NCBI RefSeq assembly: GCF_040958095.1
Contig: NC_091160.1
Location: forward strand, 43,164,822 to 43,228,821
Source: Procambarus clarkii
Lineage: Eukaryota; Arthropoda; Malacostraca; Decapoda; Cambaridae
DNA length: 64,000 nt
Reading direction: 5' to 3'
In this document: positions 1-64,000 of the stretch, one piece after another
How the letters are laid out: each line of letters opens with the position of its first letter
How positions within the stretch are numbered: the first letter of the stretch is position 1
The notes under the pieces: generated by a model
What the model was told of the DNA's origin: nothing
The model's input: only the letters and a program-made list of their open reading frames with translations
Database searches by the model: none
Made by a program: the position numbers and the translations under genes

Positions 1-736
1 TAATTATTGTTACTGTATTACAACACTGCAAACAAGGCATGACGGGGTGTATCTCATCGAAACTTAATACCGAACAAGTTACAGGATGTCTATTCCTATA
101 TTTTCTTCAGAAGGTCAGATGCAACACAAAGGCAATGGTTTCATGCTCAAGCCACACTGTAGGACTGAGAATATTAAAAGTTTAACCCACAGGGTTATCA
201 ACTGAACTGCCTACCCACCAAAGCCATAACTACTAAAACTGCCAAATTTTAAAATATACCTGGAAAAGATAAAGGCAAATAGGCCCCCCCCCCCCCAAAC
301 AAGCCACTGGCTTCCTGTCCACATTCTTCCTAAGCATTAAAAAGGAAAAATCCAAGTACAGTACTGTAATATCTGTGCTACACAGTTCCAGCACTGCAGT
401 GTTAAAATTAGTATTGCTTTAGTTCATGTTTTATTTTTATTAACATTGTAGGCCCCGAGTTAAGCAATGCATTGGGGGTGCTATACAGATGATAGACCCT
501 GCCAGTCTGCTAAATTGCAAAATTATTACCTAGTTACAACAAAATTTATAAGAAATTTGTGCACAAGCTATTTTAATGCCAGGCCTTTCCAGCAAGGTCT
601 AGTAATTTTCCCCACAAGAGATCTCGAAAATATATAGTACAATGAGGGCCACAATTGCAAGGGCAACTGCCCAGTGTGCCCATGCTTTAAGACTACTGTT
701 TTAGTGTAAACTATGGATCTAATTATTGTACAGTAC

Positions 737-3500
737 CTTGTATGCATGGTAGAATGGCGTGACAACATGTGTGGGTGCCTGAAGAGGCTTCATTGTGCGG
801 TTATTGTAATGCACCTCTGTCACATCCCCGTCACTGTTTGTGCACAAGATGGGCCACAGAGCCGAATACTGCCGACCTTCATTCTTTATGGAAAATCTGG
901 AGAAAGACAAAAATGTTTTGTCATAGGCATCTAAAGGATTTTAATGTGTGAACAGCTCACTGTTATCACTTCCTACAACCAAGCCATCCTATGGTAACCC
1001 AAAATACTGTTAAAGTAAAAGTAAATATTGCATTTTTGTGGACTTGCCATGTAGGGGAAAATAGGGCAATTCAGTGATGGTTATCTCTGGGAAGAGATTC
1101 GGGCCTACTCCATTATCACCTATTCTCATACCACATTTACCTATTCAAGACCTGCAGCCTTGAGAACAACAACTCGCAAACATCTAGACAGCGGACTACC
1201 GCCCCTACACCACAGCCCGTCATCCTCCTCACACCTGGGAGCTCACGCCACTGGCCAGGGAACTAGCCCAGTGGTAGTTAGCGCGAGCCGGTTCCCTAGT
1301 TATCTTTACTCCAGTGCCACCTGGACGGCCATCGTTCCATATATGTGGAGGCTAGCCAGCTCCAGCAAGCCAGATTACTCGGTGCTCTACTGACTAGACC
1401 TGTTTACATACCTGTGTGGTAATAGATTTACACACAGTCTTGGCTCGGTATTCCCACAATTTTCCAATTTGCACATCAACGTAAATTTGATAGTCTTTTG
1501 ATTTGCACTTTGTATAAAGCCAAGCTTTGATATTGTGTTTTGTAGTTTAACATTCAGTATTAAGTTTGTCTTATCCTACAGTTCTCACAATGAAGTTAAA
1601 TGGCAGTAATTTTTTTCACTTGTTTTTTTGTTTAATATATGGCTGACATGCTATCTGCCCTAGAGGTTCTTTACCACCATTCATTTTTTCCCATCTATTA
1701 GCTTTAGGCCATACCCTCATGGATGTGTATTAACAATATCTGTTATATTGTAACAGATATTGTTAAGAGATCAAGATCCCCCCCCCTTTTTTTTTACAGT
1801 TGGATTTTAAAATTTAACTAGGAAAGATCATAAAGGCAAATAATTGTTGTGGGGGGGGGATTATCAACAGGCCTCGAGTATTTATACAAGCTTCCTGTCC
1901 CAAACAAAATGAATCAATACCTGCCAAGTACCAAGCTACACATTTTAGCAAGGAAGTAACATCTCAAGTAGGGAATTTCTTACAGGTAGGCATCTACAGT
2001 ATACTTCAAGATGCTACTCCACTACAGAGAAACTACTGTACTTGCAATATTAAGAACTACCTGCCATGTAACTACCCAAAAATGTAGACACTTAAACTGT
2101 ACCTGACAGGTGTAGAGGCAAGGACATGGAAAGCTGCTGGCTCATTTTCTTCTAGCCATCTAGCAATTCTGAAGCCATCAGTAAAGAAGGATCGTCCACC
2201 TGGGTCAGAGCCAGAAAGTTTGGGGTCGTTGGCCTGTTAGAGAAAATCCAATATTTAGGAAGCCCTGAAAATTATGTAGACTTTAGCAATTCAAGAATTA
2301 TTTTAACCCCACCATCCCCCACACTATCACAATTTTTTTGTTGTATACAACATGTGAAAGTACTTTGAGACAGTGGAGAAGCTGCATCCCAGGACTCTTC
2401 TCCCTGTAGTTCATGTCTGTGTGATGAGCCAGGGCAACACCAGTATATGCCAGATGTGAACCTTCCACTGGCTTGTTGATTACGTCAAATGTGTGACCAT
2501 ATTGGGTCTCTTTCACATAGGCAAATCTTTTCACAACATCTACAATTTTGTTAACCTTAGGTGGCACTCCACGGAGAACGGCAACGCCATACTGAAAAAA
2601 AAATCAAAACTTTAGAAAAGGCACTTATCTTGCAAGTACTGTATAGCATGCAAGAATTTTTCACAATCAGTATTCTCTATTAAATAACAGCTTAAAATAA
2701 GCAAGATTTAGTACATCATAATGTACCATATTGAAAACTTGCCCTGTAAAACATATCCAGCCACTGTTTGAGACCACTGTCAGTCTCCATCACCTCATTA
2801 TAAGACATTTCGGGGAAGCTGGACCAGATGGTTGTCCGATCCCACAATTCAAATTCTGGGCGTTGGGTCAACAGCTCCATGTCCATGCTATCACTAGCAA
2901 ATTTATTGTGCATGAAGGATTTCCCATACTTTAATAGCCTGTGAACAAGAACATTTTCTTAACACACATTTTGCACCTACCCATGTCAGTTTTGTTTTGC
3001 CCAGTAACATGTGCAGTCAACTAGCAGACCTTTATGTAAAAGGACAAATTCCTCAGCTTGGCAACTTTACTAACCATTACTAAACACTAATTCCATGCCA
3101 TCTCCATAAGCAATATACAATGGTGTAGGGAACTAAAACCTTAATGCACTTAACTACAGCAATATAATACTAGTCACCAACACAGATTAGGAGACTTTTT
3201 CATGCAATCCATCAGAAGTAACTTTGGTAAAAATCTCTTAAAACAGATTAGAGCTTAACCAATGAACATTATCCTCCACTAAACTATTAGAATGCTTCAA
3301 GATGTCTAAGAAATAAGTACCATGCTGGGTCATATTCTGACTTGTGATTCTCTCCTTCCTCAGACCAAATGATCTCTAGTTTGCCTGCATCATTCATGGT
3401 AAGGGAGAGTGGCTTTATGTTCACATCGAGAGTTGGAGAGTCCACCAGTTTCTGGCTTGTGCTGGGGTCCACACATCTAGGGCACTGGCAATTGTCCCTC
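737..3500 (-). pseudogene. BBOX1: partial second copy of BBOX1 (exons 2-6)
   Basis: Near-identical to the BBOX1 segment 25806-29316. Exons: 3321-3500 (exon 2, cut by the N gap two bases before its acceptor), 2743-2938, 2364-2591, 2103-2233 and 737-896. Exon 4 here reads in frame from the acceptor as YGVAVLRGVPPK, which matches the family in length and motif and joins exon 3 (...WLDMFYR) in phase 0. The downstream copy has one extra base at this point. So this truncated copy holds the better exon 4. It is labelled pseudogene only because it is incomplete in the window. It is more likely an unmerged allele or contig overlap than a real second gene. Exons 7-8 would lie left of position 1. Confidence 0.8.
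1730..1766. repeat. perfect 16-bp hairpin (also 27541-27577)
   Basis: TTAACAATATCTGTTA and its exact complement with a 5-base loop, in a BBOX1 intron. Confidence 0.9.
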
Positions 3501-4000
3501 NNNNNNNNNNNNNNNNNNNNNNNNNNNNNNNNNNNNNNNNNNNNNNNNNNNNNNNNNNNNNNNNNNNNNNNNNNNNNNNNNNNNNNNNNNNNNNNNNNNN
3601 NNNNNNNNNNNNNNNNNNNNNNNNNNNNNNNNNNNNNNNNNNNNNNNNNNNNNNNNNNNNNNNNNNNNNNNNNNNNNNNNNNNNNNNNNNNNNNNNNNNN
3701 NNNNNNNNNNNNNNNNNNNNNNNNNNNNNNNNNNNNNNNNNNNNNNNNNNNNNNNNNNNNNNNNNNNNNNNNNNNNNNNNNNNNNNNNNNNNNNNNNNNN
3801 NNNNNNNNNNNNNNNNNNNNNNNNNNNNNNNNNNNNNNNNNNNNNNNNNNNNNNNNNNNNNNNNNNNNNNNNNNNNNNNNNNNNNNNNNNNNNNNNNNNN
3901 NNNNNNNNNNNNNNNNNNNNNNNNNNNNNNNNNNNNNNNNNNNNNNNNNNNNNNNNNNNNNNNNNNNNNNNNNNNNNNNNNNNNNNNNNNNNNNNNNNNN
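3501..4000. other. assembly gap, 500 N
   Basis: Exactly 500 N, the fixed length scaffolders use for a gap of unknown size. The sequence left of it continues elsewhere (29317 onward) in the other copy. The sequence right of it does not match that continuation. Confidence 0.98.
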
Positions 4001-4560
4001 TACGAACCCAGACCAAATCGCTCACAAGGTGTAGGGTGTTTGTGTTATCACTATGCCAAGAGTTGTTCAAGAGCTGACAACACACAACAAAACCAAAGAT
4101 GTTTCCCACTTCATGTTACAGTGACAGGAAGAAGACCGTGGTGATAGGCCACATTTAATTGTGCACAATTTGTTCTTCGGAATACCTAACCACCTATTTC
4201 TCCAGTGCTTGGGAATGGCAATATGAATCATGGGGTATAAATCTGAGTAAGGAATGTACTTCTGGGAGATAGGACAGACATAAAAGACTTCTTTAGGTGC
4301 CTCTAATGACCATCCATTAAAGTGAACCCCAATATGGCTGGGAACCCAGCAAAATTTAATTGTCTTATCTGCTAAAGATTAGGGGCAGCCAATATTGAAT
4401 TTCGATCATCATGAGCACTAAAGGGCCAAAACCTGTAAGGTCATACGAGCATGAGTCAACTATTATAATGAATGTTGCCTTATGAAAAGTAACTGCCATA
4501 AAGCATATACAATTACATAAAGCTCTGCAGTAAAAATACTAGTCTCTAGCGGGAGGCAAC
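4001..4560 (-). mobile_element. decayed LINE, RNase H region
   Basis: Reading the - strand with frame breaks gives FCWVPSHIGV, the RNase H motif of I/Jockey-group LINEs, then IPYSDLYPMIHI and IKCGLSPRSSS, typical of the tail after it. Many stops. It begins at the assembly gap. Confidence 0.55.
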
Positions 4561-4840
4561 ACACAAATGTTTGCCCTGGAAAGATAAAAGAAAAGCTTAC
4601 AGAAATAATCTGAAGCCTTCAGAGATGGTAACGGATTTAATGTGTAGCTTATACTAGTATTTGTCTTGAGAAAAAAAAATCATGTTTATCGACTTACATG
4701 TATCGAGATGATTTCAAGATTTTTTGGAGGGTTTCTGGATTTTTTGACGTGACTTGAGCAATAAGTAACCTGACTAGATTACAATGTAGATTGATGGCCT
4801 CATAATTTATTTGGGTGAATTTAAATTCCTGATGAGACAG

Positions 4841-5085
4841 GTCTCATAGCCTGGTGGATAGCGCGCAGGATTTGTAATTCTGTGGCGCGGGTTCGATTCC
4901 CGCACGAGGCAGAAACAAATGGGCAAAGTTTCTTTCACCCTGAATGCCCCTGTTACCTAGCAGTAAATAGGTACCTGGGTGTTAGTCAGCTGTCACAGGC
5001 TGCTTCCTGGGGGTGGAGGCCTGGTCGAGGACCGGGCCGCGGGGACACTAAAGCCCCGAAATCATCTCAAGATAACCTCAAGAAG
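4841..5085 (+). mobile_element. SINE-A, full copy (tRNA head type 1)
   Basis: tRNA-like head with A box (AGCCTGGTGGATAGCG) and B box (GGGTTCGATTCCC), then the body shared by this family: GGGCAAAGTTTCTTTCACCC, CCTAGCAGTAAATAGGTACC, GAGGACCGGGCCGCGGGGAC, ending in repeated ATAACCTCAAG. The head differs from those of the copies at 13769 and 45221. Confidence 0.85.
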
Positions 5086-5729
5086 GGTACATGTCCCCCC
5101 CCCCCCATACATCACCACATAATTTTCAAACTCCTTAAATGGGTTGACCCAAATACTAGTTGGGTCAAACTCCAGAATGAAGAATATATACAAACAATTT
5201 GAGGCGCATCCGATCCCTCGATCGTCATCGCCCCTCAACCAACAATAACATACAATTTGCACACTGGATGTTTCATCCATAGGTAACTCATTTTTAAATA
5301 CTGTACTATATTCTCCACATTTTTAAGTTTTGTACGCCCACACATACTGTACAACCTATCCTATGGTTCCCGCATCGTCATGAGTTCGGTTAGGCAAGAC
5401 AATAATATTTATGCTAACTGCTTCATGTTGTAATGTACTGTACCTGTAGCCTCCAGAAAACTGCTGTAGGATTACTGCTACAGTTGTAAGTGCTGTAAGT
5501 TAACTACATGAACTTAACAATTTATCCTAGTGACATAACACCATGCTAACTGTTGCTATCCAATATTCGGCCTTCTTGGCACCATTCCCTCACTCTGTCC
5601 TCACACTCGGCCCCTATACTGTCCTCATAGCCCTTCCATGTGCTAGATAGTCATGATGACTTAGTGGCTCTCTCCTCATAATTACGTTCGTCATGTTCCT
5701 TCATACCAGTGAAAGTGCACGCTGGCATC
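5086..5729. other. noncoding, poly-C tract and a short repeat
   Basis: Poly-C at about 5095-5106. A short repeat beginning GCGCATCCGATCCC at about 5206 recurs at 8282. Three TACTGTA heptamers (about 5300, 5345, 5437). No gene seen. Confidence 0.6.
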
Positions 5730-6145
5730 CCGCCAGCCAAGTCCCGTCTACCCACCAGCCAAATCCTGTCAACCCGCCAGCCAAGTCCTGTCAACCCGCC
5801 AGCCAAGTCCTGTCAACCCGCCAGCCAAGTCCCGTCAACCCGCCAGCGAAGTCAAGTCAACCCGCCAGCCAAGTTCCGTCAACCCGCCAGCCAAGTTCCG
5901 TCAACCCGCCAGCCAAGTCCCGTCAACCCGCCAGCCAAGTCCCGTCAACCCGCCAGCCAAGTCCCGTCAACCCGCCAGCCAAGTCCCGTCAACCCGCCAG
6001 CCAAGTCCCGTCAACCCGCCAGCCAAGTCCCGTCAACCCGCCAGCCAAGTCCCGTCAACCCGCCAGCCAAGTCCCGTCAACCCGCCAGCCAAGTCCCGTC
6101 AACCCGCCAGCCAAGTCCCGTCAACCCGCCAGCCAAGTCCCGTCC
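5730..6145. repeat. 22-bp minisatellite, about 19 units
   Basis: Unit begins CCGCCAGCCAAGTCCCGTCA. The first six or seven units vary (CTG or TTC in place of CCC, one with GAAGTCAAG); the rest are nearly identical, suggesting growth from the right end. No stop codon in the unit, so it reads open in more than one frame. Confidence 0.95.
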
Positions 6146-6777
6146 ACTAAAGCCACAAAAAACGTCTAATTAAGCCAGAGAAAGCAAAATCAAGCCAAAT
6201 ACAAAGCAAGTTAGGCCAAATCAACCCAATAAAAGCCTTAAGAGAGCCAAGCCGAGGAGGTAATGACTCAACCACTCAACACTAACTCAATTATCACCAA
6301 GAAATCTACACACTATTGATGCAATTCCTTCATTCCATAATAGTCAGAAGACATAGAGCCTCGACATGTCGAGATATAAGCTACATTATACACAGCTGAG
6401 TTAGAAGACTCACCAAATATGAGAAAAGGCGCCAAAACTCAGTCCGGTGAGAAACTTCACATCACAACAACAACAATGACACATTCCTCAGGGACCCCGC
6501 GCTTGTCATTTCAAATATCATTGTGGACCATAATTTACAAACATACTCGAATCTAATCTAAGTTAATCTACACTAATCTGTGCTACACTAACCTAATCTA
6601 ACGAATCAAGTAATTTGGTTTTGCTATTTTATTTTTTGAGTTATGACGTCACTGTGATGTCATGAAGGGACCTCTTTATTTTTTTTTAGAATCCTCTCTG
6701 CCAAATATTTCCTTGTTTTTTTTAGTATTGCTTATCTTTAAACTCAATTACTAAATTACTCTAATATTAATATTTAA
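6146..6777. other. no gene seen
   Basis: AT-rich, with lysine/proline-like decay of the minisatellite edge and a short CTAATCTAA-type run near 6550-6600. Confidence 0.5.
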
Positions 6778-7690
6778 GAACATAAGAACATAAGAACAAA
6801 GGTAACTGCAGAAGGCCTATTGGCCCATACGAGGCAGCTCCTATTCTATAACCACCCAATCCCACTCATATACTTGTCCAACCCGTGCTTGAAACAATCG
6901 AGGGACCCCACCTCCACAATGTTACGCGGCAATTGGTTCCACAAATCAACAACCCTGTTACTGAACCAGTATTTACCCAAGTCTTTCCTAAATCTAAACT
7001 TATCCAATTTATATCCATTGTTTCGTGTTCTGTCCTGTGTTGATACTTTTAATACCCTATTAATATCCCCCCGGTTATGTCCATTCATCCACTTGTAAAC
7101 CTCTATCATGTCACCCCTAACTCTTCGCCTTTCCAGTGAATGCAACTTAAGCTTTGTTAATCTTTCTTCATATGAAAGATTTCTAATTTGGGGAATTAAC
7201 TTAGTCATCCTACGCTGGACACGTTCAAGTGAATTTATATCCATTCTATAATATGGCGACCAAAACTGAACTGCATAATCTAAATGGGGCCTAACTAGAG
7301 CAAGATATAGCTTGAGAACCACACCAGGTGTCTTGTTACTAACGCTGCGATTAATAAATCCAAGTGTCCGATTTGCCTTATTACGAACATTTATGCATTG
7401 ATCCTTTTGTTTTAAATTCTTACTAATCATAACTCCCAGATCCCTTTCGCAATCCGACTTTCGCAATCACAACACCATCTAGCTCGTATCTTGTAACTCT
7501 ATCATCATTACCTAACCTCAGAACTTTACATTTATCAGCATTAAACTGCATCTGCCAATCCTTTGACCATTTCAAAACCCTATCTAGATCAACTTGAAGT
7601 GATAGTGAGTCCTCCTCCGAATTAATTTCCCTACCGATTTTCGTATCATCGGCAAATTTGCAAATGTTGCTACTCAAACCTACTTATTTA
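6778..7690 (-). mobile_element. LINE-A, 5'-truncated RT 3' half
   Basis: Two overlapping - strand frames split by one frameshift near 7440 give FADDTKIGREIN (RT active site), WQMQFNADKCKVLRLG, CERDLGVMIS, YLALVRPHLDYAVQFW, SYEERLTKLKLHSLERRRVR, FSNRVVDLWNQLP and a stop near 6846. The element ends in tandem TTCTTATG units (6778-6800, read on -). This is the RT-thumb and C-terminal part of a CR1/Jockey-like LINE; the exact clade cannot be set by eye. Confidence 0.85.
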
Positions 7691-8280
7691 CAATAAGAAA
7701 ATAATTTCTTCTTCAGATATTCGTAAGCTTAATATCTTCTAATATGGCATAACCTTCCTATCAAATATATCAATCAATCAATTCATGTTTATCCAAAAGA
7801 ATGTGTATACAAAGAACATAAGGGTAATGTACAAATGTAGGGACAGGAGTTACACATACTAATGAAGCAACTACAGGATTACGCAAAACGTTTTTCGCAA
7901 AAAATCTAACCGAATAGCATATTATTACATATTATATGTGGCATATTATTCATGTTTTATACATAGCTATTTAATATCATTACAAAATCATTAATTTGCT
8001 TCACTAAATATTATATTACATTATCGCGGGCTGGAATATACCGCTCAATCATCATACTTTAAAATACAATAACCCATTACATCTAATTTTATAGTAATCC
8101 CCTGTTTATGTTTATAATATAAATAAATGAATTAACCCTAAATAGGTAATTCATAATGAATAAGTAATTTGGCCAATATGTCCATGTTCAATATATGAGG
8201 TGAGTTTACACTCGGGCTGCCTTGAACAGCTGACACAGTCAACAACAAGCAACAGGTGGGAGCTAATATTTTGGTGTTTG
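7691..8280. other. no gene seen
   Basis: AT-rich unique sequence with no open frame resembling a protein. Confidence 0.5.
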
Positions 8281-8600
8281 GGCGCATCCGATCCCATGAT
8301 CGTCGTCGCCCCTAAATCAACACAACATAATATTTTGGTGCTCATCATCAGCCTCTTTACGGGCTATTCATGCCCGTGCCACTTCTTGGGGTGGCTTAAT
8401 CTTTATCAATCAATCAGCCTCAAACGGGAGACATCTCCCGTCACGCAGGGTGCAGTCACACCTCCACAGATCTCCAGTATCAGCTCTTGATACTGGTAAT
8501 GGCTCAAAAGGGTCACCATTTACGGGCTATTCATGCCCGTGCCAACTTTTGGGTGGCTTAATCTTTATCAATCAATCAATCATCAGCCTCTGGAGAGGTA
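8281..8600 (+). repeat. two copies of a short interspersed repeat
   Basis: A unit with ACGGGC...GCCCGT (small hairpin) and GGGTGGCTTAATCTTTATCA, followed by AATC repeats, occurs at about 8358-8420 and again at 8521-8585. The GCGCATCCGATCCC motif shared with 5206 precedes it. Confidence 0.7.
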
Positions 8601-8652
8601 CATGAGGCTTAGCCCCGTCCCTCTCTTTCATACCAACAACAACCTCTACCAA

Positions 8653-9110
8653 CCTTAAGGCTACCATAGTATACTTAAGGCTACCATAGTATACTTAAGG
8701 CTACCATAGTATAGTTATGGCTACCATAGTATACTTAAGGTTACCATAGTATACTTAAGGCTACCATAGTATACTTATGGCTACCATAGTATACTTAAGG
8801 TTACCATAGTATACTTAAGGCTACCATAGTATACTTAAGGCTACCATAGTATACTAAGGCTACCATAGTATACTTAAGGCTACCATAGTATACTAAGGCT
8901 ACCATAGTATACCTAAGGCTGCCATAGTATACCTAAGGCTGCCATAGTATACTTAAGGCTACCATAGTATACTTAAGGCTACCATAGTATACTTAAGGCT
9001 ACCATAGTATACTTAAGGCTACCATAGTATACTTAAGGCTACCATAGTATACTTAAGGCTACCATAGTATACTTAAGGCTACCATAGTATACTTAAGGCT
9101 ACCATAGTAC
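8653..9110. repeat. 20-bp minisatellite, about 23 units
   Basis: Unit CTTAAGGCTACCATAGTATA, with variants (TTATGG, a 19-base unit lacking one T, GCTGCC). Directly tandem with no spacers, so not a CRISPR array. Confidence 0.95.
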
Positions 9111-9700
9111 CTTACCAACCAGCGAGTATGCCTTAGTCCTAAACATGACCTAGGATAAAAGTATACTTTCCTGTCCTGTCATATTCATATTCCATATGAA
9201 TATACTTCACGGAATATGCTTCACACTTTTCTTATATCTTAGATTCTTTAGATTAATCTAGGTTTGAAAATTGCACGTGCAAACTATCTGCTGTTCAAAA
9301 TTATCTGCTTCCATTTGAAATAGGCGTTTGGAGTGCTGTACTATTTAGATACACCGTAAGATATTAAATATCCTCCAACGATTTCAGTCAATTTATGTGG
9401 TAATTATCCAAACTATTCAGTGCCCAATTTGCCTGTTTCCATCCTGTCCATGCTTGGGTATGTAAGAGGGTATGTGGCCTTCATAGACTTAAGCATGTGT
9501 GTGTCAAAGGTACAGTATGGTGATGCTAAATGTGTTGTACCGTAGCTGATATTCGAAAAGAATATGTAAGATATAGAGCTTGTAAAAGACATATTAATCA
9601 TTTCATGAATTTTCATTAATGAATTACATTTCACCTTTGTGAATGTACATTAATGACACTATGTAAAAGACACATCTAATACTTTATGTAGGGCATACGT
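9111..9700. other. no gene seen
   Basis: AT-rich intergenic sequence with one TACAGTA heptamer near 9506. Confidence 0.5.
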
Positions 9701-9930
9701 AAATCTGTGTATCTATGTATTTACGTATGTAGGTTAGCTTAGCATTTTAAAAGCACCGAATCACCTTCTGTGGTTGAGTGTTCAATAAACCCTTGAACTG
9801 TATGTTTAACACTTCTCTAACCCTGTCCATGGAGGACAGAAGAAAATGTATATATGCTGGTTAGCATTGTAAATGTGTGGCCACGTCTGTGGTAGAAAAT
9901 AATAAAAAAAAAAAAAAAAAAAAAAAAAAG
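9701..9930 (+). mobile_element. retroposon G, poly-A tail
   Basis: Shares CACCTTCTGTGGTTG, TTCAATAAA, CTAACCCTGTCCATGGAGGA and GCTGGTTAGCATTGTAA with copies at 33900-34075 (-), 40400-40550 (+) and 40975-41170 (-). Ends in about 26 A. It looks like the 3' end of a LINE or a SINE; no coding part seen. Confidence 0.65.
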
Positions 9931-9966
9931 ACATTGTATTGGTGTAGGGGCCGGAGGGGAATCGAA

Positions 9967-10001
9967 AGTACTGTACCTGTGGCCTTTTATGGTACAGTAC
10001 T
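9967..10001. repeat. perfect 11-bp hairpin
   Basis: AGTACTGTACC and GGTACAGTACT with a 13-base loop; each arm contains the heptamer TACTGTA/TACAGTA. Confidence 0.85.
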
Positions 10002-10149
10002 CTGTACTACCTTCAAACACATTTTATATTAATGAAACAATCTGTAAGTTTGTTTTCACGTTTGAATGCATTTAGCACATGATACAAAGTGCGGCCTTAT
10101 GAAATCTTCACCGAGTAAAATACAGCATTTGTATGATGAAAGGTTCCCC

Positions 10150-10229
10150 ACCCCTGAGGTGGGAGGAGGCCTGGTCGACGACCGGGCCGCGGGGACGCTA
10201 AGCCCCGGAAGCACCTCAAGGTCAAGGTA
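10150..10229 (+). mobile_element. SINE-A, 3' fragment
   Basis: GGAGGCCTGGTCGACGACCG and GCCGCGGGGACGCTAAGCCC match the SINE-A body end; the tRNA head is missing. Confidence 0.75.
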
Positions 10230-10481
10230 CCCCTGGTGTAAGCTAATGATTGGTTTCTTAATACTGTATGCTCTTTTTCATGTGGGATGATTCAGGTTAC
10301 AATTCTCTAGTTTTTATTTATTTGAAAAGGTATTTGTGTATGTAAAATATTAATCTTGCATGTATATAGTACTGTATATACTTAATATATGCTGCTTTAA
10401 AACAGTTTTGTGTACAGTACTTTATAATTCAGTATGTATTAGGGTATTAATGTTATTTTAACGTGTTTATTTTCCAGAAAG

Positions 10482-13400
10482 ATGGCTTACTCTGATCTTA
10501 AGGATGAGATTTGCAGTACTTGGCTGCAGTTAAGTGCCGAGCAAATGGCACAAGTTCGTTTAGCTCTGTTGGGAGTTTCTAGCTCGGTTGGGGAGTTTCC
10601 ACGAATGCGAGAGATCAGTAGATGTGCTGATCTGTCTTCTGCTCTGATTCTACTGGAAAAATGGATGCTTCTTACACCTCAGAAGTAAGCTATCCCTGCA
10701 TAAAGCTGTTTGTAGTGACTATAAAGAGAATGCATTAAATTTTGATTCATATATTTACCTAAAAGTCATCATCACTAGTGGCCTCAAGGGCAACATGAAA
10801 CTGGGGGCTTGTCAAAGGTTTCACAAGTATTGCTGAGCTTTTTCAGCTGAATTTTCAAATGAAATTTTCAACATGTGACCATAGTCGGCAGAATGACATG
10901 CAGGACATATGTCAAATATTACTCTTTTATATTGTATGCCTGTATACATGCATTTTTTAATTTGCATATGGGTTACGAAGTAGCTGGAGGAAAATCATAT
11001 ACTGTACTTGAATATGGTTTTCACAGCTTTAATCTACTTGGTTCCTGCATGATATCCTGAATTAACACAAATCAAACTTATAAGAAGGGAATTACAAATC
11101 ATAATAAAGATTTCTACAACAAGAACAAATTAATATTGTCTAATGAATAAGATATTTCTAAATATCACAGGATATATTCCTTCAAAAGTTTCACAATCCA
11201 GCTTAAAAGTATAGTTTATGGGAAAAATAGGGTTATATGCCTGAGACCTCCAAATGTCTCCTAATGTCTACCATCCTCCCAACCACTTGGGCTGGACAGT
11301 AGAGCGACGGTCTCGCTTCATGCAGGTCAGCGTTCAATCCCCGACCGTCCAAGTGGTTGGGCACCATTCCTTTTCCCCCATCCCAACCCAAATACTTATC
11401 CTGACCCCTTTCAAGTCCTGCATAGTTGTAATTGCTTGGTGCTTATCCCTGATAATTCCCCCCCCCCCCCTGAGACCTCCAAATGGTCACTTTTTGCCAC
11501 TGCACTTGATAAAACACATACAATATTTTAACATTAATGTTTAATGCTCCCTCCACTTTGCAGCTACATATTCAGCACATAATGAGGTCCAGAATGCTTT
11601 TGCATGCACATGACTAATCATTATTATAAGGGACAAATCATAATTTGTTTATTACAGTATATTATATCACTACTTTTCATTTGAAGTCCTATGGCTTTAT
11701 TGCCTCTTTTGTTCTAATTCTTTTCTGGAGTTTAAATCAGACCAACCAAAAATTACTTTTCACATATAATTTTTCATTTATATGTGGAAAATTACCTGCC
11801 CCCTCTATAGTTCCATTCAAAATTCTTTTTGTTTTGTATAATGTATATAGTGTATATAGACAAAAATAGTTTAGTCTACATTTTTAATATAATAGAAAAA
11901 CATGGACCAACTAACACGTGAAGTTAGAAAAGGTTCAGAGATACGTCACCAGGCTAGGCCCCGAGCTAAAGAGTACAGTATGAGCTACGAGGAAAGATTG
12001 CTGGAACTAAACCTCACGACACTGAAAGACACAAGTTAGGGGAAACATCACTACCTATAAAATTCTCAGAGGAATTGACAGGGTAGATAAACTGTTTAGC
12101 ATGGGTGGTACGTAAACAAAGGGACACAAGTGGAAACTTAGTACCCAAATGAACCACAGGGACATTTGAAAGAACTTTTTTCAGTGTCAGAGTAGTTAAC
12201 AGATGAAATGCATTTGGCAGTGATGTGGTGGAGGCAGATTCTAAAAAGAGTTTCGAATGTACTGTAGATATGATAGAGCCCAGTAGGCTCAGAAATCTGT
12301 ACACCAGTTGATTGATAGTTGAGAGGTGAAACCAAAGATCCGAAGCTCAACCCCCGCAAGCACAACTATGAGAGTACTATACCAGGCCACAGATATGTTC
12401 TGCCTGCCTGCTAGTCAGGCTTAACTAGATTTATTATTGTTTCTGTTGTAGAATAGTGACCATGAGCCCAGCTCATTTGAACTTGGGTCCATGTTTGGTT
12501 CCTGGCTGCAGTTTCAGGTTACAGATTCCTCCTGGCTAGCAAGCAATGATTATTTTCTTTGTGGTATTAGTAGCTGTTGTTAGTTCCAGGTTCTTAAGGG
12601 TTAGTGTGCCTCCTGAGCCCATCCTCTCGAGTTGCCACACTGGACAGAAAATGGTGCACTAAAACACCTGAACCTAACCTAGTAACCCAGGCATAGAAAA
12701 TGTGAATGTTTGTGAGCTACTATGATTTAAAGTACATCATATTTTGTCATTTAAGGATTTTGACATCAAAATGCACAGTATTATTAGTGAGAGGGGACAG
12801 ATTAGCTTCCAATTACTTCTATGTTATGTAAGCCAGAGAGGACCTTGACTTTCTAAATGAGGTCTTGCTCTATTCTCTCTTTTTGCAGCAGACCTTGACC
12901 CTTAAATGGCTTCAATCACAAGCGACAATTTTCCAAATAATTTTTTTTTACATTAGTTTACATTAGGACTTTAAATTAGCTGAGTCATTTAAGGGTTAAG
13001 GTCTATAACACTCGTCTAATTGGTGAATATCCCTGTCCTTAGTTCTGTCTTTCCCGCAGCTGTGTCTGTACCCAAGTTGTTTACTCCAATCCTCCTGGAT
13101 CCAGTTTCCCTCTTCATGGCACATTTTACCTTCTGTTCACCCCATTTTTCATTACCCATATCTGAGAGATGATGTTTCAAGTAATATGAGACCATTCCCT
13201 TCAATGACATGGAGAATATTCAAGTAGAAAAATAATAACAAGAATATATGAATATGTAATTCTAGGTGAAGATAAAGTGGTGAGACTGTCACAAGTATAT
13301 TGGGCATCAGTGTTAAATTTATTGTTTCAGGTGTTTATGCAGTTTTGTTTCACTTGCGAAGATTACTACATATTAAAAATATAATTGTTTATTCCCTGTA

Positions 13401-14347
13401 TTAAAGACATTGATATTAAAGTTGAAATAAGTTGTATTTCTAAATAGATTTTCCATTGAAGCAATTAATTTAAACTACATCCTCAGAGTTGACATTCTGT
13501 TGTGGCTAACTGAGCAAGTTGGGCCCCACACGCAGATGGTGAGAGCACGTATAGAGCAATACAAGAAGGTTTCTCTGCTACCTAATACCCACGAGAAGGA
13601 AATGCCTTCAGTAAAGCAAGATGATAATGCTCATTCTGATCCATTACTTCATCACCCAGTCTTTGATGAGGGTATGTCAGCCCATTCTTCTAATGTTGCC
13701 ACTCTTACAAAATACAAATTGTTAATCTAACCATAAATGTACAAACCGGAGCAACCCGGTCCGACCTGGGAGCCGGTCGGCCGAGCGGACAGCACGCTGA
13801 ACTTGTGATCCTGGGTTCGTTCCTGGGCGCCGGCGAGAAACAATGGGCAGAGTTTCTTTCACCCTATGCCCCTGTTACCTAGCAGTAAAATAGGTACCTG
13901 GGTGTTAGTCAGCTGTCACGGGCTGCTTCCTGGGGGTGGAGGCCTGGTCGAGGACCGGGCCGCGGGGACACTAAAGCCCCGAAATCATCTCAAAATAACC
14001 TCAAGATAACCCACCTAACCTAACCAACCGACGCCTAGAAGCTGTGGAGTTTTGTGAGCCACTACATTTCAGAGTATTCTATAATTTGTAAGTTGGAGAC
14101 CATAACATACAAAATGAGACATACTGGTTGAAAGGACAGGTTGAGTTTGTACAGTATTGGATATTTGACTTGTTATTATACACTGTTTTTATTTCATTAA
14201 ACTGTCTTGACAGTAGATGAAAAGTTCCATTCTGAGCATAGCACTTGGTTGCTTCCACTTCCTCCTTTCTGTCCCAACTTTTGATTTTATTTTATTTTAT
14301 TTTTTTTTCTCGTGCTCTCTCTGTCTGTCTGTCTCTATCTCTGTCTC

Positions 14348-14407
<60 letters not shown>

Positions 14408-16593
14408 CGTCCTCCTCAGGATATGCTGTAGGCATTTCGATGCTGACTCATGTTAAAGGTTGGGAAGACCAACTAGCAATTAATGCCTCTTGGCAATTAT
14501 ATTTGGTAGTAATAGCACTTGAAAGAGGTATAGAGTGAGCCTTCTCAACTTTATTATGCCCAAAATGCTGTGTATAACCTGTGACTTTATATAATAAACT
14601 CCTTTACCTACTATATAACTACTTCAACATGTCCATTGTATATTGTATGAATAAATTTATAGTTATTACTTTCTTGCAGTGTGTGTGTATCTGAGCGAGA
14701 ATTTACGAGGACGTTGGGCTGATCTTGGACGTAGTCTTGGCTTGGCTAATTTTGTCAGTGAACTGTTTCGTGAACCCACTGTGCGACAAAAAGATAAAGT
14801 ATACCAGGTACAGTAACAGTCTGCATGTAGAACTTGATATGTTTGGCTTTATTAATACAGTATACGTATAATAATTATGTGGTAGTAAAGCTCCTATTTT
14901 ACAAGTGTTTTGGTTTATTGCCTTTCTCTGTGATTAGTGACATTTACAAATTTATAATATACATACAATTTATACTATAATCATGTACTTTTCACAAATA
15001 AACTTATACTTTATTATTTTAGTGCAGAAAAATTATATTGGATTTATTTTGGTACAGTACTGTATTGGGATAGACAGTGGACATGGCTGTAAGAAGCCTA
15101 GTTTCAGTGGTCCATCGTCTTGTGGCACACATTAATTTCCATTGGCAAGGACAGAGAGCCCTGTACCTACTTATATCAAGATTCCCCCTCCCCCCTCTAG
15201 GCCAACTACTTAATGATTGTAAAAGAAGCACACACATTGACTTTACCAGGCTCAAAAGTTTATTTAGCTTATGATTTTCCATGAAAGATCAGGGGAACCC
15301 ATTCCAATAAATAATTATGGAGATGTGGCTTCATGACAGTCTTCAGTAAAATTTCTGGCACCAACTCCAATGGAGGTTAGAATTTGGCTTGAACAACTAA
15401 TTCGAACTTGATAGTTAAATTAAAACCAGCCGTACAATTTCTTCAAAGATGGGTCCATTAATTTTACCATACCCCAAACTTACTTTCGGGCAAAATTTGC
15501 TGACATTATTACTGCTATAAAACGGTATTTAAGGATATTGGGTCACATTCAAAGCTCTTCACAATCAAAATAAAAACTAGCCGTATAATCTATTTTCATA
15601 GTACAGTTGGATTCATCCTTGACTCCCAGTTGGGGATACCAGGTGCAATTTCCAGACAAGACAGAAATGGTTGGGCATGTTTCCTTTCGCCTAATGCATA
15701 CGTTGACCTAGCAGTAAATAGGTTCCTGGGAGTTAGGCCACTGTGGTAGAGCTATATCCTGGTTAAGGTTAGTAGTTCAACGTTGATACTGTACCAGCCT
15801 AAATGGGAATTATCTACTTTTTCTCATGCCAAAACTTCTTAATGATCATGATGAAATATTTTGAAAACCTCTTCCAATTAATAATCTAGGAGATATGGCA
15901 TCAGCCATTACCAGATTACCATTTCTGGCACCTCTAATTACCCATACCGAATTAAAAAAAAAATATTGAGAAAAAAATTATCTGCTGGAATTTACTACAG
16001 TATACGTAACCAGATTTCACCGTGGCTCTGTTTAAATAAATGCCCAGATTCCAAAGATCAGAATTTGGAGGAGATATCGGGTATGCAAAGTTGGTCCATT
16101 ACTTAGAGGGTTGTATGGATTCCTTCGTGCCTCCTTTTGATAATACCGTAACTCACTTAAGAGCGTTGTATGGTGGTCCAGATTTTGAGGGTGCCTCTGT
16201 AATCATAAAAGTTTCCTTGTACTGTACTGTACAATATATCATACCTTTGTACTGTAGTACTAAAAATAATAATGTATAGAATAATTATAAAATTATGAAA
16301 AAAAAAATACTATTATTACTATAAGCAGTTGAATTTACAGTTCAATACTGTATATGTATGTGCACGACTACTTATGTCATTACTGGACTAGAGGTGCGTG
16401 TATATTCATGCGTGCAAATAATGCAGAGCAGTTGTGTATGCAACATTGCATGGTTGTCCTTTTACTGTTGCAGATTTTAGAAGAATACAAAAGGCAAGCA
16501 GAAGGTGACCCAGTGACAGGACTGCTGGAGGCCTTAAAGAACTGTGGACTTAACCGCCAGCGCAATCATATAATTAATGAAATTCTCGCTTAA
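10482..16593 (+). CDS. FADD: FADD-like adaptor (DED plus death domain), 4 coding exons
   Basis: Adaptor that joins death-domain partners to DED-containing initiator caspases; in arthropods it links IMD to the caspase-8 homologue Dredd. Coding exons: 10482-10684, 13487-13671, 14680-14807, 16474-16593. All introns are GT-AG and all phases fit (2, 1, 0), giving about 211 residues, close to human FADD (208). Residues 1-95 form the DED: ADLSSALILLEKWMLLTP, then VDILLWLTEQVGPHTQ and RIEQYKK. A polar linker (SVKQDDNAHSDPLLHH) follows. Residues 126-211 form the death domain: ENLRGRWADLGRSLGL, VRQKDKVYQILEEYKRQAEG, then GLLEALKNCGLNRQRN and the stop. The acceptor TTTTCCAG lies 4 bases before the ATG, so a noncoding first exon probably exists upstream; I could not place it. 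Identity rests on domain order and motif spacing read by eye. Confidence 0.88.
11257..11470 (+). mobile_element. SINE-C with long tRNA-like stem and poly-C tail
   Basis: tRNA-like head: A-box region CAGTAGAGCGACGG and B box GCGTTCAATCCCC. The arms CCAACCACTTGG (11279-11290) and CCAAGTGGTTGG (11349-11360) would give a 12-bp closing stem instead of 7. The body ends in 13 C (11458-11470). TGAGACCTCCAAATG occurs just before (11242-11256) and just after (11471-11485), a 15-bp target-site duplication that fixes both ends. Confidence 0.85.
11915..12385 (+). mobile_element. LINE-B, decayed 3' end
   Basis: Pieces in several frames match LINE-B: YEERLLELNLTTL, then the region of DIRKNFF, and CRYDRA. 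The nucleotide 3' end (AACCCCCGCAAGCACAACTA) matches the copies at 45824, 58743 and 59242. Confidence 0.7.
13769..14010 (+). mobile_element. SINE-A, full copy (tRNA head type 2)
   Basis: Head with GTCGGCCGAGCGGACAGCAC (A box) and GGGTTCGTTCC (B box), then the SINE-A body (ATGGGCAGAGTTTCTTTCAC, GTTACCTAGCAGTAAAATAG, GGACCGGGCCGCGGGGACAC). Lies in FADD intron 2. Confidence 0.85.
14352..14405. repeat. (CT)n microsatellite
   Basis: About 54 bases of pure CT inside FADD intron 2, preceded by a CTGT-rich run (14320-14350). Confidence 0.97.
14808..16473 (+). other. FADD intron 3
   Basis: GT-AG intron of 1.7 kb with one SINE fragment near 15640-15772 and many TACTGTA/TACAGTA heptamers, including back-to-back ones at 15053-15064 and 16220-16231. 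Nothing coding recognised. Confidence 0.75.
15640..15772 (+). mobile_element. SINE-B fragment
   Basis: ACAGAAATGGTTGGGCATGT, then CCTAGCAGTAAATAGGTTCC and TGGGAGTTAGGC. It shares the CCTAGCAGTAAATAGG core with SINE-A but has a different left part and ending. Confidence 0.65.
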
Positions 16594-16900
16594 TGCCTAG
16601 TAAGGTTTTGGCCCCCCTCACTGTGATGGGTCAAATGAAGTAATAATAGAAAGCAATTTACTGCAATATGAAAGTTCTGCCAAATGTTTTAAGTCTAAAG
16701 GATCCTGAAAATTCACCGAGACATGACGTCCAGAAAACAATATAAAAGTAATGTCGCCCATTGTGGTAGATCCAAATTTTTCAGAAATAGTTTGTCCAAG
16801 ACCAGGGTCATTAAGTACAGTATTTTAATGATTGTACCATGAAAACATTATTATGATTGTCTTTAAAGAGAAAATAAAAATGAAATGTTAGATCTTGGGC
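16594..16900 (+). other. FADD 3' UTR
   Basis: AT-rich noncoding sequence after the FADD stop. AATAAA at 16873-16878 is a reasonable polyadenylation signal, giving a 3' UTR of roughly 300 bases. No other feature seen. Confidence 0.5.
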
Positions 16901-17499
16901 CTATACTGTGTATAAGAGGCTGAAATGCAAGTACCACAGTGAAAGTCAAATGAGCAAGAATACTTTTTTTATACAATAATATAAATCCTAATTTAATAAT
17001 TTTGAAAACTCCATTGCTTCTTTTACAAAGGTTTCCCGGGTATGTGCTTCATGCCCTTCTGAACACGCTATTTACATTCGGTATTAAAAAGTTTTGTAAC
17101 AGCAAATGTATTCTTAAATTCTAGAAATTGCCATTTATTTCTAAATACAGCAATAAATTCGTCAATATTGTACTGTGTAAATTGACAAACTTAATGAATA
17201 CCATTTACATTTTAATATGATTACGGTATACAGTAGATTTTTTATCCGCACTCCAGCCGTCTGTTGACCATTTACGTAACCATCCATGCCTCGAATTGAA
17301 ACTGCTAGAAATGTCTAATTGCATCAGCTTCTGGTGTTGCCTGGGCCCACATCTATAAAATATCAAATTCTGGCCTGTACAGGAATCCAAGTTATTTAAT
17401 AAGCAAATATAAATTTCTGGTTTTATTTATGATATCCTATTCTAGTTTCTATAGCCCATTCATTCTTACATAAAATTATTTGAACAACTATTCAGAACG

Positions 17500-17655
17500 T
17501 CTCCAGTGGCAAGTTGGGTCATAGCCGAAAGGTACTAGGTTTAACTCCTGTTGCAGGACAAAAGCATTAAACCCGATGCCTCCTGTTCTAGCAGTAAATA
17601 GGTACCTGAAAGTGGCAACCATTGTGGGGTTGCATCTTGGGGCTTGTTGGTCGTT
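17500..17655 (+). mobile_element. SINE-B copy
   Basis: B box-like AGGTTTAACTCCTG, then TTCTAGCAGTAAATAGGTAC and TGGGGTTGCATCTTGGGG. Decayed. Confidence 0.6.
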
Positions 17656-17674
17656 CAACACTGTGTGTGTGTGT

Positions 17675-18281
17675 AATTACCCAAGTGTAGTGTTTTGTTC
17701 TTAAAGTTCCAGGTCTCTGGAAATCTTCCCTATCGATTTTACCAATTCCTGTTACTATTTTGTATGTAGTGATCATATCACCTCTTTCTTCTGTCTTCTA
17801 GTTTTGGCATATTTAATGCCTCTAACCTCTCCTCGTAGCTCTTGCCCTTCAGTTCTGGTAGCCACTTAGTAGCGTGTCTTTGCACCTTTTCCAGTTTGTT
17901 GATGTGCTGCTTAAGATATGGGCACTGCATATTCTAGCTTTGGCCTAACAAAAGTCGTGAACAATTTCTTTAGTATATCGCCATCCATGTATTTAAAAGC
18001 AATTCTGAAGTTAAAAAGTGTGGCATAGGCTCCTCGCACAATATTCTTTGTGGTCCTCAGGTGATAAAGATCTAGGGGTGGTTCTAGATAGTTTTATATC
18101 AAATTCTTTAAAGATTTCTCACATAATATATAGGTTGTGTGAGGTCTATGTTCTATTCCACATTCCATAACATGGCATTTATTAACATTAAATTCCATTT
18201 GCCAAGTGGTACTCCATATACTACTTTTGTCCAGGTCATCTTGAAGGGCATGACAATCATCCAAGTTTCTTATCCTTCCTA
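17675..18281 (-). mobile_element. LINE-C, 3' part, flanked by (TG)n
   Basis: The - strand encodes, with frame breaks, the LINE-C sequence also seen at 59709-60796 (TYKIVTGI.KIDREDFQRPGT; KCHVME). Bounded by TG repeats at 17662-17674 and 18282-18293. Confidence 0.75.
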
Positions 18282-18293
18282 GTGTGTGTGTGT

Positions 18294-19454
18294 TGGGGGG
18301 GGGGGGGGGGGGTGCTTTAAAAGCTTACTGGGTTGTCCATTATGGTAAACTTAGTTTTAAACAAGTTTATTCCAGTTTTACAGCATTGATTATCTGGGTG
18401 ATAGTTACCTCAAAAGGTGGTGATACAGTTTTTGAACTCTTCCATTTTGCTAATGCTGTCATCTGAAATAAGTAGTTTATAATGTGATGTTCAATTCTAT
18501 ACTTATTGCTTTGGATTTATTGTACTGTAGTTCTGATGTCACTCGTCTTTCATCTTTTTGCTCCTGTATTAGTATCCTGTGTAACAACACAGCTGCCCAC
18601 CGTGAGTGCCCAGCCCTCCAAGGTGGGCCTGGCATTTCCCACGAGTGTGCACTCACTAAATTGTGTGTACTCTTCAGTTTTCTTGCATATTTTCTTTTTC
18701 AATAGTTCATTTTGATACTGTTCAAAATAGAATTCTCTAAAGGGATATACCCAGTACTGTGCATACAAGGGCAAATGGAAAGACCAACATAATAAAAACT
18801 TATCTTTCCACAGTATTATAAAAGTATTGTCCTTTTTCTGAACACAGTTTTATCCATTGGGAGTTTACCTTTTGCATGTAGCTGAAGATAGTTTGGTGCA
18901 CCATGCTGTAATCTGAGTACCAGAGGTGTATACACTTTGTATAAGCAGCTTTTCACCCAGTTGAACAGTTATAGTAGTTATCTATATATAAATGAATCAA
19001 TGAAGCCCATAACCATTTGAATTGAAGACAATTCCTGCAGACTAGTTACATCCATGATTTTGAAGTGTGTGATTCAGCTAGCATGTACAGCTTTACTCCA
19101 TACTTTAGCTTTCAAGGTTAATAATCCAAAAACTTAACATTGTGCCTTCATCCAAAAATGTTTTGAAGATTGTATAATTGTTTTGCATTTGTGTAATAGA
19201 TATTCCATGAATGTTTTAACTTTAGTCTGTCTTATTGTCTTTGGGAATGGCAGTGTTACAAGTATGAAAATACTTTACTTTTGATATTAATCGATTGCAT
19301 TGAAAAAAGGTACATGCCACAATTTACCCATTTTCCAGTAAACTCATCATTGGCATCTTCACAACGCCCATAAACATTTAATCCAAAATATCTGGCAAGC
19401 TCTTACACCTCATTCATTCCATTTACTGTTTGTTAGAAGCATTAGACATGCTTT
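18294..19454. other. no gene seen
   Basis: Starts with a run of about 18 G (18295-18312), then unique AT-rich sequence. Confidence 0.5.
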
Positions 19455-19690
19455 GTGATGCACAAAGATGTGATGCACCAAACTATCCGAAGAAATATAA
19501 GAAAATTCACCTTCGCAAATAGAGTGGTAGACGGTTGGAACAAGTTAAGTGAGAAGGTGGTGGAGGCCAAGACCGTCAGTAGTTTCAAAGCGTTATATGA
19601 CAAAGAGTGCTGGGAAGACGGGACACCACGAGCGTAGCTCTCATCCTGTAACTACACTTAGGTAATTACACTTAGGTAATTACAAGTTTT
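19455..19690 (+). mobile_element. LINE-C, 3' terminal fragment
   Basis: Encodes RRNIRKFTFANRVVDGWNKL and ECWEDGTPRA then stop, the exact C-terminus of LINE-C at 59739. Ends in tandem ACACTTAGGTAATT units. Confidence 0.85.
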
Positions 19691-19839
19691 ACAATGTACC
19701 ATAAATTTCAGCAAATCTCTCGATAAAATACCAGAGGACAGATTGGGCACTGCACATGTGGCAGTATCAACATCACTTTCAATTTCCTCCTCCACCTGCC
19801 ATTTCAGTTTCAACCACCTCACTTTAGAAACTTTCAAGA

Positions 19840-19983
19840 TCAGAGAATTCCGAAAGCCTGGAATTTTGTTGGCGCAAGTTTCACTTTGCTGTACTCTTTG
19901 GGAACACTAATCTTTTGAGGGAGAAACAGCGTTTCTTTCCCCGCTTTCATCCTGGAGTAGCCGTGTCCTTGATCACTATCCAT
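19840..19983 (-). other. unrecognised 47-codon open frame
   Basis: ATG in context GAAGATGG, reading MDSDQGHGYSRMKAGKETLF and ending at a TGA. Another frame stays open for about 80 codons just downstream (EEEIESDVDTATCAVPNLSS) toward the LINE-C tail. It could be a first exon, a decayed gene or chance. No family recognised. Confidence 0.2.
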
Positions 19984-20099
19984 CTTCGAGTCAATTTAGC
20001 CGAGGAAAAATAGTGGGAACGGACACACGTGTTGGATGCAAGGGGAGGCCACAGCAGTCACTAGACACTAACAATGGGCCTACCATGTGGTGCAATGAC

Positions 20100-23000
20100 G
20101 CCACATGGGTCATCACATACAGACATTATGCACATTTAAGACACGTCTCAATAAGCAGGGAAAAACAGAATTAAATTAATTTTGGATGCAAAATGCATCA
20201 GCCAAAAGTGTTAATATCCTGCAACATGGAAAAACTATTTTCATGTTGGATAGCATTTACTTTCATTCTGCTTATCAATTCTTAGTCAAGTGCTATAACA
20301 ACTCATTTTTCACTTATTTCCTACAGCCCATCTCTAAGGTGTCTAACGATTCAATTAATTTATCTATGCATATTTTATATTTTTGTACAAATAAAACAAA
20401 GTACAGTATATATTAGTTTTATTTTTCAACTGCAAAAAATTCACATTTATACAGCACCACCTTTGATAATGAGCACCACATTAATAAACAAATTTAAAAC
20501 TAGCAATATACTGTATGGTAGAGTACTTACTGTATTCAAGCTCCTAGAGCATATAAAATTTACACTTTCTCAGTACAGTATACCATTTCTGGCTGTATTT
20601 TTCCACCTCCAATATCTACAACTCAAGTCAAATGTAAACCATTTTGGGACTTTTAGGTAGTTTTAAAAGACTGTATACAGAGCACTGCTTTATGGAGGCA
20701 ACTAATGCCCAAGTGAAGCTTTGAGATCATCATAATACGGCATGAATGGCAGTTTTGCTAGTAGGTATATATACTGTATTCTTACCAAGAATAGTATAGG
20801 AAGAACACTTCAAAATAATGAATAATATTCTTTCCAACAAACTTTATCCATTATAACAGTTGCAGAAACTTAACATGCACATCATATCAAGACATCAAAT
20901 ACTATATACATGCTGTACTGAAAATCTTGACATTTGAAAAAAGTATAACAAATGTACCAATTTAGATGAATAGCAAGCGACAAAATATTAAAAAAAATGT
21001 CCCTTTTTTTTTCCTCCACCACCTATGATTTGTGCTTCAATAACACGTAATGATTTTTATGTACTTACAGTACATGCCTAGAAATTAAGTCAATTTGCAT
21101 ATTATATATTGGTACATTAGATCAATATCTGCCCAAGTTTTCCAACCAGTGTATTTTGATTTTATCCATTAACAGTGTATACAAGATAAAACGGCTTGCT
21201 TTTGTATTTATGAAGGCTTCTGTAGTCATTTGCCTCGCATTCTAACATCAAAAGTTATGAATAGAAGCTAATGTACTGGTGCCCCTTATTAAATTCATTT
21301 AAAATAGACTGTGCTAAAAAAATATAAACATGCATGACTGCGTGCCAGATTTGATTTAATATAAAACTAATTTCACTATTCAATGTGGCAATATATCAAG
21401 GCATCATATTGAACATTAAGACAAAGTACAGTAATTAATTAAATTTAAAATATTCTAATTTGAAACTATTAAATATTTTTTTCTAAGTAGGTTTCATAAA
21501 ATATTAAGAAAACTTAAAAATTACAGTATTACGAATTAAGAGTTATTGGATAATTAAAAATATCTCTGGGGAAAGGGATAGAAAGAATCTTGCTCATGTC
21601 TCACAGGACAGAATAGACATCTGCCTCCAATACTTCATTAAATGAACCATCTAATAAGTTTGGTCTACACGTTTTTTTTTTAGAGAGCACAGTAAAGAAA
21701 ATTAGTGTAGCATTCTGCAAGACAATGTACTTTAAAATTAAATAAGTTACGAATATACTTTTTTTTTTATTTTTTAAATTTTTAAAACCAATTTAAAACT
21801 TGTTATTTGGCAGCATAACCCAGAACCACAATTTAATAAATTCAGTTTTTGCCTTCTGTGGCCAACTTTAAAGCCAACTGATGAACGTTTATGAAATATT
21901 TCTTTTGGTAGAGAAATATATATTACAAGACATTTACCTGACGTGAGGTCCCTCAAGAAACTAGCAAGAGCCATTTAAATCCAACACCACATTGCTGTCA
22001 TGCCCCTGACTGCAGTCTTCTGTTCCATCATCACATCATACTGTGAGGTGGAATCTATGGAGAAAAGGAAAAATTTAATTAGCGACGTGTAATCAATGGA
22101 AAAGGCATAACCCAGCTGTCAAAATAATCTTGGAGAAATGGAAGCTGGAAAAAGCTGTAATGGTTTGTGAATAGCAATTTAGATGGTGTGGGAGATTAAT
22201 CAATATTATTATGCAGTCCTTTGCCTTTTGTGAATTGTCAAAATAGCAGTTACAATATTGGGATGTGATATAACTAGTACATAATGTACAATCAAATCAC
22301 ATTAGCTTCAAGTTAATGTAACTATGCATTCTGGCAATTATACAGAGGGCAAAATACCGATTACTAAAAATGCACTTCAAGCACAATTGATAATTTATTA
22401 AAGCCTTTTGTATAAAGATTAAAACTGCACTTCTAACTAGTTGTTTGTAATCCACCATTACCTAACAATACACTTACCTTTTTTGGGTATTTATTAGGAT
22501 GATTAGAAAATGTAGCCAAAATGAAACTGGGTATGGAATTTCAGATTCTCAAAACTGATGGAAGAATGCAAGATTCTTTGAAATATCCTGAGGTATATGA
22601 TGTACAGTACTATAGTTCAATCTTGTTAATATCCAATATTCTAAATCTTCAGCTAGTCTAAAGAAAAATGCTAGTTAATGCAATGGTTACAAAAGACCTG
22701 GAAAAATATTTTAAAAAGTACCCTATAAGAGAACACATGAATTTGACATTCAAGTCATTTTGAACTTGATTGGCCTCTAGGAATTTCATTACGATTCGAG
22801 ATACAAAAAGACCCATATCCCAGTAAGGAAAAGATAATGGAATGGTCTCAGCTCATACCTACTTCATACACGTCAGCATTATGCACATAAAGAGTTATGG
22901 TGATAACCCTCCCCATGAATGGTACCATAAAGCCGGCAACACAGTACATTTTTTTTCTTGTTGAAACTAAGAATCAAGTAGGTATGGCTTAAGTTTACTT

Positions 23001-24608
23001 AATGGTAAAAACTAAAGAATGGAATCATAGATAACACTTCATTTAGATTTTATGGACTGATCTAAAAGTTAAAGTCTAAAAATTGCTTTATGTTCCATTT
23101 TAAAGTTAATACCATATACTGTATAATGAATACGAGATGAATAAATGGCCGAGATCTTGCCACTGGCGAGGCCTTGAGGAGTAGCATCATGACTGGACAC
23201 TAGAGGCACTTCACGTCCTGAAACACATGGAAAGATATACTCGCTGTTACTAAAGAGGCACGTACAATATACTTGGTCAACATTTTAATGGCCGACTATG
23301 AACGAGGAACACATTCACATTGTGCAATGAATTGACAGTAATGTATCTACGAGGAAATATTGATCTGGTCAATATTTTGTACATTTGAGGAGTCCACAGA
23401 TTCAATGTAACTGTACAACCTTATGTGAAAGTCTTGGCATATGGACTTCATCCCATTGTAGTCTACATTCTCTCCTACATGTACAGTATGTCCTTATGTT
23501 ATACAACTTATAATTCTGGACATTTACAGAAACATTAATACAGCGTCACCAGTACTAAATATATTCAAGTACTGGTACTGTGTAAAGTCTACTATATTCT
23601 TTAAAAAGTTGCACTTAAAAATGTCAATGTATTACCGATTCACTGTAGCCAAGTTTTAAAAAAAGGCACTACAGTATACAGGAAAACCACACTATAGAAT
23701 AATTAGAATGCAATAGGTTTGATGGTTTGCCATCAAGATTAACTTGCACATGTTAATGGATGAATGCAGATTAGTCTTGATAATGTGGCTGAAGATTAGA
23801 TACCAAACCCACCAATTTGAAAGTTAAGAATTTACCGTGTTTTGGTCCATACCGACTATTGTATAATTACATACTTTACCAATAGTCCAAGATGTACCAA
23901 AATGCACATTTTTTCCCCATTTCAAATTTATGGGTTGGGTATTTAAGTGTATGAACTTCATAGTTAAGATATTCCTTTGACCGTTTTCTGTGTCGCCAAA
24001 TATTTTGCCTCGGTTCAACTAGGAAACATTACAATTATATGGAAATACATTGAGCTCTTACACAAATTGGCACTTTACAGAACACTTGCAAGCTATGCCA
24101 TTTCCAAGTTCCACACTTTGAACTTTGATTAAAAATGTTTCATTCTTCCCAAATGAATGCATATAATGCATCCTTACTTTAATACAACCTCTGAAGCAGT
24201 GAATGCACCTTATAATGGGACACTCTCACTAAATGCAGCTTCCTTTGTCAGCAAAGATCTGAAGTTAGATATGCAAGGAACCACAAAGGCAAGATTTGCA
24301 TCTTAACTCTAGTCTCAGACAAGGAGAATTAACATCCAGTTGGTCCAACCAATTTAGTCATTTCAGTAGACTAAGCATGGGCCTTAATAAAATTGCACAA
24401 TTACATACTTTGAAGGTCGAAGTCCAATCTCTTGATTTAAAGCGAATGAAGTGTTATACTATTATTATGGATTGGAAATTAAATTACTGTACATACATGT
24501 AGCAGGTTTGTAACTGTGTACAGTAAGTATATACACACTTTGTATTTGTGTAATCACAGTATATACACAGTATAACTATCAGATTTACTTCCAGAAAGAA
24601 CACACGAC
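20100..24608. other. long unique AT-rich stretch, no gene seen
   Basis: No coding exon or repeat family recognised. Many TACAGTA/TACTGTA heptamers (about 20403, 20511, 20531, 20575, 20774, 21069, 21426, 21521, 22605, 23116, 23485, 23671, 24487, 24523). Part of the right end is probably BBOX1 3' UTR; its end cannot be placed. Confidence 0.5.
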
Positions 24609-27600
24609 TTACTTGGCTCTCAAGCTATCGTATTTGGAGAAAGCTTCATCAATGTCTACATAGCAGCCCTGTAGATGCCTGTGGGGGAAAAAATAAAATG
24701 TATTTATACATTTATCACAGTACACCACATAGGAAAGGGTAGTCATGTTGGACAATGAGTTATCTTGATCTAGTCATTCTGTCCCATTGGGGTTGGTCCC
24801 ATATAGTTCATTGAATCAAGGTTATACTGTAATCTGAAAAACTATTTTAATCCAAGTCATAATCTACAATGACGGCAAAAGATGACTAGTCTTACCTGTT
24901 CAACCTTGGTAGCATCAAAGGCAGTGCGCCCATGAAGAACTCTTCGATTGTTAAAGGCTACCAGATCACCAGGTACCATGTTGAACTCTAGACATGCAGC
25001 TGGATCACGAAGTTTACTAGAGAACAACTGAAAGAAGCACTTTCTAATTAACTTTGGCACATGGGAAAATATTGCAACAGCTGACACTTTATAATTTCCT
25101 TTATTATGATTTGCATGTTCACATGTTAAATGTTTTAGGTTTTACAAGGCTACCGATTTCACCTTTCCCAATCTGGTTCAATATATTGAATTTCGTTATA
25201 CTGTAAAGTAATTTAGCTGCTAGCAAGTAATGGTAGAGGCATCTTGCAATCTTGAGGATGGGTTGCATGTTATTTCCATGTAGGAATAGGTTTTCCCGTT
25301 TATGAACAAAATTTAATGCGCACACAACATCCGATAATACTGTAGATTTCCTCAACCATTGTGGTATGCACCGTTTTTTGGCAAAATATTTCCATAGTGC
25401 AGTTAAGAATACACACATTTATAAATATTCAGCTAGTGTCAAAATGTTTCCAAAGTTGACACTTGTAAATTGGGAATATATATACACACATTCTGTACAC
25501 GACCCACAAGCACTGGTGGAAGGGCAAAGTGGTCCTACACCTTACACTCCAACTTCAGAATATATTACGGCGAGATGTCTGCATTTCTGAACTTGGGACA
25601 CAAGGTGTAGGACCACTGCCCTTCCAGAGTGCTTGTGGGTTACACTTAGACTAGCTTCAGTAGAGGCTTTCAGACTTCCTATAATTTCAGTAGAAACACA
25701 GCTGTACAATTTTCACAAGTTTGTGGTGGTTTAGTGGCAGAGTACGTGACTGGCAGTGCTGGCGGTTGTAGGTTCGCACCTACTTAAGAGTCCTAGTGGA
25801 TTTTCTAATTATTGTTACTGTATTACAACACTGCAAACAAGGCATGACTAGGTGTATCTCATCGAAACTTAATACCGAACAAGTTACAGGATGTCTATTC
25901 CTATATTTTCTTCAGAAGGTCAGATGCAACACAAAGGCAATGGTTTCATGCTCAAGCCACACTGTAGGACTGAGAATATTAAAAGTTTAACCCACAGGGT
26001 TATCAACTGAACTGCCTACCCACCAAAGCCATAACTACTAAAACTGCCAAATTTTAAAATATACCTGGAAAAGATAAAGGCAAATAGGCCCCCCCCCCCC
26101 CAAACAAGCCACTGGCTTCCTGTCCACATTCTTCCTAAGCATTAAAAAGGAAAAATCCAAGTACAGTACTGTAATATCTGTGCTACACAGTTCCAGCACT
26201 GCAGTGTTAAAATTAGTACAGTATTGCTTTAGTTCATGTTTTATTTTTATTAACATTGTAGGCCCCGAGTTAAGCAATGCATTGGGGGTGCTACACAGAT
26301 GATAGACCCTGCCAGTCTGCTAAATTGCAAAATTATTACCTAGTTACAACAAAATTTATAAGAAATTTGTGCACAAGCTATTTTAATGCCAGGCCTTTCC
26401 AGCAAGGTCTAGTAATTTTCCCCACAAGAGATCTCGAAAATATATAGTACAATGAGGGCCACAATTGCAAGGGCAACTGCCCAGTGTGCCCATGCTTTAA
26501 GACTACTGTTTTAGTGTAAACTATGGATCTAATTATTGTACAGTACCTTGTATGCATGGTAGAATGGCGTGACAACATGTGTGGGTGCCTGAAGAGGCTT
26601 CATTGTGCGGTTATTGTAATGCACCTCTGTCACATCCCCGTCACTGTTTGTGCACAAGATGGGCCACAGAGCCGAATACTGCCGACCTTCATTCTTTATG
26701 GAAAATCTGGAGAAAGACAAAAATGTTTTGTCATAGGCATCTAAAGGATTTTAATGTGTGAACAGCTCACTGTTATCACTTCCTACAACCAAGCCATCCT
26801 ATGGTAACCCAAAATACTGTTAAAGTAAAAGTAAATATTGCATTTTTGTGGACTTGCCATGTAGGGGAAAATAGGGCAATTCAGTGATGGTTATCTCTGG
26901 GAAGAGATTCGGGCCTACTCCATTATCACCTATTCTCATACCACATTTACCTATTCAAGACCTGCAGCCTTGAGAACAACAACTCGCAAACATCTAGACA
27001 GCGGACTACCGCCCCTACACCACAGCCCGTCATCCTCCTCAGCACCTGGGAGCTCACGCCACTGGCCAGGGAACTAGCCCAGTGGTAGTTAGCGCGAGCC
27101 GGTTCCCTAGTTATCTTTACTCCAGTGCCACCTGGACGGCCATCGTTCCATATATGTGGAGGCTAGCCAGCTCCAGCAAGCCAGATTACTCGGTGCTCTA
27201 CTGACTAGACCTGTTTACATACCTGTGTGGTAATAGATTTACACACAGTCTTGGCTCGGTATTCCCACAATTTTCCAATTTGCACATCAACGTAAATTTG
27301 ATAGTCTTTTGATTTGCACTTTGTATAAAGCCAAGCTTTGATATTGTGTTTTGTAGTTTAACATTCAGTATTAAGTTTGTCTTATCCTACAGTTCTCACA
27401 ATGAAGTTAAATGGCAGTAATTTTTTTCACTTGTTTTTTTGTTTAATATATGGCTGACATGCTATCTGCCCTAGAGGTTCTTTACCACCATTCATTTTTT
27501 CCCATCTATTAGCTTTAGGCCATACCCTCATGGATGTGTATTAACAATATCTGTTATATTGTAACAGATATTGTTAAGAGATCAAGATCCCCCCCCCCTC

Positions 27601-30522
27601 TTTTTTTTACAGTTGGATTTTAAAATTTAACTAGGAAAGATCATAAAGGCAAATAATTGTTGTGGGGGGGGGGGGGATTATCAACAGGCCTCGAGTATTT
27701 ATACAAGCTTCCTGTCCCAAACAAAATGAATCAATACCTGCCAAGTACCAAGCTACACATTTTAGCAAGGAAGTAACATCTCAAGTAGGGAATTTCTTAC
27801 AGGTAGGCATCTACAGTATACTTCAAGATGCTACTCCACTACAGAGAAACTACTGTACTTGCAATATTAAGAACTACCTGCCATGTAACTACCCAAAAAT
27901 GTAGACACTTAAACTGTACCTGACAGGTGTAGAGGCAAGGACATGGAAAGCTGCTGGCTCATTTTCTTCTAGCCATCTAGCAATTCTGAAGCCATCAGTA
28001 AAGAAGGATCGTCCACCTGGGTCAGAGCCAGAAAGTTTGGGGTCGTTGGCCTGTTAGAGAAAATCCAATATTTAGGAAGCCCTGAAAATTATGTAGACTT
28101 TAGCAATTCAAGAATTATTTTAACCCCACCATCCCCCACACTATCACAATTTTTTTGTTGTATACAACATGTGAAAGTACTTTGAGACAGTGGAGAAGCT
28201 GCATCCCAGGACTCTTCTCCCTGTAGTTCATGTCTGTGTGATGAGCCAGGGCAACACCAGTATATGCCAGATGTGAACCTTCCACTGGCTTGTTGATTAC
28301 GTCAAATGTGTGACCATATTGGGTCTCTTTCACATAGGCAAATCTTTTCACAACATCTACAATTTTGTTAACCTTAGGTGGCACTCCACGGAGAACGGCA
28401 ACAGCCATACTGAAAAAAAAATCAAAACTTTAGAAAAGGCACTTATCTTGCAAGTACTGTATAGCATGCAAGAATTTTTCACAATCAGTATTCTCTATTA
28501 AATAACAGCTTAAAATAAGCAAGATTTAGTACATCATAATGTACCATATTGAAAACTTGCCCTGTAAAACATATCCAGCCACTGTTTGAGACCACTGTCA
28601 GTCTCCATCACCTCATTATAAGACATTTCGGGGAAGCTGGACCAGATGGTTGTCCGATCCCACAATTCAAATTCTGGGCGTTGGGTCAACAGCTCCATGT
28701 CCATGCTATCACTAGCAAATTTATTGTGCATGAAGGATTTCCCATACTTTAATAGCCTGTGAACAAGAACATTTTCTTAACACACATTTTGCACCTACCC
28801 ATGTCAGTTTTGTTTTGCCCAGTAACATGTGCAGTCAACTAGCAGACCTTTATGTAAAAGGACAAATTCCTCAGCTTGGCAACTTTACTAACCATTACTA
28901 AACACTAATTCCATGCCATCTCCATAAGCAATATACAATGGTGTAGGGAACTAAAACCTTAATGCACTTAACTACAGCAATATAATACTAGTCACCAACA
29001 CAGATTAGGAGACTTTCATGCAATCCATCAGAAGTAACTTTGGTAAAAATCTCTTAAAACAGATTAGAGCTTAACCAATGAACATTATCCTCCACTAAAC
29101 TATTAGAATGCTTCAAGATGTCTAAGAAATAAGTACCATGCTGGGTCATATTCTGACTTGTGATTCTCTCCTTCCTCAGACCAAATGATCTCTAGTTTGC
29201 CTGCATCATTCATGGTAAGGGAGAGTGGCTTTATGTTCACATCGAGAGTTGGAGAGTCCACCAGTTTCTGGCTTGTGCTGGGGTCCACACATCTAGGGCA
29301 CTGGCAATTGTCCCTCAGCTGAAAAGGAAACACCAAAGGGTAAGAAGTTAATTATGAGGAGAAAGTACTAATACAGTACAGGTATGACTAGCAATTTTAA
29401 GGGATAGGGGTACAGGTAGTGAGGGACTCTTCCCCAGCCACTTTGATCATGGGGGATCAAATGCAGACTTGCAAGGAGAAATGTCATTGTATCAACCAGA
29501 CCAAGTGATTGGGTTGAAGGAATATCGGCACACCACCTATTAATCAATGACTTCACTATCTTGGGGAAGTTGACTTAGAATATCCAAAATATTTAATTGT
29601 TATTGCTGTAGTTAGAAAGGAAACTACACAAGGAAATTGCATTAACATTATGCATCAGTAATAAAATTAGTTGGAGCCAAGATTGTGGTTCAATTTGTAG
29701 CACATATATAGTCCAGGTGTTAAGGCGTGTGCTCGAGTGTCCAGGGTACAGGTTCAAATCCTCCTCATGGCCAACACTCAAAAAGGAAGCTATACTGTGT
29801 GCATTAACTAACAACGACACTGGCATTTAAGCCAAATGAAAGGATTTAAATGTATAGTACAAAAATGTTAAGTCACTGTAGCCCAGGCATAGCAAATTTA
29901 TGGCGGCAGGTCAATCTACCAAGATATGTACAAGAATAACTGTTGATGCGACTGTACAGTATTGTAGAAGTCACCGGTTGAACGAGTGCACTATTTAGAT
30001 AAATAGTGTAAAGTATACCAACGATTTTATTACGACAAATTTAAATTGTTAATTTGTCTAGGCTTTCTGGCTACTTTCTGTATGAAAGTACTGAAGTAAT
30101 TATGTATAACCCTAAGAATGTCACCCTCACCCTTTCGGGAATTTTACCCGAAATCTCTAAGTTGTGAACCCACTGCACCAACTACTCTTTCCCACAACCA
30201 GAGCCTCGAGGGTCAGGGCAAGACACCGTAAAATTCTTCCAAAAAATCCATCCACAGCCATATTAAAAAATATATTCCAAATCCAGTTGCATAAAATAGA
30301 AAAATGGGTGTGACCTTTAAAAGCTGCCAGCTTCCTTTCCCCATTAAGGCCATCATGTTGGTCTTCAAGCAAATTCAGGTACATCGTAAACAAGTATGTG
30401 CATACCCAGATGTACTTGAAGTCAGCCGTGGTGTCAGTGTCGAAGATAACTTTGGTGGCAAGATGGTGGGCAGGCAACACAGATGTAATAACGGGCGGGG
30501 TAGCAGTCGAATCGGTCTTCAT
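24609..30522 (-). CDS. BBOX1: gamma-butyrobetaine dioxygenase, 8 coding exons
   Basis: Fe(II)/2-oxoglutarate dioxygenase that turns gamma-butyrobetaine into L-carnitine. Exons (genomic, read right to left): 30406-30522, 29137-29318, 28561-28756, 28181-28409, 27920-28050, 26547-26706, 24896-25027, 24609-24678; about 404 residues, close to the vertebrate enzyme. Visible: exon 1/2 join YIW|LRDNC; zinc-site cysteines in NCQCPRC plus a later His; HHTD iron ligands in exon 4; GGRSFFTDGF in exon 5; PGDLVAF and LHGRTAFD (distal His/Arg) in exon 7; HLQGCYVD then stop in exon 8. The CPRC site fits BBOX better than the sister enzyme TMLHE. Splice phases agree through exon 7. Oddities: intron 3 has a GC donor; exon 4 here carries one extra base that breaks the frame (the copy at 2364-2591 does not); the exon 7/8 phases do not match. 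The ATG at 30522 was chosen because the length before WLRDNC fits the family. Confidence 0.9.
25502..25640. repeat. long imperfect hairpin, arms about 57 bp
   Basis: 25502-25560 pairs with 25585-25640 with a few mismatches and small bulges and a loop of about 24 bases. Key matches: ACCCACAAGCACT with AGTGCTTGTGGGT, and GTCCTACACCTT with AAGGTGTAGGAC. Lies in BBOX1 intron 6. Could be a foldback MITE or a hairpin RNA source. Confidence 0.85.
25720..25795 (+). mobile_element. tRNA-like SINE head or pseudo-tRNA
   Basis: A box TGGTTTAGTGGCAGAG and B box TAGGTTCGCACC at tRNA spacing, but no proper acceptor stem. Confidence 0.45.
25806..29316. repeat. duplicate of 1-3500
   Basis: Second member of the duplication, embedded in continuous sequence with BBOX1 exons 1, 7 and 8 on its flanks, so this is the complete locus. 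It includes a LINE-D remnant at its left edge (about 25826-26130). Confidence 0.95.
25826..26130 (+). mobile_element. LINE-D 3' remnant (also at 21-320)
   Basis: AACACTGCAAACAAGGCATG and the sequence after it track the LINE-D copy at 33615-33760; the part with AGATAAAGGCAAATAGG, poly-C and AAGCCACTGGCTTCC matches its 3' end at 33840-33905. No long open frame. Confidence 0.6.
29690..29790 (+). mobile_element. SINE-D, tRNA-like head
   Basis: GTTAAGGCGTGTGCTCGAGT and B box CAGGTTCAAATCCTCC, then CATGGCC; the same head appears near 50200 and 51315. In BBOX1 intron 1/2. Confidence 0.6.
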
Positions 30523-30548
30523 TGTCGAGGGCACAGCCGTTGACTTGC

Positions 30549-31640
30549 CTGAGTAAATAGGATTACACTAGAAGCTGCTATATGGTGTAATGAGTAGGTG
30601 GTGTGGTGGTGTGCATGGGTATATTTGTGTACCTTGTGGTACAAGTAGACATGATTTATACAATTTTACAAAACAAGAGGGGGATAAATCTTTAAAAATA
30701 CAATTTAGAACCGAGTTTACTTGAGGGGCACCAACACTCTAGAACAGGAAGCTGCCAGCTTTTCAAAATCTTTCCCCTCCGTCCCATTTGCCTTTATGAT
30801 CTTTCCTAGTTAAATTTTAAAATCCAACTGTAAAAAAGACCATTAAGGCAAATGGGGAGACCTTCAATAAGCCACTGGCTTCCCGTCCTTGGGGGCCACT
30901 AGTGTTAGTGGCCCTCATGTAAATTTAATTCAAAATTGTGAGGTTTTTAGAAGGGTTTATCCTCTCATGGATAAACAAAGTCCTTTTAACCCGTCATGTT
31001 AAGAACATAAAACAAAAAGATTCAAATTTGAGAAGTTTAGGTACAGAAAGAAATAAGTAACCAGATATTTAAATAAGGTTGCCATTTTATGTAACAAGCT
31101 ATAGCAAATGGAAAACTAAATGGTGAAGCATTGGTTGAACAATAAGTGGCTAAATATAAACTGGAGCTGCCCGACAGACCAAAACTATGTTCGTTAATGC
31201 TTACATTAATATGCAACCTTTGGGTCCAAATGACACCTGTTTTAATTGCACCCACAAAGTTGCATTGAGCTGTATCAGTAGGTCTAGCACTTGGCATGAA
31301 GTGTGTAGAGTTCATTATTGGCATGTTTAGACACTGGTATAGTATTTGCCATAATTATGCTTAAAGACATGACAGATTAAGTACCTCCTAGAAAGCTGTA
31401 GTAAATTTTGAAAGAATGCACTATATATATTAGCAAATGCCCAATTATCAATTATTTTTTATCAAATGGCACACAAGGCTTTTGAGTCTTACCTACTGTA
31501 CTTCATCCCTCATGGATCATAAAGGCTATTCACCATGTTCCTTGCTCCGCCTTCTCCCCAACTACACACTTGCCAACTAAATAATTCTCTAAATTTAGAA
31601 TTTAGAGGTACAGTCTATAAAGACTGTACCTCTCAATTTG
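30549..31640. other. foldback repeats, no gene seen
   Basis: 30720-30795 and 30830-30915 are inverted versions of the same repeat (LINE-D type 3' end). GAGGTACAGTCT and its complement form a perfect 12-bp hairpin at 31605-31632. Confidence 0.6.
31605..31632. repeat. perfect 12-bp hairpin
   Basis: GAGGTACAGTCT, 4-base loop, then the exact complement. Confidence 0.9.
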
Positions 31641-31644
31641 TTTA

Positions 31645-31960
31645 AGATAAAAACTAAGGACTACCTAATAAATTCCCTGTAGCCTACCTTACCCCTATAT
31701 TGTCAACATTTCTAAACAATGCCATTTGTCAACCTAATTGTATTTGTGCATTTTTCTGCCATGTTCCTTTTTTATTTTTTCTCTACACTTTAATCTCAGT
31801 ATCAAGTATTGGTCTTCAATGTTTTTCCTGCCTGAAACGCTTTGCGTAGTGGCGGCTTTAGGCATTGTATGTACAGTACTAGCTTTATCTATAAATATCA
31901 ATTTTTGTAAAACCTCTTTTATGCATGTACTTTACCTGAATAAACATTTATAAATGTTAT
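31645..31960 (+). mobile_element. LINE-E 3' UTR fragment
   Basis: Follows the 3' UTR of the copy at 53910-54150: GTAGCCTACCTTACCCCTA, TTTCTGCCATGTTCC, GAAACGCTTTGCGTAGTGGC, ending ACCTGAATAAACATTTATAA. Confidence 0.8.
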
Positions 31961-33248
31961 GCAATAGTGCAACTTAAGGCTGGCGTCATGTTCAAATACA
32001 GATGACAATTATGTATGCTAACTGATAAGTTGAACTTAAACAAGCACTTAAAGCTCTTTGTGGTCTAGTGTTCAATAACCAATTATTCTATTTACTGTTG
32101 CCATTATCCAACTTTATCCACAAAAAAAAAAAAAAAGCACAAAATAAACTAACGATTCATCTTTCACAATGTAGGCATTAGGTAAACAACCTAAGCTAAT
32201 GTAACCCTTGGGTAGTAGAACAAGTCTATACTGTATACCCAAATTTGTTATACAAAGAGGTGGCAGTTACTTGCTACAACCCTTGATACATGGCTGTACA
32301 CTTAATACTGTAGTGTCTTTCAACTTCCACAGCTGGTACACCATGTGCAATGGGTCAACTTTCGTGCATGCGAGACTAGACCGACCTCTAGCATGATTGG
32401 CCCTCGAGGACTGTAGGATAGGCACCGCCACCCGCCGCACCACCACCATCGACCACCTCATCGACATCTTGTGGTAAGGGGTTCTGAAAATATATACCAA
32501 TATCAAGACTAGATAAAATAAACTAACACGCTGTAAGAGTAAGAGAGCGGTTAATCCTAATAACCCAATAGTCTGGTAAATTAATGAATCGTGGCAAAAT
32601 GCATGGGCAAATGGCAGGAGTAATTTGGTAGATCACAGCAGACAGCAAGCAAAAATATGAAATGCAAGGGGTAAATAGCCATATATAACCATATTAGTTG
32701 GGTTTTTGGGCTGCTGATAAACTTTTCAAACTTTAATGGCCATGGGGTGAGGCCCCCCCCTCCCCCTGATGTATTACTAAAAACACAGTACATATTTGAT
32801 AGTAAAGTAAGAATGTACTACCTTACCCTAGTACCTGCAGGAGGAAATCTTTAAATCACAATGTAAAATCACTAATACAAGCCATTAAGAAAAATTACTA
32901 ACCATGTCCTCAAATACACCTTATTTCTTTAATTAAACAGTTTAGGCTGTCAACAAGTAATGTAATCAATCATTAACATACCTAAAGTAATTGCAGATTA
33001 ACTCATGGATATAATACAAAGACTTTACATCATGTAACACTGCCCTTCCCCAGTTGTGCAGGTTTGGTTTTATGAATCCAAGGCCAAAAGATTCTTTGTA
33101 CCAGAGACACTAATCGAGAAAAAAAAAAAAATTACTGAAGCAGGATAAATTGGACCAGCAGCCTGGATAACACTAGATGTGCACCTTAACCCCCATGGAC
33201 CATGACATGCTAAAGATTATATAACCTGGAATCTGCCCCCAATTTTTT
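31961..33248. other. no gene seen
   Basis: AT-rich, with poly-C at about 32754-32765 and TACTGTA near 32230 and 32310. No protein-like frame. Confidence 0.5.
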
Positions 33249-33284
33249 AACCTGTGGAGGTATGTGCGCACACCTCCACAGGTT
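33249..33284. repeat. 13-bp perfect hairpin
   Basis: AACCTGTGGAGGT, a 10-base loop, ACCTCCACAGGTT. Confidence 0.9.
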
Positions 33285-33299
33285 GCAGGCCACAACATC

Positions 33300-33350
33300 T
33301 GCAACTCTTGTACCCATTTACTGCTAGGTGAACAGAGGCATCTGCCCTGG
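33300..33350 (-). mobile_element. SINE-B fragment, reverse
   Basis: CCCATTTACTGCTAGGTGAA and AGAGGCATCTGCCC are the reverse of the SINE-B core. Confidence 0.5.
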
Positions 33351-33359
33351 ATCAAGACA

Positions 33360-33950
33360 AAGTCGAGGCAATGCTCATAATATAAAGCAGCCTAAAACCC
33401 TAGGAATAATCAATAGTACCTTTACTTTCAAAGAAAAGTTAGTTCTATTTTATAAGTCTCTGGTGTGGGCACCCCCCCCCCCCTGGATTATTGTATCCAA
33501 GCATGGAGACCATTTTCAGACAAACATCTGCTCTGGAGAAGGTACACCACCAGGCAACAAAAATCATACTAGAGCCAAGCCTCATTGGGAACAATTGAGG
33601 GCCACAGGGCTAACACTGCAAACCAAGCATGACAGATGTTATTGACACCTTTAATATGTTGAACAATTTGAAGGATGTTAATCCCGTTAATTTCTTCCAA
33701 AGGCAGATGTAACAAGGAGCGATGTGTTCAAGCTCAAACCACAATGTAGGACAGAACATAATTTCACCCACTGTCATTAACCTGTGGAACCTCCTACCTG
33801 CTGAAGCTGTAAGTGCCAAAACACTGTTGGTTCCAAAATTCAGCTGGAAAATTTCAGGGCAAATGGGGGGGGGGGCCAGGGGGGGACATGACAAGCCACC
33901 AGCTTCCAGTTCTCAAGGATCATCCCAGAGATGGCCACATTTACAGTGCT
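33360..33950 (+). mobile_element. LINE-D, 3' half, decayed
   Basis: In pieces: KTLGIINSTFTFKEKLVLFY (RT thumb region), then a tail with WN.LP-like sequence (ATTAACCTGTGGAACCTCCT). 3' end AATTCAGCTGGAAAATTTCA, poly-G, AAGCCACCAGCTTCC. A poly-C run interrupts it at 33472-33483. Confidence 0.65.
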
Positions 33951-34075
33951 AATCAGCATATATACATGCTCTCCTGTCCTACATGGACAGGGTTAGAGAT
34001 GTGTTAAAATAGTTCAGGGATTTATTGAACAATCAACCACAAGGCAATTGGAGTACTTTTAAAATGCTAAAATAA
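33951..34075 (-). mobile_element. retroposon G fragment, reverse
   Basis: TGGACAGGGTTAGAGATGTG and CAGGGATTTATTGAACAATC are the reverse complement of the element at 9701. Confidence 0.6.
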
Positions 34076-34234
34076 CTTTCACGTATAAAAAAAAAACTGG
34101 TTATGGGGCAAATCCCCCCCCCCCCCCCACCCCTCTGCTTCCTGTAGCTCAGCCAAATATTACTCTGGTAACCAGGACAGCACATCTATCACGTTTAGCC
34201 GACCCGGTAAGTGGATAATGGAAAGATTAAAGTC

Positions 34235-35270
34235 CTGTAAGTAGGAGTAACTAGTAAAGTGCTCCAGTGGATAAGGGAATACCTAAGCAATAGGAAACAG
34301 TGAGAGGCAAGACCTCAGATTGACATGAAGTCACCAGTAGAGTCCCACAGGGCTCTGTACTCGGTCCTATCCTGTTTCTGATATACGTAAATGATCTCCC
34401 AGAGGGCATAGACTCATTCCTCTCAATGTTTGCCGACGATGCCAAAATTATGAGAAGGATTAAGACAGGAGGACTGCTTGAGGCTTCAAGAAGACAAACT
34501 AAAGGAATGGTTGAACAAATGGGTGTTAGAGTTTACCCCAAGCAAATGCAATGTAGATAAGTGTAGGGAGCAGGAGGCCAGTTACAAGGCATCATTTGAG
34601 ATTAAATTCTTCGAGTCAGAAAGACCTGGGGGTTTACATCACACCAGACCTGTCCCCTGAAGCCCATATCTAGAGGATAACAGCAGCATATACCAGGTTG
34701 GCTAACATAAGAATGGCATTTAGACACTTGTGCAAGGAATCATTCAGAACTTTGTATACCACCTATGTCAGACCAATCCTGGAGTATGCAGCCCCAGCAT
34801 GGAGTCCATATCTAGCCAAGCACAAGACTAAACTGGAAAAGTTCAAAGGTTTGCCACCAGACTAGTACCCGGGCTGAGAGGTATGAGCTACGAGGAGAGA
34901 CTAAGGGAATTAAACCTCACAGTGCTAGAAGACAAGAGTTATGGGGGATATGATCACCATGTACAAGATTTTCAGGAATTGACAGGGTAGATATAGGCTA
35001 TTTAACACAAGGGGAACACACACTAGGGGGGACAGGTGGAAACCGAGTGCCCAAATGAGCCACAGACAGAATTTAGCATCAGAGTGCTTGACAAATGGAA
35101 TGTATTAGGCAGTGATGTGGTGGAGGCTGACTACTCACAGTTTCAAGTGCAGATATGATAGAGTCCAGTAGGCTCAGGAACCTGTACTCTGACAGTTTAG
35201 AGGCAGGACCAAAGAGCCAGAGCTCAACCCCCGCAAGCACAAATAGGAGAGTACAAACACTAGCTTCAGT
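34235..35270 (+). mobile_element. LINE-B, RT to 3' end, many breaks
   Basis: Across frames: a decayed GVPQGSVLG region, [10 protein letters not shown] (active site), SQKDLGVYITPDLSPEAHI, YTTYVRPILEYAAPAWSPYL, SYEERLRELNL-like, CRYDRVQ. 3' end AACCCCCGCAAGCACAA. At least six frameshifts or stops. Confidence 0.75.
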
Positions 35271-35579
35271 GACCCTCGGGTAAGTTAGGAAACATTGACC
35301 GTTTTATTGTTAACTGGATTTATGCAGCAGACCTGCCCACCAGGTATAGACGTGACCACTGGAATATCTAGAGATGTGATAAGCTGTAAGATGTGTTATA
35401 CTATCTTGTGTGCCTCTTACAGCTTCGAAGATATCCATATCATAGTTACGAAGTTCAGAAGCATGTCGATCCCAAGGTCTAAGTTTTGCACGAGAATTAT
35501 TATATACATCCCTTTCTCTCCCCCCCCCCCATGGTCTGCCGATCTTCACTAGAGTAACCACACAACAGTTGCCCAACTC

Positions 35580-35695
35580 CCTAGTACCTATTTACTGCCA
35601 AGTGAATAGACACATCAGGTGGAAGGAAACTTTACCAATCATTCTTGTTCCCACCCGGCAATCTTTCTAGAACGTAGGCTACTGTGCTAAACCTC
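35580..35695 (-). mobile_element. SINE-B copy, reverse
   Basis: TAGTACCTATTTACTGCCAA and TGAATAGACACATCAGG are the reverse of the shared core. Confidence 0.6.
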
Positions 35696-35885
35696 CATTG
35701 TATGCCCCTTCACGGATTGACAGAACCAATGAGAGTATGCCAACTCTAAGTCATGCTTTGGACACATCAAATTGTGAAAAGTCATGCTCAGATCACAAAA
35801 CTTATGAAACTGCTAAACAATGGACAACTGTTTAGAGTTAAAGAGGCCACAGTTATGCAGGACAGACCATTCCCCCCCCCCCCCA

Positions 35886-36083
35886 ACCCAACCACTTTGA
35901 CTGGGCGGTAGAGCGACGGTCTCGCTTCATGCAGGTCGGCGTTCAATCCCCGACCGTCCAAGTAGTTGGGCACCATTCCTTCCCCGTCCCATCCCAAATC
36001 CTTATTCTGACCCCTTCCAAGTTCTACATAGCCGTAATGGCTTGGCGCTTTCTCTTGACAATTCCCTTCCCCCCCCCCCCCCA
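35886..36083 (+). mobile_element. SINE-C, second copy, poly-C tail
   Basis: Matches 11257-11470: GCGGTAGAGCGACGGTCTCG, GCGTTCAATCCCCGACCGTC, ending CAATTCCCTT plus about 14 C. A separate poly-C tract abuts its 5' side (35873-35884). Confidence 0.85.
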
Positions 36084-36430
36084 CCAAAAAGTTGTAAATC
36101 AAGGAAATCTTCTACTCTTCAAAGCCATAAGTGACAAATGCTGACGAATTTTGCAAAATCAGACATTTTAGATCTTTGACAAGACGCAGTCTTTGTTGAG
36201 GTCACTAGTAAGCGGCCCTCTTAGTAAAGTCAGATAATTTCAGTTTGGCATAAACTAATATTTTAATAAGTCATATCACTAGAAATTAGAAAAATGCGAA
36301 TATTTTTTTTCACCACACTTCGAAATCTAGGCTAGTGCACCTGTCTTTTCAGGGGTAACTTACGGGAAAACCCCCAATTGTTAAACCTGCCACATCTTTG
36401 TAAAGACCAATAGTCTTACTTCCCAAACCA
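36084..36430. other. no gene seen
   Basis: AT-rich sequence, no recognised repeat. Confidence 0.4.
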
Positions 36431-36513
36431 CAATTAGTGTGCGAGCCCTTTAGGTTATCTCTAGATGATTTCGGGGCTTTTTTTAGTGTCCCCGCGGCCC
36501 GGTCCTCGACCTT
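36431..36513 (-). mobile_element. SINE-A 3' fragment, reverse
   Basis: GATTTCGGGGCTTTTTTTAG and GTCCCCGCGGCCCGGTCCTC are the reverse of the SINE-A body end. Confidence 0.8.
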
Positions 36514-36609
36514 CCCTAATCTAGAATTTATGTCGTTGCAACAGCAGTCATTTGCCAGATCAGAAATAGTTGTACTTACCATTGTGCGAAACAAGAAGCC
36601 TATAGGTCC

Positions 36610-36735
36610 TCACCAAGGACGGCAGCCACACTTGTCGCCTAACGACCGGATGCCAGTTTACCGCTAGGTGAATAGAGGCATTAGACGAGAGAATGTAACT
36701 CGCGCATCTCTTACCACCAGGGACTAATGCGCTAA
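36610..36735 (-). mobile_element. SINE-B copy, reverse
   Basis: GCCAGTTTACCGCTAGGTGA, AGAGGCATTAGACGAGAG, and a reversed tRNA-like head ending ACCAGGGACTAATGCGCTAA. Confidence 0.6.
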
Positions 36736-37255
36736 CCAATTCTAAAGTCCTTTGTTATGTACAATCTAGAGTTTTACAACATTTATTGCTCCCTTTCATT
36801 ATACAAGGGACACTTCCCCAGCACTCACTAGAATTAAGGCAAGGGACAAGAAAGGTCAGTCTTCCATCTTCGGCCGGCTAACAGTCATTAAACGCCTTGT
36901 TTTTCTACATTTCAAGAAACCATTTTAGTTGGCAAACCTGCACGCTATTATCAATTAATTTAAACCCCACTTCAGCTGGGTTCATAAACAGTCTAGTGTT
37001 ATTTCAAGGACACTTACACGCTTCAGGATAGCCTATCTTGAGATATCTATTTCAATCAATTGAAAAGCTACACTATGACCTTACACAGTGAAGGTTATAC
37101 AACAAGTTTCTAAAATTAGAAATTAAATTATCCATAGGAGACACCTTTATTATGCAAGATACAACCCGCAAATACAAATCTCCAATCAAAATATAGAACT
37201 GGATTGGGTAGCAAACTAAAATATCTAATGTGGATTACCAAAAAGTTTTGATAAG
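36736..37255. other. no gene seen
   Basis: AT-rich unique sequence, no recognised repeat. Confidence 0.4.
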
Positions 37256-37445
37256 CCTGTCACGCAGGAAAGGTGGCTATAGGGTTTAGTCAATTTAGGA
37301 TCAATTCTCGGGCGGAACAGAAGTGGTTGGGAACATTACTATTATTAATTGCCTGTTCACCAAGCAGTAACTAGGTACCCGGGAGTTAAACAATTAGTGT
37401 CGGGCTGCAGCCTGGGAAAGGTTAATGTGATCTTTTGAGAGTGAT
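37256..37445 (+). mobile_element. SINE-B, nearly full copy
   Basis: B box-like GGATCAATTCTCGGGCGG, AGAAGTGGTTGGGAACATTA, CCAAGCAGTAACTAGGTACC, GGCTGCAGCCTGGGAAAGG. Confidence 0.7.
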
Positions 37446-38630
37446 ACAAGCCTAAAGAGTATATACAAGTTTCTTTACTTTCCATTAATTTTGTCTAGTC
37501 AAACAAAGTTAAGACCAAGTTTAATCCCCCTCCCCCAATACAAGCACGTTGATTTATCTTCAACCTGTCCTTTAGCTGAATTTTAAATATTTTAAATTTT
37601 ACAAACAGTATTAGAAATCAAGAGCACCTAAATGATTGAAAAAAAAAAAACATACGGTTGTAAGAAACCCAACAGCATCATTCACTAGATAAGACGCGGT
37701 CGCAGCTTACATGTACAGTAACCAAAGTTATTCCAACCTTAACCTAACTTCCCCCCCCCCCCCCCCCATCATAACGTAAGGAAGCCCAATAGATTGCATT
37801 TAGTCGGATAATTAAGACAGTTTAGTATACCTCTGTAGTCCGATCCAATATTTAAATAAATCTTCCCGGGTAGTCAGTTTTACACATTCTGTTGTGCAAT
37901 AGGCTAGACGTTAAGGAATTAACGAGGCAGACAATTCAGCCAACAGCGGCTCCAAGGCTGTACCTAGTAGCCAAGGCGGCCAGGGTCCCGTACCTCGTTG
38001 TTTAAGATTCAGCTACTGGGAACAAAAGGCTCCAGGTAGCACGGGCTATGGTGAGCCCGTAGTGGACTGTACAACAAGACCCTACACTACGGCCTCAAGC
38101 CGAGCACGCTCATTACACTAAAGAATATTGCAGCAAGTGTTTCTGCCCCATTTATTGTCAGACTATATGGCATGGCAGAAGTAGATGAAACTAGCGTATA
38201 TAATTTACATATTCCCTACATATAGCTATTAGGGTAGTTTTCCTAAATTTCAGTAGTTTGTGCTTCATGTTAATTTTTCTTAAGAGGACAAGGAGGGGAG
38301 TGGAAGAGGGAAGTGTAATAAGAAGAGAGGGAAGAGCGGGGGGGGGGGGGTGTGAGAAGTCTAGTTAGGTTCGTTAATATAATCCTGGTATACGGAATGC
38401 TAAAATTACATGGAAGATTTAGACACGCGTGGGTTCACCTCACCGCATCACTTTTCTTTAGGATGCGTAGTTCTTAATCTTTAAGGATGATCTATATTAG
38501 GACAAGTTAAACGGGTGCTTCAGTTGTCGAACTCTAATCCAAAGTTGACACGCTAATTGTAACTTTCATCCATGTCTGCCCTCAGCGCTAAGGCATAAAT
38601 TACGCGCTTGTCTCTGAAGCTAGACAGTGA
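37446..38630. other. no gene seen; poly-C, poly-G and a short repeat
   Basis: Poly-C at 37749-37766, poly-G at 38339-38350. A repeat with TAGCACGGGCTATGGTGAGC at about 38036 recurs at 47082. Confidence 0.55.
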
Positions 38631-39530
38631 AATAATGATGGAGTCAGTTTGTCTCCTGTGGATTCCTTCCCATATTGGTCTCCGAATGCATGATAGCACT
38701 GATGAGTTTGTCAAGACTTGCTTGTAAAGAGGGAATTGATTACCAACTTTGACTGCCTTTGAGCAGCCCGAGGGCACCAATAGTCCAGGATTTCAACTAA
38801 ATTTCGGAGACCTTAGGCAAAGTGAAATTCACACCAGTTACTCCATCTATCATTCTATTATGCAGGAAGAACCGCACGTCTATGGGTCATCCAATAATGT
38901 TAGACTTCTAGACGTTACCACTGCTAGGCTTAGGCTCTGCTACAAGTACCTCTTGGAGCTTTTAACATCTGCCGATGTAGATTTGACTAAATGTAAACCG
39001 TCAGTAGAACTATTCGCAGACTGCGTCGTTATATAATGGAATATGAAAAAAATAGCGGAATTTAGAGATAACACCATCAATAGTGTCCAAGAAATGTGTA
39101 AGTACTTCATAATTATGTGCTGGCCGAAATCTTCGCAAAGTATCGAAAATTTGCTTACTGTAGGTGCAGCATGCACACGACTGTAGAGCTGCCGCCCAGT
39201 TGGGTGGGTGTGCAGCAAGACTAGCAACTGTGCTACTCATAGATGTAAAGTGCCTTGTATAGTGACAAGCATCACTTAAGATTATTGACTTGTATTTGTG
39301 GGAGTGATTAAATATGTATGTATGTATACACATGCTGATACAAACACACGAGTGTACATGTATATACAACTAATTTTGTAATTAGCGTAAAAAAAATTAT
39401 TTGCTTAGCTAAACGAACTAGAGGGTTCAGTTCTTGAACTCATTATGTGCCTCTAATCCTTTACACCACCGCCCACGGGATGGGTATGGGGTGCACAAGA
39501 AAAATTTAATACGGGTATCTTCCCGCTGGG
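38630..39530 (+). mobile_element. LINE-F, RNase H tail, decayed
   Basis: GGAGTCAGTTTGTCTCCTGT and WIPSHIG-type sequence, then LNFGDLRQSEIHTSYS, EEPHVYGSSNNV and TARLRL, as in the copy at 42660. It contains a single copy (about 39172-39220) of the unit that forms the 42-bp minisatellite in the other copy. 3' end ACACCACCGCCCACGGGATG. Confidence 0.85.
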
Positions 39531-39860
39531 TCAATGGCGGGCCATTAAACAGCCGAATATTTTCTGCGAGGGCCTGTAATAAATTTCTCTACTTCAACAC
39601 AACCGAGGATCCCCGCTTCGACTTTAGAGGCAAATGTTTAGGACGTTTCCTTTTACGTAATGCCTCTGTTCATGTAACCAAATAAGATGAAACTCTTGGG
39701 GAGGCAGCAGACCTAAGGGCACCTCTAACCTCACGTACAGCCTCTTCCCCAGTAGTGAAATGGGAGTTATAATTGGCTTGAAAGTTTACAAAGCAGGAGT
39801 TGGTCGTAATGTTAGTTTACCCTCTTACTGGATTATGTATTTGAGACATTTATCAAATTC
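39531..39860. other. no gene seen
   Basis: AT-rich sequence between two LINE fragments. Confidence 0.4.
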
Positions 39861-39990
39861 AAGTGTTATTCTGGTAAAGTACACATACAAGGCGAGATAC
39901 AAACATTGATGGATTTATAGATAGAGCCAATACATACAATGCCTAAAGCTACTATTACGCAAAGCGTTTCGGGAAGCGCTATCTACGTGG
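39861..39990 (-). mobile_element. LINE-E 3' UTR fragment, reverse
   Basis: AATACATACAATGCCTAAAG and ACTATTACGCAAAGCGTTTC match 54240-54290 on the same strand. Confidence 0.75.
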
Positions 39991-40297
39991 GTAAGAATAC
40001 TGGGAATATACCTCCCTGTACCTTGCTTCAAGCAGTTATAACCATCGTAGCCGTTCTTGGTAATCATGTTGCCAGGAGCAAGTCTGGGAGGTGGATGGTA
40101 ACCATAGAGAAAGTTAATGTGGCCTCCCATCACCCGCAACTTAACCTTGTACAGGACAGTAGGTTGCCAATTTCGATTTGTATGATCTAACGAGGTCTTT
40201 CAACACTTCATCCGGGACGAGCCTTTTTTTTTTTTAAAGGTTTGTATCGAGGCAAACTTCAACCCTCAAATGATGAAACTTACCATAAATTTTAATT

Positions 40298-40400
40298 CCC
40301 GGGTACTTTGCTGCTAGATGAACAGCCATTTGTCGCTCGGGAATCTTAACCCAGATTGCGAGTCTGGACCGTAGACCACTGTACCACAGAATTCCCGAAT
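40298..40400 (-). mobile_element. tRNA-derived SINE, reverse
   Basis: Reverse strand reads TGGTACAGTGGTCTACGGTC (A box) and GGGTTAAGATTCCCGAGCG (B box), then TCATCTAGCAGC. Confidence 0.6.
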
Positions 40401-40550
40401 TATATATTTAACAGATCTCTAACCCTGTCCATGGAGGAAAGAAAATGTATATACATTGGTTAGCATTGGAAGTGTAACCACGTCTGTGGTGTGTATAAAA
40501 AACCGTAAGATCTCTTTAGGGGGGGAAAAAAAAAAAAAAAAAAAAAAAGA
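40401..40550 (+). mobile_element. retroposon G, poly-A tail
   Basis: CTAACCCTGTCCATGGAGGA and TTGGTTAGCATTGGAAGTG match 9820-9890; ends in about 23 A. Confidence 0.7.
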
Positions 40551-40640
40551 CAAGCGATTCTTTTCTAGTAGGTTCCTAATCCTCTCAAACAGTGCTCTTA
40601 ACTGAAGACTAATTACGCAATATACATATATAATTAATAT

Positions 40641-40850
40641 AGCCTATTTGGCCGCTTGGACAGCGCTTCAGATTCGAAGTCCTGAGGTTTTGAGTTCGAT
40701 CCCCGATGGATCTAGAGAAATGGGCAAAAAGTTTTCACCCCGATGCTCCCGTTACCTAGCAGTAAATAGGTAACAAAAAGGATTAGTCGAGGACCGGACC
40801 GCGGGGACGCCAAGACCCGAAATCATATCAAGATGACCTCAAGATAGCCT
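40641..40850 (+). mobile_element. SINE-A, internally deleted
   Basis: Head TTTGGCCGCTTGGACAGCGC and GAGTTCGATCCCCG, then ACCTAGCAGTAAATAGGTA; the middle is missing, followed by GAGGACCGGACCGCGGGGAC and the ATGACCTCAAGAT tail. Confidence 0.8.
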
Positions 40851-40974
40851 AGTGCTATCGCTCTTTTACTTATGGTATTCAAGGACCAAACTCCCATCAC
40901 AGCATCACAGGACAATGTTCTTATCTATGAAGATAAGCAGAGGATGTTCTTAGTCTCCCACCACCTTGAGGTGC

Positions 40975-41170
40975 CACCGGGGAACTTTATTATTTTCTAC
41001 CACAGAAGTGCCATGCCACACTTACAATGCTAACCAGCATATATACATTTTCTTGTGTCCTCCATGGACAGGAGATTTGTCAAACACACAGTTCAGGGAT
41101 TTATTGAACAACCACAGAAGGTGATCGTAGCACTTAAAATGTTAGGCTCAGCTACATACGTAGATATAGA
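40975..41170 (-). mobile_element. retroposon G, reverse
   Basis: Reverse complement of the 9701-9930 element, including AACCACAGAAGGTG and TCCTCCATGGACAGG; lies 430 bases from an opposite-strand copy. Confidence 0.65.
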
Positions 41171-41186
41171 TTTACGAATGCATTAA

Positions 41187-41212
41187 TGTGAAGCCACTGA
41201 CGAGGCTTCACA
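41187..41212. repeat. 9-bp perfect hairpin
   Basis: TGTGAAGCC, 8-base loop, GGCTTCACA. Confidence 0.8.
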
Positions 41213-41479
41213 TGTGATCAGGCCACGCCAGACCGAGAACTAGAGCGCAACTTCACAAGTCTCCCGAGACCGATTGATGCCCACTACTGTGAATTTATAA
41301 TGGTGAAATGCAATTCTGATCAGCTTTATACACATACCGGGGAACTGACGGCACAAATATCCCACCAATACAAATTGTCAACCCAGTTTAAGGATCACAT
41401 CACGTGGACCGTCACTTCTGTAATTGCAACCATCACTATCGCTAAGTATTTAAAAGTCCTGCCTTGCTGAACGAAGTGC

Positions 41480-41600
41480 TCGTGTTAGCGTAGTAGGCTT
41501 CATTCTCTCCACCCTCATATGGTGAAGCCAGGGATTATATCCCGGGCGGGACAGAACTGATTGGGCCAAGTTTCACCCGCCTCTTTACCCGGTAGTACAA
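41480..41600 (+). mobile_element. SINE-B fragment
   Basis: GCGTAGTAGGCTTCATTCTC, GGGATTATATCCCGGGCGGG, ACAGAACTGATTGGGCCAAG; decayed. Confidence 0.55.
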
Positions 41601-42084
41601 TTTTTCTGGTTATTAGGCAGTAGTTCCACCTTCGGGGTGGGAAACCTCGATAGCAGCCAAATACAATGTTGTATACACATCTATACTTACACAAACTAGC
41701 CTTTTAAAAACTTTAACGTGTTAAAGAGAATTCATTTAGCCAAGCCCGTTACAGCCTTGAGCTAGTTACAAAACTCACTATACGTAGTTATATCACCAAT
41801 GAGTAGAGAGCGACCAGCCGGTATAGTTACAAACCTTCAAAAAAATAATAAATTGCCATCAGCGGTGAGAGACTGACAGAAGGTAACTGTACCGTCTCGT
41901 AGATTACTGTCCGACAGTCTAAGACGTGAATCCATCTCATATCTAACGATATCCACCTTCCGTTAATGTAAACAACACATTTCAGTATTCCTATATACTG
42001 CCAGTATATATATCTTAATTATCATATAATGGTCAATCCCCGTAACAGCTCTATAAGACAATAACAATATAGCACACAGCTTAC
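41601..42084. other. no gene seen
   Basis: AT-rich; lies just downstream (on -) of the proposed BBOX1 leader exon, so it may be intron 1. Confidence 0.4.
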
Positions 42085-42180
42085 TTGCAACTAAGGACTA
42101 GATATAGTAACAGGAGACACACACCACAAGGCGGTCTGGAGTACACTGTATGATCGATGACGGCTGCGGCCCTTTATATA
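42085..42180 (-). promoter_or_regulatory. TATA promoter and possible noncoding first exon of BBOX1
   Basis: On the - strand TATATAAAG lies at 42180-42172. About 33 bases downstream is an initiator-like ACAGTG (around 42147). The following stretch ends at 42085 in front of a good donor, GTAAGC (42084-42079). The nearest suitable - strand acceptor is TTACTCAG just before 30548, which leads within 26 bases to the BBOX1 ATG. That would make an intron of about 11.5 kb. The promoter elements are seen; the link to BBOX1 is inference. Confidence 0.4.
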
Positions 42181-42564
42181 ACCTTTGCTCGGGGGTCTCC
42201 ACTCTGTGATATTATTACATATTTCATTCACTTTCCCATATATCTTCCTCTCAATATATCCCCCTCCCCCCCCCCGCGCCTAATGTAATTTGACCTTATG
42301 TTGTACATAACAGTGACCGAAAATAAAAAGATGAGAAGTTTCAGAATGGCATTAGAAGTTGTTTGTGTGCAGCTATAGGGAGGAAGCAACCTAAACCTGT
42401 TTGTTGTTATCGTTCATCGTCAGCCAGAGGGTGTGACGTCATGGAAGACTTGCAGAATACTCGCTTCTGATTGGTCGACACCTGGACGTTAGTGGGTGTG
42501 TCCTCTACGCCTTTGCAATAATGTGCAATTTCTTAGAATGGTTGAAGAAGAACATCTTCACACA

Positions 42565-42607
42565 TATATATATATACACCTTCAGCATTGAAGGTGTGCA
42601 TATATAT
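42565..42607. repeat. 16-18 bp hairpin
   Basis: TATATATACACCTTCA, a 4-base loop, then TGAAGGTGTGCATATATA (one mismatch). Confidence 0.85.
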
Positions 42608-43292
42608 TCACCCTAGCCGTGTTTCACAGCACTAAATTCACGTGATTTAGCTCATTTCCAATAATCCTAAGTTGACACGCTAATTGTAAGTGACTCCTTG
42701 TCATCCTTGACTGCCCTCAGCTCCCTAAGGCATAACTGTGACGTGCTTATCTCTCAAGCTGGACACAGATATTGTGAAATAATCAATGATGGAGTCAGTT
42801 TGTCTCCTGTGGATTCCTTCCCATATTGGTCTCCGAATGCATGATAGAAATAATGAGCTAGCCAAGACTTTTGCTCGTAAAGAGGGAATTGATTACCAAC
42901 TTGGACTGCCTTTGAGCAGCCTGAGGGCACCAATATCCCAGGAACATCAACTAAATTTTGGAGACCTGAGGCAAAGTGAAATTCACACCAGTTACTCCTT
43001 CTATCATCATTCTATTATGCAGGAAGAACCGCACGTCTATGGGTCATCCAGTAAGGTTAGCAGACTTCTAGATGTTACCACTGCTAGGCTTAGGCTCGGC
43101 TACAAGTACCTCTGGGAGTTTGTAACATCTGCTGATGTAGATTTGACTAAATGTAAACTCTGTCAGCAGAACTATTCGCATCCTTTGCGTCATTATATAA
43201 TGGAATGTGAAAAAATCGCGGAATTCAGAGATAACACCATCAATGGAGTCCAAGAAATGTGTAAGTACTTCATTCATAATGATGTGCTGCCC

Positions 43293-44173
43293 ATGACTGT
43301 AAAGCTGCCGCCCAGTTGGGTGGGTGTGGAGCACATGACTGTAAAGCTGCCGCCCAGTTGGGTGGGTGTGGAGCACATGACTGTAAAGCTGCCGCCCAGT
43401 TGGGTGGGTGTGGAGCACATGACTGTAAAGCTGCCGCCCAGTTGGGTGGGTGTGGAGCACATGACTGTAAAGCTGCCGCCCAGTTGGGTGGGTGTGGAGC
43501 ACATGACTGTAAAGCTGCCGCCCAGTTGGGTGGGTGTGGAGCACATGACTGTAAAGCTGCCGCCCAGTTGGGTGGGTGTGGAGCACATGACTGTAAAGCT
43601 GCCGCCCAGTTGGGTGGGTGTGGAGCACATGACTGTAAAGCTGCCGCCCAGTTGGGTGGGTGTGGAGCACATGACTGTAAAGATGCCGCCCAGTTGGGTG
43701 GGTGTGGAGCACATGACTGTAAAGCTGCCGCCCAGTTGGGTGGGTGTGGAGCATATGACTGTAAAGCTGCCGCCCAGTTGGGTGGGTGTGGAGCACATGA
43801 CTGTAAAGGTGCCGCCCAGTTGGGTGGGTGTGGAGCACATGACTGTAAAGCTGCCGCCCAGTTGGGTGGGTGTGGAGCATATGACTGTAAAGCTGCCGCC
43901 CAGTTGGGTGGGTGAGGAGCACATGACTGTAAAGCTGCCGCCCAGTTGGGTGGGTGTGGAGCACATGACTGTAAAGCTGCCGCCCAGTTGGGTGGGTGTG
44001 GAGCATATGACTGTAAAGCTGCCGCCCAGTTGGGTGGGTGTGGAGCACATGACTGTAAAGCTGCCGCCCAGTTGGGTGGGTGTGGAGCACATGACTGTAA
44101 AGCTGCCGCCCAGTTGGGTGGGTGTGGAGCACATGACTGTAAAGATGCCGCCCAGTTGGGTGGGTGTGGAGCA
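43293..44173. repeat. 42-bp minisatellite, 21 units
   Basis: Unit begins ATGACTGTAAAGCTGCCGCC and ends GTGTGGAGCAC. Variation is almost only single-base (GCT to GAT or GGT; GAGCAC to GAGCAT; one GTGTGG to GTGAGG). 42 is a multiple of 3, so all units stay in the LINE frame as MTVKLPPSWVGVEH. The other strand is also open. Confidence 0.98.
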
Positions 44174-44323
44174 AGACTAGTAACTGTGTGACTCACCATA
44201 GATGTAAAGTGCCTTGTATAGTGATTTGTGAGCCTTTTATTGAATCACTTGTGATACAAAAGATTATTGATGTGTGTATTTGTGTGGGTGATTAAATATG
44301 TATGTCTATGTATATATGTATAC

Positions 44324-44427
<104 letters not shown>

Positions 44428-44600
44428 ATGAGTGTGTGTACATATATATAACATTAATAATTGTGTAACTAGCGTCAAAAGATTGTTATTTGCTTAGCTA
44501 AACGAACTAGAGCGTACTGAACGGATTATGTGCCTCTGTAATCCCTTACACCACCGCCCACGGGATGGGTATGGGGTGCATAATAAAGAAAAGAAATTGA

Positions 44601-45189
44601 ATTCCATTAAAAAATAAACAACACTTGGATTAATTATACATTTTGAGTTACGGCAAGACAATTTGACTCATATTTGCCAATCACTAAATACAAACGATTG
44701 ATTTACTCACTTGTACTCGATGAATGACATCTAAATAAATATTATATATATATATTAAATATATATTTTAAATAATAAACAGCCGTTAGTGCGTATTTAG
44801 TGAGAATAATTACTAACTGGTTACCGGTGTTGACTGGGGGAGAGTTGCCACACGCCTCCACCTGCTGGCCCCCTGAGGCTTTATTTATTTTTATTTTTTT
44901 TACCTTTTAATTATTTTTGTTTTTTTTACCTTTTAACCTGTATTTTACCTTTACCTGAATTTACCTGAGTGCCACCAATACTCTAGTGGCCTCGACGAGG
45001 AGAGGAGGACCATCCACCTGAAGTAATGACCATCCAATTCAATTTCTTTTGACCATCCACCTGAAAATGGAAGCGGCTGGCGGAATTGATGTAATGTCCC
45101 GTTTTCTGTTGTGGGTCCTCTGGCAGGTTAGGACAAGGGCACGTTAGTACGACTGTTTCTTGACGTTGGGGACCTTAGAAGGACGGGCT
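44601..45189. other. no gene seen
   Basis: AT-rich, then a T-rich run (44883-44945) and ACCTGAATTTACCTGAGTG, a motif repeated at 45620. Confidence 0.45.
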
Positions 45190-45220
45190 GGCACCGGTTC
45201 GAATCTCACCATCTCTACTA

Positions 45221-45470
45221 GGGTCCTCGCGGCTGAGTGGACAGCGCTCGGGCGTCGTAGTCCTAAGAGGCCAGGGTTCGATTCCCGGCCGAGGAAGAAA
45301 CAAATGGGCAGAGTTTCTTTCACCCCTGATGTCTCTGTTCACCTAGCAGTAAATAGGTACCTGGGAGTTAGACAGCTGCTACGGGCTGCTTCCTGGGGGT
45401 GGAGGCCTGGTCGAGGACCGGGCCGCGGGGACGCTTAGCCCCGAAATCATCTCAAGATAACCTCAAGATC
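45221..45470 (+). mobile_element. SINE-A, full copy (tRNA head type 3)
   Basis: Head GCGGCTGAGTGGACAGCGCT and CAGGGTTCGATTCCCGGCC, then the complete SINE-A body and ATAACCTCAAG tail. Another B box-like GGTTCGAATCTCACC lies just upstream (45196). Confidence 0.88.
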
Positions 45471-45823
45471 CTTTTGGGATGTTATTAACTTTCTTGAACT
45501 TAACGAAACTTGATCTCTCTTATATCCTAAAAGCTGCCCAAATGCTACCATAAGAGCGGCGTTATGTAGCGTTATTATGAGTTGTAAAACATGATTAACA
45601 AAGATTGTTTTGAGTATTTGCCTGAATTTACCTGAGTAGCACCCGTCACTAGCTTAACAAGGCTCATCTGAGTAGTACTCTGAGTTAATTAGAAGCTTCC
45701 TTTAAATAGGTAGAGCGGAAGATCTCAACTCATTACCATGAAAGTCTAAACGCAAAAGATCTTACTGAACTTCAAGTGGCTTATCTTCCAGCATAATACC
45801 TGCCACACACACACACACACACA

Positions 45824-46090
45824 AGGGGAACACGCACTAGGGGACACAGGTGGAAACTGAGTGCCCAAATGAGCCACAGAGATATTAGAAATAACTTTTT
45901 TAGTGTCAGAGTGGTTGACAGATGAAATGCATTAGGCAGTGATGTGGTGGAGGCTGACTCCATACACAGTTTCAAGTGTAGATATGATAGAGCCCAATAG
46001 GCTCAGGAATCGGTACACCTGTTGATTGACGGTTGAGAGGCGGGACCAAAGAGCCATAGCTCAACCCCCGCAAACACAACTAGGTGAGTA
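45824..46090 (+). mobile_element. LINE-B 3' end, flanked by (AC)n
   Basis: GGGGAACACGCACTAGGGGA at the truncated left end follows directly on (AC)n (45804-45823). 3' end GCAAACACAACTAGGTGAGT runs into (AC)n (46089-46110). Decayed coding: CRYDRA region at about 45975. Confidence 0.85.
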
Positions 46091-46110
46091 CACACATACA
46101 CACACACACA

Positions 46111-46430
46111 TTTCTCACATAATATATAGGTTGTGTGGGGTCTATGTTCTCCTATTCCACATTCCATAACATGGCATTTATTAACATTAAATTCCATTTG
46201 CCAAGTGGTGCTCCATATACTTATTTTGTCCAGGTCATCTTGAAGGGCATGACAATCATCTAAGTTTAGGAGTATCCTTCCTATTATCTTAGCATCATCA
46301 GCAAACATGTTCATATAATTCTGTATACCAACTGGTAGATCATTTATGTAGACAATAAACATCACTGGTGCAAGAACTGAACCCTGAGGGACTCCACTTG
46401 TGACATTCCTCCAGTCCGATACATTGTCTT
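46111..46430 (-). mobile_element. LINE-C RT fragment
   Basis: Reads [31 protein letters not shown] (active site intact) and WQMEFNVNKCHVMECGIGEH. It starts where the (AC)n run ends. Confidence 0.88.
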
Positions 46431-46436
46431 AAGTTA

Positions 46437-46464
46437 GGTTAGGTTAGGTCGACCTAACCTAACC
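46437..46464. repeat. 28-bp palindrome of TTAGG units
   Basis: GGTTAGGTTAGG then GTCGAC then CCTAACCTAACC less overlap: an exact palindrome centred on GTCGAC (46448-46453). TTAGG is the arthropod telomere unit. Confidence 0.9.
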
Positions 46465-47236
46465 AACCCACGCACAGAAAACGTGTTTATGTGTGAACCC
46501 CAACTGTTCATAGTACTTTGTTGGGGGACCAGCCCGTCCTCATCAACCCGGCCAGCCCGTCCTCCAAACAAAGATCCAAAAGTCCATTCCATGCACCCGC
46601 CAACCCCACTGTTTATGAATGAAAAACAGTTTACACAAGACTCACAACTGATGACGTTCGAACACTTCCGGAGCAAGTGCTTCACTGACGACTGGTGTTC
46701 GAACCACAACGCTGTAAATGCTTCACCCACGTACTACAAATACAAATACAAATACAAATCGCCAACAGAACCTAAACACCTAACTTAACCAGTGCCTAAA
46801 TATGTTCAACATGCTAATATATAATAGTATTAATTTATATTTGAGAAAATTCTTATTTTGATCGAACAGCATGTTAAAATTGATGATTGTGTCCTTGGGG
46901 TCGACCGCTGGATGGAATGGACTTAGGTGAGTTGAGGGGACCGTAACGTACGACTGAGAGGTGTTAACAGAGAGGCCGGAGTACATGCCTCTCCAACATA
47001 CTGTCACCACCACCTGCTGGCTCGCGTGTGCTACTTCCTGTTTTTGTTTTAGATTTAGCTACTCAGAACTAAAATGTCCATGTAGCACGGGCTATGGTGA
47101 GCCCGTAATTGAGTTCGGTTATTCGCGATAATCTTGTTACTGTGATATTTGGGTCAAAGGTTTAATGGAGGTGGAGTGTACTCCTTTTCTCCAGTTTCTG
47201 TTTTAGTGCACTGGTTTTAGTGTTGTTTTAATAACA
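46465..47236. other. no gene seen
   Basis: Unique sequence with the TAGCACGGGCTATGGTGAGC repeat at 47082 (shared with 38036). Short ACAAAT run near 46740. Confidence 0.45.
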
Positions 47237-47700
47237 TTATCTTGGTGGTGGATACATATGTACAGTGTTCACTAGTGTGTCCCATTCTTCAACTGCTTTT
47301 CTAAAAATTGTAATCACTGTGGATTTTGCATGTAATGCAGCTGCTGTCGTTGGATTAATGTATAGTTTGATGCGCAGGGGTTCAGTAGCTTCACATTCCA
47401 GTAAGTAGTACAATAGTGGCGCCTCTGCTTCTGTTCTACAGATATGACACTCTTTAACTATTGGGTTCATTACCTCCCAGCAGCACTTGTAACCAGGTCT
47501 GAGTCTGTGTATGGCTACAGCAATGTCTCTGGATATCTTTTTGTCAGGCATGAAAGAGTAGTTCCCAGTGGCTTGTTCGTACCATATCACAGTGGATCTT
47601 CCTTCCGCTACTTCGGCTCTGTGGCGACTTTTGATATTTGGGGGTATTTTCCTCTTGATTTGCTCCTTGCTTAATTTAGAAACTGTATTTGTGGTCGATC
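47237..47700 (-). mobile_element. RNase H LINE, C-terminal part
   Basis: 157-codon frame: LSKEQIKRKIPPNIKS, AVAIHRLRPGYKCCWEV, CHICRTEAEAPLLYYLLEC (Cys/His finger) and a stop. It continues the RNase H segment at 47876-48330, from which it is split by an insert. Confidence 0.8.
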
Positions 47701-47875
47701 TCAAACCCATTGTTGATGTGACGACTTATACTAAATTTTGTAAATAGTTCAAGATTGTAACTTGCTTAGCTAAATGAATTGTGGGGTCCAGTCCCTGAGC
47801 CTATTGTCTCTGTAACCCACTCTACTACCGCCCACAAGATGGGTATGGGGTGCATAATAAATGAACTAATCTAAA
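47701..47875 (+). mobile_element. LINE-F-type 3' tail inserted in another LINE
   Basis: CTTGCTTAGCTAAATGAATT, CTCTACTACCGCCCACAAGA and GGGTATGGGGTGCATAATAA match the 3' end of LINE-F (44490-44590), on the opposite strand to the LINE that surrounds it. Confidence 0.75.
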
Positions 47876-48330
47876 AAACTAAACTGCATAACAGAGCAGT
47901 GGCAGTTTTTGTTAGTGAGTCTGCCTCTTCATTACCATCTATGCCAATGTGACTTGGTATCCAATTTAGGGTGATTGGCAGCCTTAAATTGTGTGCTTGT
48001 TTTCCTATATGTTGGATATCTGTGAGGAGTTGTATATTATCTCTGTGCTGACTGGATAACAATGATTTAGCGAAGATTTAGAGTCGGTATGAATGATGAC
48101 ATCATGTAAATTATTCTCAATTGTATAGTTTATGGCCTCCTTCAGGGCATATAATTCTGTTTACAATGTTGAGCACCCACTATTCATGCTCCAGTAAGCT
48201 TCATGGTTGGTAGTGTAAACTGCTGCCCCAGCACAACCTCTTTCTTGATCAACTGATCCGTCTGTGAAGATGTGAGTCGTTGTAGGTCTTGAGATGGTTT
48301 CCATTTGTTGTTCCATGACTGCTTTCAGCC
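47876..48330 (-). mobile_element. RNase H LINE, catalytic part
   Basis: On -: TDGSVDQE (first Asp), a Glu-containing ELYALKEAI-like stretch with one stop, HTDSKSSLKSLL (Asp), and WIPSHIGIDGNEEADSLTKT (last Asp). All four RNase H acidic positions are recognisable. Confidence 0.8.
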
Positions 48331-48355
48331 TCTGCGAGTAAAAATTGTAAAAAAA

Positions 48356-48383
48356 TTCTTCACAAGCTGAGGCTTGTGAAGAA
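48356..48383. repeat. perfect 12-bp hairpin
   Basis: TTCTTCACAAGC, loop TGAG, GCTTGTGAAGAA. Confidence 0.9.
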
Positions 48384-48543
48384 AGAGCTACGTTGACTTA
48401 TATTGTTAAATACCTTTAATAATAGTTCCCTCGGCTTTGTATAGTTTGGCATTGGATAGACATGATAAGTATACACCAGACAAGCCAACAGCTCATTTTT
48501 GTACATTTAACCAAATAGTTGCTGTTAGGTTCAGTTTAATTAA

Positions 48544-48574
48544 GGTAGGATAGGCTGGGAAAGCCTATCCTACC
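48544..48574. repeat. perfect 13-bp hairpin
   Basis: GGTAGGATAGGCT, 5-base loop, AGCCTATCCTACC; 160 bases from a similar hairpin. Confidence 0.9.
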
Positions 48575-50189
48575 TCAGTCTAATTTTCTCTTGTCATCTC
48601 TCCATTACCATTTTTCTGACAGAAGTTGTTTACTGATAAACTCACTTCTGTAATCAGTTAACTACCCGGGTGTTATCTCAGGTACCCACTTACAGCACTT
48701 CACTTCTCCGATAACAGTGTTTCGTGGTTAGGTCGTTATGTCACGAGGAAGTAATGGTCTTAAGGGTTTAATTCGGGTCTTAAGGATCTTAAATGAAAAA
48801 TCTATGTTTCATGCCATTTGTTATTTCCTTAATATCCGTTTATTTGCTAGTCGTGTGAAGATGTGAAGGGGTAAATTCTTAATACTAAAAGATAATTAAA
48901 TCTAACAAAAATTAAAAAAAAAATAAGACAAATCAAGGAATACAATAAAAAGGTGAGTTATAAAGTTTGTAAGGAGAGAATAAGTCACTGTAAGGTCCAT
49001 AGAGACCAATGAATCAATCCACAAGATATGAAGCCTAAGTTGGTTTGGTCAGTCAGAATTTATCAAACATTTATGCTCAGCCATTACGAAACCTGTACAT
49101 CTTTCCTCAATTATGGCAGCTTTGTTTACATTTAATAAACAGTTTATGAGCTCGCAAACTCTACGAGATTGTGTATAACAATAACAACCTTGGGTTGTGA
49201 AGTTGATTGTCAACAGAATCTAACCTAAGTTAGACCTAACTATTAAGCACATTCTATTATGTAATAATAGTAATATAAATTTGAGAAAATGCAAATTTCG
49301 AATACGCAGTACGGTAACATAGAGAATGCGTCATATATGTGGACCGCAAGTTGGGCAACTCTTGCCTGAGGAGAGGCTGGTGTGGTAATCACACAGTAAA
49401 TAAAAAAAAATCCTTGTTTCGTCCACAACTGTGTTATTAAGGTACGGAAAATCTTGTTTTCCATTTAGGGGCAAAATTGATACTAACCATCCACACTTTC
49501 TTAAACTGAACTAAACCACAGTGCCATAACCCCCCAAAAAATATAACAAGAGTATTCCCTGGAACACGACAGGTCAATAGGTTCGTAACTAAAGCTGCCC
49601 AAACAATGTTGAAATAAGTTTATTGAGGTAAAATACACACAAAGGGATGAGGTAGCTTAAGCTATTCTCACCCCGTTCAGTACATCGTGTTAATACATAC
49701 ATATAAACACATCACAAACAATAAACATATTACCAAACATTCTGAGAGATAAACATCTACATTTCCTCGTTTACACAAGTAGTATGGTACCAGACATACA
49801 CAAATACTTTTATGACCTAGGTATACTGTATAGACAATTTGCAAGAGACATGCAGATAATGCAACAAAAGATTACAGTCTTGGTGCAAAATTCTTATATC
49901 TCTCAAGAATATCATCAACCTTTCCGTGGCCCAAACAATGTTGGGTGAACATATAGGTGAATGCTGAAGGATCGGCGCCCCGGCAACTCCTCGCGTCCTC
50001 TTAACATATAATTCTATTGCGAAACTAGCGTAAATGAGACGGTGTACTGCGTCAGATGCCTTGAGCTAGGCTGCTGCTGCTCCTCTCACACTTTTTGCTC
50101 TTACCCGATCCGCTTTTATCTACTTTGTCGTGTGTGCCACATGGCCTTCCCGGCTCGGTGCCTTCTTTTGATAATTACTGTACTTGTAA
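48575..50189. other. no gene seen
   Basis: AT-rich unique sequence. No repeat family recognised apart from A-rich runs. Confidence 0.45.
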
Positions 50190-50262
50190 GTTTAATTACT
50201 TGATGCTCCCGGATGCAGGTTCGAATCCTCGTCATGGCCCTTGTGGATTTGTTTACTTGTAA
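50190..50262 (+). mobile_element. SINE-D fragment
   Basis: B box CAGGTTCGAATCCTCG and CATGGCCCTTGTGGATTTGT, as at 51360. Confidence 0.6.
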
Positions 50263-50485
50263 GTTTTAGATTTAGGAAATACTTTGGTAAATACTGATTC
50301 GGAAACAGGGTTGTTGATTTGTGGGACCAATTACCGCGTAACGTGGTGGAGGTGGGGTCCCTCGATTGTTTCAAGCGTGGGTTAGACATGTATATGAGTG
50401 GGATTGGGTGGTTATAAATAGGAGCTGCCTCGTATGGGCCAATAGGCCTTCTGCAGTTACCTTTGTTCTTATGTTATTACTTACT
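50263..50485 (+). mobile_element. LINE-A 3' fragment
   Basis: Matches the - strand copy at 6778: ACAGGGTTGTTGATTTGTGG, GGTGGAGGTGGGGTCCCTCG, TTCTGCAGTTACCTTTGTTC, ending TTCTTATG. Confidence 0.85.
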
Positions 50486-50504
50486 GCTTTGTCGTTGCTC
50501 AAAT

Positions 50505-50665
50505 ATCTTGTCGATTCACAGTCGGGGGATTTCGGGATCGAGTCCTCGGCAGGACAGACATGGTTGGGTTTGTTTCCATTCCTCTAATGCGTTTGTTGAG
50601 CTAGCAGGCAGTGGATATCAAGAGGAGCTATAGTCAACTGTTATGGGGTTGCATCGTAGGAAAGG
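50505..50665 (+). mobile_element. SINE-B copy
   Basis: B box-like GGGATCGAGTCCTCGGCAGG, GACATGGTTGGGTTTGTTTC, TGGGGTTGCATCGTAGGAAA. Confidence 0.7.
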
Positions 50666-50720
50666 TCAAAGGTGAAGGGACGACGACGTTTCGGTCCGTC
50701 CTGGACCATTCTCAAGTCGA
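50666..50720. repeat. single arm of the 52079 foldback
   Basis: GACGACGACGTTTCGGTCCG and TCTCAAGTCGATTGTGAG match the left arm and loop at 52109-52158, but here no second arm follows. Confidence 0.85.
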
Positions 50721-51309
50721 TTGTGAGGGCAGGAAGTCGCTGGCTTCCTGCCCTCGTCGGGGCCACTAAGAGATGGTCGCCCACAGGTAAATTCAGGTAA
50801 ATGTGTAAGTTCACCAAGCAAGATCTTCATGCAACCCCCCCCCCCCCCTTCCCTCTTGCCCCAGCAACAAGTGCATCATGTATGCTAATCACCTCTTGAC
50901 CATTTATGGTCAGGTGGTGTTGACCTGAACGGCTCCATACGGTCTACCAGGAATGTAAACAAACTTATTTTACAAACACCACCGGTTCATGCAAGGATCT
51001 AATATGCAATAACAGTAATTCTGACTATGTATCTGTCCCATCCTATTCACACAACTCACTAAAGTGTGTGTGTGAGTCTGATGCTATCCGGCAGTTGCAA
51101 CTATATTGTCAAGCCAACGTTTTCTTACATTATGTGCTATTATATACCTTGTTATATATATATGCCAGAATGTTTCGGTCCACCACCAATTCAATATATA
51201 AATATATTGCATTTACAAATAACAGTGTAATAGGAAGGGTGCACACGGAAATCACAATAGCGTGATGCATCAAATGTTCAGTAGAAGTTCTGGTTGCAGT
51301 TCTTTTTAC

Positions 51310-51400
51310 CATGTCGTAGCTCAGTTAATTAAGGCAGCGTCTGGGATGCTCTCGAACGTAGGTTCGAATCCTCGTCACGGCCCTTGTGGATTTGTTCATT
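51310..51400 (+). mobile_element. SINE-D, tRNA-like head
   Basis: GTAGCTCAGTTAATTAAGGC (A box), GTAGGTTCGAATCCTCGTCA (B box), then CGGCCCTTGTGGATTTG. Confidence 0.7.
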
Positions 51401-52078
51401 AATGGGAAGGTTGCGTTTGTAAGGAAGGGTCCTATTATAAGGAAGGCTAGTTCTGTAAGGAAGGTTCCTGTTGAATAGGTTTGATTTGGTAGAGAAGGAA
51501 TTCCTGTTGTAAGGAAAGTTCCTAACTTTTCCTACGCCTAATATATCAAATATATGTACTAAATTAGGCCTAAAATTGTGTATGTTAGCCCTAGAATTGC
51601 TTTTTTTTTTTAAGGTCTGGTCAGGTTAGGTTGATGGTTAGGCTACTTCAGTTCTTGTTATACATTTTAGACCTGAAATAGTACATAATGAGGACGTTGG
51701 TTGCAGTCAACAGTCCAACAATATATAATACTTTCATTTTTTGGTTGTTTTACCGTCAGTGGACGACTTGAAACTGACGTTAATGCAACCAAAAATGGCC
51801 ACTGGGTTGAGGTTACCTTGAGAGAGTTCCGGGGATCAATGTTCCCGCGGCCCATTTTTCATCGATCTGTTGATTGCATTATTATGTCCTACATGCAAGG
51901 TCTTCCATTTTTCATACTGAAAAACACACACATAGCAGTCTTCTGACCGCTTGTTGAGTTGTATATTTCTGGGTCAAGCGAAACTCAAACTTAGAGATGT
52001 ATGTATTAAACTTAGAGATGTATGTATTTCGACATGTACTATAGCTCTAGATAACATCTAGATAACATCAGTAACATT
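51401..52078. other. no gene seen
   Basis: Begins with a decayed run of GTAAGGAAGGTTCCT-like units (51415-51530), then unique sequence. Confidence 0.45.
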
Positions 52079-52228
52079 GTTGACCAGACCACACACTAGA
52101 AGGTGAAGGGACGACGACGTTTCGGTCCGTCCTGGACCATTCTCAAGTCGATTGTGAGACTTGAGAATGGTTCAGGACGGACCGAAACGTCGTCGTCACT
52201 TCACTTTCTAGTGTGTGGTCTGGTCAAC
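52079..52228. repeat. foldback element, 70-bp arms
   Basis: 52079-52148 is almost an exact reverse complement of 52159-52228 around a 10-base loop; ends GTTGACCAGACCACACACTA / TAGTGTGTGGTCTGGTCAAC. Confidence 0.95.
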
Positions 52229-52269
52229 ATACTTTAGCCATGTTATTGTGACTCATCGCCTGCATCAGT

Positions 52270-54150
52270 AACATTTCAGCCTCTGATACTGCCATTGAAT
52301 TCAATAGGTTCTTCTCATCCGTTGGGTCATCCTTTGCTAATGATATTCCATCCTCCCGTACTAATGTAATGTTCCTTACAAGTAGGAACTATCCAGAGTC
52401 TCTGTAGGGAACTGTCGCTAATTCCACTGATGTTAATGAGATAATCTTTTCTCTTAAAACAAAGTTAAGTGCCCTTGCTGAGATACCAATTCTAATTTAC
52501 AAAAAGCCTCCAGATTTCTAGCTCCTGACATTGTATTGCTCTACAACAAATCACTTGAACTCCAAACATTTCCGGATATTCTAAAAAAAAGCGAGAGTAA
52601 CCCCTGTCCACAAATGTGGCGATCTTGCTGCTGTCAACAACTTCGGACTTATATCAATTCTGCTAACCTTGTCAAAAATATTTGAAAAGTTAATCTACAA
52701 GCAGCTTTACTCTTATCTAGCCAAACACAATATACTTAGCTCTTACCAATATGGCTTCAGACCCCCAAAAAAGCACTAACGATGCACTGATTAGTATGAT
52801 TAACTTGATACATGCAGTTCTTAATAAAAATGAGGTCCCTGTTGGGTTATTTGTGGACCTGCGTAAGGCTTTTGACACTGTCAACCACCAAAACCTTCTT
52901 CTTAAATTACATCATTATGGAGTCAGAGGACACTCCCTGCAATACCTCAAATCCTACCTTAATGACAGGCTCCAGTATGTTTCTGTGAATAATTCCATTT
53001 CTCCCACACTACCCATCAACATTGGTGTTCCTCAGGGCAGCATACTTGGCCCTCTCCTCTTTCTCATCTACATTAATGAACTTTCAAATGCCTCTCAACA
53101 CCTCAAACCAATTTTATTTGCTGATGACACAACCTTGACCCTCTTGCTCTAAATGTCACAGTAAATACTGAACTAAATAAAGTCCATCTTTGGCTAACTG
53201 CTAACAAACTCATCCTTAACATTGACAAAACTTTCTATATTTTGTTTGGTAATAAATCCTCAGATCAAATTTGTCTAAAAATAAACAATATCCAAATTAG
53301 TAACAAAGTAGGTGGTAAATTCCTGGGTGTCCTCATCGATAGCAAGCTGAATTTCCAGGGACACATTCTAAATATAGCAAAAAAAGCGTCTAAAACTGTG
53401 GGCATTCTTTCTAAGATCAGATATTATGCACCTCGCCCTGCCCTGGTGACTATTACTCTCTCATCTATCCATATCTCAACTATGGTATTTGTGCTTGGGG
53501 TTCTACTACCCAAAATCATTTACGTCCTCTAATTACTCAACACAAAGCTGCTATTAGGACAATATCTAACTCTGGCCCCAGACAGCACTCGGTACCCTTA
53601 CTTATATCTTTGAATATGTTAGATATTAAGTCACTGCACATCCTCTCTTGTGTACTCTATATATTTAAAACGCTGAACTGTAATGCCAATCCTGACCTTA
53701 AAAGCTTCCTAGAAGGTTGTAAGAGAACCCATGAGCACCACACCAGAAACAAATACCTATTTGATATTCCAAGAGTGCGACTTAACCAAACTAGAAATGG
53801 TCTACAACTCAAGGGACCCAGAATGTGGAATGACCTTCCCAATCATGTCAAAGGCTGTACCTCTCTCAACCAGTTTAAGAGTAGAACTAAGTACTACCTA
53901 ATTAACTCCATGTAACCTGCCTTACCCCTAAATGTCAACCCATGTCTTGCTTTTCTAAACAATACTGTTTGTTGACCAACTTGTTTAATTGCTGATTTCT
54001 GCCATGTTCCCGCTCCTCGTTTTCCATTTCAACACAATTTATACTTTACTCTCAATTAGTATTAAGGTTTAGTCTAAGTGTCCCCCCCCCCCACCTTGCC
54101 GGAAACGCTGTGGGTATTAGTGGCTTTAGTCCTTGTATGTACTACCTGAT
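52270..54150 (+). mobile_element. LINE-E, RT half, broken
   Basis: Same family as the intact copy at 54160. KSTNDALISMINLIHAVLN, GLFVDLRKAFDTVNH, IGVPQGSILGPLLF and FADDTT (active site) are present, then a frameshift after 53140; the frame resumes at FLGVLIDSKLNFQGHI and RMWNDLPNHVKGCTSL. The 5' endonuclease part is missing. 3' UTR to about 54150 with poly-C at 54079-54088. Confidence 0.9.
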
Positions 54151-54159
54151 TCAGATGTT

Positions 54160-57100
54160 TAGATTCAGATTCAGATGTTTATTCAGGTAAGGTATATACA
54201 TACAAGTGATGTTACATTAATGGATTGATATATAGATAGAGCTAGTACATACAATGCCTAAAGCCACTATTACGCAATGCGTTTCGGGCAAGAAAAACAT
54301 TAATATCTAGAACTTAATACTAATTGAGCATAAAGAATAAAAAGTGTTGAGAACAAATACAAATAAAGATAAAAAAAGGGGGAACATGACTGAAAAAGCA
54401 GCACAAATACAATAGGTTGACAAACAGTGTTGATTAAAAAAAAAGAAAATAACAGACATGGGTTGACAATAGAGGAGTGAGGTAGATTACAGGGAATTTA
54501 TTAGGTAGTGTTTAGTTTTTATCTTAAACTGGGTGAGAGAGGTACAGTCTTTAACATGGTTGGGAAGGTCATTCCACATTCTGGGTCCCTTGATTTGTAG
54601 AGCATTTCTAGTTTGATTAAGACGTACTCTAGGAATATCAAAACTGTATTTATTTCTGGTGTGGTGCTCATGGGTTCTGTTACAACCTTCTATGAAGCTT
54701 TTAAGATCAGGATTGGCATTATAGTTTAGCGTTTTATATATGTATAATACATATGAGAGAATGTGCAGTGACTTAATATCTAACATATTCAGAGATTTGA
54801 GTAGGGGTACCGAGTGATGTCTGGGGCCAGAGTTGGATATTGTTCTAATAGCAGCTTTGTGTTGGGTAATTAGAGGACGTAAGTGATTTTGGGTAGTAGA
54901 ACCCCAAGCACAAATACCATAGTTGAGATAAGGATAGATAAGGGAGTAATAGAGAGTCACCAGGGCAGGGCGTGGTACATAATATCTGATCTTAGAAAGA
55001 ATGCCAACAGTTTTTGAAACTTTTTTTGATATATTTAGAATGTGTCCCTGGAAATTCAGCTTGTGGTCAATGAGAATGCCAAGGAATTTGCCATCTAATT
55101 TGTTACAAATTTGGGTATTGTTTATTTTGAGATTTATATGACTAGAGGATTTATTGCCAAACAGAATATAGAAAGTTTTGTCAATGTTAAGGGTGAGTTT
55201 GTTGGCAGTTAGCCAAAGATGGACTTTATTTAGCTCAGTATTTACTGTGGCATTTAGAGCAAGGGGGTCAGGACTGGAGTAAATGAAGGTTGTGTCGTCA
55301 GCAAATAGAATTGGTTTGAGGTGTTGGGAGGCATTTGGAAGGTCATTAATGTAGATGAGAAAGAGGAGAGGGCCAAGTATGCTGCCCTGAGGAACACCAA
55401 TGTTGATGGGTAGGGTGGGAGAAATTGTATTATTCACAGAAACATATTGGAGCCTGTCAGTAAGGTAGGACTCGAGGTATTGTAGGGAGTGTCCTCTGAC
55501 TCCATAATGATGTAATTTATGAAGAAGGTTATGGTGGTTGACAGTATCAAAAGCTTTACGCAGGTCCACAAATAACCCAACAGGGAACTCCTTTTTATCA
55601 AGAGCTGTATGAATCGAGTTAAGCATACTAATAAGTGCATCGTTAGTGCTTTTTTTGGGTCTGAAGCCATATTGGCAAGGGCTAAGTATATTGAGTTTGG
55701 CTAGATATGAGTAAAGCTGCTTATATATAAGTTTTTCAAAATTTTTTGACAAGTTTGGCAGGATTGATATAGGTCTGTAGTTGTTAACATCTGTGGGGTC
55801 ACCACATTTGTGGACAGGCGTTACTCTCGCTTTTTTTAGAATATCTGGAAAGGTTTGGAGTTCAAGTGACTTGTTGAAGAGCAAAGCAATAGCAGGGGCT
55901 AAAGATCTGGAGGCTTTTTTGTAAATTAAAGTTGGTATCTCCTCAAGGGCACCAGACTTGGTTTTAAGGGAAAGGATTATCTCATTGACGTCAGTGGAGT
56001 TAATAGGCTTTAGGTACAGAGACTGTGGATAGTTACCTGTAAGATAGTCCTTAATGTCAGTACTGGAAGATGGAATATCATTTGCAAGGGATGAACCAAT
56101 GGAAGAGAAGAACCTATTGAACTCAATAGCAGAATCAGAGGCTGAAAGCTGACCATCGTTATTAGACAGGAGAGTCGGTTTGTTATTTAAAATCTTCTTT
56201 GATCCCAATATTTGTGAAATTGTGCTCCAAGTTTGTTTAATGTTGCTCTTTATTTGAGTAAATTTATCTTCGTAGTATTTAGTTTTGGCTCGTCTAATTA
56301 TCTTAGATAGCAATAATGAGTAATTCTTTGAGAATTCTTTGGAGACAATTCCTAACCTATACTTCTTCTCAAGGTCGTGTTTTTTGTTAATGGATTTCAG
56401 TATTCCCTTTGTAAGCCAAGGATTGTTAAGCCTTTTGCTTGTGACTTGTTTTGTAAGCCTAGGACAGTGGGTGTTATAAAGGCTAAGAGTTGTTTGTAGA
56501 AAAGATTGCACTGCTAGGTTGATGTCCCCTATGTTACCTAACTCGGACTCCCAGTTGACATTATCAGCAGCAGTTATAAAATTGTTTATAGCAGTTTCAT
56601 TGTGCAGCCTAAAGCTTAACTCCCTTGTTTCTAGAGGTGGTTTGCTAATGTTAGTTAAGAGAAATGTGGGGTTGTGGTCTGTAGTGCTATCGGTGATTAT
56701 ACCTGAAGTAAGCGGAGAGGTTATGTTGGTCCAGATGTGATCTAGAGTCGTGGCAGTGCTATCAGTGATTCTAGTAGGTCTAGTGATTAAGGGTATGAGG
56801 AAGCAGGAATTCATACAGTTGAGGAAGCTAACAGCAGTAGGGTGTTCTGGCTCGCAAAGGTCAATATTAAAGTCCCCTGCGATAATTAGGTGGTTTTTGT
56901 TCAGTCTGTTATCAAGTATTAGATTTCTAAGGTTTGAGTTGAATACAGACACATCAGTGTTGGGAATTCTATAGACTGCACCCACAGACAGGACAGACTC
57001 GGCACCCTTGACTCTGAAGCTGGCGAAGATATACTCCCCATAGCAGTCTCTAGTTCTAATTTCTTTTAAGCATGTTAGTTCTTGGTGGTAGTAAAGAGCA

Positions 57101-57450
57101 GTGCCACCACCTCTCTGAAGTTGACGACAGTTGTGAATTGCTGAGTAGTTAGGCATGTTAAAGAGTTGAGTAGTATCCTCTTTCAACCATGTTTCAGTAA
57201 GTATAATAAAAGAGAATTTGTTGCCAATAGTTTCAATCAAGGCACTAACATCATCGAAGTGTTTACCTAGGGATCTAACGTTCAAATTGATTACAGAGAT
57301 ATTGTGATTATGAGTTAATACATTGTTTACATCATGTGCTGCAAAATATCTGCAATTTAGATCATTAAAGTGATTATTGTCATAGATAGTGGATAAGAGG
57401 TTAAGTTCTGGGTCTATACTTGACTGCATAAAAAAAGCTGATTGTAGAAT
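54160..57450 (-). mobile_element. LINE-E, intact EN-RT element
   Basis: Autonomous-looking non-LTR retrotransposon of a CR1/L2-like group. It carries one uninterrupted ORF2 and a 3' UTR ending at 54160-54190 in repeated CTGAAT units (read on -). The 5' side is A-rich (57430-57740) and I see no ORF1. The 3' end meets the opposite-strand copy at 54150 tail to tail. Confidence 0.92.
54487..57429 (-). CDS. LINE-E ORF2: endonuclease and reverse transcriptase
   Basis: 980 codons without a break. APE-type endonuclease at about residues 40-265: INLNVRSLGKHFDDV, ILTETWLKE (Glu), AGDFNIDL (Asp, Asn), TLDHIWTN and TTDHNPTF (catalytic His region). RT at about 520-790: PVHKCGDPTDVNNYRPIS, YGFRPKKSTNDAL, GLFVDLRKAFDTVNH, IGVPQGSILGPLLF, FADDTTFIYSS (the two catalytic Asp), then KFLGILIDHKLNFQGH. 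C-terminus RMWNDLPNHVKDCTSLTQF. No RNase H domain. All catalytic motifs visible are intact, so this copy may still be active. A cytoplasmic and nuclear enzyme that copies its own RNA at a nicked target. Confidence 0.93.
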   Translation of the reverse strand: MQSSIDPELNLLSTIYDNNHFNDLNCRYFAAHDVNNVLTHNHNISVINLNVRSLGKHFDDVSALIETIGNKFSFIILTETWLKEDTTQLFNMPNYSAIHNCRQLQRGGGTALYYHQELTCLKEIRTRDCYGEYIFASFRVKGAESVLSVGAVYRIPNTDVSVFNSNLRNLILDNRLNKNHLIIAGDFNIDLCEPEHPTAVSFLNCMNSCFLIPLITRPTRITDSTATTLDHIWTNITSPLTSGIITDSTTDHNPTFLLTNISKPPLETRELSFRLHNETAINNFITAADNVNWESELGNIGDINLAVQSFLQTTLSLYNTHCPRLTKQVTSKRLNNPWLTKGILKSINKKHDLEKKYRLGIVSKEFSKNYSLLLSKIIRRAKTKYYEDKFTQIKSNIKQTWSTISQILGSKKILNNKPTLLSNNDGQLSASDSAIEFNRFFSSIGSSLANDIPSSSTDIKDYLTGNYPQSLYLKPINSTDVNEIILSLKTKSGALEEIPTLIYKKASRSLAPAIALLFNKSLELQTFPDILKKARVTPVHKCGDPTDVNNYRPISILPNLSKNFEKLIYKQLYSYLAKLNILSPCQYGFRPKKSTNDALISMLNSIHTALDKKEFPVGLFVDLRKAFDTVNHHNLLHKLHHYGVRGHSLQYLESYLTDRLQYVSVNNTISPTLPINIGVPQGSILGPLLFLIYINDLPNASQHLKPILFADDTTFIYSSPDPLALNATVNTELNKVHLWLTANKLTLNIDKTFYILFGNKSSSHINLKINNTQICNKLDGKFLGILIDHKLNFQGHILNISKKVSKTVGILSKIRYYVPRPALVTLYYSLIYPYLNYGICAWGSTTQNHLRPLITQHKAAIRTISNSGPRHHSVPLLKSLNMLDIKSLHILSYVLYIYKTLNYNANPDLKSFIEGCNRTHEHHTRNKYSFDIPRVRLNQTRNALQIKGPRMWNDLPNHVKDCTSLTQFKIKTKHYLINSL

Positions 57451-57729
57451 CAGAAATAAGTAGAAACAAGCTATAAAATAGGGAAAAATATATACACAAT
57501 ACTGTACAAAACAAACACAAAAGGGGCTTACAGGGGTACAGTGGAGTAAGGGAGTATGGCTAGGCTAGGCAACCTAGGCAATTAATGAGATTAAAGAAAA
57601 AACATGTAAACATGGACTATACAAAACACAAGATATAGAAATACAAAACAAAAAATATAAGCAAGACTAAGCAATACAAAAAAAAAACAAAATGAGCAAA
57701 AATGAAAAAAAAAAAGAAAAAATGAAAAA
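57451..57729. other. A-rich stretch 5' of LINE-E
   Basis: Could be the LINE-E 5' UTR or flank; no ORF1-like frame visible. Confidence 0.4.
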
Positions 57730-57835
57730 ATGAAAAAAACCTCTATCTATAACTCCATCATTATGTTTGTAACTCATCTTCTGTGTATGTACTTTTACCT
57801 GAATAAACATTTTGATTTTGATTTTGATAGATGGT
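57730..57835 (+). mobile_element. LINE-E-type 3' end
   Basis: TGTATGTACTTTTACCTGAA, TAAACATTTTGATTTTGATT: the end and tail repeat of a + strand copy. Confidence 0.65.
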
Positions 57836-58004
57836 TTTGCAGTACTGTACTTCGATATCGCATTCGCTTAATTGTGATCGCTGCAAATTTGATGATGAGG
57901 ATTGTAATATTCTGATCTATGTCGTTAGGTATATAATACAAAGTTTGGCCCAAGATGGAACCTTGAGGCACTCCACTCGCAACAGTATTTCCAGTAACAA
58001 TCAT
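57836..58004 (-). mobile_element. RT fragment
   Basis: GNTVASGVPQGSILGQTLYY is an RT motif of a LINE close to LINE-C; ends are unclear. Confidence 0.6.
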
Positions 58005-58298
58005 TTACATATATGTATATACAGTATACATTGAAATCTACTCAAGATACCTAGTAATCTAGACTCGTTATACATTTGTATATGTATGTATTGTGTTAAG
58101 TATAGTGGCTGTAGCAAAATCTTATATGTATTTTTGTATTCATATAAATATCTAATTCATCTATATCATTCATAGGCAAGTTTTATTTTGTTTAAAAAGT
58201 AGGTCAATGGTCATATAAGTAGCAATGTCCTGAACTATATGAAGGGTTACGCCGCTTAGTTCAAGATTACAGAAGCACATTACATAGGTATATGCTCT

Positions 58299-58724
58299 GG
58301 AGGCCGGTGGCTGAGTGGACATCACGCTGGATACGTAATCCTGTGGTCCGGGGTTCAATTCCCGGCGCCGGCGAGAAACAAGGGGCAGAGTTTTTTTCAC
58401 CCTGATGCCCCTGTTACCTAGCAGTCGGAGCCGGTCTGCCGAACGGACAGCACGCTGGACTTGTGATCCTGTGGTCCCGGGGTCGATCCCGGGTGCCGGC
58501 GAGAAGCAATGGGCAGAGTTTCTTTCACCCTATGCCCCTGTTACCTAGCTGTAAAATAGGTACCTGGGTGTTAGTCAGCTGTCACGGGCTGCTTCCTGGG
58601 GGTGGAAGCCTGGTCGAGGACCGGGCCGCGGGGACACTAAAGCTCCGAAATCATCTCAAGATAACCTCAAGATAGCAGTAAATAAGTACCTGGGAGTTAG
58701 ACAGCTGTTACGGGCTGCTTCCTG
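58299..58724 (+). mobile_element. SINE-A, interrupted by another SINE-A
   Basis: Left part 58299-58425 (head GCCGGTGGCTGAGTGGACAT, B box GGGGTTCAATTCCCGG), right part 58673-58724 (GCAGTAAATAAGTACCTGGG), cut by TG repeats. Confidence 0.88.
58426..58672 (+). mobile_element. SINE-A inserted in a SINE-A
   Basis: Complete element: CGGAGCCGGTCTGCCGAACG head, body, and ATAACCTCAAGA end. TAGCAGT stands on both sides (58419-58425 and 58673-58679), a 7-bp target duplication. Confidence 0.9.
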
Positions 58725-58742
58725 GTGTGTGTGTGTGTGTGT

Positions 58743-59162
58743 ACTCACCTAATTGTACTCACCTAATTGTGCTTGCGGGGGTTGAGCTTTGGCTCTTTGG
58801 TCCCGCCTCTCAACTGTCAATCAACTGGTGTACAGATTCCTGAGCCTACTGGGCTCTATCATACCTACATTTGAAACTGTGTATGGAGTCAGCCTCCACC
58901 ACATCACTTCCTAGTGCATTCCATTTATTAACTACTCTGACACTGAAAAAATTCTTTCTAACGTCTCTGTGGCTCATCTGGGTACTAAGTTTCCACCTGT
59001 GTCCCCTTCTTCGTGTCCCACCCGTGCTGAAGAGTTTGTCTTTGTCCACCCTGTCAATTCCCCTGAGAATTTTGTAGGTGGTTATCATGTCTCCCCTTAC
59101 TCTTCTGTTTTCCAGGGATGTGAGGTTCAGCTCCTTTAGCCTTTCCTCGTAGCTCAATCCTC

Positions 59163-59166
<4 letters not shown>
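58743..59166 (-). mobile_element. LINE-B 3' end, flanked by (TG)n
   Basis: - strand frame: LSYEERLKELNLTSLENRRV, GDMITTYKILRGIDRVDKD, VVNKWNALGSDVVEADSIHS and CRYDRAQ. TG repeats at 58725-58742 and 59167-59241 border it on both sides. Confidence 0.92.

Positions 59167-59241
<75 letters not shown>
59167..59241. repeat. (TG)n microsatellite
   Basis: 75 bases of TG between two LINE-B copies. Confidence 0.98.
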
Positions 59242-59244
<3 letters not shown>

Positions 59245-59668
59245 CACCTAGTTGTACTCACCTAGTTGTGTTTGCGGGGGTTGAGCTCTGGCTCTTTGGT
59301 CCCGCCTCTCAACCGTCAATCAACAGGTGTACAGATTCCTGAGCCTATCGGGCTCTGTCATATCTACACTTGAAACTGTGTATGGAGTGAGCCTCCACCA
59401 CATCACCCCCTAATGCATTCCATTTGTCAACCACTCTGACACTAAAAAAGTTCTTTCTAATATCTCTGTGGCTCATTTGGGCACTCAGTTTCCACCTGTG
59501 TCCCCTTGTGCGTGTTCCCCTTGTGTTAAATAGACTGTCTTTATCTACCCTATCAATCCCCTTCAGAATCTTGAATGTGGTGATCATGTCCCCCCTAACT
59601 CTTCTGTCTTCCAGCGAAGTGAGGTTTAATTCCCGTAGTCTCTCCTCGTAGCTCATACCTCTCAGCTC

Positions 59669-59670
<2 letters not shown>
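59242..59670 (-). mobile_element. LINE-B 3' end, flanked by (TG)n
   Basis: 103-codon frame: MSYEERLRELNLTSLEDRRV, GIDRVDKDSLFNTRG, RDIRKNFFSVRVVDKWNALG, CRYDRAR. 3' end reads ACTAGGTGAGTACA into TG repeats. Confidence 0.92.

Positions 59671-59708
<38 letters not shown>
59671..59708. repeat. (TG)n microsatellite
   Basis: 38 bases of TG between LINE-B and LINE-C. Confidence 0.98.
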
Positions 59709-59711
<3 letters not shown>

Positions 59712-60796
59712 TACCTAAGTGTAGTTACAGGATGAGAGCTACGCTCGTGGTGTCCCGTCTTCCCAGCACTCTTTGTCATATAACGCTTTGAAACTACTGA
59801 CGGTCTTGGCCTCCACCACCTTCTCACTTAACTTGTTCCAACCGTCTACCACTCTATTTGCGAAGGTGAATTTTCTTATATTTCTTCGGCATCTGTGTTT
59901 AGCTAGTTTAAATCTATGGCCTCTTGTTCTTGAAGTTCCAGGTCTCAGGAAGTCTTCCCTGTCGATTTTATCAATTCCTGTTACTATTTTGTACGTAGTG
60001 ATCATATCACCTCTTTTTCTTCTGTCTTCTAGTTTTGGCATATTTAATGCTTCTAACCTCTCCTCGTAGCTCTTGCCCTTCAGTTCTGGGAGCCACTTAG
60101 TAGCATGTCTTTGCACCTTTTCCAGTTTGTTGATGTGCTTCTTAAGATATGGGCACCACACAACAGCTGCATATTCTAGCTTTGGCCTAACAAAAGTCAT
60201 GAACAATTTCTTTAGTATATCGCCATCCATGTATTTAAATGCAATTCTGAAGTTAGAAAGCATTGCATAGGCTCCTTGCACAATATTCTTAATGTGGTCC
60301 TCAGGTGATAGTTTTCTATCTAGAACCACTCCTAGATCTCTTTCTTTATCAGAATTCTTTAAAGATTTCTCACATAATATATAGGTTGTGTGGGGTCTAT
60401 GTTCTCCTATTCCACATTCCATAACATGACATTTATTAACATTAAATTCCATTTGCCAAGTGGTGCTCCATATACTTATTTTGTCCAGGTCTTCTTGAAG
60501 GGCATGACAATCATCTAAATTTCTTATCCTTCCTATTATCTTAGCATCATCAGCAAACATGTTCATATAATTCTGTATACCAACTGGTAGATCATTTATG
60601 TACACAATAAACATCACTGGTGCAAGAACTGAACCCTGTGGTACTCCACTTGTGACATTTCTCCATTCCGATACATTGCCTCTGATTACTGCCCTCATTT
60701 TTCTATCAGTCAGAAAATTTTTCATCCATGATAGAAGCTTACCTGTCACCCCTCCAATATTTTCCAGTTTCCAGAACAACCTCTTATGTGGAACTC
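59709..60796 (-). mobile_element. LINE-C, RT 3' half, open frame, flanked by (TG)n
   Basis: About 350 LINE codons without a break: VPHKRLFWKLENIGGVTGKL, SWMKNFLTDRKMRAVIRG, TSGVPQGSVLAPVMFIVYIN, FADDAKIIGRI (active site), VMECGIGEHRPHT, DKERDLGVVLDRKLSPEDHI, FMTFVRPKLEYAAVVWCPYL, RGDMITTYKIVTGIDKIDRE, ECWEDGTPRA and stop. The open frame runs on upstream to 60962 only by chance, through TG repeats and a LINE-B tail. 5' end is lost. Confidence 0.92.
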
Positions 60797-60814
60797 TGTG
60801 TGTGTGTGTGTGTG
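60797..60814. repeat. (TG)n microsatellite
   Basis: 18 bases of TG at the 5' edge of LINE-C. Confidence 0.95.
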
Positions 60815-60837
60815 AAAAATAGTTAGTAGTTAGTAAC

Positions 60838-60935
60838 AGTTGATTGATTGATTGACAGTTGAGAGGCGGGCCCCCAAAAGAGCAGAGCTCAACCCCCGCA
60901 AGCACAACTAGGTGAATACAACTAGGATAATACAT
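60838..60935 (+). mobile_element. LINE-B 3' tail only
   Basis: TTGACAGTTGAGAGGCGGGC and CAACCCCCGCAAGCACAACT match the LINE-B 3' end. Confidence 0.75.
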
Positions 60936-61250
60936 AAAACCTTCAGGAACTAAGCCCGACAATTCATTTAGCTAAGTAAGTTACAATCTTGAATAATTTA
61001 ACGGTATTCACGAAAAGCTTAAGCGTGTTAGTGACCTTAGTAAAAAATATATACAAACTCTGCGAACAATTATTAAACCACTGTATCATATTTTATCCAT
61101 TTTTGGGCGGAAAATATAAATAATATTTACAAGAATGTAATTTCAACTTAAACTCTACATTCTCCATTAACCTCCCAATGTACCTTATTGTATATAAATA
61201 AATAAATACATAAACAAATAAAATTTATTGTTATAAGTGCTGGAGGCAAT
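60936..61250. other. no gene seen
   Basis: AT-rich, with a short LINE-F-like tail piece (CATTTAGCTAAGTAAGTTAC) at 60966. Confidence 0.45.
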
Positions 61251-61405
61251 TCAATTTCTTTCTTTATTATGCACCCCATACCCATCCAGTGGGCGGTGGT
61301 GTAAAAGAATTACAGAGGCACATAATCGGTTCAGGAACTGAACCCTCTAGTTCATTTAGCTAAACAAATAACAATCTTGACGCTAGTTACAAAATTATTA
61401 ATGTT
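61251..61405 (-). mobile_element. LINE-F 3' tail, reverse
   Basis: TTATTATGCACCCCATACCC and CTCTAGTTCATTTAGCTAAA are the reverse of 44490-44600. Confidence 0.8.
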
Positions 61406-61446
61406 TTATATATATACATGTATACACTTTCATACATACATTGTTT

Positions 61447-61451
61447 TCAGT
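61447..61451 (+). promoter_or_regulatory. possible initiator (TCAGT)
   Basis: Matches the arthropod initiator core, 42 bases before an ATG in a GC-rich leader. No TATA box is seen upstream. It may instead be part of a splice acceptor. Confidence 0.3.
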
Positions 61452-61492
61452 GCGGAAGGCGAGCGTCACTTGGCCCAGCAGACGCCGCTAAC

Positions 61493-61553
61493 ATGGCGAA
61501 CGACAACAAAGCCACCAAAAATGACTCTGTGGGTTTGTTCCTGCAGGCGATGG
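61493..61553 (+). CDS. probable first coding exon of an unidentified gene
   Basis: The ATG follows a GC-rich leader (61452-61492) unlike the surrounding AT-rich DNA. The frame reads MANDNKATKNDSVGLFLQAM and then runs into GTAAGTT, a near-perfect donor, at 61554. TCAGT at 61447-61451 could be an arthropod initiator, placing transcription start about 44 bases upstream. TTGTTTTCAG could equally be an acceptor, making this a second exon. No downstream exon was recognised in the remaining 2.4 kb, so the product cannot be named. Confidence 0.5.
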
Positions 61554-61730
61554 GTAAGTTGTGAGTAATGGCGTGGTGAGGAGGTCCTCACGAGGCCAGT
61601 TAGAGTGCAGAGATGAGTCGAGGGCGGCGTACGGGCGTGTGAGGGGCGTGCTGGAGGAGGTGTGAGGCAGGAGAGCGGCGGCGACCTGCCACAGAATTGG
61701 GGGGGGGGGTGATGGGGAGGATGGGCGCGG

Positions 61731-62420
61731 TGATTTGACTTCACGCCGCCTGTAGGGGTTGTCTTCCACCTCTACCTCTCTGGTTTATCATATATCTCGC
61801 CCAGTACCTTGTCATTTGACTTCACGCCGCCTGTAGGGGGTTGTCTTCCACCTCTACCTCTCTGGTTTATTGTATATCTGGCCCAGTACCTTGTCATTTG
61901 ACTTCACGCCGCCTGTAGGGGGTTGTCTTCCACCTCTACCTCTCTGGTTTATTGTATATCTGGCCCAGTACCTTGTCATTTGACTTCACGCCGCCTGTAG
62001 GGGTTGTCTTCCACCTCTACCTCTCTGGTTTATCATATATCTCGCCCAGTACCTTGTCATTTGACTTCACGCCGCCTGTAGGGGGGTTGTCTTCCACCTC
62101 TACCTCTCTGGTTTATTGTATATCTGGCCCAGTACCTTGTCATTTGACTTCACGCCGCCTGTAGGGGTTGTCTTCCACCTCTACCTCTCTGGTTTATTGT
62201 ATATCTGGCCCAGTACCTTGTCATTTGACTTCACGCCGCCTGTAGGGGTTGTCTTCCACCTCTACCTCTCTGGTTTATCGTATATCTTGGCCAGTACCTT
62301 GTCATTTGACTTCACGCCACCTGTAGGGGTTGTCTTCCACCTCTACCTCTCTGGTTTATCATATATTTCGGCCATTTGACTTCATGCCACCTGTAGGGGT
62401 TGTCTTCCACCTCTGTCTCT
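61731..62420. repeat. 81-bp minisatellite, about 8.5 units
   Basis: Unit starts ATTTGACTTCACGCCGCCTG and includes GTTGTCTTCCACCTCTACCT; varies in G-run length and in TCATATATCTCG versus TTGTATATCTGG. The last two units are decayed. Begins about 180 bases after the donor of the 61493 exon. Confidence 0.95.
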
Positions 62421-62529
62421 AGAGCTTATTGTAGCCCAAGTAGTAAATGGCCAAAACTCAGTTAAATTGCTCTGAATTATATACAATACAATTTTAGTGA
62501 GTTACCAAATGTAGCCATCAATGATATAA

Positions 62530-63560
62530 CCTCCTCTTTACCATTAATTTCAGGAGTGCCACAGGGCATCATTCTAGGACCTCTCCTATTTCTTATATAC
62601 ATCAATGATCTGCCTAATGTCTCTAACATTCTTAAACTTTTACTATTTACTGTGGATACCATCTTCATCTACTCTGACCCCCCCAACCATCACACACTAA
62701 ATAATGTTGTAAAAACAAATTTAAAAAATGTCCACTCATGGATGTCAACCAACAAACTCACACTAAACATAGAAAAGGCCTACTGTATTTTATTTGAAAG
62801 CAAATCATCAAATAAAATTCAGCTTCAAATAGATAAAGTTAACATCAGCAATAAAAATGATGGAAAGTTCCTTGGCCTATACTTAGACAAGAGACTCAAC
62901 TTCAGCACCCACATACAACACATAACCAAAAAAAAAGTCTCAAAAACAGGTGGTATACTTTCTAAAATCAGATAATATGTTCCAAACTTTGCCCTCGTCT
63001 CATTATATTACACGCTAATCTATTCCTATCTTATACTGTACATGATTGTACATGATAAGATACAGTATACTGTATCTTATACTGTATACTGAGCCTCATG
63101 TACATCTGTGCATGAGGCTCAACCTCTGCAAATTACCTCAAGCCCATCATCACCCAGCAAAAAGTTTCTGTCAGAACAATAAGAAACTATGTTTTCAGAA
63201 AACACAGAGCCCCGTCTGTTTAAATCCCTAAACATGCTAAACAAACTCACTCCACACATTCTCTCGTGCCATTTACACATACAAAACCTTGTTCCTAAAT
63301 GCAAATCCTGATTTGAAAAACTTCCTTGACAGATGTAATAGAACCCATAATCACCACCAGAAATAAATATCTCTTGGATATCTCCAGAGTCAAGCGTAAT
63401 CTGTGTAAACACACTATGCAAATAAAGGGACCTGGTCTATGGAACTCTGCCTCTCAACCAACCACTCAGGTTCGGGTGACCAAACAAATTAAAAAGCTGT
63501 TCAACCTATACCTTATTCAAAAGTAAAACCAAAAAGTACCTAATTTCATCCTCATAGTTT
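62530..63560 (+). mobile_element. LINE-E relative, RT to C-terminus, decayed
   Basis: ISGVPQGIILGPLLFLIYIN (from about 62545), then LLFTVDTIFIYS where FADD would be (active-site Ala-Asp changed to Thr-Val), WMSTNKLTLNIEKAYCILF and KFLGLYLDKRLNF. Broken at 62972 and again beyond; ends near QIKGPGLWNSA (63420-63455). Dead copy. Confidence 0.85.
63057..63120. repeat. two adjacent perfect hairpins
   Basis: AAGATACAGTATACTGTATC is part of a 22-bp exact palindrome (63057-63078). GAGCCTCATG (63091-63100) pairs with CATGAGGCTC (63111-63120). Confidence 0.9.
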
Positions 63561-63689
63561 CCTTCCTAATGCTTCACACTTGCACTGTATCTTCTGCTAC
63601 CCATTCTTCCCATATATATGCCTAAGCCATTCAACATCACCATTGTAAACACACTCATCATCTTAAATCATGGTTGTTATGTTGAATGC

Positions 63690-63890
63690 AAATTTTACTA
63701 CAATGTTCCTAGAAATAATCCTCAAATTATGCTACAATGTTGATAATCCTCAAATTATGCTGCAATGTTGATAATCCTCAAATTATGCTACAATGTTGAT
63801 AATCCTCAAATTTTGCTATAAGGTACCTATTAATTTTCTTCAAATTTTCTTACACTGTTTCTGTTAACATTCTTCAAATTTTGCTACAAA
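63690..63890. repeat. 28-bp tandem repeat, decayed
   Basis: Unit around AATCCTCAAATTATGCTACA, about four clear units then decay. Confidence 0.75.
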
Positions 63891-64000
63891 TTACCTATTT
63901 TAAATTAGCTTAGATTAAGGACCTACACGAAATGCTATGCATGTTAAGTGTCTTTACACTTACTGTGTGTGGGACTACACTTGCGTTTCAACTTTAGCCA
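63891..64000. other. no gene seen
   Basis: Unique sequence to the end of the window. Confidence 0.4.

What the first reader, a model, noticed from the sequence alone, without database searches (positions are those of the whole stretch)
357..33000. Roughly tenfold excess of TACAGTA/TACTGTA, the Tc1/mariner excision scar
Counting by eye I find about 50 of these two heptamers (reverse complements of each other) in the first 25 kb. Composition predicts about 5. They sit in introns and intergenic DNA with varied flanks, are absent from the FADD and BBOX1 exons, and are rare in LINE bodies and in the repeat-rich 33-64 kb. Established knowledge: when Tc1/mariner elements with CAG...CTG ends excise, repair typically leaves TA-CAG-TA or TA-CTG-TA. 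Inference: the unique DNA here is peppered with thousands-per-genome-scale scars of a very active Tc1-like element or MITE. No transposase is in the window.
Basis: partly seen in the sequence, partly recalled or inferred. Interest (0 to 1): 0.85.

Follow-up and report, generated by a model that had tools for sequence, protein, structure and literature searches.

The report
Dense jumping-gene excision scars
In two stretches of a large animal genome a seven-letter word that matches the known repair scar of cut-and-paste 'Tc1/mariner' jumping genes is several times commoner than chance, and between related repeat copies it appears as a clean five-base gain, so this DNA seems to keep a written record of transposons that jumped in and out.

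Summary
The count is real: 49 TACAGTA/TACTGTA in 1-25,000 (5.1 expected from dinucleotides), 77 in the window (13.5 in shuffles). Seven sites count twice, because 1-3,500 repeats 25,806-29,316. With doubled DNA and arrays removed: 73 against 12.1. A second locus (C22) gives 52 against 5.2, but half of it was fetched after its density was seen. No other TA-N3-TA word is comparable in either. Flanks with five bases removed follow a palindromic rule, (A/T)(A/G)TA(C/T)(A/T): TTAA, CTAA/TTAG and CTAG have 3 of 125 sites, 29 expected. Between repeat copies 6 of 47 five-base gains are of this type, against 4 for all other TANNNTA. LINE copies show none, one or two nested scars at one site, and two near-identical assembly copies differ at 26,215 by TA/TACAGTA. 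Open: the source element (one degraded Tc1-type transposase match, a lower bound; mariner and pogo searches did not complete) and the genome-wide load (a random sample is only about twofold enriched in unmasked DNA). Best reading: footprints of Tc1/mariner-type excision with CAG...CTG ends and a three-base stagger. The footprint is known; the density surprises.

The parts
1..33000. Footprint-rich DNA: 65 TACAGTA/TACTGTA (the two words are reverse complements; coordinates)
26215..26225 (+). AGTA-CAG-TATT, scar state, in one of two near-identical assembly copies
410..415 (+). AGTATT, empty (TA) state of the same place in the other copy
11974..11980 (+). TACAGTA in old LINE 3'-end copy 11929-12400; all three covering siblings have the 5-bp gap, two of them with the TA (the third reads GGATTG)
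12260..12266 (+). TACTGTA in the same LINE copy; all four siblings have the 5-bp gap, three of them with the TA (34830-35260 reads CA); 14 gapped alignments
31872..31878 (+). TACAGTA in a LINE 3'-UTR copy; siblings such as window 54161-54570 are empty, L035 1216-1338 has two nested scars
357..368 (+). Nested pair TACAGTACTGTA (again at 26162-26173 in the doubled copy)
15053..15064 (+). Nested pair TACAGTACTGTA
16220..16231 (+). Nested pair TACTGTACTGTA
1..3500 (+). Copy of 25806-29316 (99.5%); L029+L030 (20 kb just upstream of the window) match 5833-25805, so this is an assembly doubling
3501..4000 (.). 500-N gap between the doubled pieces
33001..64000 (.). Young-repeat-rich part with 12 motifs (6.4 expected by order 1)

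Best explanation
Most of the excess TACAGTA/TACTGTA words in the dense regions are excision footprints. A cut-and-paste element of the Tc1/mariner kind with ends CAG...CTG inserted at a TA (preferring (A/T)(A/G)TA(C/T)(A/T)) and duplicated it. On excision the transposase left three bases of each end; joining of the overhangs, which mismatch in the middle, left TA-CAG-TA or TA-CTG-TA, a net gain of five bases. The new TA was sometimes used again, giving nested scars. Scars piled up in old DNA (excess of about one per 0.4-0.7 kb in the two regions studied) and are rare in the young repeats of 33-64 kb. Shown here: the word excess, its specificity among TANNNTA, the palindromic flank rule, 5-bp gains between copies, serial none/one/two states. 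Inferred: the transposase, the 3-base stagger and end joining (from published Sleeping Beauty footprints), the germline timing, and the source.
For: Specific: 73 vs 12.1, P=1.7e-32, next TANNNTA P=0.009; commonest of 420 arrangements of its letters and of 64 palindrome-like heptamers. C22 locus: 52 vs 5.2, P=9e-34, next TANNNTA 4e-4; L034 27 vs 1.9, L035 25 vs 2.15 in shuffles. Target rule: of 125 sites -1 purine 97, +1 pyrimidine 107, -2 A/T 103, +2 A/T 104; TTAA 1 vs 12.3, CTAA/TTAG 2 vs 11.9, CTAG 0 vs 4.9; R-TA..TA-Y 47/73 vs 188/674 for other TANNNTA, 35/52 vs 100/348 on C22. Gains: 6 of 47 five-bp gains vs 4 for all other TANNNTA; LINE alignments; doubled assembly. Nested: 8 spacing-5 pairs among the 125 sites; GTACAGTACTGTAC at 1215 places in the genome vs 15 for the reversed control, inflated by a tandem array. 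Published SB footprint is TAC(A/T)GTA (PMC3432063, passages).
Against: No source element identified: DDE_3 gave one degraded match; PF01359 and PF03184 did not complete. In 20 random 10-kb stretches the word is 37 vs 27.3, rank 1,245, while satellite words TACACTA (184 vs 37.7) and TAACCTA (124 vs 26.1) lead the TANNNTA list; in unmasked random DNA it is 27 vs 13.6, rank 121, with TACGCTA at the same ratio (8 vs 4.0). I cannot say why the two studied regions are so dense. The six gains were typed from the copy with the gain; in four the partner shown keeps the TA, in two (L035 1515, 4954) it reads TG. Some motifs in repeats elsewhere arose by substitution (L018 4486 and L024 4662 from TACCGTA; L025 satellite). 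Several sites can also be read as a short repeat with a spacer base.
Confidence: 0.85

Rival explanations
1. Short duplication or slippage without a transposon: a few bases are repeated with a spacer (AGTA to AGTACAGTA, TGTA to TGTACTGTA, GTAC to GTACAGTAC).
For: 26,215 and 11,974 read AGTA-C-AGTA, 12,260 reads TGTA-C-TGTA, 31,872 can be read GTAC-A-GTAC. Loss by slippage could also explain the empty state at 410.
Against: It does not predict a single word among TANNNTA nor the two-sided rule with almost no TTAA, TTAG or CTAG. AGTACAGTA makes up only 14 of the 65 words in 1-33 kb. L035 1516 has AG before TACTGTA and so no 4-base repeat.
Confidence: 0.06
2. Word bias: a mutational or low-complexity bias (GTAC- and GTATAC-rich DNA) makes the heptamer common.
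For: GTAC, GTATAC and AGTATAC are also high in 1-33 kb; an order-5 model predicts 52 of the 65.
Against: AGTATAC and its complement occur once each per unit of the 20-bp array at 8654-9109. The 6-mers are high because of the 7-mer: 65 of 91 ACAGTA are TACAGTA. Aligned copies show 5-bp blocks.
Confidence: 0.04
3. The words are ends of decayed MITEs whose termini read TACAGTA (pogo-like CAGTA ends; recalled), not scars.
For: Some elements of the superfamily begin with CAGTA (recalled).
Against: Copies align on both sides of a 5-bp gap, so no element body is left; 84 sites show no strong base preference beyond two bases on each side.
Confidence: 0.03
4. A bound or functional motif kept by selection.
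For: The dense window holds BBOX1.
Against: Gained as an indel in old LINE copies; both orientations are common (34 and 43).
Confidence: 0.01

Closest known systems
Sleeping Beauty (Tc1/mariner) excision footprint TAC(A/T)GTA (PMC3432063, passages; PMC4378557, one passage)
   Same: Same two heptamers, same TA framing, same 5-bp net gain. SB and ZB prefer A/T-rich palindromic sites (PMC7913693, passages).
   Different: Known from induced transposition; here natural and accumulated. In mouse the two words occur at over 300,000 places (about 1.1 per 10 kb if the genome is 2.7 Gb, recalled). Here 25-27 per 10 kb in L034/L035 but only 37 in 200 kb of random sample.
Stowaway MITE footprints in Triticeae introns (PMC1925063, passages)
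   Same: Tc1/mariner-type excision seen as short TIR fragments between TA duplications; repeated use of one site.
   Different: A few loci and other words (TA...GTA, TACTCC...AGTA); not a word excess over long DNA.
DNA transposon excisions between Asian and African rice (PMC4423477, passages)
   Same: Excision polymorphism between genomes.
   Different: 86 of 94 putative excisions (all superfamilies) came with deletion or filler; here one uniform scar is what I can see, and deletions would have escaped my test.

Membership tests
Tc1/mariner excision footprints, Sleeping Beauty type (3-base) | Two TA copies flank a 3-base remnant CAG or CTG | tested here: met
   TACAGTA/TACTGTA is the only TANNNTA in strong excess in both dense regions; in the random sample satellite words lead instead.
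Tc1/mariner excision footprints, Sleeping Beauty type (3-base) | Site alternates with an empty single TA | tested here: met
   6 of 47 five-bp gains (4 of the 6 with TA kept in the partner shown), plus 11974 and nested states.
Tc1/mariner excision footprints, Sleeping Beauty type (3-base) | Palindromic, A/T-rich TA target preference | tested here: met
   (A/T)(A/G)TA(C/T)(A/T), 125 sites.
Tc1/mariner excision footprints, Sleeping Beauty type (3-base) | Source element with TA-CAG...CTG-TA ends and a transposase in the genome | tested here: inconclusive
   One degraded DDE_3 match, 150 of 337 candidates scored; no clear source in 328 kb, one weak fold-back candidate; PF01359, PF03184 and PF01498 did not complete.
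Tc1/mariner excision footprints, Sleeping Beauty type (3-base) | Filled allele and scar allele at one orthologous site | not testable with these tools
   No relative of this genome is held (one search says it has none).
Tc1-type (2-base stagger) footprints | Two bases left per end, e.g. TACATGTA (recalled) | tested here: not met
   TACATGTA is not among the six or five top TA-N4-TA words listed.

The most novel reading that the evidence does not exclude
A 'ghost' transposon: in this 4-Gb genome the scars of a CAG-ended Tc1/mariner-type element greatly outnumber its surviving copies, with perhaps hundreds of thousands of excisions recorded, so that excision has set the word composition of the old DNA; it may still be going on (TA/TACAGTA difference between two near-identical assembly copies), and nested scars may seed 5- and 10-bp tandem arrays such as C1:21577007-21577860.
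Probability: 0.38. Interest if true: 0.85.

Novelty: new variant of a known kind. Interest (0 to 1): 0.73.

Why it matters
Excision normally leaves little that can be counted. Here the scars form a dense, uniform record: each is a target-site choice and a repair outcome, and each is a 5-bp marker that should rarely arise twice by chance. With a second genome this would give rates of insertion and excision, the target rule, the repair outcome and the age of a transposon that may itself be nearly gone. It also warns that word statistics and motif finding in such DNA are distorted by scars.

Tried and rejected
Source by terminal repeats: a perfect 52-bp inverted repeat at 27603-27654/30786-30837 contains TACAGTTGG, but its arms run past the TA and enclose putative BBOX1 exons; not taken as an element. 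In 328 kb, 12 TA-CAG...CTG-TA pairs with 15-nt arms against 1, 0 and 1 in three shuffles; 7 of the 12 lie in L015 and L021, which look repetitive. The fold-back L034 5686-5980 has about 106-bp arms inside its TAs, but the pairing also runs about 24 A/T-rich bases past them, the same weakness as the 52-bp repeat. Recurrent TACAG-starting 15-mers with differing upstream flanks were mostly scars and satellites. An order-5 Markov null was rejected, because the 6-mers are made high by the 7-mer. Age from decay was tried by hand sums (full report) and is weak. Literature: listings (capped at 10-20 rows while several matched hundreds to thousands of papers) showed no report of such a load in an animal genome; the library is open-access only. 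PMC2874221 (passages) prints the SB footprint as TAG(T/A)CTA, unlike; TAGACTA is 19 vs 15.4 and not among the top words listed.
Full report
What was checked. The window (G000:C11:43164822-43228821 of a 4.03-Gb assembly) has 34 TACAGTA and 43 TACTGTA. In 1-25,000 there are 49; order-1 and order-2 Markov models expect 5.1 and 8.4. For the whole window 100 dinucleotide shuffles give 13.5 on average, 27 at most. With the doubled part and four tandem arrays removed, window 1-33,000 plus 20 kb downstream (L031, L032) hold 73 against 12.1.

Specificity. Among TANNNTA words in that 43.0 kb TACAGTA stands alone: P=1.7e-32, the next 0.009. Among other spacings the simple repeats TATATA (1.6e-7) and TATATATA (2.3e-9) are also high, and the longer enriched words mostly contain TACAGTA or TACTGTA. 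It is the commonest of the 420 arrangements of its own letters (73, median 7) and of 64 palindrome-like heptamers. It is not the most enriched heptamer of all: rank 11 by order 2 and 222 by order 5 in 1-33 kb, array and simple-repeat words leading at low order; rank 4 in unmasked window plus flanks.

Decay. Single-substitution neighbours are mildly high. By my hand sums (centre position left out) the excess of neighbours is about 45 against 61 intact and about 22 against 47, which would mean roughly 0.1 substitutions per site on average. Only about half of the excess is in transitions and A-to-G neighbours are not raised, so this is a weak estimate.

A second place. The one DDE_3 match in the genome (L033, C22) happened to hold 12 motifs in 3.3 kb. 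I then fetched its neighbours, so their choice was not blind. L034 holds 27 (1.9 in shuffles) and L035 25 (2.15); 10 of L034's lie in the 1.5 kb that overlap L033, so the new part has 42 in 18.5 kb. Together 52 against 5.2, P=9e-34, next TANNNTA TAAAATA 4.3e-4; satellite words there (GGATGAC and others) are more enriched than TACAGTA. Eight loci on C1 fetched because they hold TACAGTATACAGTA have 34 further motifs in 24.1 kb; that choice is biased.

Random sample, against a strong genome-wide claim. Twenty 10-kb stretches from C1-C20 have 37 motifs against 27.3, rank 1,245 of 8,192; TACACTA (184 vs 37.7) and TAACCTA (124 vs 26.1) lead the TANNNTA list there. In the 85.4 kb not matched elsewhere in the sample and window there are 27 against 13.6, rank 121, with TACGCTA at the same ratio (8 vs 4.0); in the masked 114.5 kb there are 10. 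So the excess is about twofold in random unmasked DNA and four- to tenfold in the two dense regions. Masking against about 300 kb is poor, so much 'unmasked' random DNA may still be young repeat; that is inference. Scaling 13.4 extra words per 200 kb to 4.03 Gb gives about 270,000 scars, good to an order of magnitude at best.

Target rule. With five bases taken out, the flanks of 125 sites read (A/T)(A/G)TA(C/T)(A/T): -2 A/T 103, -1 purine 97, +1 pyrimidine 107, +2 A/T 104. ATAC/GTAT 47 against 16.7, GTAC 18 against 6.6, ATAT 17 against 13.5; TTAA 1 against 12.3, CTAA/TTAG 2 against 11.9, CTAG 0 against 4.9. R-TA..TA-Y holds for 47 of 73 sites against 188 of 674 other TANNNTA (Fisher 1.2e-9), and 35 of 52 against 100 of 348 on C22 (1.6e-7). 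A rule symmetric about the TA is what a TA-targeting transposase would give; SB and ZB prefer A/T-rich palindromes (PMC7913693, passages).

Empty sites. In the LINE copy at 11,929-12,400 both motifs are 5-bp gains relative to every sibling that covers them: three for 11,974 (two with the TA, one GGATTG) and four for 12,260 (three with TA, one CA). Across all held DNA (L029, L030, L033 dropped) repeat alignments show 47 five-bp gains: 6 TACAGTA/TACTGTA, 4 of all other TANNNTA, 37 neither; one 10-bp gain is TACAGTACTGTA. These were typed from the copy with the gain. The partner shown keeps the TA in four of the six (26215, 12258, 31871, L034 677) and reads TG in two (L035 1515, 4954); for L035 1515 another copy, window 53832-54147, has TA there. 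An earlier tally by site (L001-L032 and window) has 103 motif sites with an aligned partner: 6 with a 5-bp-gap partner (4 distinct: 11974, 12260, 26217, 31872), 7 with substitution partners, 88 with identical partners only (those listed are in L029, L030 and the window, that is, the doubling), 2 other. For other TANNNTA it is 6, 561, 594 and 13 of 1,174. Of the 7, L018 4486 and L024 4662 come from TACCGTA in a repeat, L025 from a satellite, and four are poor alignments (65-72%).

Serial states. In a LINE 3'-UTR family one site is empty in five copies, missing with four more bases in a sixth (L013), has one scar in window 31,872, two nested scars in L035 1216-1338, and a different 5-base gain in L035 2330. 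A second site is empty in six copies and scarred in L035 1450-1582. L034 673-684, L034 1474 and L035 near 4,471 show two, one and none.

Recent change. In the 23.5 kb assembled twice the differences are mostly run or array lengths and five substitutions; the one indel of more than 2 bases outside runs and arrays is TA/TACAGTA at 410/26,215. Its direction is unknown, and the copies may be two haplotypes or one assembled twice.

Nested scars. Eight spacing-5 pairs occur among the 125 sites. TACAGTATACAGTA has 998 against 194.

Mechanism and source. Published SB excision leaves TAC(A/T)GTA (PMC3432063, passages). The same words, a TA-centred palindromic rule and 5-bp gains make the same mechanism the best reading. 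The source is open. DDE_3 gave one weak, degraded match, 150 of 337 candidates scored, which hints that Tc1-type transposases are now scarce, but it is a lower bound; mariner and pogo families did not complete. The fold-back L034 5686-5980 is a candidate by its ends only.

Organism. The window has BBOX1-like exons and LINEs with reverse transcriptase.

Noticed in passing
window 1-3500 and 25806-29316; L029-L030: At least 23.5 kb are assembled twice on either side of a 500-N gap, nearly identical apart from run and array lengths; probably an unpurged duplicate contig end.
   Followed up: partly
window 27603-27654 and 30786-30837: Perfect 52-bp inverted repeat enclosing putative BBOX1 exons; the right arm overlaps a 74-bp imperfect hairpin (30783-30856).
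   Followed up: partly
window 8654-9109: 20-bp tandem array CTTAAGGCTACCATAGTATA, about 23 copies, itself rich in GTATAC.
   Followed up: no
window 5729-6144 and 43292-44173: 22-bp and 42-bp arrays that stay open in more than one frame. The frame 42786-44180 starts before the second array with what looks to me like the end of a LINE protein (my reading; Pfam gave only Tautomerase_3).
   Followed up: no
window 52274-57429: A LINE with a 980-aa open frame (54487-57429, endonuclease and reverse transcriptase by Pfam) lies head to head with an 84% relative: 52274-56147 matches its own reverse complement.
   Followed up: no
G000 C1:21577007-21577860: 10-bp-period tandem array holding GTACAGTACTGTAC many times, possibly seeded by nested scars.
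   Followed up: no
L034 5686-5980: 295-bp fold-back with TA-CAGG...CCTG-TA ends; its pairing runs past the TAs into A/T-rich flanks.
   Followed up: partly
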